Source: Hymenobacter sp. YIM 151858-1
GTDB lineage: Bacteria; Bacteroidota; Bacteroidia; Cytophagales; Hymenobacteraceae
Assembly (NCBI RefSeq): GCF_025979705.1
Contig: NZ_CP110136.1
Location: forward strand, 930,001-994,000
Reading direction: 5' to 3'
DNA length: 64,000 nt
Position numbers and translations under genes: made by a program. Below the pieces are notes generated by a model that saw nothing but the letters and a program-made list of their open reading frames with translations, was not told where the DNA came from and did no database searches. Below are positions 1-64,000 of this stretch, in pieces (the stretch's first letter is position 1; each line of letters starts with the position of its first letter).

Positions 1-213
1 AGCAAATAGGAGTCGTCCATATGTGGCACCCAAAGTAATAAGTACACGCTGTAGTGTAAAATAACGGAGCAATCGGGCGGGTTGATATCACATGATAATG
101 TGGTGTTGGAGGGCTAAAGCCATATTTTATTTGCTTGATCCGACAAACGGCGGTTGGCGCACCAGAGAAACATTGAGTTGGGGTAGCTGCCGGGGTTTGC
201 GCATCTTGCGCCC
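1..213. other. Gene-free left edge
   Basis: I see no credible coding region in this leading stretch. It is more AT-rich than the genes that follow and contains a small inverted repeat (CACATgataATGTG near 90). It presumably carries the promoter of the metallo-hydrolase gene, but no clear TTG/TAnnTTTG pair can be picked out. Confidence 0.4.
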
Positions 214-1062
214 ATGAACGTCTACACCCTCGATACTGGCTTATTCAAACTGGATGGCGGCGCCATGTTTGGCGTAGTACCCAAATCGTTGTGGAGCCGG
301 CAGTACCCCGCCGACGAAAACAATATGTGCACCTGGGCCATGCGCTGCCTGTTGGTGCAGGATGGCAACCGGCTGCTCCTCGTCGACAACGGCATTGGGA
401 ATAAGCAGGACGAGAAGTTCAAAGGGCATTTTTACCTCCACGGCGACGCTACCCTCGAAGGCTCGCTGCGGAAGCTGGGGTTCACCTCGTCCGACGTTAC
501 CGATGTGCTGCTTACGCACCTGCACTTCGACCACTGCGGCGGCTCGGTGGTGCGTACCCCCGACGACAAACTGCAGCTGGCCTTCCCGAACGCCACTTAT
601 TGGTCGAACGAAGCGCATTGGCAATGGGCCGTGCAGCCCAACGCGCGCGAAAAAGCCTCCTTTCTGAAAGAGAATATCCTGCCGATTCAGGAAAGCGGGC
701 ACCTGCGCTTTATCGATCAGGCGGCTGGGGTTCCCGAAGAGTTGCCCATGCTGCGCGAGATTGTGTTTGCCGATGGGCATACCGAAAAGATGATGGTGCC
801 GGTGCTGGACTACAAAGGGCGTAAGCTGGCATTTATGGCTGATTTGCTGCCCTCGACCGCACACCTGCCCATGCCGTGGGTGATGAGCTACGACGTGCGC
901 CCGCTGCAAACGCTGGTGGAAAAAGAAGCCACCTTGCAGCGCGCCGCCGACGAGCAGTGGGTGCTGATATTGGAACACGACGCCCACACCGAAGCCTGCA
1001 CCGTACAGCAAACCGACCGCGGCGTGCGGCTGAGCGAAACGCTGCGCATCGCCGATCTGTAA
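214..1062 (+). CDS. MBL-fold metallo-hydrolase
   Basis: The 282-residue protein carries the zinc-binding signature of the metallo-beta-lactamase superfamily, HLHFDH at residues 102-107, preceded by the LLVDNG strand near residues 55-60 that normally carries a structural Asp. Later histidines, including one in EHDAHTE near residue 255, can supply the other metal ligands. There is no signal peptide, so it should act in the cytoplasm. The family hydrolyses lactones, thioesters, phosphodiesters and other substrates; the single-domain layout and length resemble the AHL-lactonase-like group, but the substrate cannot be read from sequence. It is the first gene of a tight plus-strand run, with the patatin gene starting 16 bases after its stop. 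Confidence 0.85.
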   Translation: MNVYTLDTGLFKLDGGAMFGVVPKSLWSRQYPADENNMCTWAMRCLLVQDGNRLLLVDNGIGNKQDEKFKGHFYLHGDATLEGSLRKLGFTSSDVTDVLLTHLHFDHCGGSVVRTPDDKLQLAFPNATYWSNEAHWQWAVQPNAREKASFLKENILPIQESGHLRFIDQAAGVPEELPMLREIVFADGHTEKMMVPVLDYKGRKLAFMADLLPSTAHLPMPWVMSYDVRPLQTLVEKEATLQRAADEQWVLILEHDAHTEACTVQQTDRGVRLSETLRIADL

Positions 1063-1078
1063 CCCAACGAACACGGAT

Positions 1079-1876
1079 TTGTCGACGCGAAAGATAGGAC
1101 TGGCCTTATCGGGAGGAGCGGCCCGCGGCATTGCCCACCTGGGTATGCTGCAAGCCCTGAGCGAGCTGCAACTGCCCATTGGGGCCATGTCGGGGGTGAG
1201 TTCGGGCGGGTTGGCAGCGGTGTTTTTTGCCGCTGGCATTCCGCCGCGCGAGGTGTTGCGCCTGCTGTCCGATACCCGCTTTTTGCGCCTGGTGCGTCCG
1301 GCTTACAAGCGCGGGCTGGTAAACCTGGGCTTGCTCGAGAAGCTGTTTGCTGCTCACCTGCCCGGCAACCAAACCTTTGCCGACCTAGGGATGCCCGTAA
1401 CCTTAGCGGCAACCGATTTGAGCAGCGGCAAAACCGTATTTTTCAACGAAGGCCCGCTGGTGCCGCCGCTGTTGGCCACAGGAGCGGTGCCCGTGCTATG
1501 CCAACCCATTGAGTACCTAGGGCACGTGCTGGTGGATGGGGGCTTGCTCAACAACCTGCCCATCGAGCCGCTGCAGCACCGGCCGGAGCTGGCCTTGGTA
1601 GGCGCGCACACCAACATTGTAAACACCGAGGCACCCATCAGCACCATCCGGCACGTGGCCGAGCGCACCTTTATGCTGGCCATCGGCACCAACACGGCGC
1701 CCCGGCTTAAGCAGTGCGAGCTGGTGCTGCAGCCACCGGAGCTCCGCCGGTTCAGGGTTACGGATTTGCGCCATGCCACCGAGCTGTATGCCATCGGTTA
1801 CGAATACACCCTGAGCCAGGCCGCCGAACTGGAGGCCTTGCTCAGCAAACCCGCGCCCGAGCCAGATTTTGGCTAG
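1079..1876 (+). CDS. Patatin-like phospholipase
   Basis: This 265-residue protein has the three signatures of the bacterial patatin family: the oxyanion-hole loop GGAARG at residues 12-17, the nucleophile elbow GVSSG with Ser41, and the catalytic DGG near residue 152. It lacks a signal peptide and any outer-membrane barrel domain, so it is a soluble cytoplasmic lipase of the RssA/YchK size class. It should hydrolyse acyl esters of phospholipids or related lipids. The frame opens with a TTG codon 16 bases after the metallo-hydrolase stop; the glycine-rich loop lies so close to the N-terminus that no downstream start is possible. A phospholipid acyltransferase gene follows within 40 bases. Confidence 0.88.
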   Translation: MSTRKIGLALSGGAARGIAHLGMLQALSELQLPIGAMSGVSSGGLAAVFFAAGIPPREVLRLLSDTRFLRLVRPAYKRGLVNLGLLEKLFAAHLPGNQTFADLGMPVTLAATDLSSGKTVFFNEGPLVPPLLATGAVPVLCQPIEYLGHVLVDGGLLNNLPIEPLQHRPELALVGAHTNIVNTEAPISTIRHVAERTFMLAIGTNTAPRLKQCELVLQPPELRRFRVTDLRHATELYAIGYEYTLSQAAELEALLSKPAPEPDFG

Positions 1877-1915
1877 CTTTGGCGTCCATTTCCGCATTTC
1901 TTCAACCGCTCCTGT

Positions 1916-2473
1916 ATGAACAGCTTTTGGCTGGCGTTTTCGAAGTTTTGGTTTAAGCTGGTAGGCTGGCGCTTGGCTTCCAGCATTCCGCCCGAAATCC
2001 GGCAAGCAATGATGATTGCTGCCCCGCACACCAGCAACTGGGACTTTATCCATGCCCGAGCCGCTTTTTTTCTGATGCGGCGCAACGTGCGCTTCACCGT
2101 AAAAAAGGAGTGGACGGACATACCCGTGCTGGGCAAGCTGATGATGAGCCTGGGGGCGCTGCCCATCGACCGGAGCAAGAACAACAGCATGGTGGAAGCC
2201 ATGGCCGAGCTGTTCAAGCAGTACCCCGACCTGATTATCCTCATCACGCCGGAAGGCACCCGCAAATACCAGCCCCGCTGGCGCCGCGGTTACTACCACG
2301 CCGCGCAGGCCGCCAACGTGCCCATTTTGCTGGGTTACCTCGACTACAGCAAGAAGGAAGCCGGGGTAGGGCCCGCCGTGTACCCTACCGGTAACTACGA
2401 TGCCGACGAAGAAACCGTCAAGGCCTTTTACCGCACCAAGCAGGGGCGTTTTCCGGAGCAGGGCATCCGGTAG
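1916..2473 (+). CDS. Lysophospholipid acyltransferase (PlsC-like)
   Basis: A 185-residue protein of the glycerol-3-phosphate/1-acylglycerol-3-phosphate acyltransferase superfamily. The catalytic H-x4-D motif is visible as HTSNWD (His38 to Asp43), and the phosphate-binding block appears as PEGTR near residue 118. It transfers an acyl chain to a lysophospholipid or similar acceptor at the inner face of the membrane. It is short for PlsC proper and matches a compact Bacteroidota subgroup that usually lacks a transmembrane anchor, so the acceptor is uncertain. It follows the patatin gene closely on the same strand, which suggests coupled deacylation and reacylation. Confidence 0.82.
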   Translation: MNSFWLAFSKFWFKLVGWRLASSIPPEIRQAMMIAAPHTSNWDFIHARAAFFLMRRNVRFTVKKEWTDIPVLGKLMMSLGALPIDRSKNNSMVEAMAELFKQYPDLIILITPEGTRKYQPRWRRGYYHAAQAANVPILLGYLDYSKKEAGVGPAVYPTGNYDADEETVKAFYRTKQGRFPEQGIR

Positions 2474-2502
2474 GCCGCGGGCCAAAGTCAGCAAGAAATG
2501 GG

Positions 2503-2533
2503 TTGAGGGCCCCGCGCTGCGAGCGTAGCTTTG
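2503..2533 (+). promoter_or_regulatory. Bacteroidota-type promoter
   Basis: TTG at 2503-2505 and TAGCTTTG at 2526-2533 are separated by 20 bases, matching the Bacteroidota -33/-7 consensus (TTG, TAnnTTTG). The -7 box ends 26 bases before the ATG of the AraC/alkyltransferase gene. This is motif evidence only. Confidence 0.5.
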
Positions 2534-2559
2534 TTTGGTAACGCTTAACTAAAACCGCC

Positions 2560-3426
2560 ATGCAAGCCGCCGTCAGCAGCCCCGATTACCAACGCATTGC
2601 GCAAGCTATCCGCTACCTCGAAGCGAACTTTCGGCAACAGCCCAGTCTCGATGAAGTGGCTGAGGCAGTTTGTCTTAGCCCGTTTCACTTTCAGCGCTTG
2701 TTTAGCGAGTGGGCAGGCATCAGCCCCAAGCGGTTTGTGCAGTACCTCACGGCCGATTTCCTGAAATCCCGATTGGCGGAGGCGACCAGCCTGGCCGAGG
2801 CGGCCGACGCCGCTGGCTTATCGGCCCCCTCGCGGCTGCACGACTTATTTGTGACGCTGGAAGCCGTTACGCCGCACGAGTTCCGCAGCGGCGGGGCGGG
2901 TGTGCGCATGGCGTATGGCGTGCACCAAACGCCGTTCGGGCCGGCCTTGCTGGCGGCCACAGCCAGGGGCGTGTGTGGGCTGCACCTGCTGGAACCCGAT
3001 GCGCCGGACGCCACCGCGGCTTTGGCGGCGCTGCAAAAAAGCTGGCCCGAGGCTACGCTTGAGCTAAACGAGGCCGCTACCGCACCGCTGGTAGCGCGGG
3101 CCTTCGCGCCGGCCGCCGGGCAGCCCCTGCATCTGCTGGTGCGGGGTACCAATTTTCAGCTGAAAGTTTGGGAGGCCTTGCTGCGGGTACCGACCGGGCG
3201 GTTGGTCAGCTACCAGCACATTGCGCAAGCCATTGGGCAGCCCAAAGCGTTGCAGGCCGTGGGCTCGGCAGTGGGGGCCAACCCCGTGGCAGTGCTGATT
3301 CCGTGCCACCGGGTTATCCGCAAGCAAGGCCTACTGGGCGAATACCGTTGGGGCTCGGCAACTAAAAAGGCCCTTATCGGCTTTGAAATGGCGCAGGCCG
3401 AGCGCCAAGCCGCCCAACTTCAGTAG
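2560..3426 (+). CDS. AraC-type regulator fused to O6-alkylguanine-DNA alkyltransferase
   Basis: Two domains are visible in 288 residues. Residues 10-108 form an AraC-type double helix-turn-helix (SPFHFQRLFSEWAGISPKRF and following helices). Residues 118-280 form a methylated-DNA-protein cysteine methyltransferase with the PCHRVI active site, Cys249 being the alkyl acceptor. The N-terminal phosphotriester-repair domain of classical Ada, with its four zinc cysteines, is absent, so this is an AraC-AGT fusion. It should remove alkyl groups from O6-guanine in a single-turnover reaction; whether the HTH part still regulates transcription is unknown. It has its own good promoter immediately upstream. 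Confidence 0.92.
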   Translation: MQAAVSSPDYQRIAQAIRYLEANFRQQPSLDEVAEAVCLSPFHFQRLFSEWAGISPKRFVQYLTADFLKSRLAEATSLAEAADAAGLSAPSRLHDLFVTLEAVTPHEFRSGGAGVRMAYGVHQTPFGPALLAATARGVCGLHLLEPDAPDATAALAALQKSWPEATLELNEAATAPLVARAFAPAAGQPLHLLVRGTNFQLKVWEALLRVPTGRLVSYQHIAQAIGQPKALQAVGSAVGANPVAVLIPCHRVIRKQGLLGEYRWGSATKKALIGFEMAQAERQAAQLQ

Positions 3427-3486
3427 ATTGAGCCGCCGGCCTAGGTTGCACCGAAGCTGACAACCGCACCACTTACGCCCACCGCC

Positions 3487-4041
3487 ATGTTCGAAAAGCT
3501 GCAAACCCTACTGTTAATCCTGTTCGGGCTTATCGTGTTTGTGGTGCGCATGTGGCGCAAGGCACAGGAAACGATGCGACGCGAAGCCCAGGAACGGAAA
3601 CTACCGCAGCCTGACAGCCGCCCCGCTACGCGGCCGGTGGTGCGCCCGCCGGGCGCGCCCTCATTCGAGCAGCTGCTGCAGCAAATGAAACAGCAGAACC
3701 AGCCACCGCCCGCTGCGCAACCAGCTTCAGCGCCACCTAGGGCCACGGAGCGCGCTCCGGTAGCCCGCACGCTGGAGGTGCCGCAAGCCTCGTCGCGCAG
3801 CTTGGAGGAAGCCGCTGCCGCGCGCACCGCCCGCAGCCTGGAAACCCCGGTGGCCGCTCCGCGCCGGGCGGCCTCGCTACCTAGGGCCACTGCCACCGCC
3901 GCCAACGATTTCTGGGCGCGCGAAAACCGGCAGGCCTCGCAGCCAACGGTTGCCGCCCACAACATCGCCGCGCGCCTACGCAACCCTGCCGATTTGCGGG
4001 CCGCCTTTGTAATGGCCGAGGTGCTGCAGCGCCGCTTTTAA
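3487..4041 (+). CDS. Small membrane-anchored Pro/Ala/Arg-rich protein, unknown
   Basis: I do not recognise a family. The 184-residue protein starts with one hydrophobic segment (about residues 6-24), followed by a basic stretch and a long low-complexity region rich in Pro, Ala, Arg and Gln (residues 35-145). A short ordered C-terminus, with an alpha-helical RLRNPADLRAAFVMAEVLQRRF segment, closes the protein. The layout suggests a single-pass protein with a disordered spacer and a small C-terminal binding helix. A hairpin lies after its stop, and the next gene is convergent. Codon use resembles the neighbours, which supports it being a real gene. Confidence 0.6.
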   Translation: MFEKLQTLLLILFGLIVFVVRMWRKAQETMRREAQERKLPQPDSRPATRPVVRPPGAPSFEQLLQQMKQQNQPPPAAQPASAPPRATERAPVARTLEVPQASSRSLEEAAAARTARSLETPVAAPRRAASLPRATATAANDFWARENRQASQPTVAAHNIAARLRNPADLRAAFVMAEVLQRRF

Positions 4042-4056
4042 ATAGCCGCTTAAACG

Positions 4057-4092
4057 CACAGCGCCGCTCTCATGCCTGGGAGCGGCGCTGTG
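4057..4092. terminator. Hairpin between convergent genes
   Basis: A 13-bp perfect stem (CACAGCGCCGCTC at 4057-4069 pairing with 4080-4092) with a 10-base loop lies between two convergent genes. It has no clear T-run, so terminator function is probable rather than shown. Confidence 0.5.
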
Positions 4093-4116
4093 CTGTTGCC
4101 AACGAGGCAGCGGAAC

Positions 4117-4785
4117 TTACTCCTGCGTAAGGGCATAGGCCAGCAGGTTGGCGCCCATGCGCAGTGCGGCTTCGTGTTTCTCCACGGGGTCTTTGTACAC
4201 TTCGGGGTCTTCCCAGCCGTTGCCCAGGTCGCACTCGTAGGTATAGAAGCACACCAGGCGGCCTTTGTAGATCAGGCCAAAGCCTTGGGGGCGTTTGCCA
4301 TCGTGTTCGTGAATTTTGGGCAGGCCTTTCGGGAAGGCGAATTTCTGGTGGTAGATGGGGTGCGAAAAGGGCAGCTCCACAAATTCCAGCTCCGGAAACA
4401 CCTTTTTCATTTCGGGCCGGATGTACTTGTCGAGCCCGTAGTTGTCGTCGATGTGCAGAAACCCGCCGCTTGTTAGGTAGCGGCGCAGGTTTTTGGCCTC
4501 GGCATCCGAAAAGGTAACGTTGCCGTGGCCCGTTAGGTGTACAAAGGGGTACTGCAGCAGCTCGCGCGAGCCGGGCTCCACGGTAGCTTCTTCGGGCGCA
4601 ATGTTGGTTTTCAGCACCTGGTTGCAAAAGCGGATAAGGTTGGGCAACGAGGTTTTGTTGCCGTACCAGTCGCCACCGCCGCCGTATTGCAGGCGGGCAA
4701 TCCGGAAGCTGTACGAGGGCGGCGCGGCCGCCGTAGCGGGCAGCACGAGTACCAGCGCAAGCAAAAAACGAAGTAGCAGTTTCAT
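4117..4785 (-). CDS. DUF4159 domain secreted protein
   Basis: A 222-residue protein with a clear signal peptide (MKLLLRFLLALVLVLPATAAA). The mature part begins with FRIARLQYGGGGDWYGNK, the typical opening of DUF4159 proteins, which are often found near MoxR/vWA gene clusters in Bacteroidota. Later segments (FVHLTGHGNVTFS and GGFLHIDDNYGLD) resemble the glutamine-amidotransferase-like fold of this family. No catalytic role is established. It lies downstream of rsmE on the same strand with an 84-base spacer and may be co-transcribed with it. No MoxR or vWA genes are nearby here. Confidence 0.78.
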   Translation of the reverse strand: MKLLLRFLLALVLVLPATAAAPPSYSFRIARLQYGGGGDWYGNKTSLPNLIRFCNQVLKTNIAPEEATVEPGSRELLQYPFVHLTGHGNVTFSDAEAKNLRRYLTSGGFLHIDDNYGLDKYIRPEMKKVFPELEFVELPFSHPIYHQKFAFPKGLPKIHEHDGKRPQGFGLIYKGRLVCFYTYECDLGNGWEDPEVYKDPVEKHEAALRMGANLLAYALTQE

Positions 4786-4869
4786 ACGGCGGGCGGTAAT
4801 ACCGGGCAGGGTTGCTTTAGGGTAATAAACGAATGCGGCAGGCCGGCCGATCGTTCCGGGCTGCTGTTT

Positions 4870-5589
4870 TTACCCAGGCAACTGAGCCAGCTCGTGGGCA
4901 ATGTGCACCGTGTGGCAAGCAGCCAGGGCGGCGGTTTCGGTGCGCAGGCGCGTGTGCCCCAACGCCACGGGGCGGATGCCCAGACCTAGGGCCAGCTGTA
5001 TTTCGTCTGGGGTAAAGTCGCCTTCGGGCCCGATAAGGATGCAGCAGCGGTTCCCGGCAGCAGCTACTTGCGCCAGCGAAAGTCGTTCGCCCTCGGCTAG
5101 GTGCGCAATAAAGGTGGTAGCGGGCTCGAGCGTGCGCACCAAAGCGGCAAAATCGGTCAGCTCATCCAGCTGCGGCAGCCAGGCCTGGCCCGATTGCTTC
5201 AGGGCGCTTACGGCAATTCTTTCCAGGCGCTCCAGCTTCAGTTCGCGCCGCTCCGAACGGGCACACCGCACAAACGACAGCCGATCGATGCCCATTTCCG
5301 TGGCTTTTTCCACCAGCCACTCCATGCGGTCGAGGTTTTTAGTGGGGGCCACGGCTACGTGCACGTGGTAGGGGCGACGCGGCACCTGCTGTTGCGTTAC
5401 TATGCGCAGCTGGCAGCGTTTGGCCTCGGCGTCGGCTACTTCGGCCTGGTAAATGCCGCCAGCGCCGTCGATCAGCTCCACGGCGTCGCCTTCGCGCAGG
5501 CGCAGCACCCGTACGGCGTGCTTGCTTTCGTCTTCGGGCAGGGTATGGGTATTGCCGCTAAGGCCAGGAGCGAAGAAAGTATGGGGCAT
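4870..5589 (-). CDS. rsmE: 16S rRNA (uracil-1498-N3)-methyltransferase
   Basis: The 239-residue length and the SPOUT signatures LIGPEGDFTPDE (about residue 190) and LGHTRLRTETAA (about residue 215) identify RsmE, which methylates N3 of U1498 in helix 44 of 16S rRNA using S-adenosylmethionine. The N-terminal PUA-like part (residues 1-75) is present, and the linker contains the expected KNLDRMEWLVEKATEMG. It sits between the S1/P1 nuclease gene (50 bases upstream) and the DUF4159 gene on the same strand, so the three may form one transcript. Confidence 0.95.
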   Translation of the reverse strand: MPHTFFAPGLSGNTHTLPEDESKHAVRVLRLREGDAVELIDGAGGIYQAEVADAEAKRCQLRIVTQQQVPRRPYHVHVAVAPTKNLDRMEWLVEKATEMGIDRLSFVRCARSERRELKLERLERIAVSALKQSGQAWLPQLDELTDFAALVRTLEPATTFIAHLAEGERLSLAQVAAAGNRCCILIGPEGDFTPDEIQLALGLGIRPVALGHTRLRTETAALAACHTVHIAHELAQLPG

Positions 5590-5639
5590 AAAGCAAATGT
5601 AGGGCTGCTGCCAACACCAGGGGGTGCCTAGGTGTCAGA

Positions 5640-6422
5640 CTAATCCAGCGCCTCGTTCAGCACTTCGGCCAGGCGAATACCCGCTTGGCTTAGGCGCAGG
5701 CGCACGTCTTCGATGTGGGTGTTGTAGTACTGCTCTTCGAGTACGGTGCCGGGCTGCGCCTCCTCATAGAGCTTCGAGCTGAGCTGGTACGATTGAAAAA
5801 ACCACTGCTCCATGGGGTCGCGGCGCCAGATTTTGGCCTGCTTATCGTCGGGTTGCTGCAGGTTGGCGGCCATCTGCTGGTAGGCCAGCCCTTGCACGTT
5901 AATCAGCCCACTATCCCAGAGGCGGTGCAGGTTGGTGCCTTCGCCCCGAAACTGCAGCTGTATATCGTTGCCGCCCTTGTCTTCGGCGCGGCTGATGTGC
6001 ATGGGCTGGTGCAGGTCGCCCACGAGGTGCACCACAAATTTCAGGGCAATCTGGCGCTTTTCCTGCGGCTGCTTTTTATCCGCTAGCAACCGAATGTTTT
6101 CGTTGAGGGCCTGGTAGGCGTTGGGTTCGGTTTTGGCCTTAAGCTCCTGGTTGAAAGCCGGAAACTCCAGACCCAGGGGCAGGTTTACGAAGTGCCAGGG
6201 CGCCGTGCTCCTGTATTCGGGTGTGTTACGCACTTCGTCGGCCCACGTCGAAACATCGGCCAGGGTTTGGTTGCCCAGCAGCTGCTCTACCTGCCGCGAA
6301 GCCTTGCGCGAAAGGTGCCGCTCGGCAATTTTGCCAACGGTGCGGTGGCCTTCGCCACCCCAGGCCATCAGCTGGAGCGGGCTCAACAGTAAACACAATG
6401 CAATGGTGGGTAAGCGACGCAT
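5640..6422 (-). CDS. S1/P1-type secreted nuclease
   Basis: The protein (260 residues from ATG at 6422) has a signal peptide ending before WGGEGH, so the mature N-terminus is the tryptophan that ligates zinc in this family. Further ligands are visible in order: STWADE, WHFVNLP, HLVGDLHQPMH and NLHRLWDS. All zinc-site motifs of the trinuclear S1/P1 family are intact. It should degrade single-stranded DNA and RNA outside the inner membrane. The frame extends 24 codons further upstream, but the chosen ATG directly starts the signal peptide (MRRLPTIALCLLLSPLQLMA). Confidence 0.92.
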   Translation of the reverse strand: MRRLPTIALCLLLSPLQLMAWGGEGHRTVGKIAERHLSRKASRQVEQLLGNQTLADVSTWADEVRNTPEYRSTAPWHFVNLPLGLEFPAFNQELKAKTEPNAYQALNENIRLLADKKQPQEKRQIALKFVVHLVGDLHQPMHISRAEDKGGNDIQLQFRGEGTNLHRLWDSGLINVQGLAYQQMAANLQQPDDKQAKIWRRDPMEQWFFQSYQLSSKLYEEAQPGTVLEEQYYNTHIEDVRLRLSQAGIRLAEVLNEALD

Positions 6423-6659
6423 AACCGGGCTTGAGGAGTGGGAGGAGCAGTAACGGATGAATTTGCAAAGCACGTACAAATCGGCCGGATTCAATAATGC
6501 CCCGGCCAGCGCCTAGGTGGCGGCGGGGGCAGTAAGCTCGGGCAGCTGCCCCTACCCAGGCCCGGCGGGTTGCCAGCTCAGCCATACGATTTAATTGTAT
6601 CGAAGCCACGGAGGGGTGCGTAAAGGAAGGTTTGTATACCACGCTTAAACCCACACCCA

Positions 6660-7853
6660 ATGACACCCAAACTCAAAAAGCTCAAGAATCAGGTAATCGT
6701 GATTACCGGTGCCTCGTCGGGCATCGGGCTGGTTACGGCCCGCATGGCGGCCAAAAAAGGCGCTAAGTTGGTACTGGCCGCCCGCAGCGAAGAGGCCTTG
6801 CGCCGCTTGGTGGAAGAAATCCGGCAGGAGGGCGGCGAGGCTACCTACCTCGCTATCGACGTGAGCGAGCCGACGGCCGCCCGCGCCATTGCCCAAAAGG
6901 CCGTGGCAACGTTCGGCGGCTTCGATACCTGGATCAATAACGCCGGCGTGAGCATTTACGGCAAGGTTGAGGAGGTGCCCATCGAGGACATGCGCCAGCT
7001 TTTTGAGGTGAACTTCTGGGGATTGGTGCACGGCTCGCTCGAAGCCGCCAAGCATTTAAAGCAAAAGGGCGGTGCCATCATCAACGTGGGCAGCATTCTG
7101 TCCGATATCACGGCCATTCTGCAAACCATTTACTCGGCCAGCAAGCACGCCGTAAAGGGCTTTACCGACGGCCTGCGCATGGAGTTGGAAATGGACGGCG
7201 CACCCGTTTCGGTAACGCTTATTCAGCCAGCGGCCATTGATACGCCGTACCCCGTGCACGCCAAAAACTACATGGAGCGCGAGGCCAAGCACGCGCCGCC
7301 CGCCTACGCCCCCGAAACCGTGGCCCGCGCCATTTTGTACGCCTGCACCCGCCCCGAGCGCAGCATCGTGGTGGGCGGCGGCGGCCGCGCGTTCATCAGC
7401 ATGGAGCAGTGGACGCCGCGCCTGCTCGATAAGTTTATGGAAACCGCCTTTGTAAAGCAGGAAAAAGCCGATTACGCCCCGCGCCCCCTGCACCAAAACG
7501 CCCTCGATAAGCCCATGGGCAACCTCGAGGAGCGCGGCAACTACCCCGGCAGCACCCGCGAGACGAGCTTCTACACCCAAGCCGTTACGAGCAAAAGCCC
7601 CGTGCTGAAAACCGCCCTGGCCGTGGGCGCCGGCCTGGCCCTGGCTACCTGGCTCAGCAAAAACCGACAGGCCGGTGGCAACGGCGGCACCGGCACCCGC
7701 ACCGTGTACCCCGAGGGCTACACGCCCAACCGCGCCGGGGCTGGCCGTACCAGCCCGCTGGCCTCGGCCGCCACCGCCAGCAGCAGCCACGACTACGACG
7801 CCACTGGCCACGACCACCGCTACGCCGAAGCGCGCCGCGACGACCTGCCCTAG
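6660..7853 (+). CDS. SDR-family oxidoreductase with C-terminal membrane segment
   Basis: Residues 10-250 form a classical short-chain dehydrogenase: TGASSGIG cofactor loop near residue 18, NNAG near residue 97, and the YSASK active-site Tyr/Lys near residue 161. The remaining 140 residues are unusual for the family: a positively charged linker, one hydrophobic segment (VLKTALAVGAGLALATWL, about 310-327) and a disordered Gly/Thr/His-rich tail. The enzyme may therefore be tethered to a membrane. The substrate is unknown. This SDR subfamily is common in Bacteroidota and Alphaproteobacteria as a stress-type dehydrogenase. A strong terminator follows the stop. Confidence 0.87.
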   Translation: MTPKLKKLKNQVIVITGASSGIGLVTARMAAKKGAKLVLAARSEEALRRLVEEIRQEGGEATYLAIDVSEPTAARAIAQKAVATFGGFDTWINNAGVSIYGKVEEVPIEDMRQLFEVNFWGLVHGSLEAAKHLKQKGGAIINVGSILSDITAILQTIYSASKHAVKGFTDGLRMELEMDGAPVSVTLIQPAAIDTPYPVHAKNYMEREAKHAPPAYAPETVARAILYACTRPERSIVVGGGGRAFISMEQWTPRLLDKFMETAFVKQEKADYAPRPLHQNALDKPMGNLEERGNYPGSTRETSFYTQAVTSKSPVLKTALAVGAGLALATWLSKNRQAGGNGGTGTRTVYPEGYTPNRAGAGRTSPLASAATASSSHDYDATGHDHRYAEARRDDLP

Positions 7854-7874
7854 GTGCTTCCTGGTACTTCGCCG

Positions 7875-7908
7875 AAAAGGCCACCTGCTGTGCTGCAGGT
7901 GGCCTTTT
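7875..7908 (+). terminator. Rho-independent terminator
   Basis: A perfect 14-bp stem (AAAAGGCCACCTGC at 7875-7888, partner 7895-7908) with a six-base loop is followed by T residues. It lies 21 bases after the SDR gene. Confidence 0.88.
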
Positions 7909-8047
7909 TTCTGGGTTGTTCTTTGCTGAATACAGCTGTATAGCTTTGGTTACCACATAATTGTGTGGTTGATGTTGGTTAGCGCATCCGATACTTTCGC
8001 CTCGGCTTAAACCCTAACTTATTGCGCATCGATGCGCCACTTTGCCC

Positions 8048-9019
8048 ATGTCAGACAAAAAAATCATTGCTGTATTTGGCGCTACCGGAGCCCAGGGCGG
8101 CGGCTTGGCTCGGGCCATCCTCGCCGATCCGCAGAGTGAGTTTACGGTACGTGCCATCACGCGGAGCCCCGACTCCGATAAGGCGCGCGAGCTGGCCCGC
8201 CTAGGTGCCGAATTGGCTGCTGCCGATATCGACAACCCGCAGAGCCTGGACCGAGCACTAGCCGGGGCTTATGGAGCGTTTTGCGTTACCAATTTCTGGG
8301 AGCATTTCTCGCCCGAGCGCGAGCTGCAGCAAGCGCGCAACATGGCCGAAGCCGCCAAAGCCGCTGGCGTGCAGCACGTCATCTGGTCGACGCTGGAAGA
8401 TACGCGCCAGTGGGTGCCGCTTTCCGACAACCGCATGCCCACGCTGCAGGGCCATTACAAAGTGCCGCACTTCGATGCCAAAGGCGAGGCCAATCGTTAC
8501 TTCAGCGACCTGGGCGTGCCCACTACCTTTATGCTCACCGCCTTTTACTGGGAGAACTTTATCTACTTCGGCATGGGCGTGCAGCGCAACAACGAGGGCA
8601 AGCTGGTGCTATCCTTGCCATTGGGCGACAAGAAGATGGCGTGCATTGCCTCGGAGGATATTGGCCGCTGTGCGTACGGCATCTTCAGGAAAGGCGCCGC
8701 TGCCATCGGGCAAACCATTGGCATTACCGGCGGGCTGCTCACCGGCTCGGATATGGCTCAAAGCTTCAGCAAAGCCCTAGGCCAGGAGGTAGTGTACAAT
8801 CCCGTGCCGGTAGAAGTTTACCGCAGCTTGGGCTTTCCGGGCGCCGACGACCTAGGCAACATGTTCCAGTTCTACCAGGAGTTTGAAGCGCATTTTGCCG
8901 AAACGCGGCGCGAAGAAGTTGCCCGGGAGCTTAACCCGGCCTTGCAAAACTTCGACAAGTGGCTGGCGCAAAACGCACACCGTTTGCCGGCTCTCAGCCA
9001 AGTAGCGGAACACGCTTAA
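8048..9019 (+). CDS. NmrA-like NAD(P)-binding protein
   Basis: A 323-residue protein with the NmrA/HSCARG-type Rossmann motif GATGAQGGGLARA near residue 12 and the following acidic/basic dinucleotide-binding pattern (ITRSPDS). The lysine of classical extended SDRs (YxxxK) is not evident, which agrees with the NmrA group, whose members act as redox sensors or as NAD(P)H-dependent reductases. Function is not resolved. ATG at 8048 is preferred over a TTG two codons upstream. The gene is monocistronic: a terminator precedes it and a palindromic terminator follows. Confidence 0.85.
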   Translation: MSDKKIIAVFGATGAQGGGLARAILADPQSEFTVRAITRSPDSDKARELARLGAELAAADIDNPQSLDRALAGAYGAFCVTNFWEHFSPERELQQARNMAEAAKAAGVQHVIWSTLEDTRQWVPLSDNRMPTLQGHYKVPHFDAKGEANRYFSDLGVPTTFMLTAFYWENFIYFGMGVQRNNEGKLVLSLPLGDKKMACIASEDIGRCAYGIFRKGAAAIGQTIGITGGLLTGSDMAQSFSKALGQEVVYNPVPVEVYRSLGFPGADDLGNMFQFYQEFEAHFAETRREEVARELNPALQNFDKWLAQNAHRLPALSQVAEHA

Positions 9020-9038
9020 CCGTTGCGTTAAAAAAGCA

Positions 9039-9072
9039 AAAAGCCCCGCGAGCAGCTGCTCGCGGGGCTTTT
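9039..9072. terminator. Bidirectional terminator
   Basis: A perfect 34-base palindrome (AAAAGCCCCGCGAGCAG followed by its complement) flanked by A-rich and T-rich ends lies between two convergent genes, the NmrA-like gene and pckA. It can terminate transcription from both sides. Confidence 0.9.
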
Positions 9073-9090
9073 GTTTAAAATAACCTAGGG

Positions 9091-10722
9091 TTAGGCGTTG
9101 GCTACGGCCTCTACTTTCGGCGCGCCAGCCAGTATTTCTTCGTTGGCGAAATCGGCGAACTTCTGGAAGTTGGCTACGAACTTCTCGGCCAGCGAAGCAG
9201 CCGTTTTGTCGTAAGCTTCCTTGTCCGACCAGGTGTTGCGCGGGTCGAGGATTTCGGCGGGCACGTTCGGTACCGAGGTGGGCACCTCTACGCCGAAGAT
9301 GGGGTGCTTCACGAACTCCACGTCGTTCAGCTCGCCGTTCAGGGCAGCCGTAATCATGGCGCGGGTGTAGCTCAGCTTCATGCGCGAGCCCACGCCGTAC
9401 GAACCACCCGACCAGCCGGTGTTCACCAGCCACACGTTCACGTTGGGGTGCTCTTCCATTTTCTGGCCCAGCATCTCGGCGTATTTGGTGGGGTGCAGCG
9501 GCAGGAATACCTGGCCGAAGCAAGCCGAGAACGTGGTTTGCGGCTCGGTTACGCCCACCTCGGTGCCGGCTACTTTGGCGGTGTAGCCCGACATGAAGTG
9601 GTACATGGCGTGCGACTTATCGAGCTTGCTGATGGGCGGAATTACGCCGAAAGCGTCGGCCGTCAGGAAGAAGATGTTCTTCGGAACGCCGGCCACCGAG
9701 GGCTCTACCGCGTTGTTGATGTAGTGGATGGGGTAGGCGGTGCGGGTGTTTTCCGTTACCGACTTGTTGGCGTAATCCACGGTGTGCGTGCCGGGGATAA
9801 AGCGCGTGTTCTCCACGATCGAGCCGAACTTGATGGCGTCCCAGATTTCGGGCTCTTTCTCGCGGCTCAGGTCAATAACCTTAGCGTAGCAGCCGCCCTC
9901 AAAGTTGAAGATGCCGGCGTTGCCGGGCATCCAGCCGTGCTCGTCGTCGCCGATAAGGCCACGGTTCGGGTCGGCCGACAGGGTGGTTTTGCCCGTGCCC
10001 GACAGGCCGAAGAAGATGGCGGTGTCGCCTTCTTTGCCCACGTTGGCCGAGCAGTGCATGGCCAGCGTGTTCTTCTCGTGGGGCAGCAGGTAGTTCAGTA
10101 CCCCGAAAATGCCCTTCTTCATCTCGCCAGCGTAGCCCGTGCCGCCGATCAGGATCATCTTCTTCGAGAAGTTGAGGATGGCGAAGTTGCTCTGGCGCGT
10201 GCCGTCAACTGCCGGGTCGGCCTCGAAGCCAGGGGCGCAAATAATGCTGAAGTCGGGAGCCCAGCTGGTGTCGGCGCCTTGCTCGGGGCGCAAGAACATG
10301 TTGTAGCAGAACAGGTTGTGCCAAGCCAGCTCGTTTACCACGCGCAGCTTCAGCTGATAGTCGGGGTGAGCCCCGGCGTAGGCATCGCGCACGTAAATCT
10401 TCTTGTCGGCCAAGTAGGCCACCATTTTCTCGTGCAGCTGATCGAACTTCTGCGCGTCAAACGGAATGTTGATGTCGCCCCACCACACCGAGTCGGCCGT
10501 GCTCTCGTCCTTCACCACAAAACGGTCTTTGGGCGAGCGGCCGGTAAACTTGCCCGTGTCGGCCATCAGCGCCCCCGTGTCGGTCAGGGTGCCTTCGCCG
10601 TTTTTCAGGGCTTCTTCCACCAATTCGGCGGGGGTAAGGTTCAGGCACACCTCTTTGGCCTGGCTGATACCGAGCGGCTGGAGGCGGTTCATTGCGGCGG
10701 TGGAAGCAGAGGTTTCCATCAT
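9091..10722 (-). CDS. pckA: Phosphoenolpyruvate carboxykinase (ATP)
   Basis: The 543-residue protein has the length and motifs of ATP-dependent PEPCK: the P-loop GLSGTGKTTLS near residue 247, the metal-binding DDEHGW that follows it, and the substrate loop FTGRSPKDRF near residue 57. It converts oxaloacetate and ATP to phosphoenolpyruvate, ADP and CO2, the first committed step of gluconeogenesis. It stands alone between a convergent terminator and a divergent MFS gene. A TATTTTTG box on the minus strand (10773-10780) is a plausible -7 element. No CCTAGG site lies inside the gene. Confidence 0.97.
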   Translation of the reverse strand: MMETSASTAAMNRLQPLGISQAKEVCLNLTPAELVEEALKNGEGTLTDTGALMADTGKFTGRSPKDRFVVKDESTADSVWWGDINIPFDAQKFDQLHEKMVAYLADKKIYVRDAYAGAHPDYQLKLRVVNELAWHNLFCYNMFLRPEQGADTSWAPDFSIICAPGFEADPAVDGTRQSNFAILNFSKKMILIGGTGYAGEMKKGIFGVLNYLLPHEKNTLAMHCSANVGKEGDTAIFFGLSGTGKTTLSADPNRGLIGDDEHGWMPGNAGIFNFEGGCYAKVIDLSREKEPEIWDAIKFGSIVENTRFIPGTHTVDYANKSVTENTRTAYPIHYINNAVEPSVAGVPKNIFFLTADAFGVIPPISKLDKSHAMYHFMSGYTAKVAGTEVGVTEPQTTFSACFGQVFLPLHPTKYAEMLGQKMEEHPNVNVWLVNTGWSGGSYGVGSRMKLSYTRAMITAALNGELNDVEFVKHPIFGVEVPTSVPNVPAEILDPRNTWSDKEAYDKTAASLAEKFVANFQKFADFANEEILAGAPKVEAVANA

Positions 10723-10772
10723 AAACGCAGAGAAAAAAGGTAAAAAGAAGGTGGGAATGGGAGAATATGGAG

Positions 10773-10780
10773 CAAAAATA
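10773..10780 (-). promoter_or_regulatory. Possible -7 box for pckA
   Basis: On the minus strand this reads TATTTTTG, matching TAnnTTTG, about 50 bases before the pckA ATG. No good TTG is found at the expected -33 spacing, so the call is tentative. Confidence 0.3.
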
Positions 10781-10977
10781 GGCGAAAATCCGAAGCGCCC
10801 GCGTTGTGTCTGCGTATTAGCTGCAACGGCCTCTGAAGGCCGCTTTTACGCTGGTTGGCACTGTGCAGTTGGGAAATTTCCTTAGATTTACCCGTAAGCC
10901 CCCAGCTCCGTACGGCTGCTGCCGGGCTTTTTTGCTTTCCCTACCATTCCTCACCAACCTTCTTCCCTCACGCACTC

Positions 10978-12408
10978 ATGCAAGTAGCAACCGCTCAGGC
11001 GCCGCCGCCAACCCCGACGAGCTCCAAGCACCCGCCCGGCCTGTATCTGCTGTTCTTCACCGAAATGTGGGAACGGTTCAGCTACTACGGCATGCGTGGT
11101 TTGCTGACGCTGTACCTCACCAAAACCGCCGTGCAGGGCGGCCTGGGCATTTCCGAAGCTAGCGCTACGCTGATTTACGGCTACTTCACGGGCTTCGTGT
11201 ATTTCACGCCCATTATCGGCGGCTACATCGCCGATAAGTACATCGGCCAGCGCCGCGCCATCCTCATCGGTGGTATCACCATGGCCATTGCGCAGCTGTG
11301 CTTGTTTATGCAGCCGGCGCTTTCGACGGAGGCGGCCATTTTTGGCATGCCCTGGCCTACGGCCCTAGGTCTGCTGCTGCTGATTCTGGGCAACGGCTTC
11401 TTCAAGCCGAACATCTCGACCATCGTTGGTAAGCTTTACCAGCAAGGCGACCCGAAGCGCGATGCTGCCTTCACGATTTTCTACATGGGCATCAACGTGG
11501 GCGCGTTCTTCGCTCCGCTGGTGTGCGGCTACCTGGCCGAAGACCTGTTTGCCACCAAAACCGTGATTGATGGCGTTACGCAGGTAAGCAGCTACGGCTT
11601 CCGTTACGGCTTCCTGGCAGCCGGTATTGGCATGATCCTGGGCCAGCTGGCCTTTAACCTCCTGGGTAAAAAGTACCTAGGCGACGTGGGCTTGTACCCC
11701 GAGGGCAAAGGTGCCGACAACAAAACCGTTGAGAAAACCCCGCTGACGAAGGAAGAAACCGACCGCATGGCGGTAATCTTTATCATCACGCTGTTTGTGG
11801 TGTTCTTCTGGGCCGGCTTCGAGCAGGCTGGTTCGTCGCTCACCCTCTACACCGATAAGTACATCAACCGCGAGGTGTTCGGCTTCCTGATTCCGACGTC
11901 GTGGTTCCAGTCGGTAAACCCCGCCTTCATCGTACTGATGGCTCCGCTGGTGGCCGGTGTATGGCTGAGCCTCGGCCGCAAAGGCAAGGACCTGAGCATC
12001 CCCGTAAAAATGGGCTTGGGCATGATCCTGCTCGGTGTGGGCTTCCTGTTCATGGTTGGCGCCGTAATGGAGCGCGGCGGCGACGTGCAAGACCAAACCG
12101 TTAAGGCCAGCATCCTGTGGCTGTTGGCTACCTACTTCTTCCACACCATTGGCGAGCTGTGCCTGTCGCCCATCGGCCTCTCGATGGTGTCGCGCCTCTC
12201 GCCGGTGTCGCTCACTTCGATGCTGATGGGCGTGTGGTTCCTGGCTCCGTTCGTGGCGCAGATTGCCGGTGGCTACATTGCCGCCTACGTGGAAGAGCTG
12301 GGTGCCCTGACGGTGTTTGGCCTGATTGCTGGCTTTGTAATCGTGGCAGGCTTGCTGCTGATTGCCATTGCCAAAAAGCTGTTCCATATGATGCACGGCC
12401 GCGGCTAA
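10978..12408 (+). CDS. POT-family peptide:proton symporter (MFS)
   Basis: From the ATG at 10978 the protein has 476 residues and about 12 to 14 membrane segments. The N-terminal block LYLLFFTEMWERFSYYGMRG is the hallmark of the proton-dependent oligopeptide transporter family, carrying the ExxERFxYY motif. The helix 5 region (FYMGINVGAFFAPLVCGYL) is the second PTR2 signature. It should import di- and tripeptides across the inner membrane. The open frame continues 41 codons upstream, but that extension is not hydrophobic in the expected way and the ATG immediately precedes a typical soluble N-tail. A terminator follows. Confidence 0.92.
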   Translation: MQVATAQAPPPTPTSSKHPPGLYLLFFTEMWERFSYYGMRGLLTLYLTKTAVQGGLGISEASATLIYGYFTGFVYFTPIIGGYIADKYIGQRRAILIGGITMAIAQLCLFMQPALSTEAAIFGMPWPTALGLLLLILGNGFFKPNISTIVGKLYQQGDPKRDAAFTIFYMGINVGAFFAPLVCGYLAEDLFATKTVIDGVTQVSSYGFRYGFLAAGIGMILGQLAFNLLGKKYLGDVGLYPEGKGADNKTVEKTPLTKEETDRMAVIFIITLFVVFFWAGFEQAGSSLTLYTDKYINREVFGFLIPTSWFQSVNPAFIVLMAPLVAGVWLSLGRKGKDLSIPVKMGLGMILLGVGFLFMVGAVMERGGDVQDQTVKASILWLLATYFFHTIGELCLSPIGLSMVSRLSPVSLTSMLMGVWFLAPFVAQIAGGYIAAYVEELGALTVFGLIAGFVIVAGLLLIAIAKKLFHMMHGRG

Positions 12409-12440
12409 TTGCCTGCGCTCATCATTGGCCTCAGCGAAGG

Positions 12441-12476
12441 AAAAAGCCCCGCCGAAGCATTTCGGCGGGGCTTTTT
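12441..12476 (+). terminator. Rho-independent terminator
   Basis: A 16-bp perfect stem (12441-12456 with 12461-12476), a four-base loop GCAT and a T-run. It serves the peptide transporter gene and, read backwards, may also stop the convergent small membrane-protein gene. Confidence 0.88.
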
Positions 12477-12488
12477 TGTGCGCCTAGG

Positions 12489-12908
12489 TCAGGGATGCTC
12501 AGCCAGCAGCCCCAGCAGCAGGGGCATGCTGTGCAGTACCGTACCGATAAAGAAGCCAATGGTAAGCCAGTGCACCACGCGGTTTTTCACCCGCAGGAAT
12601 ATAAACTGCTCGATCAGGCGGCCCAGCCAAAAAACAACGATGCTGCCCAACACAAACCGACCTAGGGGTGTGGAAACGAGTTCGTGAGGAAAGCCGAAGC
12701 ACAGCGCGGCAAACACGACGAACACGTACATCAGCCGCACGTTCATAATCTGCATTACGCCGCGGTTAATGCGGTCGAGCTTTTTCAGCTGCTTGCGCCA
12801 GCGCAGCAACCGCCAAAACGTGGCGTGCAGCACTAAAAACAGCAGGTTATATGCGCCGCATGCGTACAGCAGAGCTTCGGGCATGATCAGCGAACGGTGA
12901 GCCAGCAT
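12489..12908 (-). CDS. Small multi-pass membrane protein, unknown
   Basis: I do not recognise a family. The 139-residue protein has four predicted membrane helices (about residues 10-28, 50-72, 80-105 and 115-137) with basic residues in the first loop (RLLRWRKQLKKLDRINRG). A second ATG lies eight codons in (MPEALLYACG), and either could be the start. It is convergent to the peptide transporter and upstream of nothing obvious; the groEL terminator lies on the other side. Confidence 0.62.
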   Translation of the reverse strand: MLAHRSLIMPEALLYACGAYNLLFLVLHATFWRLLRWRKQLKKLDRINRGVMQIMNVRLMYVFVVFAALCFGFPHELVSTPLGRFVLGSIVVFWLGRLIEQFIFLRVKNRVVHWLTIGFFIGTVLHSMPLLLGLLAEHP

Positions 12909-12976
12909 GTGTACGCAAAGCGGCCCGTTGTAGTAGGAGAGTGCCGCCCTAGGTGCCTGGAGGTCCTCAAAGCAAA

Positions 12977-13007
12977 AAGCCCCGCCGACCTAGGGCCAGC
13001 GGGGCTT
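12977..13007 (-). terminator. Terminator after groEL
   Basis: Read on the minus strand, a GC-rich stem (GCGGGGCTT at 12999-13007, partner 12977-12985) is followed by a T-rich run. The loop contains CCTAGG. It lies about 50 bases beyond the groEL stop. Confidence 0.7.
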
Positions 13008-13017
13008 CTTGTTTGGT

Positions 13018-13049
13018 GGCTGATAGCTAAAAGCCATCAGCTAACAGCC
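13018..13049. repeat. Intergenic palindromic repeat, family 'GCTGATAGCT'
   Basis: An imperfect inverted repeat built from GGCTGATAGCTAAAAGCC and ATCAGCTAACAGCC. The same words reappear in the spacer at 60339-60430, so this is a dispersed intergenic repeat and not chance. Confidence 0.6.
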
Positions 13050-13054
13050 TGATA

Positions 13055-14710
<1,656 letters not shown>

Positions 14711-14737
14711 CTACGATTTTGGGCTGAAAGGGGAAAC

Positions 14738-15028
14738 TTACAGGATGGCGAGGATGTCCGATTCGCGCATGATCAGGTAGTCCTGACCATCAACGGTAAT
14801 CTCGGTGCCGGCATACTTGCCGTACAGTACTTGGTCGCCTACCGATACCTGCGGCTTAACGAGGGTGCCGTTGTCGGCCACTTTGCCTTCGCCTACGGCC
14901 ACCACTTCGCCGCGCTGCGGCTTCTCTTTGGCCGTATCGGGAATGATGATGCCCGACTTGGTTTTTTCTTCGGCGGCGGCCGGTGCGATGATCACTCGGT
15001 CGGCCAGCGGTTTGATGCTAACAGCCAT
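14738..15028 (-). CDS. groES: Co-chaperonin GroES (Hsp10)
   Basis: The 96-residue protein has the GroES pattern: KPLADRVI at the start, [19 protein letters not shown] forming the mobile loop that contacts GroEL, and the [14 protein letters not shown] segment. It caps the GroEL cavity. It is the first gene of the groESL pair. I found no CIRCE inverted repeat upstream, so HrcA-type control is not evident. Confidence 0.98.
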
Positions 15029-15119
15029 ACTGCTGGTTTTGGTTGAACGGTATGATGAATTGAAAAACGACTTGTAGGGAGTCGGCAGCGGCTGAACAGT
15101 TCTTGTGCCAGCCTGCTAA

Positions 15120-15192
15120 AACCTGACAGATTGAACGGCGGATGGAACTTTTTGCCGCCTCGCAGCTGCCCGGCCTGACAAACCTGACAGGG
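15120..15192. repeat. CTGACAG-type repeats upstream of groES
   Basis: The words AACCTGACAG (15119 onward) and CCTGACAAACCTGACAGG (15173-15191) recur in the 270-base leader of groES. The second is partly palindromic. Similar CTGACAGGTTT elements are, to my knowledge, frequent between genes in Bacteroidota. Their role here is unknown. Confidence 0.4.
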
Positions 15193-15245
15193 TAGTGGCA
15201 GATTGGGCGGCCGCAAGTATAGCCAACTAAACCGGGTAAAAAACA

Positions 15246-15281
15246 ACCGGCGGCTTTTCGCTGCTGCGAAAAGCCGCCGGT
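15246..15281 (-). terminator. Terminator after secG
   Basis: A perfect 15-bp stem (15246-15260 with 15267-15281) with loop CTGCTG. On the minus strand it is followed by TTGTTTTTTA, so it ends the transcript that contains secG and separates it from groESL. Confidence 0.88.
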
Positions 15282-15301
15282 ATAAAGGCCTAGGTCAACA
15301 A

Positions 15302-15703
15302 TTATTGGGCAGGGGCCGGAGCAGGTTGCTGAGCCGGAGCCGGCGTCTGTTGGGCCGGCGCTGCTGCGCCGGGTGCGCCCGGTACCGGGGTTGCCGGTGC
15401 GGTGGGCGGAGCTGCGGGCAGGCGAGCTTCCAGCGCCTTCTGCTGGTTTACGCTGCGCAGCGGGCCCGCCGACTGGTTGCTGAGCTGCATGTGCGAAACC
15501 AGCGACAGCACAATCAGGGCAATGGCAAAACCCCAGGTCAGGCGCTCCAGCAGGTCGCCGGTGCGCTTAACGCCCATCAGTTGGGCTGTGCCACCGGCCG
15601 AAAAGCCGCCGGCCAAACCGCCGCCCTTCGAGTTTTGGGCCAGCACCACCAGGGCCAGCAACACGCATACAATGAGGGCAAGTACGATAATAGCGGTGTA
15701 CAT
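15302..15703 (-). CDS. secG: Preprotein translocase subunit SecG
   Basis: A 133-residue protein with two membrane helices (residues 3-21 and 53-72) linked by the conserved loop AQNSKGGGLAGGFSAGG. This loop and the following LMGVKRTGDLLERLTW are SecG signatures. SecG supports SecYE-mediated export across the inner membrane. The C-terminal 45 residues are a Pro/Ala/Gln-rich tail that is longer than in Proteobacteria but usual in Bacteroidota. Its start abuts the stop of the upstream gene, indicating translational coupling. Confidence 0.93.
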   Translation of the reverse strand: MYTAIIVLALIVCVLLALVVLAQNSKGGGLAGGFSAGGTAQLMGVKRTGDLLERLTWGFAIALIVLSLVSHMQLSNQSAGPLRSVNQQKALEARLPAAPPTAPATPVPGAPGAAAPAQQTPAPAQQPAPAPAQ

Positions 15704-17146
15704 CTACTCCGTCTGTTGGTTCAGTAAGTCAATTTGAGCGGCAAAATACGCCTTTTTTTCGGGTTGGCGTTGCATCAGCTGCTCGTAAATCTCAATGGCG
15801 CGGGCAATCTTGCCCTGCTTTACCATGATTTTGGCCAGGCTTTCCGAGGCCAGGCTGGGGGGCGCGCTGGTGCTGCGTACCGATAAATCGGCTTGGGGCT
15901 CTTCGCTGAGGGCGGGGCGGGCCGTGGCCGTTTTGATGCGTGGCTGGCTGCGCAAAAACCGCTCGATCAGCACCAACGACGAAGGCAAAGCCGCTACCGA
16001 CGGCCGGTGGGCCGAAAGATGGGCCAGGTACAAGGCATCGGGGTGCCAATTGTCCGACAGCGGCAAGTCGTGAGTGAGCTCGGCGTCGTGCAGGGCAAGC
16101 GCATAGCCGAAACGACTGCCGCCCGCAACGGCGTATCCTAGGTGCTCATCGGCCCGGAAGGGTGGGATGGGAGCTGCCTTCGGTTCATCTTCTTCATCAA
16201 CGCCCGGCAACTGATACAGCGGAGATTGTTTGGCGGCTTCTGCCAATCCAAACTCAAACCGCGAGCTACCAGCTTCTACGGGCGGCCTGATGGGTGGCGC
16301 TACGGCCGGCAGCTCGTCGGGCACCGGCTGTGCTTCCGCAATGGCATTAGCTTGGTCTGAGTCCGGTTCCGGTGCTTCGTGCCCGGTCGTTTCCGCAGCA
16401 GTAGCAGGCTCAACTTCGGGCTGCGATGCCTCAACAGCTTCGGCGACAGCAGCTGGCTCCGGTTCGGGCTCAGCCGGTTGATCAAAAAGCTCTGCCGTTA
16501 CACTGGGCTCTTCGATTGATGTATCGGTGGCTTGGTCGATAACCACCGCTTCTTCTGCGGGCTGGGCTTCCTCGCTGGTGGAGGTGGGCTCCTCGGTTGT
16601 CAGTTCCGCGGGAGCACCTAGGGCTGCTTCGTTCAGACTTGCACCCCCTGTCTGAACTTCCGTCCTTTCTTCCGCAACAAGCTCATTTGCAGAACCCAGG
16701 GGTTCCGTGGGAGCTGCTTCTACATCAGTAATTTGTTGTAGGGCTGCTTCCGGGGCTTCTTGCCTAACACCAACGGAAACGTCTTCAAATGAAGCCAGCT
16801 GCGAGTCAGCAGAATCTTCGAAAGCGGCGGCCTCAACTTCTTGGTTGTCAATTGGCGCTGCTGCCAGTCCGCTTGCCTGAGGCACCGGCGCAGAAGGAGC
16901 TAAGGCAGTAGCAGCCGGCGTTTCAATCAGCAAACGCAGCAATTCGCGGTCGGCGGCGTAGGTGGCAGCACGGCGAAGGCGTTGGCCAGCCAGCATGCTG
17001 CCCCGGTCGTGGGCGGCTTTGGCCAACAGCAGGTGCGCCGTTTGGCAGTACGGAAAAGCCGTGGCCAACTGCTCCAACTCTCGAACTTCGGCTTCAGTAA
17101 TGCCGGTTACATTGTCCAGAATGTGCAGCAGCGAGGCGCGGTTCAT
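15704..17146 (-). CDS. Tetratricopeptide-like protein with long acidic linker, unknown
   Basis: I recognise only a Bacteroidota protein conserved next to secG. Of 480 residues, the first 80 look like TPR-like helices (ATAFPYCQTAHLLLAKAAHD, then RRAATYAADRELLRLL). Residues 85-290 are a low-complexity Glu/Ala/Pro/Thr segment. The last 60 residues again fit helical repeats (LASESLAKIMVKQGKIARAIEIYEQLMQRQPEKKAYFAAQI), a clear TPR unit. No signal peptide is seen. Its position between lptE and secG suggests an envelope or secretion link, but that is inference. Confidence 0.8.
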   Translation of the reverse strand: MNRASLLHILDNVTGITEAEVRELEQLATAFPYCQTAHLLLAKAAHDRGSMLAGQRLRRAATYAADRELLRLLIETPAATALAPSAPVPQASGLAAAPIDNQEVEAAAFEDSADSQLASFEDVSVGVRQEAPEAALQQITDVEAAPTEPLGSANELVAEERTEVQTGGASLNEAALGAPAELTTEEPTSTSEEAQPAEEAVVIDQATDTSIEEPSVTAELFDQPAEPEPEPAAVAEAVEASQPEVEPATAAETTGHEAPEPDSDQANAIAEAQPVPDELPAVAPPIRPPVEAGSSRFEFGLAEAAKQSPLYQLPGVDEEDEPKAAPIPPFRADEHLGYAVAGGSRFGYALALHDAELTHDLPLSDNWHPDALYLAHLSAHRPSVAALPSSLVLIERFLRSQPRIKTATARPALSEEPQADLSVRSTSAPPSLASESLAKIMVKQGKIARAIEIYEQLMQRQPEKKAYFAAQIDLLNQQTE

Positions 17147-17290
17147 TGGGTGAGGCTAGGTGCGGAGTAGGTAAGCGGCTACTGATCAGGGAGGTGATTA
17201 GCCAAGTATCGGCAGGCCGATGCCCGGTCTAATTATCCGAACCACAACAATACAGCAATTTAGGCAGTAAAGCACGCCCGGCGGCGGCAG

Positions 17291-17836
17291 CTACCAGTTG
17301 GCAACCGACTTGTTGAACACATCGGTGATGATGCGGTCGGTAATGCGGCGGTTGGCCGTGGGGTCGTTCACGATGGTGTTCACGTTTTCAGTAGCGGCAA
17401 AGTCGGCGTTGCTCTGAAACGTTTGCTCAAAGTCCTGTTTGGGGTCTTTGGTGTTGGTAAACTTGACGCGCACCTGAATGGTCAGTCGGTTGATGCCCGC
17501 CCGATCTTGCCCATCGGTGCTCTGAATAGCGGCCGGCGCAAAATCGTAGGCAACTACCTGGCCCTCAAACTGCAGGTCGCCATCGCGCGGCACAAGTTTG
17601 AGCGTGGTGTTGCGCTGGAAATAGTCCTTGAAGTCTTCGGTAAGGCGCTGCGACAGGAAGGAGGGGCCGTTGGCGGCGTTGTTCTGCAGCGTGCCCACCG
17701 AAAAGGTCTTCACCGACGGGTCGATGTTGGTGCCGGTAAACGAGTACACGCCGCAGCCCGCCAGGGGCAGCAGGCAAAGCAGTATTGCTACTACAAAGCC
17801 TAGGTGTCGGATACCAGCCAGCTTATTCCAGATCAT
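17291..17836 (-). CDS. lptE: LptE-family lipoprotein
   Basis: The 181-residue protein has a signal sequence with lipobox LAGC (Cys28) followed by GVYSFTGTNI, the pattern of Bacteroidota LptE. Members sit in the outer membrane and plug the LptD barrel for lipopolysaccharide insertion. The body shows the beta-rich LptE-like pattern. The start overlaps the end of the sigma-54 regulator gene by 14 bases, so the two are translated from one message. The family is divergent from E. coli LptE; the call rests on lipobox, length and gene order. Confidence 0.85.
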   Translation of the reverse strand: MIWNKLAGIRHLGFVVAILLCLLPLAGCGVYSFTGTNIDPSVKTFSVGTLQNNAANGPSFLSQRLTEDFKDYFQRNTTLKLVPRDGDLQFEGQVVAYDFAPAAIQSTDGQDRAGINRLTIQVRVKFTNTKDPKQDFEQTFQSNADFAATENVNTIVNDPTANRRITDRIITDVFNKSVANW

Positions 17837-19130
17837 ACTGCTTGAGTTTGCGGTACAGGGTGCGTTCCGAAATGCCTAGGTCCTGAGCGGCGTACTTGCG
17901 CTTGTTGTGGTGCTTCTTCAACGCTTTAATAATCATTTCCTTTTCCTTGGCCTCGAGCGACAAACTCTCTTCCTCGGTTTCGTGGGGTATATCCTCAACA
18001 CGCTGAATGTCATCTTCTTCATCAAAATCGGCGGCGGGTTGGGCGTTGATGATGAACGACTCGCTGGGCTCGGCGGCCGGGCGACCTAGGCGCGTGCCGC
18101 CTTCGTAAGGAGCCACGCTGAGGTTAGTGAACAAGTGGCTGTTCTGACGAACCAGCTCCTGTGCCTGTCCGGCGTCGCCGCGGGCCGAGCCGGCCGCCAT
18201 TTCGAGCACCAAGCGCTTTAGGTCGGTCATGTCGCGGCGCATGTCGAAGAGCACCTTGTACAGCAGCTCGCGCTCCGATACGCCCTGCGGGGCCGTGCCA
18301 TCGGCCGTGGCACCTAGGAGCATCGGCAGGTTGGAGGTTTGCTCCTGCGGCAGGTACTGCCGCAGGCGGCGGGCATCCACTTCGCGGTCCATCTCCAGCA
18401 CCGACATCTGCTCGGCTATGTTCTTTAGTTGGCGGATGTTGCCGGGAAAGCGGAAGCGCTGCAGCTCCTGCACCGCATCGGGGAGCAAGGCAATGGGCTT
18501 CACGCGGTAGCGCTCGGCAAAATCGGTGGCGAACTTCCGGAACAGTAGGTAGATATCGTCGCCCCGCTCGCGCAGCGGCGGTACCGTAATGGGTACGGTG
18601 TTCAGGCGGTAGTACAGGTCTTCACGGAAGCGGCCTTCGCTCACTGCGTTCAGCAGGTTCACGTTGGTAGCGGCCACCACGCGCACGTCGGTTTTCTGCA
18701 CCTTGCTGGAGCCCACCCGAATAAACTCCCCGTTTTCAAGCACGCGCAGCAGGCGGGCCTGCGTACCCAGGGGCATCTCGCCTATCTCATCGAGGAAGAT
18801 GGTGCCGCCATTGGTTACTTCGAAGTAACCCTTGCGGGCCTCGGTAGCGCCCGTAAACGAGCCTTTTTCGTGCCCAAACAGCTCCGAATCGATGGTGCCT
18901 TCCGGAATGGCGCCGCAGTTCACGGCGATAAACTGCCCGTGCTTACGCGGCGACAGGGCGTGAATAATCTTCGAAAACGACTCCTTGCCCGAGCCACTCT
19001 CGCCGGTAATGAGCACGGTCATATCGGTAGGCGCCACCTGGGCCGCTACCTGAATGGCGTGGTTGAGCGTCGGGGCGTTGCCAATAATGCCGAAGCGTTG
19101 CTTAATGGATTGTATTTCGGAAGGGGTCAA
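17823..19130 (-). CDS. Sigma-54-dependent Fis-family activator
   Basis: A 435-residue enhancer-binding protein. The AAA+ domain (residues 5-240) shows Walker A GESGSGKE, the sigma-54 contact loop as GSFTGA (usually GAFTGA) and Walker B GGTIFLDEIGEM. A linker of about 140 residues follows, and the C-terminus ends in a Fis-type HTH (YAAQDLGISERTLYRKLKQYDL). There is no receiver or GAF domain at the N-terminus, so activity control is not visible. I place the start at the TTG at 19130, because the conserved LTPSEIQSIKQRFGIIG begins there; the open frame reaches a GTG at 19211, which would add 27 unconserved-looking residues and run into an intergenic repeat. Confidence 0.9.
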   Translation of the reverse strand: MTPSEIQSIKQRFGIIGNAPTLNHAIQVAAQVAPTDMTVLITGESGSGKESFSKIIHALSPRKHGQFIAVNCGAIPEGTIDSELFGHEKGSFTGATEARKGYFEVTNGGTIFLDEIGEMPLGTQARLLRVLENGEFIRVGSSKVQKTDVRVVAATNVNLLNAVSEGRFREDLYYRLNTVPITVPPLRERGDDIYLLFRKFATDFAERYRVKPIALLPDAVQELQRFRFPGNIRQLKNIAEQMSVLEMDREVDARRLRQYLPQEQTSNLPMLLGATADGTAPQGVSERELLYKVLFDMRRDMTDLKRLVLEMAAGSARGDAGQAQELVRQNSHLFTNLSVAPYEGGTRLGRPAAEPSESFIINAQPAADFDEEDDIQRVEDIPHETEEESLSLEAKEKEMIIKALKKHHNKRKYAAQDLGISERTLYRKLKQYDLE

Positions 19131-19214
19131 ATCGAAGTTAGTTTTCGTGTTGTAGACGAAAAGCGGCGCCAAATATTTTACGTCCCGCAGGAATGCAGGC
19201 CATGAAAACACTTT

Positions 19215-19318
19215 GTCATCCTGAGGCGCAGCCGAAGGACCTTATTACGCTGGAACAACCTAGGGTAGGTAGTTACTATCTCTCGTGATAAGGTCCTTCG
19301 GCTGCGCCTCAGGATGAC
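19215..19318. repeat. Inverted pair of 'GTCATCCTGAG' repeats
   Basis: GTCATCCTGAGGCGCAGCCG and following bases (19215-19250) face an almost perfect inverted copy (19285-19318, ending in CAGGATGAC) across a 35-base loop. The stem is about 30 bp. The same element occurs three times at 47239-47481. It resembles a widespread REP-like sequence of Bacteroidota. It lies between miaB and the sigma-54 activator gene. Confidence 0.85.
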
Positions 19319-19327
19319 AGATGGTTT

Positions 19328-20767
19328 TTACTCCACCGATTCGCCAAGAAGCGTCGTGCTGGTGCACTCCTTCACGAACACGTTCACGTAGTCGCCCTGC
19401 TTGTAGTGCTTGCGGGGGAAGATGACCACCTTGTTCTGGTCGTTGCGGCCGCTTAGGTGCTCGGCGCTGCGCTTCGAAACGCCTTCTACCAGCACACGGT
19501 GCACTTTGCCTACGGCCATTTGGCTGCGGATATGCGAGTGCTGCTGTTGCCGGGCAATGATTTCGGCGAGGCGGCGCTTCTTTACCTCCAGCGGAACGTC
19601 GTCTTCCAGCTTGCGGGCGGCGAGGGTACCGGGGCGCTCGGAGTAGAAGAACATGTAAGCCATGTCGTACTGCACGTGGTCCATCAGGCTTAGGGTTTCC
19701 TGGTGCTCCTCCTCGGTTTCGGTGCAGAAGCCGGCAATCATGTCGGTGCTGATGCCGCAGTCAACCCCCAGGATGCGGCGGATGGCGGCCACGCGGTCGA
19801 GGTACCACTCGCGGTCGTAGGTGCGGTTCATCAGCTTGAGCACGCGCGAGTTACCGCTCTGGGCTGGCAGGTGAATGTAGTTGCACACGTTGTCGTGCTT
19901 GGCCATGGTGTGGAGCACCTCGTCGGTAATGTCTTTGGGGTGCGAGGTGGAGAAACGCACGCGCAGCTCGGGGCTTACCAGGGCCACGCGCTCGAGCAGC
20001 CCGGCGAAGTTTACGAACTCCGTGCCGTCCTCCGATTGCCACTTGTAACTGTCTACGTTCTGGCCCAGTAGCGTTACCTCCTTAAAGCCCTTGTTGAAAA
20101 GGTCCTGCGCCTCCTGAACGATGCTGTGCGCGTCGCGGCTGCGCTCACGACCACGGGTGAAGGGCACCACGCAGAACGAGCACATATTATCGCAGCCGCG
20201 CATGATGCTGATGAAAGCCGTGATGCCGTTCGAGTTCAGGCGCACCGGTGTAATGTCGGCGTAGGTTTCGTCGCGGCTCAGCAGCACGTTCACGGCACGC
20301 TGGCCACCATCCACCTCTTTAATGAGGCGGGGCAGGTCGCGGTAGGCATCAGGGCCTACTACCAGGTCCACGATTTGCTCCTCTTCCAGGAATTTGCTTT
20401 TCAGGCGCTCGGCCATGCAGCCCAGTACGCCTACCAGCAAACCGGGGCGTCGGCGCTTGTGCGCGTTGATTTCCTTAAGGCGCTGACGAACCGTGATTTC
20501 GGCCTTCTCGCGGATAGAGCAGGTGTTCAGCAGCACCAAATCGGCCTCCGATAACTCGCTGGTCGTATCGAAACCCTCATCGTAGAGGATGCTCGACACG
20601 ATTTCGGAATCGGAATAATTCATCTGGCAACCGTAGCTCTCGATGTACAAGCGGCGCTGGCGGCCCGTGTGCGTTGGTTCGCTCACGCGCACGTCGGCGG
20701 GCAGTTGCTCGGCGGCCGGAGCAGCGGCCTTATCCAGGAAATCAAGCGTAAGAATGGGTTGAGACAT
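19328..20767 (-). CDS. miaB: tRNA-2-methylthio-N6-dimethylallyladenosine synthase
   Basis: The 479-residue radical-SAM methylthiotransferase has the three N-terminal cysteines of the auxiliary Fe-S cluster ([29 protein letters not shown]), the radical-SAM CxxxCxxC as [14 protein letters not shown], and a C-terminal TRAM domain. Cys-Ser-Phe-Cys spacing and the IREKAE motif favour MiaB over MtaB or RimO. It converts i6A37 to ms2i6A37 in tRNAs reading UNN codons. It heads the minus-strand block that continues through the sigma-54 activator, lptE and secG. Confidence 0.96.
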
Positions 20768-20990
20768 GGCCTCGAAAAATCAACTGAAGGAGGGCAAAGG
20801 TACGTCTTACCCAGCAAAAATGACAGTTTGGCAGAGCAAGTAATAAAGCAACAAATGGTAGAGTAGGCGGAGACCAAATTCACGGCAAGCGCCCTGCTTT
20901 GTGGTGCTGCGGCGCCCTAGGCACGCGGATGTCGGCTAAGAGCAACGGGGCCAGCAATTGGGCCGACCCGAATTCTTCTCTCGCCTTGCC

Positions 20991-22259
20991 TTATTCTTCC
21001 TTAATCGAAGTGCCCAACACATCCAGCAGGGCGCGGGCTTTCAACAGGCACTCCTCGTATTCGCGTTCCGAATGCGAGTCGTAGGTGATGGCCGAGCCTA
21101 CCTGAAAGCTGAGGTAGCCTGTATCGGAGCGGTATTGCAGCGAACGGATTACCACGTTGAAATCGAAGTCGCCGTTGGGCCACACGTACCCGATGCTGCC
21201 GCTGTAAAGGCCGCGGCGGGCCCGCTCGTATTGCTCAATCAGCTGCATGGCCCGCATTTTGGGGGCGCCCGTCATGGAGCCCATCGGGAAGGTGGCCCCG
21301 AGCACCTGGGCCAGGGTAGTGCCGGGTTGCTGCTGGCTTTGCACGGTCGAAATCATCTGCCAGACGTGCCGAAAAGGATACAGGCCAAACAACTCGGGCA
21401 CCTGTACGCTGCCGGACTGGCTCACGCGGGCCAGGTCGTTGCGCACCAGGTCCACAATCATCAGGTTTTCGGCCCGTTCCTTCTCGTCGTTAAGTAATTG
21501 CTGCCGATTGGCGGCGTCGGCCTCGGGCGTGGGCCCGCGCCGGATGGTGCCTTTGATGGGTTGCGAAAGCAGCGTTTCGCCTTCGCGCCGCAAAAAGCGT
21601 TCGGGCGAAGCACATAGCAGATGACGGTGGTGCCATTTGTAGAAGCCTGCAAATGGGGTGGGCGAGGCCTGCTGCAGCCGCAGAAACGTATCGACGGGCG
21701 CAAGGGCAACCCCTTCGGCGTAAAACTCCTGGCACAGGTTCAGCTCGTACACCTCGCCGTTGAGGATGTCCTCGCGCACGGCTTCTACTGCCCCTAGGTA
21801 GTCGGCCTTGCCAAGACGTGGAAGGAGGGGCGGCACGCTGGCAGCAGGAGCCAGCGCATCCGTTTGTTGCTCAATATCTTCCAGGTCGGCTGGGGTCAGG
21901 CCGTGCAGCTCAACGGTGCCATCGGGGTGCCAGCGTACCCACTTGGCGGGGCGAAAGAAATGCAGCGTGGGCCACTGCAGGCCATCGGGGTGCTGGCTGC
22001 GCAGCAGGGGCTCGATGTCGTTCTTCAGGTCGTAGGAAAGCAGGCCGCAGCTCGGCGCTTCGGAGGCCGGTAGCTGCAGCCAGGCGTCCAGTTCGGCCAG
22101 CGAGCCAACTGCCGGAGCCTCCTCGGTGCCCACGGCCAGCACGTGCGCAAACGGGCCACCGGGGCAAGGGCTGTCGGCGGCCGGCACAAAGTAGGCGCAA
22201 TACGGGTGCAGCGCGCCCCAGCGCAACGCTTTGGCAGGAGAGAGGCTACGGGCTACCAT
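20991..22259 (-). CDS. pabB: Aminodeoxychorismate synthase component I
   Basis: The 422-residue protein belongs to the chorismate-utilising family. The active-site block reads PIKGT near residue 235; the lysine is diagnostic for PabB, where TrpE has PIAGT. The C-terminal signatures GSMTGAPK and SGSIGYV are present. It makes 4-amino-4-deoxychorismate for folate synthesis, with ammonia from a PabA/TrpG amidotransferase that is not encoded here. It lies 15 bases downstream of the TPR protein gene, so they probably share a transcript. Confidence 0.93.
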   Translation of the reverse strand: MVARSLSPAKALRWGALHPYCAYFVPAADSPCPGGPFAHVLAVGTEEAPAVGSLAELDAWLQLPASEAPSCGLLSYDLKNDIEPLLRSQHPDGLQWPTLHFFRPAKWVRWHPDGTVELHGLTPADLEDIEQQTDALAPAASVPPLLPRLGKADYLGAVEAVREDILNGEVYELNLCQEFYAEGVALAPVDTFLRLQQASPTPFAGFYKWHHRHLLCASPERFLRREGETLLSQPIKGTIRRGPTPEADAANRQQLLNDEKERAENLMIVDLVRNDLARVSQSGSVQVPELFGLYPFRHVWQMISTVQSQQQPGTTLAQVLGATFPMGSMTGAPKMRAMQLIEQYERARRGLYSGSIGYVWPNGDFDFNVVIRSLQYRSDTGYLSFQVGSAITYDSHSEREYEECLLKARALLDVLGTSIKEE

Positions 22260-22274
22260 GCAGGCAAAGGCAGA

Positions 22275-23864
22275 CTATTTCGTACTGGCCAGGGCAACTT
22301 TTGCCTTGGCGTCGGTGCTGGTTTTGTACTCGTGCTTGTGGTAGCTCAAGGCCTTCTGAAAGTATGCCTTGGCTTGCGCAGCCTGCCCGGCCTGCTGGCA
22401 CAAGTAGCCCATTTGCAGGGCGGCCTGCGGAGCAAAATAGTAGGGGGCCGTGCCGCTCAGCGCAATGGTACGCGTGTAAAACAAGCGGGCTGAATCGAGT
22501 TGGCCCAGGCCGTGGTAGGCGCGCGCCCGGCGGTACGGTTCCTCCAGCCGGTCGCGCAGCGGCGTGGCCGGCGTTGCCCGAAAAGCACCTAGGGTTGCCA
22601 ATGCCGGGCGGTAGTAGCCGCCATCGAGCTGCAGCCGGGCCTTGGTGAGCAGCGGGTTTAAGGGCGTTCGGTCGTCGACGAAGCGCTGGGCGTACCGGTC
22701 TTCTTCCACCACGGTTTCGCCGGTTCCGCTGATTTGCTTGCGGCACTGCTCGGCTGCCGGTGCGTTGCCGCTAAGCCAATGGGCCAGGTACATTTTAAAC
22801 CAGGCGTCTTTGCGGTAGTGTACGCCGCGGTACGTACTCACAAACTGCTGATTGGCCTGCACTGAAGCCGCATAATTCCCTTGGTACAAAAGCAAGTCGG
22901 CGGCCATGTGGTGCAGATAAGGCACGGGCAGGTACGCATTGCCAGCCGGGCGGGCGCGGTACGCGGCCAAAGCCTGGTCGGCGTGGTGCAGCTTTTTCTG
23001 CACCGACATAACCAGGTAGCTGAACAAGAGGTTGTCGGGCTGGGCGCGCACCAGGCGGGCCGTCAGCGCTGCGGCTTCGTCGTCGGCGCCGTAGTAGGTT
23101 TGCCGGATAAGGCCCAGCAATACCTCGGCTTCCGTCTGAAAATCATTGGGTTGCCGGGCGGCATTGCCCAGGTGCCGCAAGCCGGCGGCGGTGTTGCCAG
23201 GCAAACCCAGCAAATTCAGAAACCACCGGTAGCCCTCGGGCACCGAGCCGATAAGGAACTGGCACAAACCCATGGTTTTTTGGGTGGGCAGGTGGTGGGG
23301 CCAGCGTTTGGCGTTTTGCTGCACCTGCAGGTAGGCTTGCCGCAGGCTCCAGGCGCCCTGCAGTTCGTGCTCGAACATAATCTGCGCAGCGGCCTGGTGC
23401 AGGCGCACTTCGGCGCGGGCATAATCGCGCAGGGCCGAGCGCGGCAGCTGCTCCAGGGTTTCGAGGCAGCGGTTTTGGGCCGTTATCAGGGCATCGTAGC
23501 GGCCGGCATCCTGGCTAACCGCTAGCTCCGTAAAGCTGATGGCCTCATCGACCAACAATGCGCCGGGGCTGCGGGGCTGCTGGCGCAGCTCGCTTTTGAT
23601 GATGGCGCGGGCCGTTGGGGTGCGCAGCTTCAGCAGCTCGGCGTAGGCGCGCCGGCTGGTGGCCGTAAGCTGATCGGGGCTGGTTGCTGTGGCGGCTGGT
23701 GAGGCTTCGCCTTTTGGTACCGCGCTGTCGGCTGGCTGCTGAGCTGTTGGGGCGTAGGGACTACCTAGGGCCGGTGCGCCGAACACAACGGCGCATGCCA
23801 GCAGACATAGCACAACCAGTGCATGCCTGCGCAAACTCTCGCCCGCCGTGGTACCGATCAGCAT
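22275..23864 (-). CDS. Secreted tetratricopeptide-repeat protein, unknown
   Basis: A 529-residue protein with an N-terminal signal peptide (LRRHALVVLCLLACAVVFG). Helical pairs typical of TPR repeats run through the body, for example LYQGNYAASVQANQQFVSTY and the C-terminal PQAALQMGYLCQQAGQAAQAKAYFQKAL. No catalytic motif is seen. It is probably a periplasmic or surface scaffold. A GTG codon lies directly before the ATG used here. A terminator precedes it and pabB follows closely. Confidence 0.75.
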   Translation of the reverse strand: MLIGTTAGESLRRHALVVLCLLACAVVFGAPALGSPYAPTAQQPADSAVPKGEASPAATATSPDQLTATSRRAYAELLKLRTPTARAIIKSELRQQPRSPGALLVDEAISFTELAVSQDAGRYDALITAQNRCLETLEQLPRSALRDYARAEVRLHQAAAQIMFEHELQGAWSLRQAYLQVQQNAKRWPHHLPTQKTMGLCQFLIGSVPEGYRWFLNLLGLPGNTAAGLRHLGNAARQPNDFQTEAEVLLGLIRQTYYGADDEAAALTARLVRAQPDNLLFSYLVMSVQKKLHHADQALAAYRARPAGNAYLPVPYLHHMAADLLLYQGNYAASVQANQQFVSTYRGVHYRKDAWFKMYLAHWLSGNAPAAEQCRKQISGTGETVVEEDRYAQRFVDDRTPLNPLLTKARLQLDGGYYRPALATLGAFRATPATPLRDRLEEPYRRARAYHGLGQLDSARLFYTRTIALSGTAPYYFAPQAALQMGYLCQQAGQAAQAKAYFQKALSYHKHEYKTSTDAKAKVALASTK

Positions 23865-23874
23865 CACACTAATA

Positions 23875-23905
23875 AAAAAGGAACGACGCAGTGTCGTTCC
23901 TTTTT
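23875..23905 (-). terminator. Terminator after zinc-ribbon protein gene
   Basis: A 13-bp stem (AAAAAGGAACGAC at 23875-23887, partner 23893-23905) with a five-base loop. On the minus strand it ends in a T-run, closing the transcript of the zinc-ribbon and NIF3 genes. Confidence 0.85.
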
Positions 23906-23924
23906 CTCAAAACGCAGAAAAAAC

Positions 23925-24674
23925 CTAGGCGTTGCGGCTTTCAACGTCGGCCAGAATACGGCCGCAGTGCTCGCACACGATGATTTTTTTGTGGGCAATG
24001 ATGTCGGCCTGGCGCTGGGGCGGTACAGTGTTGAAGCAGCCGCCACAAGCGTCGCGCTTCACCATAACCACGGCCAAACCGTTGCGGGCGTTGCCGCGGA
24101 TGCGGCTGTAAGCCGACAGCAAGCGGTCCTCTACGGGCTGCGAGGCGGTTTCGCGCTCGGTCATGAGCTTTTGCTCATCGGCCTCGCTTTCGCCTACGAT
24201 TACCTGCAGTTCGGCTTGCTTGTTTACCAGGTCCTTGCGGCGCTCTTCGAGGCGCTGCTTGGTGCCGCCGATTTCGACGTTCTTCTGGTCGATTTGGTAC
24301 TGGGCTTCGCGAACCTTCTTTTCCGAAATCTGGATTTCCAGCTTCTGCAGTTCGATTTCCTTGGCAATAGCCTCGTACTCGCGGTTGTTGCGTACGTTCT
24401 GTTGCTGGTCTTCGTAGCGGCGAATCAGCACTTCGGCATCCTTGGCGGCTTGCTTGCGGGCTTTGATCTGCTCGTTGAGGGCAGCAACTTCTTCGTCGAA
24501 TTTGGCCACGCGCACCTCGTAACCGGCAATTTCATCTTCCAGGTCGCGAACTTCTTCGGGCAGGTCGCCGCGCACGCGCCGAATCTCATCGAGTTGCGAA
24601 TCGATGCGCTGGAGGTTCAGAAGGGCTTCCAGTTTGCTGGCTACGGTGATATCCGAAGCGGAGTTAGAAATCAT
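23925..24674 (-). CDS. Coiled-coil protein with C4 zinc ribbon
   Basis: Residues 15-180 form a long coiled coil (LEDEIAGYEVRVAKFDEEVAALNEQI and similar heptads). The C-terminus carries four cysteines as CGGCFN and CEHCGR, the C4-type zinc-ribbon of the CT398/YbgI-partner family. Proteins of this type are found beside NIF3-family genes in many Bacteroidota and have been suggested to act in nucleic-acid or flagellar/secretion contexts, but no function is settled. Its start overlaps the end of the NIF3 gene by 11 bases, indicating coupling. Confidence 0.88.
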   Translation of the reverse strand: MISNSASDITVASKLEALLNLQRIDSQLDEIRRVRGDLPEEVRDLEDEIAGYEVRVAKFDEEVAALNEQIKARKQAAKDAEVLIRRYEDQQQNVRNNREYEAIAKEIELQKLEIQISEKKVREAQYQIDQKNVEIGGTKQRLEERRKDLVNKQAELQVIVGESEADEQKLMTERETASQPVEDRLLSAYSRIRGNARNGLAVVMVKRDACGGCFNTVPPQRQADIIAHKKIIVCEHCGRILADVESRNA

Positions 24675-25767
24675 AGCGAACAGGGTTCGTGGGGGTCTCT
24701 GCTAACAAGACCGCAAAAGTACGCGCAAATTTTTCCGTAAGCAATTCCCGAAACAGTTCGCTAGTATACTGCTCGCTTTCGTAGTGGCCAACGTCGCAGA
24801 GCATGAGGCGGCCTTCGGGGGCAAAAAACTCGTGGTATTTGATGTCGCCGGTTACATAGGCATCGGCCCCGGCTGCCACGGCTTTCTTCGTCAGAAAGGA
24901 ACCGGCACCGCCGCACAAGGCCACTTTGCGGATTAACGAGTGGTACTCGGTGTGCTTAACCACGGGCACGTGCAGCTGCTCGCGCAGCAGGCGCAAAAAG
25001 TCCTTGGCCGCGAGTGGCTCGGGCAGTTCGCCTACCATGCCCGAACCGACTTCCTGATTCAGGTTTTCGAGCTTTATTACTTCGTAGGCTACCTCCTCGT
25101 AGGGGTGGGCCTGGCGCAAGGCACCTAGGGCTTTGGTTTGCAGGTGCAGGGGCAGCAGCACCTCAATGCGCTGCTCGGGAGCGGTTTGCGGCTGGCCCAC
25201 GGTGCCGTCGAAGGGGCGGGTGCCGGGGCCGGGCGTGAAGGTGCCGGTACCCTCCAGGCGGAAGCTGCAATCCTTGTAGTCGCCGATTTGGCCCGCTCCC
25301 GCAGCGTACAGGGCCTGCAGCACGGCCTCGGTGTGCGTGGCGGGCACGTAGGTAATCAGCTTGGCCAGCAAGCCGGCTTTGGGGTCGAGCACGCGCAGGT
25401 TTTGCAGGCCCAGCTTTTCGCCCAGCTTGCGGCTCACGCCGTGGCACACGTTGTCGAGGTTGGTGTGGGCGGCGTACACGGCTACATCGAGGCGCAAGGC
25501 GCGCATAATGGTGCGCTCCACTTCGGTGCTGCCGGTAAGGCGCTTTAAGGGCTGAAAAATAACCGGGTGATGGACCACCACTACGTTGCAGCCCCGGCGC
25601 ACGGCCTCGTCGATGATGCCCGGCGTGCAATCGAGGGCGATGAGCACGCCGTTTACCAGCATCTGCGGGTCGCCGCACTGCAGGCCGGCGTTGTCGTAGC
25701 TTTCCTGATAAGGCAGCGGCGCCCAGGCTTCGAGGGCGCGGGTGAGGTCGTGAACGGTAACGGACAT
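24664..25767 (-). CDS. NIF3-like dinuclear metal-centre protein
   Basis: The 367-residue protein shows the NIF3/YbgI metal-ligand motifs HHPVIF near residue 66, AHTNLDN near residue 100 and, near the C-terminus, GDIKYHEFF and DVGHYESE. An inserted PII-like domain of about 110 residues lies in the middle, typical of the longer form. Members are hexameric and may act as GTP cyclohydrolase-related hydrolases, but the reaction is unproven. The gene is coupled to the zinc-ribbon coiled-coil gene downstream. Confidence 0.92.
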   Translation of the reverse strand: MSVTVHDLTRALEAWAPLPYQESYDNAGLQCGDPQMLVNGVLIALDCTPGIIDEAVRRGCNVVVVHHPVIFQPLKRLTGSTEVERTIMRALRLDVAVYAAHTNLDNVCHGVSRKLGEKLGLQNLRVLDPKAGLLAKLITYVPATHTEAVLQALYAAGAGQIGDYKDCSFRLEGTGTFTPGPGTRPFDGTVGQPQTAPEQRIEVLLPLHLQTKALGALRQAHPYEEVAYEVIKLENLNQEVGSGMVGELPEPLAAKDFLRLLREQLHVPVVKHTEYHSLIRKVALCGGAGSFLTKKAVAAGADAYVTGDIKYHEFFAPEGRLMLCDVGHYESEQYTSELFRELLTEKFARTFAVLLAETPTNPVRYDF

Positions 25768-25853
25768 GGGGCGAAGTTCTGGTTTTTTGCCCGCAGAAGG
25801 CGCAGGGGTTTTTGCGCAGAAGACGTTGAACGCTGCGGCCTCTGCGGGAAATA

Positions 25854-26537
25854 TTAAAGCAAGCCAGCCAGTTCAGCGGCGTACCGGGCTACAAATTCGG
25901 GCACCGCGCGGCGTTTGTATTGCATCAGGTAGCGCGGATGATCGAACACCAGCACGCGCCCGAACAGCCCCAGCTCGTGGTTTAGTTTTTGAAAGTACTC
26001 GCCGTTGCGCCGGCCCAGGCTAATGGCTACGTCGCGGCGCAGCCCTAGGTCGGCTTGCTGCCGAAGGGCGTACTGCATCTGTGGCCACAGGGCTTGGGTA
26101 AGCGCAGGCGCATCGTAGTAGTTGTAGTTTTTGCCCTCGCGCAGCAGCACCAGCGGGTACAGCGACCCTAGGTAGAAGTGGCGGTAGAATTCCGAGGCAC
26201 CACCCAAGGCAACAACTAATTGGTACACAAACTGGCTCGACAGTTCAGCCCGGTGGGGCAGGGTGTTGGCAATGCCGCAATGGTGCTGCAGCGCGGCGGG
26301 GTCGGTGAAGGCTACGCCGGTAGTGCCGGCCCCAAAGCGCCCGGGGTTGATGCCCAGCAGCGCAACCCGGGGTTGGTTATCAGCATAATAGCGCTGCCCA
26401 AAACGCAGCAGCAGCTCAGCGGCCGGTGGCGTTTGGTAGGGGTGGTGGGCCGCCACCCCGCCGGGCAGAGGGGGAGCCGCCGGAAAGCCGGTCAGGAAAG
26501 CCGCCAGGCGGGAGCCGAAGGTGTTGGGCGTCGTCAT
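25854..26537 (-). CDS. SMUG2-like uracil-DNA glycosylase family protein
   Basis: A 227-residue protein of the DUF4918/SMUG2 group. The motif-1 equivalent reads ALLGINPGRFGAGTTGVAF near residue 55 and the C-terminal loop reads FDHPRY near residue 203, matching the water-activating and leucine-loop motifs of the uracil-DNA glycosylase superfamily. It should excise uracil or related bases from DNA. The ATG at 26537 is used; an in-frame alternative eight codons upstream exists. It is divergent from lpxK. Confidence 0.85.
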   Translation of the reverse strand: MTTPNTFGSRLAAFLTGFPAAPPLPGGVAAHHPYQTPPAAELLLRFGQRYYADNQPRVALLGINPGRFGAGTTGVAFTDPAALQHHCGIANTLPHRAELSSQFVYQLVVALGGASEFYRHFYLGSLYPLVLLREGKNYNYYDAPALTQALWPQMQYALRQQADLGLRRDVAISLGRRNGEYFQKLNHELGLFGRVLVFDHPRYLMQYKRRAVPEFVARYAAELAGLL

Positions 26538-26592
26538 CAACGAAATCCATACGCAACGCAACCCAGGGCGGACGCCCCGCCGGCATTTCGCG

Positions 26593-26600
26593 TATTTTTG
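26593..26600 (+). promoter_or_regulatory. Possible -7 box for lpxK
   Basis: TATTTTTG matches TAnnTTTG and lies 44 bases before the lpxK ATG. No clear -33 TTG is seen, so the promoter is tentative. Confidence 0.35.
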
Positions 26601-26644
26601 CCGCCCGCATTACCCAAGGCGCTGCTCGCCGTTGTTCCACTACC

Positions 26645-27721
26645 ATGTCCGGCCTTCTGACTTTGTTGCTGCTCCCGTTTAGCTGGCTGTACGCCGGTGT
26701 AGCGGCCGTGCGCAACTGGTTTTACGATACCGGCCGCTGGGAAAGCACCGCTGCCGGGGTGCCGCTCATCAACGTGGGCAACCTGCGCGTAGGCGGCACC
26801 GGCAAAACGCCCCACGTGGCTTGGGTAATCGAGCAACTGTTGGCCGCCGGTCACCAACCGGCCATCCTGAGCAGGGGCTACGGAAGGCGTACCAAGGGTT
26901 TCAGGCTGGCCAGCAGCACCGATACGGCCGCAACCATCGGCGACGAGCCCTGGCAGCACTTTCATGCGTTTGGGCAGCAGGTACCGGTGGTGGTGGATGA
27001 AGACCGCCGCCATGGCCTAGCCGAAATTGCCCAGCAGCTACCCAAGGTGACTGCGGTGGTGCTCGACGATGCTTACCAGCACCGCCGCGTGCGCCCGAGC
27101 CTCAACATCCTGCTTACCGAGCAGGCGCGCCCTTTTTGGACTGACCACGTGCTGCCCGCCGGCCGCCTGCGCGAAAGCCGCCTGGGGGCCCGCCGCGCCG
27201 ATGTCGTCATCATCACCAAATGCCCGCCCGAGTGGCCCGCGCACGAGCAGCAAGCCGCCGTGGCGCAGGTGCGGCGCTACGCCCGGCCCGGCGTGCCGGT
27301 GCTGTTTTCAACGTACAGCTACGGCCAGCCAACGGCGGTGCTGCCCACCGCAGCCGCCCTAGGTGCGGTGCAGCCCGGGCAGCCGGTGGTGGTGCTCACG
27401 GGCATTGCCCAGCCCGAGCCGCTGCTGAGCGAGTTGCGCCGGCGCGGGCACGCTGTGCTGGCGCACCACCAATTTGCCGACCACCACGCGTTTAACGCCG
27501 CCGAGTTGCAGGCGCTGGCCGCTGCACTGCCGCCCGCGGCAGTTATCATCACCACCGAAAAAGATGCTGCGCGCCTGCGCGAGCCGGCATTACGTACCAT
27601 CGTGGCATCTTTGCCGTTATTCTACGTTCCTATTCGCGTAGCATTCCTGGCCGATGGCGCTCAGCGCCTGCAAGCCATGCTCGCGCCGCCCCAGCTTACG
27701 CCCCGTGTCGTTGCCTCCTGA
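26645..27721 (+). CDS. lpxK: Tetraacyldisaccharide 4'-kinase
   Basis: From ATG 26645 the protein has 358 residues. An N-terminal membrane anchor (LLTLLLLPFSWLYAGVAAV) is followed by the P-loop variant NLRVGGTGKTP near residue 48 and LDDAYQHR near residue 142, both LpxK signatures. It phosphorylates the 4'-position of lipid A disaccharide at the inner membrane. The frame stays open for 73 codons upstream over the divergent glycosylase start, but the membrane anchor sets the true start. A TATTTTTG box at 26593-26600 is a plausible -7 element. Confidence 0.95.
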   Translation: MSGLLTLLLLPFSWLYAGVAAVRNWFYDTGRWESTAAGVPLINVGNLRVGGTGKTPHVAWVIEQLLAAGHQPAILSRGYGRRTKGFRLASSTDTAATIGDEPWQHFHAFGQQVPVVVDEDRRHGLAEIAQQLPKVTAVVLDDAYQHRRVRPSLNILLTEQARPFWTDHVLPAGRLRESRLGARRADVVIITKCPPEWPAHEQQAAVAQVRRYARPGVPVLFSTYSYGQPTAVLPTAAALGAVQPGQPVVVLTGIAQPEPLLSELRRRGHAVLAHHQFADHHAFNAAELQALAAALPPAAVIITTEKDAARLREPALRTIVASLPLFYVPIRVAFLADGAQRLQAMLAPPQLTPRVVAS

Positions 27722-29687
27722 CGTTTCTGCCCTTTGCCAAACCCTGCGGCTCGGCCGCGCTAGCCGGCTATTGCTGTGGCTGCTATTGCTGTTGCCGCTC
27801 GTAAGCCGCGCCCAGGTTGTCGACGACTCGACGCGGGTGCTGTACGGGCCGCGCACCACCTTGGTGGTGCGCGAGGAAAACCTGCTGCGCAACCAGCCCG
27901 AAGGCTCCGTTCTGGATACTACGCTCACCGGCATCCAGAACAACCGCAACTGGTACTACGACAGCACCTTTCAGCAGGACCTGGGCAACGTGGGCACCGC
28001 TTCGCGGCGCTTGTTGTGGGAAACCAACACCAACATCGGCATTCGGTACGGCCGCACGGCTTTCGACAAGTACTTCCGCAACTCGGCCAACATCCCGTAC
28101 TACGACACCCGCTCGCCCTACACGTATTTTCGGTTTGTGCAGGGTGCGCAGGGCGAGCAGGTGTTTGAGGGCAGCTACAGCCGCAGCATCAAAAAAGCCG
28201 TGAACCTGGGCATTGCCTACGAGCGGTTTAGCGCCAACAAGCAGCTGGGGGCCGTGAGCACCCGCGAGGGGCAGGTAACGCACACGGGCGTGCTCGTGTT
28301 TGCCCGCTACCAAACCAAAAACGACCGTTACCACCTGCTAACCAACTACTACACGGCCAAGCACCGCGCGGCCGAGCAGGGGGGCATCCGTCCGGGCCTC
28401 AACGCGGCGGGCGAGCGTGATTCGCTGGAACAGCTGTTTGATTACGAGCAGGAAACCGTTTGGCTTACGCAGGCCATCAACAAAGACCACCGCGACCGGT
28501 TTCACCTGGCCCACACCTACAACCTGGTGGGCCGGGGGCTTACCGCCTTCCACGTGTTCGACTGGAGCCGGCAATACAACCGCTACACCGACGACCGCCT
28601 GACTTTTGAGCAGGGCCGCCTGCTATTTTACCCCGAAGCCCTGCGCGATTCGGCCCGCACCGACGACGTGAGCCTGTACCGCCAGCTCGAAAACACGTTC
28701 GGTTTCCTGGGCCGCACCAAGTTGCTGGAGTACCGGGTGTACGGCCGCCAGCGCACTGGCCGCTACACCATGGAAAGCCTCACGGCCCGGCCCGCGCCCG
28801 AGCGCAAGGTGCCCACCGTGCAAGCCGATACCACCCAGATATTTGTGGGCGGCAACGCGGCTTTTCGTTGGAAGATCTTTCAGGTGCTGCTGGCCGGCGA
28901 GTACAAGTTTATCGACGAAGCCTGGGCCCGCGGCTCGTTGCGCCTGGGGCCGCTTTCGGGCGAGCTGCTGTACTCGTCGTTTGCGCCCACGCTCACGCAA
29001 CAGCGCTATTCGGGCAACCACCACCGCTGGGCTACCGACTTCGACAACACCAACATTACGCAGTTCACCGTCGCGTTCGATCAGCGAATCGGAGCCCCCA
29101 CGGCTCGTTTGCAGCAACGGGTGCAAGCCTCGGGGCGGCTCGTCAATATCAACAGCCTGGTGTACTACGGCCTCGATCCGGCCGCCCGCAACCGGCAGGA
29201 CCTGATTCCGCAACAGCTGACCGGTGCCAACGCCAACCAGCGGTTGCTCATTGGCACGCTGCGCCACCAGCTGCGCTACGGCGTGCTGCGCCTCGATAAT
29301 CTCGTAACCTTTACCGAAGGTGGCGACCAGCAGGGCCTGAGCATTCCGCAGGTGGTGGGCAACTCGCGCATTCTGGCCGAGGGCTTCCTGTTTCAGAAAG
29401 CGTTGTTCAGCCAGGTAGGGGTGGAGGCGTTCTACCAGTCGAGCTACAAGCCCTACGACTACTCGCCCGCCACGCAGCAGTTTTTCGTGCAGAACTACTT
29501 CACCTCGCGCGGCTACCCGGTGGTAGATGTGTTCGTGACGGCCGACATCAAAACCGTGTCGGTGTTTCTGAAGATGGCCTACATCAACCAGAACCTCGAC
29601 GGCAACGCCGGCTACTTCCCGACGCCTTACTACACGGGCATTCCGCGTAGCTTTCAGGTGGGCCTGAAGTGGAACTTCTTTGATTGA
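27654..29687 (+). CDS. Putative porin (outer-membrane barrel)
   Basis: A large protein (677 residues from the ATG) with a signal peptide ending LLLWLLLLLPLVSRAQ and a body of alternating aromatic beta strands ending in FQVGLKWNFFD, the typical C-terminal barrel strand. It fits the Bacteroidota 'putative porin' family. The ATG at 27654 overlaps lpxK by 68 bases; a GTG at 27705 or TTG at 27711 would give a shorter, more usual signal peptide and only about 10-17 bases of overlap. Either way the gene is translationally coupled to lpxK, linking it to outer-membrane assembly. Confidence 0.82.
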   Translation: MALSACKPCSRRPSLRPVSLPPDVSALCQTLRLGRASRLLLWLLLLLPLVSRAQVVDDSTRVLYGPRTTLVVREENLLRNQPEGSVLDTTLTGIQNNRNWYYDSTFQQDLGNVGTASRRLLWETNTNIGIRYGRTAFDKYFRNSANIPYYDTRSPYTYFRFVQGAQGEQVFEGSYSRSIKKAVNLGIAYERFSANKQLGAVSTREGQVTHTGVLVFARYQTKNDRYHLLTNYYTAKHRAAEQGGIRPGLNAAGERDSLEQLFDYEQETVWLTQAINKDHRDRFHLAHTYNLVGRGLTAFHVFDWSRQYNRYTDDRLTFEQGRLLFYPEALRDSARTDDVSLYRQLENTFGFLGRTKLLEYRVYGRQRTGRYTMESLTARPAPERKVPTVQADTTQIFVGGNAAFRWKIFQVLLAGEYKFIDEAWARGSLRLGPLSGELLYSSFAPTLTQQRYSGNHHRWATDFDNTNITQFTVAFDQRIGAPTARLQQRVQASGRLVNINSLVYYGLDPAARNRQDLIPQQLTGANANQRLLIGTLRHQLRYGVLRLDNLVTFTEGGDQQGLSIPQVVGNSRILAEGFLFQKALFSQVGVEAFYQSSYKPYDYSPATQQFFVQNYFTSRGYPVVDVFVTADIKTVSVFLKMAYINQNLDGNAGYFPTPYYTGIPRSFQVGLKWNFFD

Positions 29688-29747
29688 TTAACCTACCTAC
29701 TGGTAACCCGATTAGCCGCTTGGCTTAAACGGTTACTTTAATAGCAT

Positions 29748-30389
29748 ATGAGCGACCACAGCTTCGCCCAGCCTTCGGCCGAGGAGGCCCAGAAACGCGA
29801 AAAAACCATCCTGAAGCTGAAGCTGAATACCGACCCCAGGTGGGTAGACATTGCTTCGAAAAACATCGGCGATATCCTCGTCGACCACGCCTACTGCGAG
29901 CAAAAGGCGGCCTCAACGGGCATTTCGCTCATCGTGAGCTACCCCGAAAAAACGCGGCTCGTCGACGAGCTCACCGAGTTGGTAGCCGAGGAGTGGAGCC
30001 ACTTCGAGCGGGTGCTGCAGGAGCTGCGCAAGCGCAACCTGCCCCTGGGTCGGCCACGCCGCGATGAGTACGTGGTGGAGCTGATGAAGCACGTGCGCCG
30101 CGGCGGCGCGCGCGAGCGGCAGCTGATGGACCAGTTACTGGTATCGGCCCTGATCGAGGCCCGTTCGTGCGAACGGTTTAAGCTGCTCTGGAAACATATT
30201 CCGGATGCTGAGCTAAGCAAGTTTTACTACGAGCTGATGGTATCCGAAGCCGGACACTTCGTGGCGTACGTCGACCTGGCCAAGGAGTATTGCGACCCGC
30301 AGGAAGTGGATGCCCGCCTGCAGGAGCTGTTGAAGATTGAAGGGGAGATTGTAACCAGTCTGCCCGTGCGCGACGACCGCATGCATTAA
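29748..30389 (+). CDS. miaE: tRNA-(ms2io6A)-hydroxylase
   Basis: The 213-residue protein is a ferritin-like di-iron hydroxylase. Ligand motifs are visible as DHAYCEQKAAST (near residue 46), EEWSHFERV (near 82), EARSCERFKLL (near 136) and SEAGHFVAYV (near 165). MiaE hydroxylates the isopentenyl chain of ms2i6A37 to ms2io6A37 using O2. The gene lies 60 bases after the putative porin gene, on the same strand, and shares the window with miaB, which makes its substrate. Confidence 0.94.
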   Translation: MSDHSFAQPSAEEAQKREKTILKLKLNTDPRWVDIASKNIGDILVDHAYCEQKAASTGISLIVSYPEKTRLVDELTELVAEEWSHFERVLQELRKRNLPLGRPRRDEYVVELMKHVRRGGARERQLMDQLLVSALIEARSCERFKLLWKHIPDAELSKFYYELMVSEAGHFVAYVDLAKEYCDPQEVDARLQELLKIEGEIVTSLPVRDDRMH

Positions 30390-30526
30390 TATCAAGTATT
30401 TGATATTGAGGGTGTAGCCGCTGAATACCCCTGCGTTCAGCCCTGGGTGCTTGGGCTACTTGTGCAATGCGGCACCCAGGTAAGTATCTCAGATGCCGAG
30501 CCTACTGCGCATCTTTGCTGCCCGAA

Positions 30527-31606
30527 ATGCTAATGCTAAGAACCTGCGCCGCTAAGTACTGCTTAAGCTGGCGGCTGCTGCTGGTAGGAATGTGGCTCTT
30601 GTTGGGCCCAACCCTGCGCGCCCTGGGGCAAGAGGCCGTGGCAGGCCCGCCGCAGCTCGATACGATTACAACCTCCATTACGGCCCGCCACGTGCGGGTG
30701 CCCGGCTCCACGTTTTACGTGCGCAAAACGCCCGACTACGTGGCCGAGGAGTCGCTTAACGGCTTGGTGAAGCCCAACGGCGCTTTGCTGGAGGTGCTGC
30801 GGATTCCGCAAAGCAACTTCCTGAACGTGAAGGATGTGCTGGTGCAGCAGTACATGGCCAAAGCCGGGCGCATCGGCGAGCAACGCCAGCTGCTTTTCAA
30901 CGGGTACCCGGCCGTGTTTGGCGAGGGCGAAAGCATCGAGCCCGGTAAAAGCCTGATGGTGCTGGGCTTCGGCGATACTACCTCCATCATGCTGGTGTTC
31001 GGCCTCTACGAAAACGCCGATAAGCAATCGGCGGCCGAGCTCAAGAAGATGCTGCTTACCGGCTGGTACGACCCCAAAGGCACCATTCCGCCGCTCGAGC
31101 TGGCCCCGTTTGTGGTGCAGCTTGCGGGCACGCCTTTTCGGCTGCAGCAAGTGCGCAACGAGGGCAAGCTGTACGTGTTTGGCCCCGCGGTAGTGGCTAA
31201 AAGCAAACCCGACCCCATGCCGCCGCAGTTTACCGTGCAAGTGCTGCCACCGACTGCGTTCGACAACCTGCGCCCCGATTTGCACCGCAGCGTGCTGCAG
31301 CGCACCACGGCCGGGGCCATTATCCGAACCGAGGAGCGCCAGCTAAGCGCCGAGCCGGTGTTTGCGTACGAAATCAGCGCTACCAGCAGCTACCAGAAGC
31401 GGCCCGGCACCTTTCATCAGGTGGTAAAAACCGACGGCGAGGCTACGCTGGTGTTCGATGGGGTGGTGTTTGGGCCCGCCGAAGCAACTGCCACGCCAGC
31501 CAAAAAAAGCAAGCCGAAACCGGACAAGACTACCGGCAACCCCGCTGCGCCCGATTACGCCGCTGCGCTTAAAAAAATAGCCGCCAGCCTGCGCATGAAG
31601 CGCTAA
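30527..31606 (+). CDS. Secreted protein of unknown function
   Basis: I do not recognise a family. From ATG 30527 (a second ATG follows two codons later) the protein has 359 residues with a signal peptide (LSWRLLLVGMWLLLGPTLRALGQ). The mature part contains an LQVRN-type beta-rich core with several GFGDTTS and FGLYENADKQSA segments and a C-terminal Lys/Pro-rich region (AKKSKPKPDKTTGNP). No metal or catalytic motif stands out. It is likely periplasmic. A strong terminator with CCTAGG in both arms follows. Confidence 0.7.
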   Translation: MLMLRTCAAKYCLSWRLLLVGMWLLLGPTLRALGQEAVAGPPQLDTITTSITARHVRVPGSTFYVRKTPDYVAEESLNGLVKPNGALLEVLRIPQSNFLNVKDVLVQQYMAKAGRIGEQRQLLFNGYPAVFGEGESIEPGKSLMVLGFGDTTSIMLVFGLYENADKQSAAELKKMLLTGWYDPKGTIPPLELAPFVVQLAGTPFRLQQVRNEGKLYVFGPAVVAKSKPDPMPPQFTVQVLPPTAFDNLRPDLHRSVLQRTTAGAIIRTEERQLSAEPVFAYEISATSSYQKRPGTFHQVVKTDGEATLVFDGVVFGPAEATATPAKKSKPKPDKTTGNPAAPDYAAALKKIAASLRMKR

Positions 31607-31629
31607 CGCCAGCTGAGGCCTTTGCGCGC

Positions 31630-31661
31630 CCTAGGTGCGGCATGTGCTGCAAGCACCTAGG
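31630..31661. repeat. CCTAGGTGC inverted repeat
   Basis: CCTAGGTGC (31630-31638) and its complement GCACCTAGG (31653-31661) form a nine-bp hairpin with a 14-base loop, 24 bases after a stop codon. It lies just ahead of a second hairpin built from the same hexamer. Confidence 0.7.
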
Positions 31662-31690
31662 ACCTTACAGCTAACCGCCGCCATAACGCC

Positions 31691-31737
31691 AACCGGCCCC
31701 TAGGTGCTTGGTCATCAGCAGCACCTAGGGGCCGGTT
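31691..31737. terminator. Bidirectional terminator built on CCTAGG
   Basis: A perfect 18-bp stem (AACCGGCCCCTAGGTGCT at 31691-31708, partner 31720-31737) with an 11-base loop and a T-run. It lies between the convergent secreted-protein and GH2 genes. Both arms contain CCTAGG. Confidence 0.9.
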
Positions 31738-31754
31738 TTTAATGCAGGCTAAGG

Positions 31755-33608
31755 CTATGCTTCGGGCTGCGGCTCGTTGGCGCCCGGGGCAAAGCCGGCG
31801 GAGTTGAGCAGGCCGGGCGGTACGTCGAGCGCGCCGGTGTGCGGGTCGATCAGGCCGTTGCGCTCGTCCTCGATGTTGGTGGCCTGCGTGTACACGTCGC
31901 CGGCAATGGAGCGCTGCCGCAGCTCGCGCTTGAAGTCGCGGATTCGCTGGGCGCGGTCCTCGGAGTCGGCCGGGCCGCCGTAGTCCACAAAGCCGAAGCC
32001 GCCCCACTCGCTTACAATCAGGGGCTTCTGACGGCGGTAGTAGAACGGGTCGCCCACTACCAAAGGGTTCACGGCCACGCCCTCCATTTCGCCCTGCACC
32101 ATGCGGTCGAGCAGCTCGCGCCAGCGTTCCAGCTCGGGCGTGTACAGGTGGGCCGTCAGCAAATCGGATTTCAGGCGGCCCTCGTGCGAAATGTGGTGCC
32201 AGCCGTCGTTATCCACCACCAAAAACTGCGGGTGATGAATCTGCATGTAGTGGTACATCTCGATGATGTACTCGCGCGTGGCCGGGTTGGTGGCAATGTC
32301 CTGGCAGCCCCAGTCCTCGTTGTACAGGCTCCAGATAACCACCGAGGGGTGCGACTCGATCAGGGCCAGCATGCGCAGCAGCTCGGCGCGGTGGTTTTCG
32401 CGGCTGCGCGGGGTAGAGCTGTGCGGCGAAGGCACCTCCACCCACAGCAGCAAGCCCAGCTCGTCGGCGAGGTTGTAGATGCGCGGATCGACGCCGGCAA
32501 TGTGCACGCGCACCAGGTTGCAGCCCAGCTCCTTCATGGCGTGCATATGCCGCTGCATTTCCTCGTAGGTAGCCGTACCGGGCTGGTACAGAATGCCGTC
32601 GATGTAAATGGGCTCGTTGTTCAGGTACACGTTGCGCCCCCGCGACTCGATTTTGCGGAGCCCGAAATGCGTTTCTATTTCAGCGGTGTACCCGTCGGCG
32701 TCGATGAGCTGAGCCACCAACCGGTACAGGTTGGGCGAGGCGTTGGACCACACTTTGGCGCCGGCCAGCTCCATTACCACCCGTTGCTTGCGTTGGCCGG
32801 CTTCGAGCTTCATCGGGTACTCGGCCGTGGCCAGCGGCTGCGCCGATTTGGCAAACCGCTCGAACACCTGCAACCTTAGCGTGTAAGGCCCAGGGTCGTG
32901 AATGCGGGTGGTAAGGTTAAAGCGCACCATCTGGTCTTCGATAACGCTATCGACCCCCACGCGGGAGCGGAGGCGGTTGCGCTCCACCATTTCGAGCCAC
33001 ACCGAGCGCACGGCCCCGGTATAGGTTTGGTACCAGATGCCGCCCCGCTTGTACACGTGCGACTCCTGCTTGCCCCTAGGTGTTTCGGCATCCATGGTAT
33101 CCATGATGCGGACCGTGAGGCGGTTTACGGGGCGCAGGTGCACCTCCTGCAGCTCAAACGAAAACGAGGTGTACTCGCCGTAATGCACGGTTTCGCCCTC
33201 GATGGTGGTGAGCAGGTGCCCGTTCAGCCACACGCGGGTTTCGTAGCCGCACGCCCCAAACGTGAGCTGAAACATGGAGTTCGCACCTTCGTCGCCGCGC
33301 TCGGGCAGGGTAAACTCCCGCTCGTACCACACCACGATGCGGTCGTGCCAGGCCGTGGTGTTTTGCTGCCCCCGGGCTTCGAGGATGTGCGACTCCACCG
33401 AGCCGGGCCAATTGGCGTTAAGCTCGTACTGATGGGCCAGGTACCAGCCCTCGCGTAGGCCGCAGTCGTCGGGGTCGATGGCAAAGCGCCACTCGCCGTC
33501 CAGCAGCAGAAAATTGTTGGAGCGCAGCACTGCCCTGGGCAAAGGGTTGGCGGTGCGCACGTTGCCATTGGTGGGCGAGAAGCCGTAGTTCGTTTGCTCG
33601 GAATCCAT
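31755..33608 (-). CDS. Glycoside hydrolase family 2 enzyme
   Basis: From ATG 33608 the protein has 617 residues. Order: sugar-binding jelly roll (residues 20-175), immunoglobulin-like domain (180-285) and TIM barrel with the acid/base glutamate in WSLYNEDWG and the nucleophile in IVSEWGGFGF. This is a beta-galactosidase/beta-glucuronidase/mannosidase-type retaining enzyme; the exact sugar cannot be told. There is no signal peptide, so it acts on imported oligosaccharides. A TTG nine codons upstream is the only longer start. No SusCD pair or other glycosidase is adjacent. Confidence 0.9.
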   Translation of the reverse strand: MDSEQTNYGFSPTNGNVRTANPLPRAVLRSNNFLLLDGEWRFAIDPDDCGLREGWYLAHQYELNANWPGSVESHILEARGQQNTTAWHDRIVVWYEREFTLPERGDEGANSMFQLTFGACGYETRVWLNGHLLTTIEGETVHYGEYTSFSFELQEVHLRPVNRLTVRIMDTMDAETPRGKQESHVYKRGGIWYQTYTGAVRSVWLEMVERNRLRSRVGVDSVIEDQMVRFNLTTRIHDPGPYTLRLQVFERFAKSAQPLATAEYPMKLEAGQRKQRVVMELAGAKVWSNASPNLYRLVAQLIDADGYTAEIETHFGLRKIESRGRNVYLNNEPIYIDGILYQPGTATYEEMQRHMHAMKELGCNLVRVHIAGVDPRIYNLADELGLLLWVEVPSPHSSTPRSRENHRAELLRMLALIESHPSVVIWSLYNEDWGCQDIATNPATREYIIEMYHYMQIHHPQFLVVDNDGWHHISHEGRLKSDLLTAHLYTPELERWRELLDRMVQGEMEGVAVNPLVVGDPFYYRRQKPLIVSEWGGFGFVDYGGPADSEDRAQRIRDFKRELRQRSIAGDVYTQATNIEDERNGLIDPHTGALDVPPGLLNSAGFAPGANEPQPEA

Positions 33609-33681
33609 AGGAGCGCAGTGGTTGAGCACATTCAAACGAGTTTTCGGCTTCGCCGGATACCTCGAGTGTTTAAAAACAATA

Positions 33682-33713
33682 TACCCCGCTACTGCATAGG
33701 CACTAGCGGGGTA
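33682..33713 (-). terminator. Terminator
   Basis: A ten-bp stem (TACCCCGCTA at 33682-33691, partner 33704-33713). Read on the minus strand it is followed by ATTGTTTTTAA. It ends the transcript of the secreted protein at 33755-35032. Confidence 0.75.
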
Positions 33714-33754
33714 CGAGGTAAAGCAAGGCTTTGAAGCGGGCCGGGCCGCACTAA

Positions 33755-35032
33755 TCAGGTTTTCTGCTTTTTCTTTTTCGCCGCCGGAAACAAAATGTTG
33801 TTCAGGATAAGGCGGTAGCCGGGCGAGTTGGGGTGCAACGACAGCTCCGTGGGTTCTTCTTCCACCAGGTGCTGGTAGTCTTCGGGGTCGTGGCCGCCGT
33901 AAAACGTCCAGGTGCCTTTGCCCAGCTCGCCGTGCATGTAGCGCACCTCGCCCGAGGTCTTGTTTTCGCCCATCACCAGCACATCGGGCTTGATGAGCGT
34001 TTTGCGGAATGCCGTGGTTTGGCCCATAAACCCTTTCACCGTGCGGGTGTGGTTCTGGGTGAGCATGGTGGGCACGGGGTCGTTTTTGGCCGAAAACGTA
34101 AACAGCTGAAAATAATCGTTTTCCTCGCTCATGCCCCGCTCGTAGGGCTGCATGTCGATGTTGGAATACTCGTACTGGTAGGGGTTGCGCTCGATGGTAA
34201 AATTGCGGAAGGCCAGGGTGCGGTTGAAGTTGAGCTTTTGCTGCGCCTGCGGATCGGGAGCGTCGCCGTCGTACATCACATCTACCATATCGAGCCCCAA
34301 GCCGGCCAGAGCAATATCGTACGTGTCAGTAGCCGAGCACATAGCGAACAAGAAACCGCCGCCGGCCACAAATTCCTGCATTTTGGTAACTACCGAGGCC
34401 TTCATCTGCGACACTTTGCTAAAGCCGTGTCGCTTGGCGGCCGCCTCGGTATCGCGCTGCTGCTGCTGGTACCAGGGCCGGTTGCGGTAGGTGGCGTAAA
34501 ACTTGCCGTACTGGCCCGTAAAGTCCTCGTGGTGCAGGTGCAGCCAGTCGTATTTGGTGAGCTTGCCGTCGAGCACCTCGTCGTCGTACACCTCGGTGTA
34601 AGGAATTTCGGCGTAGGACAGCACCAACGTCACGGCGTCGTCCCAGGGTTGCTTGCCTTTGGGCGTGTACACCGCAATTTTGGGTGCTTTCTCCAGCTTC
34701 ATCAGGTCCATGTTGGCGTTCGGGTCGCCAATCTGGCTGAGTATGGCGCTGTACTGCGCATCCGATACCACCTGGTAGCTTACGCCGCGCACGGCCAGCT
34801 CCTGCTCGGCAGCCTGCACGGCCGGAAATGCAAAAGCGCCGCCGCGGTAGTTCAGCAGCCAATCCACCTCAATTTCCTTGGTTAGCAGCCAGTAAGCTGC
34901 CCCGTATGCTTTGAGGTGTTCGCGCTGGGCCTCATCCATCGGAATGAGAATTTGGCTGGCGCGGCTGGCCGTTGGCCCTAGGTAGGCCAGCAGCAGCAGC
35001 GCGAAAGCAAGCAAACGACGGATTGAAAGCAT
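33755..35032 (-). CDS. Secreted Bacteroidota protein, database name 'asparagine synthetase B'
   Basis: A 425-residue protein with a signal peptide (RLLAFALLLLAYLGPTASRAS) followed by QILIPMDEAQREHLKAYG and WLLNYRGGAFAF, which I recall as the hallmark of a Cytophagales family often labelled asparagine synthetase B. No N-terminal nucleophile cysteine, ATP-pyrophosphatase loop or other asparagine-synthetase motif is present, and export to the periplasm contradicts that role. The middle (FVAGGGFLFAMCSATDTYD) resembles a glutamine-amidotransferase-like fold. Function is unknown. ATG 35032 begins the signal peptide; the frame extends 17 codons further. Confidence 0.8.
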   Translation of the reverse strand: MLSIRRLLAFALLLLAYLGPTASRASQILIPMDEAQREHLKAYGAAYWLLTKEIEVDWLLNYRGGAFAFPAVQAAEQELAVRGVSYQVVSDAQYSAILSQIGDPNANMDLMKLEKAPKIAVYTPKGKQPWDDAVTLVLSYAEIPYTEVYDDEVLDGKLTKYDWLHLHHEDFTGQYGKFYATYRNRPWYQQQQRDTEAAAKRHGFSKVSQMKASVVTKMQEFVAGGGFLFAMCSATDTYDIALAGLGLDMVDVMYDGDAPDPQAQQKLNFNRTLAFRNFTIERNPYQYEYSNIDMQPYERGMSEENDYFQLFTFSAKNDPVPTMLTQNHTRTVKGFMGQTTAFRKTLIKPDVLVMGENKTSGEVRYMHGELGKGTWTFYGGHDPEDYQHLVEEEPTELSLHPNSPGYRLILNNILFPAAKKKKQKT

Positions 35033-35334
35033 GGGATTCACGATGCAAAAGAAGGGTAAAGGCACGCGGGCGTTGCACCACAACGGTGCCGGGCGGGTGG
35101 GCGTTCCGCTGAGGCGTGCATCCGGGCCGCAAGTTCAGGTGGCCCCAACTACCCGCCAGCCAACGCCTTGCCACCCCTGAAAGAACCTAGGCCGGCGGCA
35201 AACGGCCCAAAACAAATGTAGCAAAAGGCCCTACAGGTTTGTTGCAAAGCCGCTACCTTTCGGCGGGCTCAGTACAGCACATTTCGCGTTCGGGCAGGTA
35301 GAAGAAATCTTAGATTTGATTGTAGGCGTCGGGC
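35033..35334. other. Divergent intergenic region
   Basis: This 302-base spacer separates two divergent genes. It holds TACATTTG on the minus strand (35213-35220) and TAGATTTG on the plus strand (35311-35318), each matching the -7 consensus. Neither has a perfect -33 TTG. A CCTAGG site lies at 35187. No small gene is convincing. Confidence 0.45.
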
Positions 35335-36582
35335 ATGCATTTACTTGAAAATATCCGCGAGGCGTTCCGGTCGATTCAAAGCAACCTGCTCCGTACGGTA
35401 CTAACGGCTCTGATTGTGAGCATTGGCATCATGTCGCTGGTGGGTATTCTAACGGCCATCGACGCCATGAAGTACTCGCTGAACGAGACTTTTTCGAGCC
35501 TGGGTGCCAACTCGTTTGATATTCAGGCCAAGGGCTACAGCAACCGCTTCCGCAGGGGCGGGGTGCGCGGCAAAACCTATCCGCCCATTACCTACCTGCA
35601 GGCCCAGCAATACAAAGCCCAGCTCGGCGACGAAGGCCGCGTGGGCGTGTCGGCGTTTGTGGCCGGGGCCGCCAAAGTGAAGGCCGGCAGCAAGGAAACC
35701 AACCCCAACACCCAGGTGGTGGGCGGCGACGAAAACTACCTGCTCAACCAAAACTACAACCTGGCCTCGGGGCGCGCGTTTTCGCAGCAGGAGCTTGAGA
35801 ACGGCGTTAGCGTGGCCGTTATAGGCGCCGAAGTGCGCGAAAAGCTGTTCGGCAGCAACTCCACGGCCTCGGCCCTGGGCAAGTACATTTACATGCTGGG
35901 CCGGCGCTTTTTGGTGGTGGGCACCCTCGACCGCAGCGGCAGCTCGATGGGCGGCGGCGGGGCCGACCGAATTGTGCTGGTTCCGCTGGAAGCCGGCAAC
36001 CAGATGCCGCGCCAGCAGGCCCTGACGTACGACATCAAAACCGCCGTGCTGCAGCCCGAAAACCTGCCCTTTGCCATGGACCAAGCCCGCGGCATTATGC
36101 GCGCCGTGCGCCACGACCGGCTGGGCCAGGAAGACAGCTTTGAGATGGAGAGCAGCGACTCGCTCGCCAGCAAGCTGGATGAGCTGTCGGGCTCGCTCAA
36201 GATCGGGGGCTTTCTGGTGGGCTTCATCACCTTGCTGGGCGCCAGCATCGCCCTCATGAACATCATGATGGTATCGGTAACGGAGCGCACCCGCGAAATC
36301 GGCATCCGCAAAGCCCTAGGTGCTACGTCGCTGCAAATCCGGCAGCAGTTCCTCATCGAGGCCATTGTGATTTGCGTGTTGGGCGGGGCCCTAGGTATCG
36401 TGCTCGGCGTGAGCATGGGCAACGCCGTTTCGTTGTTCGTGGGCGAAGGTGCGTTTCTGGTGCCCTGGCTGTGGATGATGCTGGGCCTGCTGATTTGCGT
36501 AACCGTGGGGCTGGCCTCCGGCTATTACCCCGCCAGCAAAGCCTCCAAGCTCGATCCAATCGAGTCGCTGCGCTACGAGTAA
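35335..36582 (+). CDS. MacB/FtsX-type ABC transporter permease
   Basis: The 415-residue protein has one N-terminal membrane helix (VLTALIVSIGIMSLVGILTA), a periplasmic MacB core domain (about residues 45-270) and three C-terminal helices with the conserved TREIGIRKALGAT segment. This is the permease of a MacB/LolCE-like mechanotransmission ABC transporter. No ATPase gene is adjacent, so the partner is encoded elsewhere. It may export peptides, lipoproteins or drugs; the substrate is not visible. Confidence 0.92.
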   Translation: MHLLENIREAFRSIQSNLLRTVLTALIVSIGIMSLVGILTAIDAMKYSLNETFSSLGANSFDIQAKGYSNRFRRGGVRGKTYPPITYLQAQQYKAQLGDEGRVGVSAFVAGAAKVKAGSKETNPNTQVVGGDENYLLNQNYNLASGRAFSQQELENGVSVAVIGAEVREKLFGSNSTASALGKYIYMLGRRFLVVGTLDRSGSSMGGGGADRIVLVPLEAGNQMPRQQALTYDIKTAVLQPENLPFAMDQARGIMRAVRHDRLGQEDSFEMESSDSLASKLDELSGSLKIGGFLVGFITLLGASIALMNIMMVSVTERTREIGIRKALGATSLQIRQQFLIEAIVICVLGGALGIVLGVSMGNAVSLFVGEGAFLVPWLWMMLGLLICVTVGLASGYYPASKASKLDPIESLRYE

Positions 36583-37446
36583 GGCTTGGCGCTGCACTTC
36601 GCTTGTGGTGGCTAAAACAGCCTGCGCAACACGTACGATTTCATGACCTGACTTTGGCTCGTGCGTGCTCCGGCCATCAAACGCTGCATCGCATTTGCCA
36701 ACCTAGTAGGAGCGCCGCATAGCCAGCCAATGTTCACCGCTTCGCCGGCAGCCGGTGCAGGCGCTTTCCTGAAAACTATAGGAAACTCGGGTACTGACGC
36801 AAGGTTTCTGAGCTGCTCCACATCGTTACATTCCTGCCAATAAATTTCACGTGGTGAATACCCTTTGGCAAGCCGGCTGGCCTGGTGCTGTGCATAACGA
36901 CCTAGGCGGGCGCTTACGAGGAAAGGGGCCAGGCACCGCCGCTCCAAAGGTCAAACGCAGCCACGCGTTCAGTAGCGCGGGAGCTTCCGATGCGAAACCG
37001 TTCCACCTGGCTCGGGCCTAGGTATGGTCAGGACAACGTTTGTCGTCGGCTCGTGGCAATACTACTTACGATCATATCAAGCCGGCACGGCACTACCCAA
37101 CCGTGAGGTGGGTCGCTGGCGGTGGGGCCGGAGGTGTAGCGTTCGGGCCGAACTGTGGCTTAGGTGGCCTAGGTGCTGCTTCGCGCACCAGCCTCTTTGT
37201 GCATGCGCGCTTCCCCCCCGAAGCCACCCGCGGTAAGCATGCGGGCAAGGCGCTGTTGCGCAACCACCAAGTAAAGCTGGCAATGTGCGTTGGTACCGCC
37301 GCTATCCATCTTCCTTCGAGAGAAAAGTGAGCCGGTACCGAAAAGGAAAAGCTGAGCAGCCACAATTGACTGACCGGACGCAGCAAAGAAAATCTGATGC
37401 GTGTTGATGGACTGAGCAAAGCTGTTAAAGCGCCGCACAATTGAAG
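36583..37446. other. Gene-free stretch, possibly decayed
   Basis: No convincing gene is seen in about 860 bases. Short open frames exist on both strands (for example about 110 codons on the minus strand ending at 36612) but lack starts, family resemblance or steady codon bias. Three CCTAGG sites are present. Composition is less GC-skewed than in flanking genes, which could mean a decayed gene or acquired DNA. Confidence 0.45.
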
Positions 37447-37476
37447 TTGATCTTGTTTAACAAATGGTTATATTTG
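37447..37476 (+). promoter_or_regulatory. Bacteroidota-type promoter
   Basis: TTG at 37447-37449, 19 bases, then TATATTTG at 37469-37476: an exact match to the consensus. It ends 32 bases before the ATG of the HTH/coiled-coil gene. Confidence 0.65.
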
Positions 37477-37508
37477 TGTTCAATCAACCTGCATAACCAA
37501 ATCCATAT

Positions 37509-38138
37509 ATGGCAAAAGTAGAGACAGTAGGTCAGCGCTTCAGCCAACTTATTCAAACCTTGGGTATGTCGAAAAACGCCTTTGCATTATCGCTCGACAA
37601 AACGGCCACGGTTATCCAACACATTGTAGAAGAACGCAATAAGCCCGGGTTTGACCTTTTGTGTAAAGTGTTTGAGGTGTACCCAAATGTGTCAAAGGAA
37701 TGGATGATGCAAGGTTTTGGCCAAATGTTTAATGACGAAACGCCAACCGAACGCGTACTTGCTTCGGCACGTGTTGAAGCAGTTGATTTAGCTCCCGATG
37801 AAAAGGCCCAGCAAGCTGCGGCCGCGCCCGTTCCTGCCAACGCTACCCAAGCAGCCTCAGGTCAGCAGACGCCGATTGCCGCTCCTTCAGCAGCTATAAC
37901 CAGCGTAGGAGTATCTCCGGAACCAGCCGCTGCACCGGCCGAGGCTATGCCGGCGGCTGTTCCCGTTGCTGCAGCTGCTCCGGCTCCGGCGCAGGTGGTT
38001 TCGTTGGAAGCAGCCTTGTATGCCCAGCAGCTGCAGCACCAATTGGCACTAGCCGAAATGCGCAACCAACACTTGCAGGAGCAGCAAAAGATGATGCAAC
38101 AAATGGTTGAGCTGATGAGCCGCCAGCTCAGCCGTTAA
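37509..38138 (+). CDS. HTH protein with disordered linker and C-terminal coiled coil
   Basis: A 209-residue protein. Residues 5-72 resemble a Cro/CI-type helix-turn-helix (RFSQLIQTLGMSKNAFALSL then VIQHIVEERNKPGFDLLCKV). Residues 80-165 are an Ala/Pro/Val-rich disordered linker. Residues 170-208 form an amphipathic, Gln/Met-rich helix (QQLQHQLALAEMRNQHLQEQ and following) likely to oligomerise. The N-terminal third is less GC-rich than its neighbours. It is probably a DNA-binding repressor or nucleoid-type protein. It has its own consensus promoter and a terminator. Confidence 0.75.
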   Translation: MAKVETVGQRFSQLIQTLGMSKNAFALSLDKTATVIQHIVEERNKPGFDLLCKVFEVYPNVSKEWMMQGFGQMFNDETPTERVLASARVEAVDLAPDEKAQQAAAAPVPANATQAASGQQTPIAAPSAAITSVGVSPEPAAAPAEAMPAAVPVAAAAPAPAQVVSLEAALYAQQLQHQLALAEMRNQHLQEQQKMMQQMVELMSRQLSR

Positions 38139-38164
38139 AAGCGCCGCACGGTTAGGCGCCAAAG

Positions 38165-38203
38165 CAAAGCGCCCGCTGCCATGGTTTGGCGGCGGGCGCT
38201 TTG
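38165..38203. terminator. Bidirectional terminator
   Basis: A 16-bp stem with one wobble pair (38165-38180 with 38188-38203) and a seven-base loop between the HTH gene and the convergent mtaB. T-rich sequence follows on the plus side. Confidence 0.8.
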
Positions 38204-38220
38204 CGTTTGTTGGGCCAAGG

Positions 38221-39570
38221 CTAGTGATGAAACACCGGCAACTCCGATTCTTCTACCTCCATCAGGCCGGCAGCGTTTACCTCGGTCAGGCGCAGCTTTT
38301 TCAACTCGCCTATCAGCAGCGGGTCGTACTTGGCAGCCACCCGAATGTAGTTGGGGGTGTAGCCCTCAATGCGGCCATCGGGCCCTAGGTCGTCCTCAAA
38401 CAACACTTCGGTTTCGAGGCCCACGTGTTGCTCGTAGAAGAAGCGCTTTTTCTTCTCGGATAGGCTGCGGAGCTGCGTGGTGCGCTCGTGCCGCACCCGG
38501 TCCTGCACGCGGCCGGGCAGGGTGGGCGCCAGGGTATTTTCGCGCTCGGAGTACGGAAACACGTGCAGGTACGAAACGGGCAGCTCGTTGAGGAACTGGT
38601 AGGTTTCGAGAAACTCGGCGTCGGTTTCGCCGGGGAAGCCCACAATCACATCCACGCCGATGCTGGCGTGGGGCATTAGCTCTTTGATTAGGGCTACGCG
38701 CTCGGCGTACAGCTCGCGGCGGTAGCGGCGGCGCATCAGGCCCAGGATTTTGTTGGAGCCCGACTGCAGCGGAATGTGGAAGTGCGGCATGAAGCGCCGC
38801 GACTGCGCCACGGTGCGCAGGATGTCGTCGGTGAGCAGGTTGGGCTCGCAGCTGCTGATGCGGAAACGCTGGATGCCTTCCACCTGGTCGAGCGCGTTTA
38901 CCAGGTCAGTAAACGTTTCGAGGCGCTGGCGCTCTTCGCCCTGAATGCCGAAGTCGCCTAGGTTCACGCCCGTCAGCACAATTTCCTTCACGCCCGTGGC
39001 GGCCAGCTTCTGCACGCGCTCTACCACGCTCGCTACCGAGCCGGAGCGGCTTTTGCCGCGGGCCAGCGGAATGGTACAGAATGAGCAGGAGTAGTCGCAG
39101 CCGTCCTGCACTTTCATAAAGGTGCGCGTCCGGTCGCCGAAGGAGTGGGCGTCGTGAAACTCCACGGCTTCGGAAATGGGCGAGGCAAACACCTGGCCGG
39201 GCTGGCCGGCCTCGGGCTTGCGGTAGGCCGTTTCGGCCAGGATTTCGGCCAACCGAAACTTCTCGGCCGCGCCCAGTACGGCGTGCACGCCGGGGATTCC
39301 GGCAATTTCCTGCGGCTTCAGCTGGGCGTAGCAGCCCACAATGGTAACGTAGGCCTCGGGGTTGTGCTTAAGCGCCTGCTGCACTACTTTCCGGCATTTG
39401 CGGTCGGCGTGGTCGGTTACGGAGCAGGTATTGATAACGTAGATATCAGCGCCTTGCTCGAAAGCCACTTTTTCAAAGCCCCGCTCTTCGAATTGCCGGC
39501 CCAAAGCCGAGGTTTCGGAAAAGTTGAGCTTGCAGCCCAGCGTGTAAAAGGCAACGGTGCGCGTGTTCAT
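38221..39570 (-). CDS. mtaB: tRNA (t6A37) methylthiotransferase
   Basis: A 449-residue radical-SAM methylthiotransferase. N-terminal cluster cysteines appear in TLGCKLNFSETS, VINTCSVTDHAD and IVGCYAQ; the radical-SAM motif is DGCDYSCSFCTIPLARG; a TRAM domain closes the protein. The TLGCKLN and TCSVTDHAD forms are typical of MtaB (YqeV) and differ from the MiaB in this window. It converts t6A37 to ms2t6A37 in tRNAs reading ANN codons. Confidence 0.94.
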   Translation of the reverse strand: MNTRTVAFYTLGCKLNFSETSALGRQFEERGFEKVAFEQGADIYVINTCSVTDHADRKCRKVVQQALKHNPEAYVTIVGCYAQLKPQEIAGIPGVHAVLGAAEKFRLAEILAETAYRKPEAGQPGQVFASPISEAVEFHDAHSFGDRTRTFMKVQDGCDYSCSFCTIPLARGKSRSGSVASVVERVQKLAATGVKEIVLTGVNLGDFGIQGEERQRLETFTDLVNALDQVEGIQRFRISSCEPNLLTDDILRTVAQSRRFMPHFHIPLQSGSNKILGLMRRRYRRELYAERVALIKELMPHASIGVDVIVGFPGETDAEFLETYQFLNELPVSYLHVFPYSERENTLAPTLPGRVQDRVRHERTTQLRSLSEKKKRFFYEQHVGLETEVLFEDDLGPDGRIEGYTPNYIRVAAKYDPLLIGELKKLRLTEVNAAGLMEVEESELPVFHH

Positions 39571-39852
39571 AGGATCGGCAAAGATACAACACCGGGCGGG
39601 GTAGTGGTTCCGGGCAGGGTCCGAAGCAAAACGAGAGTTGCGCGACCTAGGCCGGGCATAAGGATTTAGGACAGATTGTGTTGCTGCGAAGCGCCGTGCA
39701 ACAATAGCTGCAGGCCGGCAGCGTTATCCAAATATTAGTGAAAGCAAATTATCAGTAGCGGATGTTAATCCACCGCGCCACCAATTGCTAGGAGCTTTAA
39801 TCAACGTGCACGCATGGGCCCGTTGCCAGGAGGTTAAAATCAAACCCGCATA

Positions 39853-40668
39853 ATGTTTAGAAGCATCTGTTGTCTGGCTTTATTGCTTATCGGAACGCGC
39901 ATTTCTGGCTACGGCCAAGCCAAGCTGTACCTCGATTTGAAGCTCGGGGCCAACCACAACTTTGCCGAAGGCGCCTACTTCGGCAAGGGCACATTGCCCT
40001 TTAAAGCGTACAGCACGCTCTCGTTTGCCGAACAAGGCGTAGTAATGCTGCGGCTGCAGCTGCGCGAGGAGTGGGGCGTGGCGGCGGGCTACAGCGGCAG
40101 CACGCTGGGCTGGGCCTATAGCATTAAAATGCCCGAGCAGTACACCGCCAACCCCTATGAAGGCGAGTGGCGCGGCAGAGGCTCGGGGCTGTACATGCAT
40201 CAACTGCCGCTGCTGCTGAGCAAAACCGTCGGGCGTTACAACATCAAGGAAATCGACACGGTGCGCCACACCTACCTGGCCAGCTTCCGCCTCGACGCGG
40301 TGGTGGGCGGCGGGGCCAACCGCATCGGCAACAGCTGCCTGGATTGCGGCCTGCTCAGCGGCGGCGGACTGTTCTACGACACCATTGAGTTCCGGGAGCA
40401 GCGGCTCGTGCAGCGCAAGTGGGGCGGCTTTGTTACGGCTGGCGTCACGGCCCGCTTCTACCGCCTGGGGAAGGAGCGGCTGAACCTGAGCGTGTTCGTG
40501 ACCCAAGGCCTGACCGACATGCTGCTCGTGCCCGTGGAGTATCAGTATAACTCGCAGCGCGGCGCCACTACCTTGCATGTACGCGGCTCGGGCGTCAGCG
40601 CCATGTTGGGGTATCCACTAAGGTTAAAAACGTTCGGAGCAGGCGCCCGGGGCAGGCTTTACCGCTGA
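39853..40668 (+). CDS. Outer-membrane beta-barrel-like protein, unknown
   Basis: A 271-residue protein with a signal peptide (MFRSICCLALLLIGTRISGYG) and a body of alternating strands (KLYLDLKLGANHNFAEGAYF, FVTAGVTARFYRLG, LNLSVFVTQG). This fits a small outer-membrane barrel. An extra cysteine pair (NSCLDCG, near residue 160) is unusual. No family is recognised. Its end overlaps the end of the convergent small CxxC gene by ten bases. Confidence 0.65.
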   Translation: MFRSICCLALLLIGTRISGYGQAKLYLDLKLGANHNFAEGAYFGKGTLPFKAYSTLSFAEQGVVMLRLQLREEWGVAAGYSGSTLGWAYSIKMPEQYTANPYEGEWRGRGSGLYMHQLPLLLSKTVGRYNIKEIDTVRHTYLASFRLDAVVGGGANRIGNSCLDCGLLSGGGLFYDTIEFREQRLVQRKWGGFVTAGVTARFYRLGKERLNLSVFVTQGLTDMLLVPVEYQYNSQRGATTLHVRGSGVSAMLGYPLRLKTFGAGARGRLYR

Positions 40669-41051
40669 AGCATGGTCGATAGCCGCTCCCGGAGCAGGTG
40701 CATCAGTCCGGCCAAATCCGCGCGGCCTAGCTCTTCAGCCGATACCAGCAGTTCAATCTGCCGGTTTTCGGTTTCGACGAACACGGCCGGCAGGCGGTAG
40801 GGCGCCAGTTGCGGGTAGTGCTGCGGCAGCTGATTGCGGTACACGAATTTGGCGGGTACGGGCAGGCTGCGCAAAAACTGCTTCCAGGCGGGGTGCATGC
40901 TTACGGCCCCGTACGTGATGCCGCACAGCGAGCAAGGGTAGGTAGCGGGCGAAACGGCTTTGTGCACCGCATCCAGCAAGGCATTGGCCCAGCCCGAATC
41001 GGCGTTGTACACGAACAGCAGTTGGGCGGAGGAGGCAGAAGTTGGGAGCAT
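40659..41051 (-). CDS. Small CxxC protein, thioredoxin-like fold suspected
   Basis: A 130-residue protein starting LLFVYNADSGWANALLDAVHK, then a CSLC motif near residue 40 (YPCSLCGITYG). The N-terminal strand, the redox-type CxxC and the later PAVFVE strand are compatible with a thioredoxin-like fold, but the CxxC does not sit where thioredoxins have it. I recall relatives in many Bacteroidota with no assigned role. It lies 36 bases downstream of the sulfatase gene on the same strand. Confidence 0.65.
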   Translation of the reverse strand: MLPTSASSAQLLFVYNADSGWANALLDAVHKAVSPATYPCSLCGITYGAVSMHPAWKQFLRSLPVPAKFVYRNQLPQHYPQLAPYRLPAVFVETENRQIELLVSAEELGRADLAGLMHLLRERLSTMLQR

Positions 41052-41087
41052 CGGACGAGGTATACGCGGCGCCGGGCCCGGCGGGGT

Positions 41088-42953
41088 TCAGCGGCGCAAA
41101 AAGTCGGCGAAGGATTGTTGCTGATAGGCCTGGCCTTGCCGCAGCTGCAGCGGGCTGGTGGCGCTGTCGCGCTCTATGATGCGGCGGGCGTCGTTGTCCA
41201 TGGTCACTACGCCTTGGGGGCGTATCAGGCCGAAACCATCGGTGAAGCAGTAGAACGCGAAGCCTCCAGGCGCAGCTGGCGGGGCGGGCGCCAGCAGGTT
41301 GCGGCCCCAGGCGTACTCCTGGCTGGGTAGGCCCAACTGGGCGAGCAGGGTAGTGGCCACGTCGGTTTGGCTGCCGAAAGTAGCCACGCTGCGGCCCATA
41401 AACTCGGGGCGCAGCGCGCCACCCGTGAGTAACAGCGGGATATGAAATTTCGCGGGCTCGTGGCCGCCGGAGTTGCCGGGCAGGTGGTGGCCGTGGTCGG
41501 CGGCAATTACCACCACGGTATTGCCCCACCAGGGCTGCTGGCGGGCGGCCCGCAAAAACTGACCTAGGGCGTGGTCGGTGTAGGCTACGGAGTTGCGGAA
41601 CAGCTGCGTCTCGGAGGTACCCCGGAAGCGCGGCCGCATGGGCACCTCAAAGGGCTCGTGGCTGCTCAGGGTGAAAACGGTGGCGAAAAACGGCGCCGGT
41701 TGCTGGCGCAAATCGCGTAGCACCCGGTTAAACAGCACGTGGTCGTGGGCGCCCCATTTGGAGTTTTGGTCGCGGCGCCGGAAATCCTGCCGCTCCACTA
41801 ACCGCTGGTAGCCGCCGGCCAGCAGGTACGATTTCATGTTGGCAAAAGCCAGCTCGCCGCCGTAGTAAAACGACGACTCGTAGCCAACGGCCCCAAGCGA
41901 GCGGGCCAGGTTGGGCAGGTTCTCGGTTTTGCGCGGAAACTTGATGATGCTGGTGGTGGGCTGGTTGGGGTAGCCGCTGAGCAGGGCCACGATGCCCTTT
42001 TGGCTCCGGTCGCCACTGGCGTAAATATTCCGGAACGATAACCCCGTACGCGCCAGACTATCGAGCGTGGGCGTAACGCCCCGCTCGCCGCCCAGGTGGC
42101 CTACCAGTTTGCCCGTAAAGCTTTCCAGGATGACGAACAGCACATTGGGCCGCGGCGTGCGCAGTACCCTAGGTGCCGGGGCGCCAGCCGGGGCCGGCAG
42201 GTACAGCTGCGCCACCAGGCGGCGGGCCGTGGTATCGGGGAGGTACTGGTAGGGGTTTTGCTGCAGCTCGCCCAGGGGCAACGACTGCACCACGTTCCAG
42301 GGCACGTTGATGGCCGCGTGGTTGGCAAAGGGGCGCGAGGTGGAAAAATACACGTCGCTCTGGTTTACCGGAATCTGCTGCACCCCGCCCCGCAGCGGCA
42401 CGATTAGTAATACGGCGTACAGCAGGCCTACTGCCACCGCGCGTACCCTGCTAAACCAAGCCGGCTGCGGCGGGAGCGAGGCAAGCAGGGGGCGGTACAG
42501 CAAATAACCAACCAGCAGCAGCCCTCCCAAAATGAGGGTGAGCAGCAGCAAGGGCGAGGAGCCCGCCGAAGCCGCCATTTCGCCGGGCGAGTTCAGGTAC
42601 TGCAGCGGCGTGTTGTCGAGCCGGAAACCCCAGGCGCGGTACAGCTCCAGATCGGCAACGGTGAGCAGGGCCACTACCGCACCGACGATGCCGGTGTAGA
42701 TGCCGATGATGCGACCCACGCGCAACTGCGGAAACCAGCCCGCTACCGCCAGCAGCATAAATGGTGCAATACACAAATAGGCCGCCGCCGAGCCATCAAG
42801 CCGCACACCGTATATAAAGGTGCGGGCAATGCTGCCGGCATCTAGCTGTTGGGTGCGCGGCAAATGGTAAAGCAGGAATGCGGCCCGACCTAGGGCAAAC
42901 ACAAGCAGCCAATACAAAAAGTACTTCGGCTGGAAATAGAAGCGGTTTCTCAC
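41088..42953 (-). CDS. LTA-synthase-like membrane sulfatase
   Basis: The 621-residue protein has five N-terminal membrane helices (to about residue 195) and a periplasmic alkaline-phosphatase-fold domain. Catalytic motifs are visible: NVLFVILESF with the metal Glu, SGDRSQKGI with the likely Thr/Ser nucleophile region, WGAHDH, and ADHGHH near residue 505. Such enzymes transfer phosphoglycerol or phosphoethanolamine onto envelope glycans, or hydrolyse such groups. The typical nucleophile Thr is not clear, the local sequence being RSQKG, so chemistry is uncertain. The frame begins with GTG. Confidence 0.88.
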   Translation of the reverse strand: MRNRFYFQPKYFLYWLLVFALGRAAFLLYHLPRTQQLDAGSIARTFIYGVRLDGSAAAYLCIAPFMLLAVAGWFPQLRVGRIIGIYTGIVGAVVALLTVADLELYRAWGFRLDNTPLQYLNSPGEMAASAGSSPLLLLTLILGGLLLVGYLLYRPLLASLPPQPAWFSRVRAVAVGLLYAVLLIVPLRGGVQQIPVNQSDVYFSTSRPFANHAAINVPWNVVQSLPLGELQQNPYQYLPDTTARRLVAQLYLPAPAGAPAPRVLRTPRPNVLFVILESFTGKLVGHLGGERGVTPTLDSLARTGLSFRNIYASGDRSQKGIVALLSGYPNQPTTSIIKFPRKTENLPNLARSLGAVGYESSFYYGGELAFANMKSYLLAGGYQRLVERQDFRRRDQNSKWGAHDHVLFNRVLRDLRQQPAPFFATVFTLSSHEPFEVPMRPRFRGTSETQLFRNSVAYTDHALGQFLRAARQQPWWGNTVVVIAADHGHHLPGNSGGHEPAKFHIPLLLTGGALRPEFMGRSVATFGSQTDVATTLLAQLGLPSQEYAWGRNLLAPAPPAAPGGFAFYCFTDGFGLIRPQGVVTMDNDARRIIERDSATSPLQLRQGQAYQQQSFADFLRR

Positions 42954-43126
42954 GGGCGGACACGAAGCCGCAAAGTTAGTCAGATGCCAAAGCTATAAAT
43001 GCCGCACTTGAATGGCGAGCAAAAGGTATATGCGGTTTCTTATAAGCCAACGCCTGTTAAAAATTAGGGGCCAGGCTTAAATCTAGGCGTTTTATTAAAT
43101 GGACCCCCTTAAATTTAAAGGGGTGT

Positions 43127-43157
43127 TTTGCAGAAACCACAGCCGTTTATACCTTTG
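43127..43157 (+). promoter_or_regulatory. Bacteroidota-type promoter of glutamine synthetase
   Basis: TTTG at 43127-43130, a 19-base spacer, then TACCTTTG at 43150-43157. This is a textbook match to the -33/-7 consensus. It ends 44 bases before the GTG start. Confidence 0.75.
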
Positions 43158-43201
43158 GGGTATCAAAAGCAAACCTGCTTACCTCTACAAACCTTTTATC
43201 T

Positions 43202-45388
43202 GTGGCAACGCTTCGCTTTAGAGCCCTGAACCTGGTCGACCAGCGCAAACCCATGCCGGTCACGTCGTCTGAGCGTCGCTCGGAAGTGTTTGGTCGCAAC
43301 GTATTCGGCCTCGAGGCCATGCGGGCTACCATGTCGGGCGATTATTTCAAGAAACTGCAGTCGGCCATTAAGCAGGGTACTCCGGTGGAGCGCTCGGTGG
43401 CCGATGCCGTAGCCGGGGCCATGAAAACCTGGGCCATGAGCAAGGGTGCCACGCACTACACGCACTGGTTTCAGCCACTGACGGGCGCCACCGCCGAAAA
43501 GCACGACTCGTTTTTCGATCTGAATTCTGACGGTCGCCCCATCGAGAACTTCAAAGGCTCGGCCCTGGTGCAACAGGAGCCCGATGCCTCGTCGTTCCCC
43601 TCGGGCGGTATCCGCAATACCTTTGAGGCCCGCGGCTACACCGCCTGGGACCCCACTTCGCCCGCGTTTATCATTGAAACCGCCGGGGCCAAAACGCTGT
43701 GCATCCCCACGATTTTTGTGGCGTACACCGGCGAGGCCCTCGATTACAAAGCCCCGCTGCTGAAGTCGCTGGTAGCCCTGGAGCGTGCGGCGCTGCCCAT
43801 TTGCCAGTACTTTGACAAAGACGTGCAGCGCGTAACCACTACGCTGGGCATCGAGCAGGAATACTTCCTGGTTGATAAAGCTCTGTACTCGGCGCGCCCC
43901 GACCTGGTAATGACCGGCCGCACCCTGTTCGGCCACGCCCCGGCCAAAGGCCAGCAGCTCGAAGACCATTACTTCGGCTCGATTCCGCCGCGCGTGCACG
44001 CCTTCATGCTCGAGTTCGAAGAGGAAGCCACCAAGCTGGGCATTCCGCTGCGCACCCGCCACAACGAGGTAGCGCCGCACCAGTTCGAGTGCGCCCCCAC
44101 GTTCGAGGATGCCAACCTGGCCATCGACCACAACCAGCTCCTGATGGACATCATGGACCGCGTGGCCGATAAGCACGACTTTAAAGTGCTGCTGCACGAG
44201 AAGCCGTTTGCCGGCGTAAACGGCTCGGGCAAGCACAACAACTGGGCGCTTAGCACCGATACCGGCGTAAACCTGCTTTCGCCGGGCCGCAAGCCCAAGG
44301 AGAACCTGCAGTTTCTGGCGTTCTTCATCAACACGATGAAGGCCGTGCACCAGCACGCCGATTTGCTGCGCGCCTCCATTGCCTCGGCCTCGAACGACCA
44401 CCGCCTGGGTGCCAACGAAGCCCCGCCCGCAATTATGTCGGTGTTCGTGGGTTCGCAGCTGTCGCAAGTGCTCGACGAACTGGAGCGCAACGCCAAATTG
44501 CCGCTCGACAAAGGCGACAACCTGTACCTGAAGCTGGGCATCGACAAGATTCCGCCCATTCTGCTCGACAACACCGACCGCAACCGTACCTCGCCGTTTG
44601 CCTTCACCGGCAACAAGTTCGAGTTCCGGGCCGTGGGTTCGTCGGCCAACAGCTCCTCGTCGATGACGGTGCTGAACGCCATCGTGGCCGATCAGCTGGA
44701 AACCTTCCGCAAGGAGGTAGACGCGCTGATCGACGGCGGCCGCAAAAAAGAAATGGCCATCATCGACGTGCTGCGCCAGTACGTTATCGACTCGAAAGCC
44801 ATTCGCTTTGAGGGCAACGGCTACTCCGATGAGTGGAAGGAAGAAGCGGCCAGCCGCGGCCTCTCGAACGTGCCTACCACGCCGCCCGCTCTCGATGCGT
44901 TCGTGACGGAGCAATCGGCCCAGCTGTTCGGCCGCCTCGGTATCTACTCGCACGTGGAGCTGCACGCCCGCCACGAAATCCTGCTCGAGGACTACATCAA
45001 GCGCGTGCAGATTGAAAGCCGCGTAATGGGTGATCTGGCCATCAACCACATCATTCCGACGGCCGTGGCTTACCAGAACAAGCTGGTGCAAAACGTGAAG
45101 GGCTTGCGCGAGCTGGGCCTCGACGACGAGTACACGCAGGTAACCGTTGACTCGATTAAGGAGATTTCGCGCCGCGTAGCTACCATCAAAAACACGGTGG
45201 GCGACATGGTGGAGCGCCGCAAGGTGGCCAACAAGAAAGAGGACACCCGCGAGCGGGCGCTGATGTACAGCGAGGAGGTGCGTCCGCTGTTCGACGTGAT
45301 CCGCCGACAGGTCGATAAACTAGAATTATTGGTGGCCGATGAAGATTGGCCGCTAGTAAAGTATCGCGAACTGCTATTCTTGCATTAA
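43202..45388 (+). CDS. glnN: Glutamine synthetase type III
   Basis: The 728-residue length and motifs identify GSIII: GIEQEYFLVD near residue 218, the family block KPFAGVNGSGKHNNWAL near residue 336, and NRTSPFAFTGNKFEFRAVGS near residue 460. It joins glutamate and ammonia using ATP, the main ammonia-assimilating step in Bacteroidota. The frame begins with GTG; the first ATG is 17 codons in and would cut the conserved N-terminus. No GlnK/AmtB genes are adjacent. There is no CCTAGG in 2.2 kb of gene. Confidence 0.96.
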   Translation: MATLRFRALNLVDQRKPMPVTSSERRSEVFGRNVFGLEAMRATMSGDYFKKLQSAIKQGTPVERSVADAVAGAMKTWAMSKGATHYTHWFQPLTGATAEKHDSFFDLNSDGRPIENFKGSALVQQEPDASSFPSGGIRNTFEARGYTAWDPTSPAFIIETAGAKTLCIPTIFVAYTGEALDYKAPLLKSLVALERAALPICQYFDKDVQRVTTTLGIEQEYFLVDKALYSARPDLVMTGRTLFGHAPAKGQQLEDHYFGSIPPRVHAFMLEFEEEATKLGIPLRTRHNEVAPHQFECAPTFEDANLAIDHNQLLMDIMDRVADKHDFKVLLHEKPFAGVNGSGKHNNWALSTDTGVNLLSPGRKPKENLQFLAFFINTMKAVHQHADLLRASIASASNDHRLGANEAPPAIMSVFVGSQLSQVLDELERNAKLPLDKGDNLYLKLGIDKIPPILLDNTDRNRTSPFAFTGNKFEFRAVGSSANSSSSMTVLNAIVADQLETFRKEVDALIDGGRKKEMAIIDVLRQYVIDSKAIRFEGNGYSDEWKEEAASRGLSNVPTTPPALDAFVTEQSAQLFGRLGIYSHVELHARHEILLEDYIKRVQIESRVMGDLAINHIIPTAVAYQNKLVQNVKGLRELGLDDEYTQVTVDSIKEISRRVATIKNTVGDMVERRKVANKKEDTRERALMYSEEVRPLFDVIRRQVDKLELLVADEDWPLVKYRELLFLH

Positions 45389-45407
45389 ATTAGCAGCTTG
45401 CAAGCGA

Positions 45408-45447
45408 GGCCGGTTCGAATTCGGGTGGGAATGCAGTTCGACCGGCC
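45408..45447. repeat. Inverted repeat after glnN
   Basis: GGCCGGTTCGA near 45410 and TTCGACCGGCC near 45438 form an imperfect hairpin. It may be a first part of the glnN termination region. Confidence 0.4.
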
Positions 45448-45458
45448 CGCTCACTAAG

Positions 45459-45499
45459 CCCGTTGGCCCCGTGTATCACGGAGAGCCGACGGGTTTTTT
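45459..45499 (+). terminator. Terminator after glnN
   Basis: CCCGTTGGC (45459-45467) pairs with GCCGACGGG (45485-45493) with one wobble, enclosing a small inner hairpin CCGTG/CACGG, and is followed by TTTTTT. Confidence 0.75.
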
Positions 45500-45627
45500 C
45501 ATTTTAGTGCTCCAAGATTACGGCATTTTGCTGAGGCCTGCAAACGATTGCATAAAAATTTGCACGCGGCTCCCTAGGTGAATGGGGCCGGGGTTGGCCT
45601 GGGGAGCAAGGGTAAAGCGCCTTAGGC

Positions 45628-46152
45628 TCAGGGCTTAGGCGCTGGTTGCGGCTGCGAAACGCTTACGGCCGGTAGTTCGGCCAGGTACCGGTCTACTTCT
45701 TCGGCACCCGAGCCATAATCGGGGGCTATTGCCCGGCGCAACCGGTTCTTTATCTCATCGAGGGTGCGCCGCACGTTGGTAACGGAGGGGTGTTGCTGCA
45801 GCCGGGCGGCTGCTTCGGTCTTCATAACCAGTTGCACTACTTTTTCGAGCACGAAGGGCAATATCCAGCCGACCACGTTGGATGCCAAGGCACCGCGCAA
45901 TCCCAAGCGCGCCAGCATGCGCACCGTCATGCGTTCGAGCAGCAGCGTTTTGACGGCCGGAGCCGCTTTGTCGACCAAAAAATCGGCTACTACTTTGGCG
46001 TTGCCTTTCTGCACCTCGGCGCGCAGCACCTCCTGCACCGACTCCACGGCCGCCGTAAATGCCTTGCGAAACAACGGGCCGGTTTGCCAGGCGCGCAAGC
46101 CAATGGCCCGGGCCGAGTTCAGGAGCGAGGGAACAATTGCGGGCGTCTTCAT
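45628..46152 (-). CDS. Conserved hypothetical helical protein
   Basis: No family recognised. From ATG 46152 the protein has 174 mostly helical residues, with one hydrophobic segment (GALASNVVGWILPFVLEKVVQLV, about 80-102) that could be membrane-associated. The C-terminus is Gln/Pro-rich. The frame remains open 29 codons further upstream over the divergent promoter region, but the chosen ATG begins a sensible protein. Divergent from the quinone oxidoreductase gene. Confidence 0.6.
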   Translation of the reverse strand: MKTPAIVPSLLNSARAIGLRAWQTGPLFRKAFTAAVESVQEVLRAEVQKGNAKVVADFLVDKAAPAVKTLLLERMTVRMLARLGLRGALASNVVGWILPFVLEKVVQLVMKTEAAARLQQHPSVTNVRRTLDEIKNRLRRAIAPDYGSGAEEVDRYLAELPAVSVSQPQPAPKP

Positions 46153-46253
46153 CAGGGGTAAGAAACGTAAAAGCGCCCAAAAGGTGGCCGGCGTCCGGGC
46201 TGCCTTCGCAACTTGGGCGGCCAAACACCTAGGGCCCAATAACCTTTCAGCGC

Positions 46254-47228
46254 ATGAATGCTATTGTAATAACCCAGCCCGGCGGCTCCGAAGTACTGCA
46301 ACTTCAGCCCCGCCCCGTGCCCCAACCCGCTGCCCATCAAGTGCTGGTGAAAGTGCAGGCAGCCGGCGTAAACCGGCCCGATTTGCTGTTGCGCCAAGGC
46401 AAGTACGGCGGCGCGGGCGAGGTAAGCGGGCTGGTGCCGGGCCTCGAAATAGCGGGTACGGTGGAGCAGGTGGGCGCCGCAGTAACGCGCTGGCAGCCAG
46501 GCGCCGCCGTGTGCGCCTTGCTGGCCGAAGGCGGCTATGCCGAATATGCCGTGGTAGATGCCCGCCACTGCCTGCCGCTGCCCGCCGGCTGGAGCATGGC
46601 CGAAGCCGCCACCCTGCCCGAAACCGTCTTTACGGTGTGGCACAACGTGTTTGAGCGCGGGCAACTGCGCCCCGGCGAAACCCTGCTGGTGCACGGCGGC
46701 AGCAGCGGTATCGGCATTACGGCTATTCAGCTGGGCAGGCTGCTGGGCGCTACGGTGTACGCCACGGCCGGCTCCGAAGAAAAGTGCCGGGCCTGCGAAG
46801 CCCTGGGTGCGGCGCGCTGTTTCAACTACAAGCGCGAGGATTTTGAGGGCGAGCTGCGGCAACTGGGCGGCGCCGACGTGGTGCTGGACATGGTGGGCGG
46901 CGACTACACGCCCAAAAACCTTAACCTGCTGAAAGACGACGGCCGGCTGGTGTTTATCAATGCCATGCGCGGCGCCCGGGCCGAGTTCAACGCCCTGGAG
47001 GTGATGCGCAGGCGGCTGACCATCACGGGGAGCACTTTGCGCCCTAGGTCGGCGGAGTTCAAGGCCGCGCTGGCAGCCGCCGTGGAGCAGCACGTGTGGC
47101 CGCTGCTGGCCGGCAAGCAGTTTCGGCCGGTTATCTACCGCGAGTTTGCGTTGGCCGAGGCTGCCGAAGCGCATCGGCTGTTGGAGAGCAGCGCGCATAT
47201 CGGCAAGCTGGTGCTGCGCGTCTCATAA
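46254..47228 (+). CDS. NAD(P)H-quinone oxidoreductase (PIG3-like)
   Basis: The 324-residue protein is a zinc-free medium-chain dehydrogenase/reductase. It shows AGVNRPDLLLRQGKY near residue 37, the cofactor motif VHGGSSGIGITAIQLGR near residue 146 and VVLDMVGGDY near residue 210, the PIG3/QOR subgroup pattern. It should reduce quinones or enones with NADPH. Repeat-rich spacer follows. Confidence 0.92.
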   Translation: MNAIVITQPGGSEVLQLQPRPVPQPAAHQVLVKVQAAGVNRPDLLLRQGKYGGAGEVSGLVPGLEIAGTVEQVGAAVTRWQPGAAVCALLAEGGYAEYAVVDARHCLPLPAGWSMAEAATLPETVFTVWHNVFERGQLRPGETLLVHGGSSGIGITAIQLGRLLGATVYATAGSEEKCRACEALGAARCFNYKREDFEGELRQLGGADVVLDMVGGDYTPKNLNLLKDDGRLVFINAMRGARAEFNALEVMRRRLTITGSTLRPRSAEFKAALAAAVEQHVWPLLAGKQFRPVIYREFALAEAAEAHRLLESSAHIGKLVLRVS

Positions 47229-47238
47229 TTCAATCGTT

Positions 47239-47481
47239 GTCATCCTGAGCCCAAGCGAAGGACCTTATCACCAAAGCAAGATTTTCCCTAGGTCGTGTCA
47301 GGCCAAGCGCAGTCCAATTAGTGGTTGCTATCCCAGTTTAGCACGCGAGATGTCTCGGCAAGCTCGACATTACGGCCTTTTCCTAGGTAGTGTAAGCGTG
47401 ATAAGGTCCTTCCTGCGTCAGGATGACAAATGGAGCCATAGTTTTGGAGCCGTGATCAGGTCCTTCCTTTGTCAGGATGAC
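47239..47481. repeat. Three copies of the 'GTCATCCTGAG' REP-like element
   Basis: One copy on the plus strand (47239-47271, GTCATCCTGAGCCCAAGCGA onward) and two in reverse (47398-47427 and 47452-47481, each ending CAGGATGAC). The core GAAGGACCTTATCAC is shared with 19215-19318. The 274-base spacer holding them has no gene. Confidence 0.85.
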
Positions 47482-47502
47482 GGATGGGGCTGATTGCTTG
47501 GG

Positions 47503-49956
47503 CTAGAACTCCACGATAAAGCCGATGGTGGGCAGCACGGTGGCATCGTCTTCGGTGAGCAGCACGGGTACGGCGTTGCTGCCGTTGGGCCGAATGGGCT
47601 GGCCATCGGTGGTCAGGAAACCGCTGTTATCGGGGGTACGCTGGAAGGTGTACAGCGGCAACGAGGGGTTTTTGACCAAGAAGGCGTTTTGCAAATCGAG
47701 AAACAAATCGATGGTGACGCGGCGCAAATTGTACTTTTTATCGAGGCGGAAATCGAACTGATGGAAGTTCTTGAGGCGCTCGGTGTTCAGGCGGGTAAAA
47801 TCGAGCACGCCCTCGCCAAGGGTCAGGTAGTTCTGCTGCGAAGCTCCTAGGTCGAAGGGCGTGAACGGGGCGCCGCCGGCAAAGCGGTACTTCAGGCCCA
47901 GCTCCCAGTTGCGCCCGAACTTACGGCCTAGCAGGGCCGAAGCCAGGTGGCGGGTATCCCAGGCCGAGGGCCGGTACTGCCCGTTGGCGCCGCTGAACTC
48001 GCTGCGGAACAGGGTGTAGGAGGCCACCGCGAACAGGTTTTTGGTGAGTTTCTGCTGAAAGAAAAACTCGCCGCCAAAGGTGCGCCCGCGGCCGGTGCTG
48101 GTTACGGCCTCGTTGCCCAGGGCCACAAAATCGCCGCCTAGGTTGGCCAGCGAAATGCCGTTGCGCACCGATACGGGGTAGTGGTCGTAGCGCTTCACGA
48201 AGCCTTCAAGCGTAAACCGGGTGTTGGTGGCGGGCAAAAACTCGAGCCCCGCCACGTAATGCGTGCTGCCGATGTAGCGCGTGTTCTGGTTGACGAGCTG
48301 GCCGCGGCTGTCGCGGAAGCCAAGCAGGGTAGAGGGCAGGATTTTGTAGTAGCGGCCCACCGAGGCGTTCAGGTTCCAGCGCGGGGCCAGGGCATACGAG
48401 GCCGAAACGCGCGGCGAAAGCGTGCGCAGCAGGTTGGTGCCCTCGTCGGTAAACGAGTTGCCATCGGCCCGGATGCCGGCCGACAGGGTCAGCCGGTCGT
48501 TGGGCAGGAAGGGGCGCGTTAGCTGGGCAAAAGCGCCGAACCGCGCAAAGCTGATGTCGGACCGGAAGCGCACCTCCACGCCGGGCTGCTGCACGGTGCC
48601 ATCGGGGTTGAGCACCTCGCGGCGCAGGCGGTTGAAGTAGCGCGAATCGAACGTAATCCACTGACCTACGGCTCCGTAGGCGTATTGCCACTTGCCCACG
48701 GAGCGGTTTACATCGAGGCGCAGCTTGTTTTCCGACTCGCCGGAGCGCGTGAGCAGCACCCGCCGGCTTTCGTCGCCGCGAAATTCCGAGCCGCCCTCAA
48801 AGCGGTCGACCTGGTTATCGAGCTGGGTGCGGCTAAGCGCCACGTTCACGTAGCCGCGCTCGATGAGCTGGCGCAGCGACGCGCCCACGGTGTAGTTCCA
48901 CTGATCGATGGAGGGCGTGTTGCGCAGCACGTATTCTTTCTCCAGCGAAGTCTCGCGCGGTACGGCCAGCTCGAAGTGGTCGATGGCACCTAGGCCCAGT
49001 GCGGTGATGGTGGTGCGCGGCGAGAGTTTGGTGGTGACTTTGAACTGCGCATCCCAGTAGTTGGGCCGGATGGGCAGGTCGATGGCCTTAAACAGCAGCT
49101 GCAGGTAGGAGCGGCGCACCGAGGCCAGGAAAGTGGTGTTTGGGGCCAGCGGGCCTTCGAGCGTGCCGGCCACCTCGGTGCCGCTCAGGCGCACGTTGCC
49201 CTGCACGCGGTCGGGGTTGCCGTCGCGCTGCCGAAACTGCAGCACCGAGGAAAGCGCGTTGTCGTAGCGCGCCTCAAAGGCCGAGGTGCTCAGCGTCACG
49301 TCCTCGATAAACGACACGTTGAGCAAGCCCGTAGGCCCACCGGCCGAGCCCTGCGTTTGGAAGTGGTTGATAACGGGCACTTCAATGCCATCGAGGTAGT
49401 ACACGTTTTCGTTAGGCGCGCCGCCCCGAATAATAATATCGTTGCGGAAGCCCGCCGTGCCGCCGGTGCCGCCGCCGCCCACGCCGGGCAGCACCTGCAC
49501 CACCCGCGAAATATCGAAGTTGCCGCCGGGGTTGCTCTTGATTTCCTCTACGTTCAGGCGCTGCACCGAGAGCGGGGTTTCGGGCGTGGCCGCCCGGATG
49601 GCGCGGTTGGCCGTTATCTGCACTTCGCCAAGCTGTTGCGCGGCCGGTACCAGCTCCAGCGCCACAATGTTGGCGTTGCCGGAGGTAATTACCACGTTGG
49701 CGCGCACCAGCGGCTCGTAGCCCACAAAAGTGGCCCGCACGTTGTAGCTACCCGTTGGGATGTTGGTGAGCCGAAAGCGGCCCTGCTCGTCGGTAGCGGT
49801 ACCCAGGCTGCTGCCTTCAAGCGAAACACTTACGCCCGGCAGCAGCTGTTGCGTTGTTCGGTCGCGCACGGTGCCGCTGAGTACGCCGGTGCTCTGCGCC
49901 CAACTGAAAAGGGGCAGTAGCAGCAGCCAAAAAGCCAGAGAGTAACGAAGTCGCAT
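47503..49956 (-). CDS. TonB-dependent outer-membrane receptor
   Basis: From ATG 49956 the protein has 817 residues: signal peptide ending LLLPLFSWAQ, a carboxypeptidase-regulatory-like beta domain (VLSGTVRDRTTQQLLPGVSV), a plug domain (IIIRGGAPNENVYYLDGIEVP) and a long beta barrel. There is no SusD gene next to it, so it belongs to the stand-alone receptor class and not to a SusCD polysaccharide locus. The substrate is unknown. A divergent MarR gene shares the 101-base upstream region and is a candidate regulator. Confidence 0.93.
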   Translation of the reverse strand: MRLRYSLAFWLLLLPLFSWAQSTGVLSGTVRDRTTQQLLPGVSVSLEGSSLGTATDEQGRFRLTNIPTGSYNVRATFVGYEPLVRANVVITSGNANIVALELVPAAQQLGEVQITANRAIRAATPETPLSVQRLNVEEIKSNPGGNFDISRVVQVLPGVGGGGTGGTAGFRNDIIIRGGAPNENVYYLDGIEVPVINHFQTQGSAGGPTGLLNVSFIEDVTLSTSAFEARYDNALSSVLQFRQRDGNPDRVQGNVRLSGTEVAGTLEGPLAPNTTFLASVRRSYLQLLFKAIDLPIRPNYWDAQFKVTTKLSPRTTITALGLGAIDHFELAVPRETSLEKEYVLRNTPSIDQWNYTVGASLRQLIERGYVNVALSRTQLDNQVDRFEGGSEFRGDESRRVLLTRSGESENKLRLDVNRSVGKWQYAYGAVGQWITFDSRYFNRLRREVLNPDGTVQQPGVEVRFRSDISFARFGAFAQLTRPFLPNDRLTLSAGIRADGNSFTDEGTNLLRTLSPRVSASYALAPRWNLNASVGRYYKILPSTLLGFRDSRGQLVNQNTRYIGSTHYVAGLEFLPATNTRFTLEGFVKRYDHYPVSVRNGISLANLGGDFVALGNEAVTSTGRGRTFGGEFFFQQKLTKNLFAVASYTLFRSEFSGANGQYRPSAWDTRHLASALLGRKFGRNWELGLKYRFAGGAPFTPFDLGASQQNYLTLGEGVLDFTRLNTERLKNFHQFDFRLDKKYNLRRVTIDLFLDLQNAFLVKNPSLPLYTFQRTPDNSGFLTTDGQPIRPNGSNAVPVLLTEDDATVLPTIGFIVEF

Positions 49957-50057
49957 GCAAGTAATATTGTGTGGTATCGGACGAACAATTGGTGTTTTGA
50001 TATGTTTTGGAACTAATAAAAATTTACTGGCAGCCATGCCGGATGCTTTTTTAGCGC

Positions 50058-50720
50058 ATGGATTATTCCTTTCTGCGGCAACTACTCGACAAAGCGGAAG
50101 AGTTTGAGCAGCAAAACGCTGCCATGGGCCGCCCCGCCGACTTGCCGGGTTTTGCGGCCTGGCTGTACGGGAGCGTGGCTGCCCCGCCCGAGCCGCGCGG
50201 GCCCGCCGCGCCGCCCGACGTGGCCTCTATGCCCGCCGAAGCCGAAATCGGCAAGCTCATCATCTTCCTGAACCGCTACGCCCGCTCGTATATCCGGCTG
50301 GGCCTGGCCGGCACGCCCTTGCTCACGCCCGACGACTTTGCCTACCTAGCCACCGTAATGGGGCATCAGCCGCTGTCTAAATCGGAGCTGATTACCAAGA
50401 ACATTCACGAAAAAGCCACCGGCACGGAGGTAATCAAACGCCTGCTGGCCCGTGGGCTGGTGGCCGAGCAGCCCCACGCTACCGACCGCCGCAGCAAGTT
50501 GCTGACGCTCACCCAGGCCGGCGGCGAGGTACTGCGCCAGGTGTTCGGCCCGATGAACCAAGCCTCGCAGCTGATTGCCGGCAACCTGACGCGCGCCGAG
50601 CGCGTGCAGCTGCTGTACCTGCTGCAAAAGCTCGATGCGTTTCATCAGCCCATTTACGCCGGGCCCAAAGCCGAGTCGTTGGCGGAGCTGTTGCGCCACT
50701 TGCCGGAACAGCGCGTGTAG
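50058..50720 (+). CDS. MarR-family transcriptional regulator
   Basis: The 220-residue protein has a MarR-type winged helix in residues 75-165: LATVMGHQPLSKSELITKNI as HTH, then TEVIKRLLARGLVAEQPHATDRRSKLLTLT as recognition helix and wing, with the DRRSK motif diagnostic for the family. The N-terminal 60 residues are an unusual Pro/Ala-rich extension. It is divergent from the TonB receptor gene and probably regulates it. Its stop codon lies inside the first repeat of the following spacer. Confidence 0.9.
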   Translation: MDYSFLRQLLDKAEEFEQQNAAMGRPADLPGFAAWLYGSVAAPPEPRGPAAPPDVASMPAEAEIGKLIIFLNRYARSYIRLGLAGTPLLTPDDFAYLATVMGHQPLSKSELITKNIHEKATGTEVIKRLLARGLVAEQPHATDRRSKLLTLTQAGGEVLRQVFGPMNQASQLIAGNLTRAERVQLLYLLQKLDAFHQPIYAGPKAESLAELLRHLPEQRV

Positions 50721-50883
50721 CGCGGGCTTTGGCCCGCGTTGGCGTGAACGGCTGGCGTTAGGGCAGAACCGCGCAGATAAAATCGTTCTGGCACACGCGG
50801 GCTAAAGCCCGCGCTACACTGCGCTGCCGCCCTAGGTCAGAAATTACTATCCGTGGACGCGGACTACAAAGTCCGCGCTACAC
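50715..50883. repeat. Three 'GCGGGCT-AGCCCGCGCTAC' hairpins
   Basis: Copies at 50715-50738, 50796-50819 and 50859-50883 share the plan (GTGTAG)CGCGG-C/A-CT, short loop, AG-T/C-CCGCGCTACAC. The arms vary together (GGGCT/AGCCC against GGACT/AGTCC), so pairing is conserved. They fill the marR-ispG spacer. Confidence 0.8.
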
Positions 50884-50912
50884 CGCGCTACTGCGCGCTG
50901 CTACCTACTTTG

Positions 50913-50920
50913 TACCTTTG
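50913..50920 (+). promoter_or_regulatory. Possible -7 box for ispG
   Basis: TACCTTTG matches TAnnTTTG, 60 bases before the ispG ATG. The -33 position reads ACTG, so only half the consensus is met. Confidence 0.45.
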
Positions 50921-50980
50921 CCCTTCAGCAACTTTGCCGCCCGAAAAGCGGTTTTTGCTTCCGACTACGTTATCAGCTGC

Positions 50981-53050
50981 ATGAGCACTTCCGCTTCCAA
51001 GATTTACTGCCCCAGCCTTACCGAATACAAGCGTCGCGAAGCGCGCGTGGTGAACATCGGCGACCTGCCCCTAGGTGGCCATTATCCCATTCGGGTGCAG
51101 AGCATGACCACCGTCGATACCATGGATACCATGGGCTCGGTGGAGGAGACGCTGCGCATGGTGGCGGCCGGCTGCGAGTACGTGCGCATCACGGCGCCGA
51201 GCATGAAGGAAGCCCAGAACCTGCTCGAAATCAGGAAGGAACTGCGCAAGCGCGGCTGCACGGTGCCGCTCATTGCCGACATACACTTCACGCCCAACGC
51301 CGCCGAACTGGCTGCGCGCATCGTGGAGAAAGTGCGCGTGAACCCCGGCAACTACGTCGACAAAAAGAAATTCCAGACCATCGAGTACACCGACGCCGAG
51401 TATCAGGGCGAGATTGAGCGTATTCGGGAGCGGTTTCGGCCGCTGGTGCAAATCTGCAAGGAGTACGGCACGGCCATGCGCATCGGCACGAACCACGGGT
51501 CGTTGTCGGACCGCATTCTGTCGCGCTACGGCGATACGCCGCTGGGCATGGTAGAGTCGGCGCTGGAGTTTTTGCGCATCTGCGAAGACGAGAACTACTA
51601 CAACGTGGTGCTCTCGATGAAGGCCTCCAACACGCAAGTGATGGTGCAGGCCTACCGCCTGCTGGTGCAAAAGCTTGCCGCCGAAGGCCTTCAGCCGTAC
51701 CCGCTGCACCTGGGCGTAACCGAAGCCGGCGAAGCCGAAGACGGCCGCATCAAGTCGGCCGTGGGCATTGGCACCCTGCTCGAAGACGGCCTGGGTGACA
51801 CCGTGCGCGTGTCGCTCACGGAGCCGCCCGAAGCCGAAGCGCCCGTGGCCCGCATGCTCATCGACCGCTACACCAACCGCGCCGCCGAGGCCAAACCAAT
51901 TGCCCCGTTGGGGAATGAAGAAGGATTAACGAAGAAGGAAGAGGGGGCTACCGACCCATCCTTCGTCATTCCTCCTTCATCCTTAGCCATTCCCATCGAC
52001 CCGTTCCAGTACCACCGCCGCCACTCGCACGAGGTGCTGAACCTAGGCGGGCAGAACGTGCCGCGCGTGCTGGCCGATATATCGCGCCTACCGCAGCTGG
52101 AGTACGCCGATCTGCGGTGCGTGGGGCACCTGTACTCGGCCTTCCTCGATAAGTTTCAGATGAACGACCTAGGGGCCGACTTCATCTACACCGGCCAGCG
52201 CCCGGTGCCTTTCATGCTGCCCAACGGCCTGAAGGAGCTGGTTGATTACTCGGCCTGGATTGACGGCGGCAAACGCGAAGACCACTACCCGGTGCTCACC
52301 CAAAGCGAGTACGCCGTGGCCGCCGCCAAGCACCCCGAGGCCAACTTCGTGTTCCATAACCTGGAGTCGCTCACCACGGCAGCACTCGAGCAACTGCGCC
52401 ACGACCGCACGGCCGTTGTTATTCTTTACACAGACAACGCCCACGCCATGCCCGAAATCCGCCGGGCTTTCTTCCGGCTGATGAACCACGGCATCACCAA
52501 CCCGGTCATCATCAACCGCCAGTACCCCGAGCAGGCGCCCGAGCAAACGCAGCTCTACGCCGCTACCGATGTGGGTGGCCTGCTGCTCGATGGCCTCGGC
52601 GACTGCGTGGTGCTCAGCACCGAAAAGCTGCCCGATGCCGACCAAGCTACCTGGCTGCAGCGCCTCGATGCGCTAAACCAGCTCAGCTTCGGTATTCTAC
52701 AGGCGGCTCGCACGCGCATGAGCAAAACGGAGTACATCAGCTGCCCGAGCTGCGGCCGTACGCTGTTCGACCTGCCCGAAACCACCGCCATGATTCGCCG
52801 CCGCACCGACCACCTCAAGGGCGTGAAAATCGGCATCATGGGCTGCATCGTGAATGGCCCCGGCGAAATGGCCGATGCCGACTACGGCTACGTAGGCGTG
52901 GGCCGCGGCAAAATTGCCCTGTACCGCGGGCAAGAGGTCATCAAGAAATCGGTGCCCGAAGAAGCTGCCGTTGATGAGTTGATTAACCTGATTCGGGAGG
53001 ACGGGCGGTGGGTTGAGCCCGTGAAGCTGGAGGAGCAGGTAGGAGCGTAA
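50981..53050 (+). CDS. ispG: 4-hydroxy-3-methylbut-2-enyl-diphosphate synthase, long form
   Basis: From ATG 50981 the protein has 689 residues. An N-terminal TIM barrel (PIRVQSMTTVDTMD, residues 37-290) is followed by an inserted domain of about 250 residues, as in plants and Bacteroidota. A C-terminal reductase-like domain ends the protein, with 4Fe-4S cysteines in ISCPSCGRT and GIMGCIVNGPGE. It converts methylerythritol cyclodiphosphate to HMBPP in isoprenoid synthesis. A stretch of about 25 residues near residue 312 is encoded by an imperfect palindrome (51911-51992) and looks like a repeat inserted at a domain boundary. The open frame extends 21 codons upstream. Confidence 0.95.
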   Translation: MSTSASKIYCPSLTEYKRREARVVNIGDLPLGGHYPIRVQSMTTVDTMDTMGSVEETLRMVAAGCEYVRITAPSMKEAQNLLEIRKELRKRGCTVPLIADIHFTPNAAELAARIVEKVRVNPGNYVDKKKFQTIEYTDAEYQGEIERIRERFRPLVQICKEYGTAMRIGTNHGSLSDRILSRYGDTPLGMVESALEFLRICEDENYYNVVLSMKASNTQVMVQAYRLLVQKLAAEGLQPYPLHLGVTEAGEAEDGRIKSAVGIGTLLEDGLGDTVRVSLTEPPEAEAPVARMLIDRYTNRAAEAKPIAPLGNEEGLTKKEEGATDPSFVIPPSSLAIPIDPFQYHRRHSHEVLNLGGQNVPRVLADISRLPQLEYADLRCVGHLYSAFLDKFQMNDLGADFIYTGQRPVPFMLPNGLKELVDYSAWIDGGKREDHYPVLTQSEYAVAAAKHPEANFVFHNLESLTTAALEQLRHDRTAVVILYTDNAHAMPEIRRAFFRLMNHGITNPVIINRQYPEQAPEQTQLYAATDVGGLLLDGLGDCVVLSTEKLPDADQATWLQRLDALNQLSFGILQAARTRMSKTEYISCPSCGRTLFDLPETTAMIRRRTDHLKGVKIGIMGCIVNGPGEMADADYGYVGVGRGKIALYRGQEVIKKSVPEEAAVDELINLIREDGRWVEPVKLEEQVGA
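51911..51992. repeat. Palindromic insertion inside ispG
   Basis: GGGAATGAAGAAGGATTAAC and following bases (51911-51948) face an inverted near-copy (51957-51992, ending CTTAGCCATTCCC). Outer 16 positions match at about 13. The encoded peptide (NEEGLTKKEEG ... SFVIPPSSLA) has no counterpart I know in IspG. Confidence 0.6.
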
Positions 53051-53063
53051 CTGCGCACATCAC

Positions 53064-53558
53064 ATGATGGATGTTAAGAAGATGTCTCAGGCGCTGCTGG
53101 CAGCAGGTGTCGACTTAAAGAAGCATCAAGAAAGCTTTCGGCCCGAAAATGCAGCCGTGCTTGCCGCCATGGGAATGGACCAAACAGCCATCGACTTCTT
53201 CGCTACTTTTTCTTTTAACGAAGCTGTTTCGATTGGTTCGTACAGTTACGACCAAACAAATTGCTTCAAAAAGCAAATAGAATGGGAAGAAGAGTTCCAG
53301 CGAGCCGCGAAGGCAAATTTGCTCGTGGTTGGTAGTGCCCTAAACGGCGATGTTGTTGTGCTTGACTTGGCTGATTACCAAGTAGGACTGCTCAAGCATG
53401 AGGAATTTTGGGAAGACCAAGACGTAAATCCCAGAGAGTACCTGGTCAAGATGAACTGCTCGCTTGGGCAGTTCTTTTGGAATGCGATTTCAGACGAAGA
53501 TTATCCTCAAGACGCTTACGAAGCTGCCGAGTACACGAACGCTGATGCTCGGGAATAG
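53064..53558 (+). CDS. SUKH-like (SMI1/KNR4-type) small protein
   Basis: A 164-residue acidic protein. Segments LLVVGSALNGDVVVLDLADYQVGLL and WEDQDVNPREYLVKMNCSLGQFFWNA follow the pattern of SUKH domains: a short strand, then a D-x-x-G-region and a final helix. SUKH proteins often serve as immunity proteins against polymorphic toxins. The GC content and codon use are clearly lower than in neighbours, a sign of transfer. No toxin gene is adjacent. Family assignment is by eye and moderate. Confidence 0.6.
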   Translation: MMDVKKMSQALLAAGVDLKKHQESFRPENAAVLAAMGMDQTAIDFFATFSFNEAVSIGSYSYDQTNCFKKQIEWEEEFQRAAKANLLVVGSALNGDVVVLDLADYQVGLLKHEEFWEDQDVNPREYLVKMNCSLGQFFWNAISDEDYPQDAYEAAEYTNADARE

Positions 53559-53589
53559 GCTGAAGAGTAGAGATAGGTAACTTCGCCGC

Positions 53590-54243
53590 ATGATTCAAAC
53601 CGTCATCTTCGACATGGACGGCGTACTCGTTGATACCGAGCCGCTGCACCACGATGCCTTTTTCCGCCACTTTGCCGAGCTGGGCATTCCGATGACGGCC
53701 GAGGAATACGCCACATTCCTAGGTGCTTCTACCCGCAACGTGTACCAGCATCTTAAGCAGGAGTTCGGCCTGGCCGGCGACGTTGAGGAGTTGATGAAGC
53801 GCAAGCGCGAGCTGTTTGCGGTATCGTTCGACGAAGCAGCGGAACTGGATTTGCTGCCCGGGGCGCGCGAGCTGATAGCGGACTTACGCGAGGCGGGCGT
53901 GCCGCTGCAGCTGGCCTCGTCGGCGAGCAAGGAAACCATCAACCGCGTGTTCCGGCGCTTCGGGCTGTACCCGCATTTTGATAACCTGGTGAGCGGCGAG
54001 GACTTTCCGCGCTCCAAACCCGACCCGGCCATTTTCCTACGCGCCGCCGAGCTGGCCGGTGTAGCGCCGCAGCACTGCCTGGTTATCGAAGACTCGCACA
54101 ACGGCGTAACGGCGGCCAAAGCGGCCGGTATGTACTGCATCGGCTACCGCAGCGAGCATTCCGAAGGCCAGGACCTGCACCACGCCGACCAGGTGGTGTC
54201 GCATCTGGGGCAGCTCAGTGCCGCGGCTATTCGGGCGCTGTAA
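53590..54243 (+). CDS. HAD-superfamily phosphatase, beta-phosphoglucomutase-like
   Basis: A 217-residue HAD protein with motif I DMDGVLVDTEP at residue 8, motif II SSASK near residue 116, and motif III/IV SKPDPAIF and VIEDSHNGVTAAKAAG. The alpha-helical cap between residues 18 and 85 is of the beta-PGM type. It dephosphorylates a small sugar phosphate or isomerises it; substrate unknown. It starts 31 bases after the SUKH-like gene. Confidence 0.93.
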   Translation: MIQTVIFDMDGVLVDTEPLHHDAFFRHFAELGIPMTAEEYATFLGASTRNVYQHLKQEFGLAGDVEELMKRKRELFAVSFDEAAELDLLPGARELIADLREAGVPLQLASSASKETINRVFRRFGLYPHFDNLVSGEDFPRSKPDPAIFLRAAELAGVAPQHCLVIEDSHNGVTAAKAAGMYCIGYRSEHSEGQDLHHADQVVSHLGQLSAAAIRAL

Positions 54244-54329
54244 GCACCTAGGGCATCTCTGAGGCTTGGCCTCATTGAGCGGTAGTTGCGTACCAGGCTG
54301 GTACACATCTGCTTGTTAGCGCCACCTGC

Positions 54330-54650
54330 ATGATTGGTCGTCCGCTGAACCTGCCGGAGCTGGGCTTGCTCGTTTACTTGATCCGCAGCGCCCCGCAAGC
54401 GGGGCGCCTGTTGGGCTACCTGCACACCGCCGAGGTAACCGAGCTGAGTGCCAACGGCATCGGCAGCCTACGTTTTAGCAGCCACGTGCCCAACCGACAC
54501 CTAGGCGAGCGAATTGCCAGCACGCAGTTCCTCGACGAAGACGGGGTGCCCGTGTTGGCGGCGCTGTACCTCGATCAGCACGGCGAGCTGTACGAGCTCG
54601 ATTGCTGGAAACCCGACGAAACACCGCTCGGGCGCATCCCGGCTTTTTAG
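54330..54650 (+). CDS. Small protein, DUF6984-like
   Basis: The 106-residue protein reads RPLNLPELGLLVYLIRSAPQ, then GIGSLRFSS, EDGVPVLAALYLDQHGELYELD and WKPDETPLGRIP. I recall this pattern from DUF6984, a family of small soluble proteins often near toxin/immunity genes. Function unknown; the domain name is from memory. Codon use is ordinary. Confidence 0.6.
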   Translation: MIGRPLNLPELGLLVYLIRSAPQAGRLLGYLHTAEVTELSANGIGSLRFSSHVPNRHLGERIASTQFLDEDGVPVLAALYLDQHGELYELDCWKPDETPLGRIPAF

Positions 54651-54784
54651 CGGAGAACGGAGCTGACAGCGTTGGTTTGTGAAAGCGCCTGCATGATTCT
54701 GCGGGCAACGAGAAATGCAGTGCAAACGCCGGGGTTCTACGCTGCCCTTCGCTCTACAAACACATTCAACCTAGGGGAGTGGCG

Positions 54785-55243
54785 CTAGGGCTTGCACTTA
54801 TCCTTGCGGCGGGTGTCGATGACGTAGGCAATTTTCCAGCCCTGCGCCATGCGCACCAGCTGAAACGAGTTGTAGCCGCAGTGGCTGAACTTGTTGCCCG
54901 CGTAAAACTGGTAGGGTGTCCAGACGCTGGCCAGACCCGCGTCGATCAGCACGCGCTCGTAGCTGATGCGCTCATCCCATACTTCGGGGTGTGGGGTGCC
55001 TACGGCCTTCAGAAACTCGGCGGGGTTTTCGGTGCGCACCTGCGGGCTGTCGCCGCGCGTGCTGATGGTTTGCATTACCACCGTAGGCGCGAGGGTGCTG
55101 CGAACCATGGCGCTGTCGCCTTTGCGCATGCCCTCGAAAAAGGTGTCGATGGTTTGCTTAACCGCTTTGGTGTCGGTGGCCGATTGGGCTGCGGCCACCG
55201 GGGCCAGGCCAGCCAGGCAGCAGGAGAGGAGCAGGTGTTTCAT
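54785..55243 (-). CDS. Exported NTF2-like protein
   Basis: From ATG 55243 the protein has 152 residues: signal peptide LLLSCCLAGLAPVAAAQ, then AVKQTIDTFFEGMRKGDSAMVRSTLAP and a beta-sheet end HCGYNSFQLVRMAQGWKIAYVIDTRRK. This is the helix-plus-curved-sheet plan of the NTF2/SnoaL superfamily. The frame stays open 27 codons upstream without a sensible N-terminus. Role unknown. Confidence 0.82.
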   Translation of the reverse strand: MKHLLLSCCLAGLAPVAAAQSATDTKAVKQTIDTFFEGMRKGDSAMVRSTLAPTVVMQTISTRGDSPQVRTENPAEFLKAVGTPHPEVWDERISYERVLIDAGLASVWTPYQFYAGNKFSHCGYNSFQLVRMAQGWKIAYVIDTRRKDKCKP

Positions 55244-55605
55244 GAGGGCATAGGGCGGCTGATGGGCCGGTGCGCAACGACGTACGGCCGAGCTGCGGAG
55301 TTGCACACGTGGGCCACAAAGCACCGGTTTGGGCCCAGCCGGTACCGAAAATATGTTGAAAAAGCGGCAACTATGCCCCGCTATACACTGTTTCTTACAT
55401 AATCAGCAGCACGTGGTTTGCCACCCTCCGGGCGCACCCCCGGGAAAGGAGCCAGGCCCCGCGTTGCCGATTGCATAGCCGGAGGGCGGTGGGCGACGGA
55501 GCGCCAATTGCTGGTAGCCGGTTAGGTATGGCGCCCACAGCGCGTCATTTCGTGGTAAGTTTACTTTTCAATCCGCTTCTTTGCCGAAGCCGCAACCCCA
55601 ACGAT
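55244..55605. other. Gene-free stretch with inverted repeat
   Basis: No gene is supported. GCCACCCTCCGG (55420-55431) and CCGGAGGGCGGTGG (55479-55492) form an imperfect hairpin around a CCCCGGGAAAGGAGCCAGG core, followed by a plausible leader for the small membrane protein. It might be a structured RNA leader but I recognise no class. Confidence 0.4.
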
Positions 55606-55785
55606 ATGCGTACGAAAGGTTTGTTTGATTTTGGCCCCGTGTTCGGCTACTTCTTCCGCAAGAAAGACCCAAACCGCCACACCAACTTCAACCTGCGCAC
55701 GATGCACACCATCAATAAAATATCGATGCTGATGTTTCTGGCAGGTCTGATTTTCATGCTCTTCAAGTTCGTGATTCTGCGCTAA
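55606..55785 (+). CDS. Small single-pass membrane protein (DUF6728-like)
   Basis: From ATG 55606 the peptide has 59 residues: FDFGPVFGYFFRKKDPNR, FNLRTMHTINKISMLMF and a single C-terminal helix ending FKFVILR. I recall this as a conserved Bacteroidota peptide (DUF6728). It is basic at the N-terminus and should sit in the inner membrane. The longer open frame upstream is not protein-like. A terminator follows. Confidence 0.78.
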   Translation: MRTKGLFDFGPVFGYFFRKKDPNRHTNFNLRTMHTINKISMLMFLAGLIFMLFKFVILR

Positions 55786-55812
55786 CGCGCCTTGGCCCGA
55801 TGGCCCATACGG

Positions 55813-55841
55813 CAAGCCCGCTGGTACTCCCGGCGGGCTTG
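55813..55841 (+). terminator. Terminator
   Basis: CAAGCCCGC (55813-55821) pairs with GCGGGCTTG (55833-55841), followed by TTTTGTTG. It ends the small membrane-protein transcript. Confidence 0.75.
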
Positions 55842-55931
55842 TTTTGTTGCTGAGCGGTGCTACCCCAGCAAGCCCGAGCAGTGGGAATGTGCGCGGCGGC
55901 CGTTACCTTGTGCCAGGCCTTTCCCTTTGGT

Positions 55932-56288
55932 ATGAACATCGAAGAACTCCGCGAGTACTGCCTCAGCAAGCCCGGCACCACCGAAGCAACCCCCTTCGAC
56001 GAGGACACGCTGGTGTTTAAAGTAGGCGGCAAGATTTATGCCCTCGCCAGCATCGGCAGCTACGAAAGCGTAAACCTGAAGTGCGACCCGGAGCGCGCCG
56101 TGCAGCTGCGCGACGAGCACGATTTTGTGCGGCCCGGCTACCACATGAACAAGAAGCACTGGAACACGGTGCTGGTGGGCACCGGCATCTCGGTGCGCAT
56201 GCTGCAGGAGCTGATCGACCATTCCTACGACCTGGTGCGCGCCTCGCTACCCAAAGCCAAACAGGCCGAGCTGGCCGCTGCCGATTAG
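55932..56288 (+). CDS. MmcQ/YjbR-family protein
   Basis: A 118-residue protein starting MNIEELREYCLSKPGTTEATPF, with the conserved LVFKVGGKIYALAS and HMNKKHWNTV segments of the MmcQ/YjbR (CyaY-like fold) family. Members bind DNA weakly; the biological role is unknown. The frame remains open 25 codons upstream, but the family start fits ATG 55932. It overlaps the end of the convergent acyltransferase gene by four bases. Confidence 0.93.
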   Translation: MNIEELREYCLSKPGTTEATPFDEDTLVFKVGGKIYALASIGSYESVNLKCDPERAVQLRDEHDFVRPGYHMNKKHWNTVLVGTGISVRMLQELIDHSYDLVRASLPKAKQAELAAAD

Positions 56289-57355
56289 CCCCGGGGGTAG
56301 GCGAAGCGCTGCCCCAGGCGGCGCAACGGCCGCTCGAGCCAAGACCAGGACACGGAAGCTACTATTAACAATCCAGCGGCCATCAGCAGCAACGCCAGCG
56401 GCGACTGCTCCCACGCGGCCGTAGCATAGGCGGGCGCTACGCGGTGCAACACGCGGTGCAGCAGCACGGGCATAAACAAGTGGTACAGGTATAGCCCGTA
56501 GCTGCGCTGGCCCACCCACACCAGCACCGGGTGGCTAAGCACCTTGCGCGCCGCGGTGGAGGGCGTCAGCAAAATCATGCCCAGCGCGCAGGCGGCCAGC
56601 AGTGCCAACAGGCTGGGCGCCAGTACCAATTCCGGGTGGCCGCCTAGGTGCTTGAGCAGCACGTAAGCGGGCAGCAGTATAGCAAAGCCGATAGCCCAGC
56701 TTCGGAAACCAAACGGTTGGGGCCCTGCCATGGCCAGCCCAAGCAAACCACCTAGGGCGAATACATCGAGGTGGGCGGGGAGCAGCACCAGGCTGAACGA
56801 GGTACCCGTAGCGGCCAGCAAATACCAGCGCAGCACCGGGCCAAGCACCACCAGCGCGCCCAGCAACCAGGGCAGGCGGCGCACGCCAACTAGCAGCACC
56901 AACGCGGGCCAGAGCAGGTAAAACTGTTCTTCCACCGCCAACGACCACCAGTGGCCCACGCCTTCGCCCCAGGCTTGCTTGCTGAAAAACAGGAAGTTAG
57001 CGCCCTGCAGCGCAAACCACCCTAGGTACTCGCGCACGAAGCTGAGGTTGAGGAGCCAGGCCGCGAGCAACGCCGCGTAAAAGGCCGGCAAAATGCGCAG
57101 GCTGCGGCGCAGGTAAAACGGTTTCAGCACCCGCCACGGCTGCGCACTGGCCTGGGCCCGCCGCAGAATGTTGGTAACGAAGTAGCCGCTCAGCACAAAA
57201 AACGTCGTGACGCCCACCGAGCTGGTAGCGGTGCGCACCCACGGTACCGGCAGCCAGTGCTGCGCAATCACCATCAGCACGGGCAGCACCCGAAACGCGT
57301 CGAGCTCGGGGCGGTAGCTGGTACTGGTGGCTGGGCGAGCCGGCAAAGCTGACAT
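56285..57355 (-). CDS. Acyltransferase 3 family membrane protein
   Basis: From ATG 57355 the protein has 356 residues and about ten membrane helices. The N-terminal YRPELDAFRVLPVLMVIAQH, with the catalytic-type R/E-x-H pattern, and GVTTFFVLSGYFVTNIL are the OatA/WecH signatures. It transfers acetyl or other acyl groups onto surface glycans or lipids. The HW-containing MGEGVGHWWSLAVEEQFYLLWP motif is intact. A TTG seven codons upstream is the alternative start. Confidence 0.92.
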   Translation of the reverse strand: MSALPARPATSTSYRPELDAFRVLPVLMVIAQHWLPVPWVRTATSSVGVTTFFVLSGYFVTNILRRAQASAQPWRVLKPFYLRRSLRILPAFYAALLAAWLLNLSFVREYLGWFALQGANFLFFSKQAWGEGVGHWWSLAVEEQFYLLWPALVLLVGVRRLPWLLGALVVLGPVLRWYLLAATGTSFSLVLLPAHLDVFALGGLLGLAMAGPQPFGFRSWAIGFAILLPAYVLLKHLGGHPELVLAPSLLALLAACALGMILLTPSTAARKVLSHPVLVWVGQRSYGLYLYHLFMPVLLHRVLHRVAPAYATAAWEQSPLALLLMAAGLLIVASVSWSWLERPLRRLGQRFAYPRG

Positions 57356-57439
57356 CGGGGAAGGGGCAGAGGGCAAGTGCAGCCGACAAACCTAGGGCAA
57401 AACAAGCAGAACCGCGCAACGGGGCCGCCGGTAAAGCAA

Positions 57440-57473
57440 ACGGCCCGCCGCTCTGGGCAGAGCGGCGGGCCGT
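57440..57473 (-). terminator. Terminator after leuS
   Basis: A perfect 15-bp stem (57440-57454 with 57459-57473) with loop GGGC; on the minus strand a TTTGCTTT tail follows. Confidence 0.8.
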
Positions 57474-57493
57474 ACTAGCTTGCGCCTAGGTGC

Positions 57494-60277
<2,784 letters not shown>

Positions 60278-60338
60278 ATGATCGGGGCTGGGATGCGGAA
60301 TCTTTGAGCCGGCGAAAATACGGGAAATGACTTGAAGG

Positions 60339-60430
60339 AGCTGTTAGCTGATAGCTATTGGCTATCGGCGGCTGGTGGCCCAGGTCGTAAACTGATAGCT
60401 AACAGCTGGCAGCCAAAAGCTAATAGCTCA
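60339..60430. repeat. Intergenic palindromic repeat, family 'GCTGATAGCT'
   Basis: GAGCTGTTAGCTGATAGCTA (60339 onward) and CTGATAGCTAACAGCTGGCA (60392 onward) face each other, with further TAGCT words after. Same family as 13018-13049. It separates leuS from the small gene upstream on the minus strand. Confidence 0.65.
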
Positions 60431-60431
60431 C

Positions 60432-60686
60432 CTAAGCAACCCAGCGGTGGGTGAGGCGCACCAGCTCGTCGATGTCTTTGATGGGGCCGCGGTAGAGGAT
60501 GTCGGGGTTGTACACGTCGCCCGACGAGAGTTCAATATCGCCGCTGTCGGAGTCGTTGGGCACAAAAACGCGCAAGGAGCCGGTGGGCGTCATGCGCACG
60601 TACAGCTCGCCGCGGCGGTAGTTGGTGCCCTCGGGCACGTAGTCGGCGTGCAAAAAGCCGGCCTTTTCCAGTTCGTCGTGCGTCAT
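60432..60686 (-). CDS. Small conserved hypothetical protein
   Basis: From ATG 60686 the protein has 84 residues: MTHDELEKAGFLHADYVPEG, GELYVRMTPTGSLRVFVP, then ELSSGDVYNPDILYRGPIKD and LVRLTHRWVA. No family recognised; soluble and probably alpha/beta. The upstream extension to 60740 is not protein-like. Confidence 0.6.
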   Translation of the reverse strand: MTHDELEKAGFLHADYVPEGTNYRRGELYVRMTPTGSLRVFVPNDSDSGDIELSSGDVYNPDILYRGPIKDIDELVRLTHRWVA

Positions 60687-61096
60687 CTTGCAAGCAAGGG
60701 GTGAGGGATGGGCGCGAACATTCTGTGCGACGCAGGCCAAGGCCTAACCGATTCAGCAGCAAGGAATATCGGTAGCCTCCGAACCTGCTCAAAGGTACAA
60801 ACCCCGGGAGCCGTCGAGGCTTTGGCAATTACGGAAACTTGCCTGCGTGAATTACTGAATTAATACTTGGTAATGGTAGCATCCTATTACCGGCCCTGCC
60901 GCTTGCCGGCTGCGGTGCAATAGGTACGGGGCGAAAATCCGTAGTAGCCGCCTGCCAAAACCCGTAGAAATGCTGCCGCCTGGCCCAAGTACAACGGCCA
61001 CCTTTGTAGCGGCAGGCTGCTCGTCGAAATGCGGCAACTGGTACGACTTCAGGTGTGGTGTCGTGCCACGACGGGTAGCCTGCTTTTTTTATGCCC
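60687..61096. other. Gene-free stretch
   Basis: About 400 bases without a gene I can support. The open frames present lack good starts and codon bias. It holds a poly-T run (61083-61089) and a CCTAGG at 61096. Confidence 0.4.
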
Positions 61097-61837
61097 CTAG
61101 GTGAGCGGGAGCGGGTTTTGACCATCCCAGGTGCCGCGCGTGCCCAGCACCCGAAAGCGGGCAAACATCTCTTCGGAATACCAGCCTTCCTGCCGCGTCT
61201 GCTTAATCACTTCTTTGTGGCGCCCCTCGTGCTGCGGCCCGTAGGCGTACTGGCGCATGTCGGCGGCCGAGCGCCACAGGCTGAACGTAGCTTGCCGGAT
61301 AATCGGCAATTCGCCCAGGCCGATAGCGGCCAACAAGCCCGGCGCCTGCTGCACCGCCCGGCTTACCGGCGGCACCGCCTGCCAAAAACTCCACGACCGC
61401 AGCAGCCGGATGCTGGCCCGCGTGAGCACCGCCACGGGGGCCTCGGGTGGCGCATCGGCCCTGGGTGCGTAGCCGAAGGGGTTGCCGCCATCCCACAGGC
61501 CATGGCCCTGCAAAGGCAGCAAATCGGCCGTCCAGAGCTCCTGGCTGCGCTGCCGGTAGGCCTGCCAATGCGGGTTCCGTTCGAAGAAGTGGGCGGCATC
61601 AGCGGCGTCGTTCCACACGGCCATCAGCCCGTAGCGGCCAAAGTTCGGCTTCAGGCCAAAATCGTAGCCCGAGCCCAGCAGCTTGGCAAAGCGCAGGCCC
61701 GGCACCTTGGCCAGGTGCCGCGGCAGCGTGCCCATCTGGGCCAGCGCCCAGCGGCGGTTTTCGGGCCGAACGGTAATGATGGTGAGCGTGGTAAGCGGCG
61801 AAGTAAGCAAAGCAGGGGGCGCGGTGGAAAACGACAT
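61097..61837 (-). CDS. CrtA-like (spheroidene monooxygenase family) protein
   Basis: The 246-residue protein shows the CrtA pattern: ALAQMGTLPRHLAKVPGLRFAKLLGSG, FGRYGLMAVWND, the GLWDGGNPF segment, AVLTRASIRLLRSWSFW and the end YSEEMFARFRVLGTRGTWDG. CrtA adds keto or hydroxy groups to acyclic carotenoids. No other carotenoid gene is in the window, so the substrate here is open. ATG 61837 is preferred over a TTG three codons upstream. Confidence 0.85.
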   Translation of the reverse strand: MSFSTAPPALLTSPLTTLTIITVRPENRRWALAQMGTLPRHLAKVPGLRFAKLLGSGYDFGLKPNFGRYGLMAVWNDAADAAHFFERNPHWQAYRQRSQELWTADLLPLQGHGLWDGGNPFGYAPRADAPPEAPVAVLTRASIRLLRSWSFWQAVPPVSRAVQQAPGLLAAIGLGELPIIRQATFSLWRSAADMRQYAYGPQHEGRHKEVIKQTRQEGWYSEEMFARFRVLGTRGTWDGQNPLPLT

Positions 61838-61855
61838 CGGCAGCAAACAACAAAA

Positions 61856-61881
61856 AAGGGAGAGAAGTGACTCTCTCCCTT
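61856..61881 (-). terminator. Terminator
   Basis: AAGGGAGAGA (61856-61865) pairs with TCTCTCCCTT (61872-61881). On the minus strand a run of six T follows. It ends the transcript of the FMN-binding stress protein. Confidence 0.8.
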
Positions 61882-61912
61882 CGGGTGGATTTTCGGATAA
61901 GGCCGCCCTAGG

Positions 61913-62422
61913 TTACTTGGGCTGCACCTTGGCGTGCTCGTCGCCGGTGGGCTGGTACCGCTCGCCGGTAGCCACGGCCTTTACGTAGCCGAAGGCGTGC
62001 ACCAGCACGTTGCTGGGCTGATCCCAGTATTCGCCTTTATCAATGTCGATGCGAAGCAGCGCGATGTTGGGGTCGTCGGAGCCTTTCGGAAACCAGGTGC
62101 GCAGGCCCTCGCTCCAGAGCTCCTTGATTTTGGCGCGGTCGGTTACCACGCGGGCGCGGCCCGAAATGCTCACGTACAGGTTGTCCTGCGGTTTGGAGTA
62201 GCCCAGGTTCACGTGGCGGTCTTGCTGCACCTCGTCGATTTTGGGCGAGTCCAGCTCCGTGAAAAACCACAAGGTGCCATCGGCCTCGGGCTCGTGGGTG
62301 TACATGGGGCGCGCGTGCAACGAGCCGTCGGGCTCCAGGGTGGTCATCATGGCAATTTTAATGTCCTTGATGCGCTCCACGAGTTTCGTTACGTCGTGGC
62401 TTACGGCAACTCTTTCAGCCAT
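61913..62422 (-). CDS. Pyridoxamine 5'-phosphate oxidase-like stress protein
   Basis: The 169-residue protein has the split-barrel FMN-binding pattern of general stress protein 26: IAMMTTLEPDGSLHARPMYT, LWFFTELDSPKIDEV, VNLGYSKPQDNLYVSISGRA and LWSEGLRTWFPKG. It probably binds a flavin; an oxidase reaction is unproven. Isolated gene with its own terminator. Confidence 0.92.
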   Translation of the reverse strand: MAERVAVSHDVTKLVERIKDIKIAMMTTLEPDGSLHARPMYTHEPEADGTLWFFTELDSPKIDEVQQDRHVNLGYSKPQDNLYVSISGRARVVTDRAKIKELWSEGLRTWFPKGSDDPNIALLRIDIDKGEYWDQPSNVLVHAFGYVKAVATGERYQPTGDEHAKVQPK

Positions 62423-62540
62423 GGGGTCGGGTGTTTGGGTGTAGTCAGATAAGAAGGAGTGTTGGGGCTTACGCGCCGGGGCGGCCCTAGGTTAGCCGGC
62501 CGCGGCAACCGGGCAGCAGCCTTGGCGCTACCTTGCACCC

Positions 62541-63134
62541 GTGAACTTCCTCGCCCACCTGCTGTTATCCGGCCCCGACGACGACCTCATCGTGGGCAAT
62601 TTTGCCGCCGAAGCCGTGCGCGGCCGGGCCGCCGTGGCCGCCTACCCGCCCGCCGTGCAGCGCGGCATCCGGCTGCACCGCCTCATCGATTCCTTTACCG
62701 ATGCCCACCCCGTGGTGCGCCGCAGCACCGCCCGCCTGCGCGCGGCCGGCCTGGGCAAGTGGGCCGGCGTGGTAGCCGATGTGGGCTACGACCACCTGCT
62801 GGCCCGCCACTTTGCCCGCTACCACTACCGCCCCGCCGAGCCGTTGCCCGCCTTCGCGCAGCGCATGTACGCCGTGCTGCAGGCCCGCCGAGCCGAACTG
62901 CCCGAACGCCTGCAGCACCTGCTGGGCTACATGCGCCGCGACGATTGGCTGAGCAATTACGCCCGCCCCGAAGGCCTTGCACGGGCGCTCCTAGGTCTGA
63001 GCCGGCGGGTGCCGGGCGCGGAGGTGCTGGCCACCGGCGCGGCGGCGTTTCTGGCTGATATTGATGCTTATGAGCGGGACTTTGCGGAGTTCTGGCCCCA
63101 GCTGCTGGCCGCGGTGCAGGCCGAGCTAACCTAG
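62541..63134 (+). CDS. Acyl-carrier-protein phosphodiesterase-like protein
   Basis: A 197-residue HD-like protein beginning with GTG: MNFLAHLLLSGPDDDLIVGNFAAEAVRG, then RGIRLHRLIDSFTDAHPVVR, the DUF479/AcpH metal-site pattern (His, HR-x-D-x-x-D). AcpH removes 4'-phosphopantetheine from acyl carrier protein. Since no ATG lies nearby and the family starts exactly here, GTG is the start. Confidence 0.9.
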   Translation: MNFLAHLLLSGPDDDLIVGNFAAEAVRGRAAVAAYPPAVQRGIRLHRLIDSFTDAHPVVRRSTARLRAAGLGKWAGVVADVGYDHLLARHFARYHYRPAEPLPAFAQRMYAVLQARRAELPERLQHLLGYMRRDDWLSNYARPEGLARALLGLSRRVPGAEVLATGAAAFLADIDAYERDFAEFWPQLLAAVQAELT

Positions 63135-63193
63135 GGCCCGGGCCCCGGTTGTATACTTGCTCCCGAAAAACCCGCCCTACCAACCGCCCCGCC

Positions 63194-64000
63194 ATGTTTC
63201 AGGACCGCCAGCTGCTCATTGCCACCAAGCACGACAAGCAACGCGTGATTGCCCCGATTCTGGAACAGGAGCTGGGCGTGGTGTGCGTGGTGGCCGAAGG
63301 GCTGGACACCGACGAGCTGGGCACCTTTACCGGCGAAATCGCACGCACGCTCGACCCCGTAGCCGCCGCCCGCGAAAAGTGCCGCCGCGCCATGGCGCGT
63401 ACCGGCTGCGATTTGTGCGTGGCCAGCGAGGGCTCGTTCGGGCCGCACCCCGCGTCGTTTTTTGTGCCCGCCGACGACGAGCTGCTCGTGTTCGTGGATG
63501 CGCGCCACAACCTCGAGGTGGTGGTGCGCGAGCTAAGCCTCGATACCAACTTCAGCGGCCAGAAAATTGCCACGGCCGCCGAGCTGCAGGCCTTTGCCGG
63601 GCAGGCCGGCTTTCCCGGCCACGGCCTGATTTTGCGCAAATCGCGCGACGAAAGCACGGATATTTTCAAGGACATCACCGACGAGGCGGCCCTGCAGCAG
63701 GCCTTTGCCTACCTGCTGGGCAAGTACGGCCACGCCTACGCCGAAACCGACATGCGCGCCCACCGCAACCCCACGCGCATGCGGGTAATTGAAGCGGCCA
63801 CCCGCAAGCTGGCCGCGCAGCTAAAATCGGAGTGCCCCGGCTGCCACATGCCGGGCTTTGGCGTAACCGAAGCGCGCAAAGGTCTACCCTGCAGCTGGTG
63901 CAGCCAGCCCACCAACGCGGTGCTCAGCTTCGTGTACCAGTGCCGCCACTGCGGCTATCAGCGCGAGGAGCGCTACCCCCACAACAAAACCACCGAAGAC
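63194..64000 (+). CDS. DUF6671-like protein, cut by window end
   Basis: An open frame from ATG 63194 runs off the window after 269 codons. It starts MFQDRQLLIATKHDKQRVIAP, with ASEGSFGPHP and TDMRAHRNPTRM, and carries two CxxC pairs near the C-terminal end (CPGCHMPGF, CSWCSQP, then CRHCGYQ), a likely zinc site. I recall this layout as DUF6671. Function unknown. The 3' end is not visible. Confidence 0.8.
   Translation, partial: MFQDRQLLIATKHDKQRVIAPILEQELGVVCVVAEGLDTDELGTFTGEIARTLDPVAAAREKCRRAMARTGCDLCVASEGSFGPHPASFFVPADDELLVFVDARHNLEVVVRELSLDTNFSGQKIATAAELQAFAGQAGFPGHGLILRKSRDESTDIFKDITDEAALQQAFAYLLGKYGHAYAETDMRAHRNPTRMRVIEAATRKLAAQLKSECPGCHMPGFGVTEARKGLPCSWCSQPTNAVLSFVYQCRHCGYQREERYPHNKTTED

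Follow-up and report, generated by a model that had tools for sequence, protein, structure and literature searches.

We confirmed that the hexamer CCTAGG is over-represented across the whole of this Hymenobacter genome, far beyond chance, and found that it forms an oriented word, ACCTAGG(G/C), rather than a plain palindrome. We give about even odds to the view that this word tags DNA as self within a lineage, much as a DNA uptake sequence does. In its wider form, to which we lean slightly less than evenly, Hymenobacteraceae would have a pilus-free, sequence-specific DNA uptake that evolved independently of that in Proteobacteria, with at least five word dialects, each serving as a genome-wide watermark of own-lineage DNA. 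Support read from the genomes comes from the orientation and density of the word, its sporadic and largely dialect-exclusive spread, its retention within dialects, and its scarcity in plasmid-like contigs and islands.

Within the 64-kb window (the whole stretch of DNA that was analyzed) there were 81 copies of CCTAGG, while base composition predicts 21; the original prediction had put these figures at about 80 and about 20. Dinucleotide shuffles of the window (n = 100) yielded a mean of 13.1 copies and a maximum of 25. The window contained 107 CTAG tetramers, 26 of them outside the CCTAGG context, in line with the 25 to 30 that had been estimated. Comparison of the site list with the open reading frames placed no CCTAGG in the genes that the original prediction called groEL, pckA, and glnN. 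The expected genome-wide excess was also found: the 4.62-Mb genome has 5,325 copies of CCTAGG versus 75 of the reversed word GGATCC, a contrast that is overstated because GGATCC is itself avoided in this group. Under an order-3 Markov model, which had been proposed as a check, ACCTAGG was observed 430 times versus 42.8 expected in 340 kb. A maximal-order Markov model gave a contrary result, with 69 CCTAGG expected versus 81 observed in the window, but that model is built on counts of CCTAG, CTAG, and CTAGG that are dominated by the site itself.

The site had been described as palindromic, yet an A was present on exactly one flank at 79 of the 81 sites in the window and on neither flank at the other 2. 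A sample of 1,004 sites from the same chromosome had the A on one side in 931 cases, on both sides in 14, and on neither in 59. The sites of the window are given below with their strands.

1383..1389, plus, ACCTAGG site
1515..1521, plus, ACCTAGG site
3440..3446, minus, ACCTAGG site
3735..3741, plus, ACCTAGG site
3879..3885, plus, ACCTAGG site
4984..4990, plus, ACCTAGG site
5627..5633, minus, ACCTAGG site
6512..6518, minus, ACCTAGG site
7849..7855, minus, ACCTAGG site
8200..8206, minus, ACCTAGG site
8776..8781, no strand, CCTAGG without flanking A (CCCTAGGC)
8850..8856, plus, ACCTAGG site
9083..9089, plus, ACCTAGG site
11364..11370, minus, ACCTAGG site
11675..11681, plus, ACCTAGG site
12483..12489, minus, ACCTAGG site
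12660..12666, plus, ACCTAGG site
12948..12954, minus, ACCTAGG site, left half of inverted pair with 12988..12994 (start-to-start spacing 40)
12988..12994, plus, ACCTAGG site, right half of inverted pair with 12948..12954
15289..15295, minus, ACCTAGG site
16137..16143, minus, ACCTAGG site
16616..16622, plus, ACCTAGG site
17799..17805, minus, ACCTAGG site
17875..17881, minus, ACCTAGG site
18084..18090, plus, ACCTAGG site
18312..18318, plus, ACCTAGG site
19258..19264, plus, ACCTAGG site
20916..20921, no strand, CCTAGG without flanking A (CCCTAGGC)
21793..21799, minus, ACCTAGG site
22587..22593, plus, ACCTAGG site
23763..23769, plus, ACCTAGG site
23923..23929, plus, ACCTAGG site
25123..25129, plus, ACCTAGG site
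26044..26050, minus, ACCTAGG site
26167..26173, minus, ACCTAGG site
27358..27364, minus, ACCTAGG site
31630..31636, minus, ACCTAGG site, left half of inverted pair with 31655..31661 (start-to-start spacing 25)
31655..31661, plus, ACCTAGG site, right half of inverted pair with 31630..31636
31699..31705, minus, ACCTAGG site, left half of inverted pair with 31723..31729 (start-to-start spacing 24)
31723..31729, plus, ACCTAGG site, right half of inverted pair with 31699..31705
33075..33081, minus, ACCTAGG site
34977..34983, minus, ACCTAGG site
35185..35191, plus, ACCTAGG site
36315..36321, minus, ACCTAGG site
36390..36396, minus, ACCTAGG site
36900..36906, plus, ACCTAGG site
37017..37023, minus, ACCTAGG site
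37168..37174, minus, ACCTAGG site
38384..38390, minus, ACCTAGG site
38957..38963, minus, ACCTAGG site
39645..39651, plus, ACCTAGG site
41562..41568, plus, ACCTAGG site
42168..42174, minus, ACCTAGG site
42888..42894, plus, ACCTAGG site
45573..45579, minus, ACCTAGG site
46227..46233, plus, ACCTAGG site
47043..47049, minus, ACCTAGG site
47287..47293, minus, ACCTAGG site
47382..47388, minus, ACCTAGG site
47846..47852, minus, ACCTAGG site
48137..48143, minus, ACCTAGG site
48988..48994, plus, ACCTAGG site
50831..50837, minus, ACCTAGG site
51070..51076, minus, ACCTAGG site
52041..52047, plus, ACCTAGG site
52167..52173, plus, ACCTAGG site
53718..53724, minus, ACCTAGG site
54246..54252, plus, ACCTAGG site
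54499..54505, plus, ACCTAGG site
54769..54775, plus, ACCTAGG site
56643..56649, minus, ACCTAGG site
56750..56756, plus, ACCTAGG site
57021..57027, minus, ACCTAGG site
57390..57396, plus, ACCTAGG site
57485..57491, minus, ACCTAGG site
58455..58461, minus, ACCTAGG site
61096..61102, minus, ACCTAGG site
61907..61913, minus, ACCTAGG site
62486..62492, minus, ACCTAGG site
62990..62996, minus, ACCTAGG site
63129..63135, plus, ACCTAGG site

The core of the word is sharp, with no clear enrichment of single mismatches inside it. ACCTAGG occurs within and between genes and in both orientations at more than 1 per kb, or about one every 700 to 800 bases on either strand; the HIP-like density attributed to CCTAGG held up. 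The even spread claimed for it did not, as the spread was random (mean of 25.0 and variance of 24.2 sites per 20 kb). Orientation had no strong bias with respect to gene strand (280/610) or chromosome position (361/790 and 92/170, with replication arms assumed).

Among 297 genomes, CCTAGG numbered 5,325 to 8,806 in seven and 1,209 to 2,331 in four; 285 of the remaining 286 had fewer than 900. Five other congeners had 123 to 249. The word has been gained or lost in a nearly all-or-none fashion between close relatives, at thousands of sites. The proposed count across related genomes was high in some (7/297), and other Hymenobacteraceae iterate other words. In Hymenobacteraceae (n = 180), TAGGCCA reached 4,871 to 7,638 copies in 4 genomes, and no other genome exceeded 1,361. 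AGTATAA exceeded 2,500 copies in 23 of the 180, all from one genus, with a maximum of 8,049 and the next genome at 2,119. With the further iterated words GGTATAG and ACTATAG, there were five dialect words (ACCTAGG, TAGGCCA, AGTATAA, GGTATAG, and ACTATAG). In genes, on-dialect words exceeded the codon-shuffled expectation 5- to 24-fold; between genes, they exceeded an order-2 Markov model 5- to 21-fold. Observed/expected ratios for off-dialect words were mostly near 1. The words were largely, but not wholly, mutually exclusive among genomes: L069 and L075 each had two related words, and G137 had two flank forms. On a LeuS tree, all word labels together required 8 changes versus 16.2 when shuffled, and GGTATAG formed one clade. 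The ACCTAGG label alone was scattered rather than clustered, requiring 4 changes versus 4.8 (77 of 500 shuffles were as low).

At orthologous positions, leucine CTA was kept at 147 of 171 motif codons versus 58 of 218 other CTA codons, so the suggested comparison with synonymous codons came out in favor of conservation. Between Pontibacter genomes with AGTATAA, that word was kept at 36/40 and 24/36 positions (background, 55% and 28%). AGGTATA was kept at 13/20 and 19/40 (background, 19% and 20%) but across dialects at only 6/54 (background, 17%). Retention of the whole hexamer (262/345 and 262/379) was above the mean of 52%, though other words attain 77 to 78%. Overall, retention of words was found chiefly between genomes of the same dialect. 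Word density also dropped from 1.25 per kb on the chromosome to 0.085 per kb in contigs C2 and C3 (22 sites in 258.2 kb together), and chromosome stretches near 1.07-1.14 and 1.16-1.19 Mb were nearly word-free. Two plasmid-like contigs and the islands thus contain almost none of the word, with their nature judged from contig size and word density rather than from genes.

If the word is an uptake signal, a putative surface reader would favor DNA with oriented ACCTAGG(G/C), and DNA containing ACCTAGGG would be taken up better than DNA with a scrambled word. Like DNA would be taken up and recombined more often, alleles with the word would slowly displace alleles without it, and the endpoint would be one word per ~700 to 800 bases on either strand. 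A change of reader would then change the word and give rise to dialects. Three points here are inferred: a reader acting as a receptor for DNA uptake, competence of the word-bearing bacteria, and accumulation through biased uptake instead of per-site selection. ComEC (PF03772) was found in all 27 genomes tested, word-free ones included, and did not separate these from word-bearing genomes. No PF00437 motor (type IV pilus or type II secretion) scored above the cutoff in the 27 genomes, although 7 had weak subthreshold matches. A ComP-like pilus reader, the type used by known uptake systems, is therefore probably absent; our search yielded no candidate reader gene. We know of no competence in Hymenobacteraceae. 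Riemerella, also in the Bacteroidota, is described as transforming with ComEC and DprA together with outer-membrane proteins that differ from those of the well-known machinery (PMC8459023).

The DNA uptake sequences (DUS) of Neisseriaceae and the uptake signal sequences (USS) of Pasteurellaceae are among the closest comparisons. To our knowledge, uptake words with dialects are known from these two proteobacterial families only, and pilus receptors are known or proposed in both (ComP and the proposed ComN). DUS are oriented words present at ~1 per kb that form inverted pairs at terminators and are scarce in foreign DNA, and these features are shared here. USS combine a strong core with weak flanking positions that are AT-rich tracts, whereas the additional element here, confined to Solirubrum, is a mirrored half-site lying 26 nt upstream. 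The same two families are named in PMC1939737. Pasteurellaceae also have a short over-represented word, there of 9 bp (PMC1626085). According to PMC3630211, Neisseriaceae likewise have over-represented short words, dialects between relatives, and a strict short core, but 10-mers were searched there versus the 7- to 8-bp words of Hymenobacteraceae. In that account, DUS are bound by the type IV minor pilin ComP (PMC3630211), whereas no pilus motor scored above the cutoff in the 27 genomes tested here. Uptake is proven in Neisseriaceae and predicted here, and ACCTAGG does not mark one clade. In agreement with the original prediction, the open-access literature that we searched contained no description of such words for the family or the phylum. 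If upheld, the uptake reading would add a new instance of DNA self tags in Bacteroidota, and a third, independent set would show that DNA self-recognition evolves repeatedly. The reader could then be sought by comparing genomes with and without a dialect, and adding the word to constructs may help to transform environmental bacteria that resist manipulation. Whatever the reader, words that come and go at thousands of sites in a nearly all-or-none way between relatives are a natural experiment on word origin.

The word could instead be bound by an abundant chromosomal protein (a nucleoid, segregation, or recombination factor, including Chi-like signals) and be kept by weak per-site selection, with specificity shifts between lineages having made the dialects. 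We consider this unlikely but deserving of weight. The strong codon-level retention agrees with it, and all of the retained patterns would also fit a binding site under selection. In Solirubrum, the mirrored weak half-site (CTGCC at -27 in 62 of 1,338 sites versus 2.8 expected) suggests a two-fold complex, although none was seen in the other dialects sampled, where sites are fewer. In 10 cases, two of them orthologous repeats, words also formed inverted pairs spaced exactly 32 apart. Chi and KOPS are orientation-biased signals, and the lack of a strong orientation bias by position (with arms assumed) or gene strand is unlike either. The loss and gain of sites by the thousand among close relatives and the near absence of the word from two plasmid-like contigs of the same assembly also argue against a chromosomal binding site. 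We regard as rather improbable a HIP-like accumulation, in which a DNA methyltransferase and methylation-directed mismatch-repair bias (Elhai 2015), with a different enzyme per lineage, would build up the word. Its density resembles that of HIP1 and alternate HIPs (~1 per kb), and words appear sporadically and replace one another in some genomes, as in cyanobacteria (PMC4390886). HIPs in that account are palindromes accompanied by a methyltransferase that can modify them (PMC4390886). H. cavernae does prefer a palindrome, ACCTAGGT (51/95), but the words of most dialects are oriented and nonpalindromic. Among the seven high-CCTAGG genomes, PF00145 (C5-methyltransferase) was missing from five, PF01555 from three, PF02086 from all seven, and Vsr from five, and the methylation or Vsr driver originally suggested is unsupported as far as tested. 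G007 lacks a large methyltransferase of G005 that was read as MmeI-like, whereas many word-free genomes have it. As a common factor, these three methyltransferase families and the MmeI-like enzyme are excluded by their distribution, although a different enzyme could act in each lineage.

A context-dependent mutation or repair bias without any reader, such as C to T in CCCAGG/CCTGGG, seems very improbable. Between G000 and G005, CCTAGG was most often exchanged with CCCAGG or CCTGGG (84 exchanges), and CCTGGG was depleted in the synonymous frame in genes (379 versus 542), more so than in word-free groups (153 versus 189 and 144 versus 182). Yet no synonymous step is more common than CCTGGG to CCTAGG, and the exchange index ranked only 30th among 526 contexts. 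Between genes, where sites are densest, CCCAGG/CCTGGG was not depleted (125 versus 106). Such a bias is also at odds with the retention of existing sites beyond that of comparable codons, with the word-poor plasmid-like contigs of the same genome, and with the lack of a C5-methyltransferase common to high-CCTAGG genomes. To ordinary codon or codon-pair preference (Leu-Gly, Pro-Arg) we assign next to no credence. Genic sites do fall in the frames that had been predicted (42 of 48 as C-CTA-GG and 6 as CCT-AGG). But a synonymous-codon shuffle of a 404-kb sample, bearing on the codon-pair bias that had been named as a possible refutation, gave 30.6 CCTAGG expected in genes versus 341 observed, and observed/expected ratios in G000 were 11 for CCTAGG and 24 for ACCTAGG; codon or amino-acid pair bias therefore does not explain CCTAGG. 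The one-sided flanking A argues against codon preference as well, and the reading is refuted by the intergenic excess, with CCTAGG denser between genes than within them.

To characterize the excess of CCTAGG, we counted the hexamer in the window and across the genome of Hymenobacter sp. YIM 151858-1. The window contains 81 sites, or 3.9 times the number expected from base composition, and none of 100 dinucleotide shuffles of the window reached that count. CTAG in any other context was found only 26 times. The original prediction, which had described an over-represented hexamer and about 25 to 30 other CTAG tetramers, was therefore accurate on both points. Pattern searches, which we used for all whole-genome word counts, returned 5,325 copies of CCTAGG in the genome and 75 copies of the reversed word GGATCC, a contrast word that is itself avoided by this group of bacteria. 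Under a maximal-order Markov model, 69 of the 81 window sites are expected, which on its face argues against an excess, but the prediction lies so near the observed count because the model's inputs are the CCTAGG site itself. Within genes, called with a small script of our own, we observed 341 sites where a synonymous-codon shuffle predicted 30.6 (404 kb). Codon use therefore does not explain the excess, and the suggested codon-pair explanation fails. Furthermore, the density of sites was higher between genes (295 in 140 kb) than within them (639 in 665 kb). The sites were distributed at random (mean of 25.0 and variance of 24.2 per 20 kb) rather than evenly, as had been supposed.

The comparison with HIP1, the iterated palindrome of cyanobacteria, did not hold for the palindromic form. 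In 804 kb of the chromosome, an A stands on exactly one side of 931 of 1,004 CCTAGG sites (on both sides of 14 and on neither side of 59), and the same is true of 79 of the 81 window sites. The word is therefore an oriented ACCTAGG rather than a HIP1-like palindrome. The base after it is G or C (ACCTAGGG, 595; ACCTAGGC, 265; ACCTAGGA, 71; ACCTAGGT, 14; same 804 kb), with a further weak preference for (G)C upstream and C downstream. Single-mismatch words were enriched only at the ends of the core. Inside it, we saw no enriched near-misses beyond mild values (e.g., 1.67 for ACCCAGG and 4.8 for AACTATAA), suggesting that the core of a putative reader is strict. A weak mirrored half-site lies upstream, at positions −25 to −21, in our genome and separately in the related, word-bearing genome G005; when the two were pooled, CTGCC occurred at −27 in 62 of 1,338 sites versus 2.8 expected. 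Full inverted pairs of ACCTAGG are concentrated at start-to-start distances of 17, 24, and 32 (4, 5, and 10 cases, in which one 17 and two 32s are the same locus in both genomes). By eye, a pair spaced 17 and its counterpart in G005 form a stem with a T-run after it, and hairpins resembling terminators lie between the halves of several wider pairs. Orientation was near even, with slight leans, relative to gene strand (280/610, P = 0.047) and, with replication arms assumed, to chromosome position (361/790, P = 0.017; 92/170). Flank and conservation statistics cover 404 to 804 kb of our genome, 320 kb of G005, 240 kb of the word-free congener G002, and 20 to 83 kb of others. Most own-genome statistics exclude the island piece L006 and pieces of the contigs C2 and C3; a few included them, and one included L006. 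Two pieces, L025 (2.5 kb of genome G007) and L230, were left out of the analysis.

The word is nearly all-or-none among related genomes. Of 297 genomes including our own, seven carry 5,325 to 8,806 copies of CCTAGG and four carry 1,209 to 2,331, while all but one of the remaining 286 have fewer than 900 (the exception, from a different family, has 1,349); five congeners have 123 to 249 each. Our organism is close to Solirubrum puertoriconensis, which has the same word and a LeuS that is 98% identical. The seven high genomes have the core in common but not all of the flanks: G058 prefers CCCTAGG, G137 uses both forms, and H. cavernae prefers ACCTAGGT. The four intermediates bear TAGGCCA, which overlaps CTAGG, in 4,871 to 7,638 copies; none of the 176 remaining genomes searched has more than 1,361. 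Samples of Pontibacter have the words AGTATAA, GGTATAG, and ACTATAG. Of 180 genomes, 23 carry more than 2,500 copies of AGTATAA; these belong to a single genus, and their maximum is 8,049 in 5.2 Mb, where the reversed word occurs 276 times. One genome follows at 2,119, and several others lie at 1,100 to 1,900. In a cross table of nine words and twelve groups, each word-bearing group showed enrichment of its own word, by 5- to 24-fold within genes and by 5- to 21-fold in the sequence between them, and words of other groups were mostly near 1, a second ground for rejecting codon bias. G137, P. fetidus, and an uncultured Pontibacter were mixed. In 33 loci sampled beyond the family, we saw no enrichment of any of the five dialect words. 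Mapped onto a 44-row LeuS tree, word labels taken together required 8 changes versus a shuffled mean of 16.2. The ACCTAGG label alone required 4 (at least 3 are forced), no better than the shuffled 4.8, and so has been repeatedly gained or lost. Among the open-access papers listed in our searches, we found no description of such a word in Hymenobacter or the Bacteroidota, in line with what had been stated for this group.

The word is scarce in parts of the genome. C2 and C3 together hold 22 CCTAGG sites in 258.2 kb (C3 was read up to its last 856 bases), and two stretches of the chromosome, at about 1.066 to 1.138 Mb and 1.160 to 1.187 Mb, are nearly word-free, with fairly sharp borders and normal density alongside. 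We infer that C2 and C3 are plasmids and that the stretches are islands; foreign DNA seems to lack the word. Word density could chart recently gained DNA at kilobase resolution.

Sites appear to arise through point change rather than insertion, since none of 29 aligned sites was common to G002, where a variety of hexamers close in sequence to the word stand at the aligned positions. Once present, sites tend to be kept. Between our genome and G005 (87.7% identical), 262 of 345 were retained, and 262 of 379 in the reverse direction; hexamers of equal composition were retained at 52%, the best of them at 77 to 78%. The most important control uses synonymous codons: leucine CTA within the word was still CTA in 147 of 171 cases versus 58 of 218 elsewhere (P = 2 × 10⁻³³), and CTA preceded by C but with no GG behind it was kept in 6 of 56. 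Two small classes blur this picture, with 11 of 13 kept both for CTA-GG without a preceding C and for CCTAGG without a flanking A. Between genes the contrast is weaker than in codons (50/80 retained versus 47% for all hexamers, some of them higher). In agreement with this, among Pontibacter sharing a dialect, AGTATAA was kept in 36 of 40 and 24 of 36 cases (background, 55 and 28%) and AGGTATA in 13 of 20 and 19 of 40 (background, 19 and 20%). Across dialects, AGGTATA was kept in 6 of 54 (background, 17%).

A methyltransferase has been proposed as the driver of HIPs (PMC4390886), and the original prediction had likewise raised a methylation target, with an orphan methyltransferase or a Vsr-like gene. 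For the enzyme families searched, the distribution argues against a common driver of this kind. Of the seven high genomes, only two encode PF00145 (C5-methyltransferase), only four encode PF01555, and none encodes PF02086 (D12); Vsr occurs in two (our genome and H. cavernae) and in 83 of 180 genomes overall. The word-bearing G005 has none of the four. A search of G005 and G137 with a strict pattern, which we take to represent motif IV and which may miss enzymes, marked 11 places. By eye, we read the surrounding proteins as type I HsdM, PrmC- and rRNA-type enzymes, and chance hits, along with an MmeI-like enzyme in both genomes and one more large methyltransferase in G137 (names are ours). The MmeI-like enzyme of G005 was rejected as a driver, as it does not track the word: 111 of 180 genomes match it at an E value of 0.001, many weakly, and G007 lacks it. 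No enzyme common to word-bearing genomes was found among these five candidates. Deamination of 5-methylcytosine in CCCAGG was rejected on the absence of a C5-methyltransferase from five high genomes and because CCCAGG is not depleted intergenically, and mutation bias toward the word is at odds with the intergenic counts and with retention.

The word is short and oriented, occurs about once per kilobase, and has a strict core; it comes in dialects, is retained mainly between genomes that share one, is nearly missing from the plasmid-like contigs and putative islands, and forms some inverted pairs at terminators. This combination is that of DNA uptake sequences, and by this analogy we give roughly even chances that the word works like one. 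Dialects of such sequences are described for Neisseriaceae (PMC3630211). The ComEC channel was present in 27 of 27 genomes, word-bearing or not, and near comEC of our genome we saw no candidate reader in the gene list or among the N-terminal residues of nine predicted proteins. In Riemerella, also of the Bacteroidota, transposon mutants implicate ComEC, DprA, and proteins unlike the well-known machinery in transformation (PMC8459023), and so the phylum may have a different route. The main rival, that a chromosomal binding protein keeps the word in place, would fit both the mirrored half-site and the strong retention; we consider it unlikely, and favor the uptake-like role.

Several observations were incidental. 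Our chromosome has a Vsr gene at a distance of about 10.5 kb from a C5-methyltransferase (3.010 to 3.022 Mb). CCCAGG or CCTGGG stands in our genome where G005 has CCTAGG in 62 cases, with 22 in reverse, as if sites were eroding through Vsr-type repair. Among the papers listed for CCTAGG are two on bacterial methylomes (PMC7988955 and PMC12016153). GGATCC is nearly absent (0 to 30 per genome) from many genomes of genus g5, with mostly 50 to 330 in others, a second bimodality that does not track CCTAGG and looks like restriction avoidance. TCGCGCA and CATTGCC, the top words in word-poor Hymenobacter, were rejected as dialects: in the window and in Hymenobacter loci, they are enriched in genes and little between them, and therefore probably reflect coding, codon-pair effects. 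In H. sediminis and H. glacieicola, CTACCCC is enriched and may be a weak further dialect. CTCAAAG, from two Belliella loci, was rejected, being partly a local array with repeats that sits at one end of the locus (near 21.1 to 21.7 kb of L100 and 21.6 to 22.0 kb of L102) and rare in three other Belliella. Finally, GTAGAGACGC-like words are highly repeated in some Hymenobacter loci (L040, L045, and L053), possibly as a dispersed or tandem repeat family.
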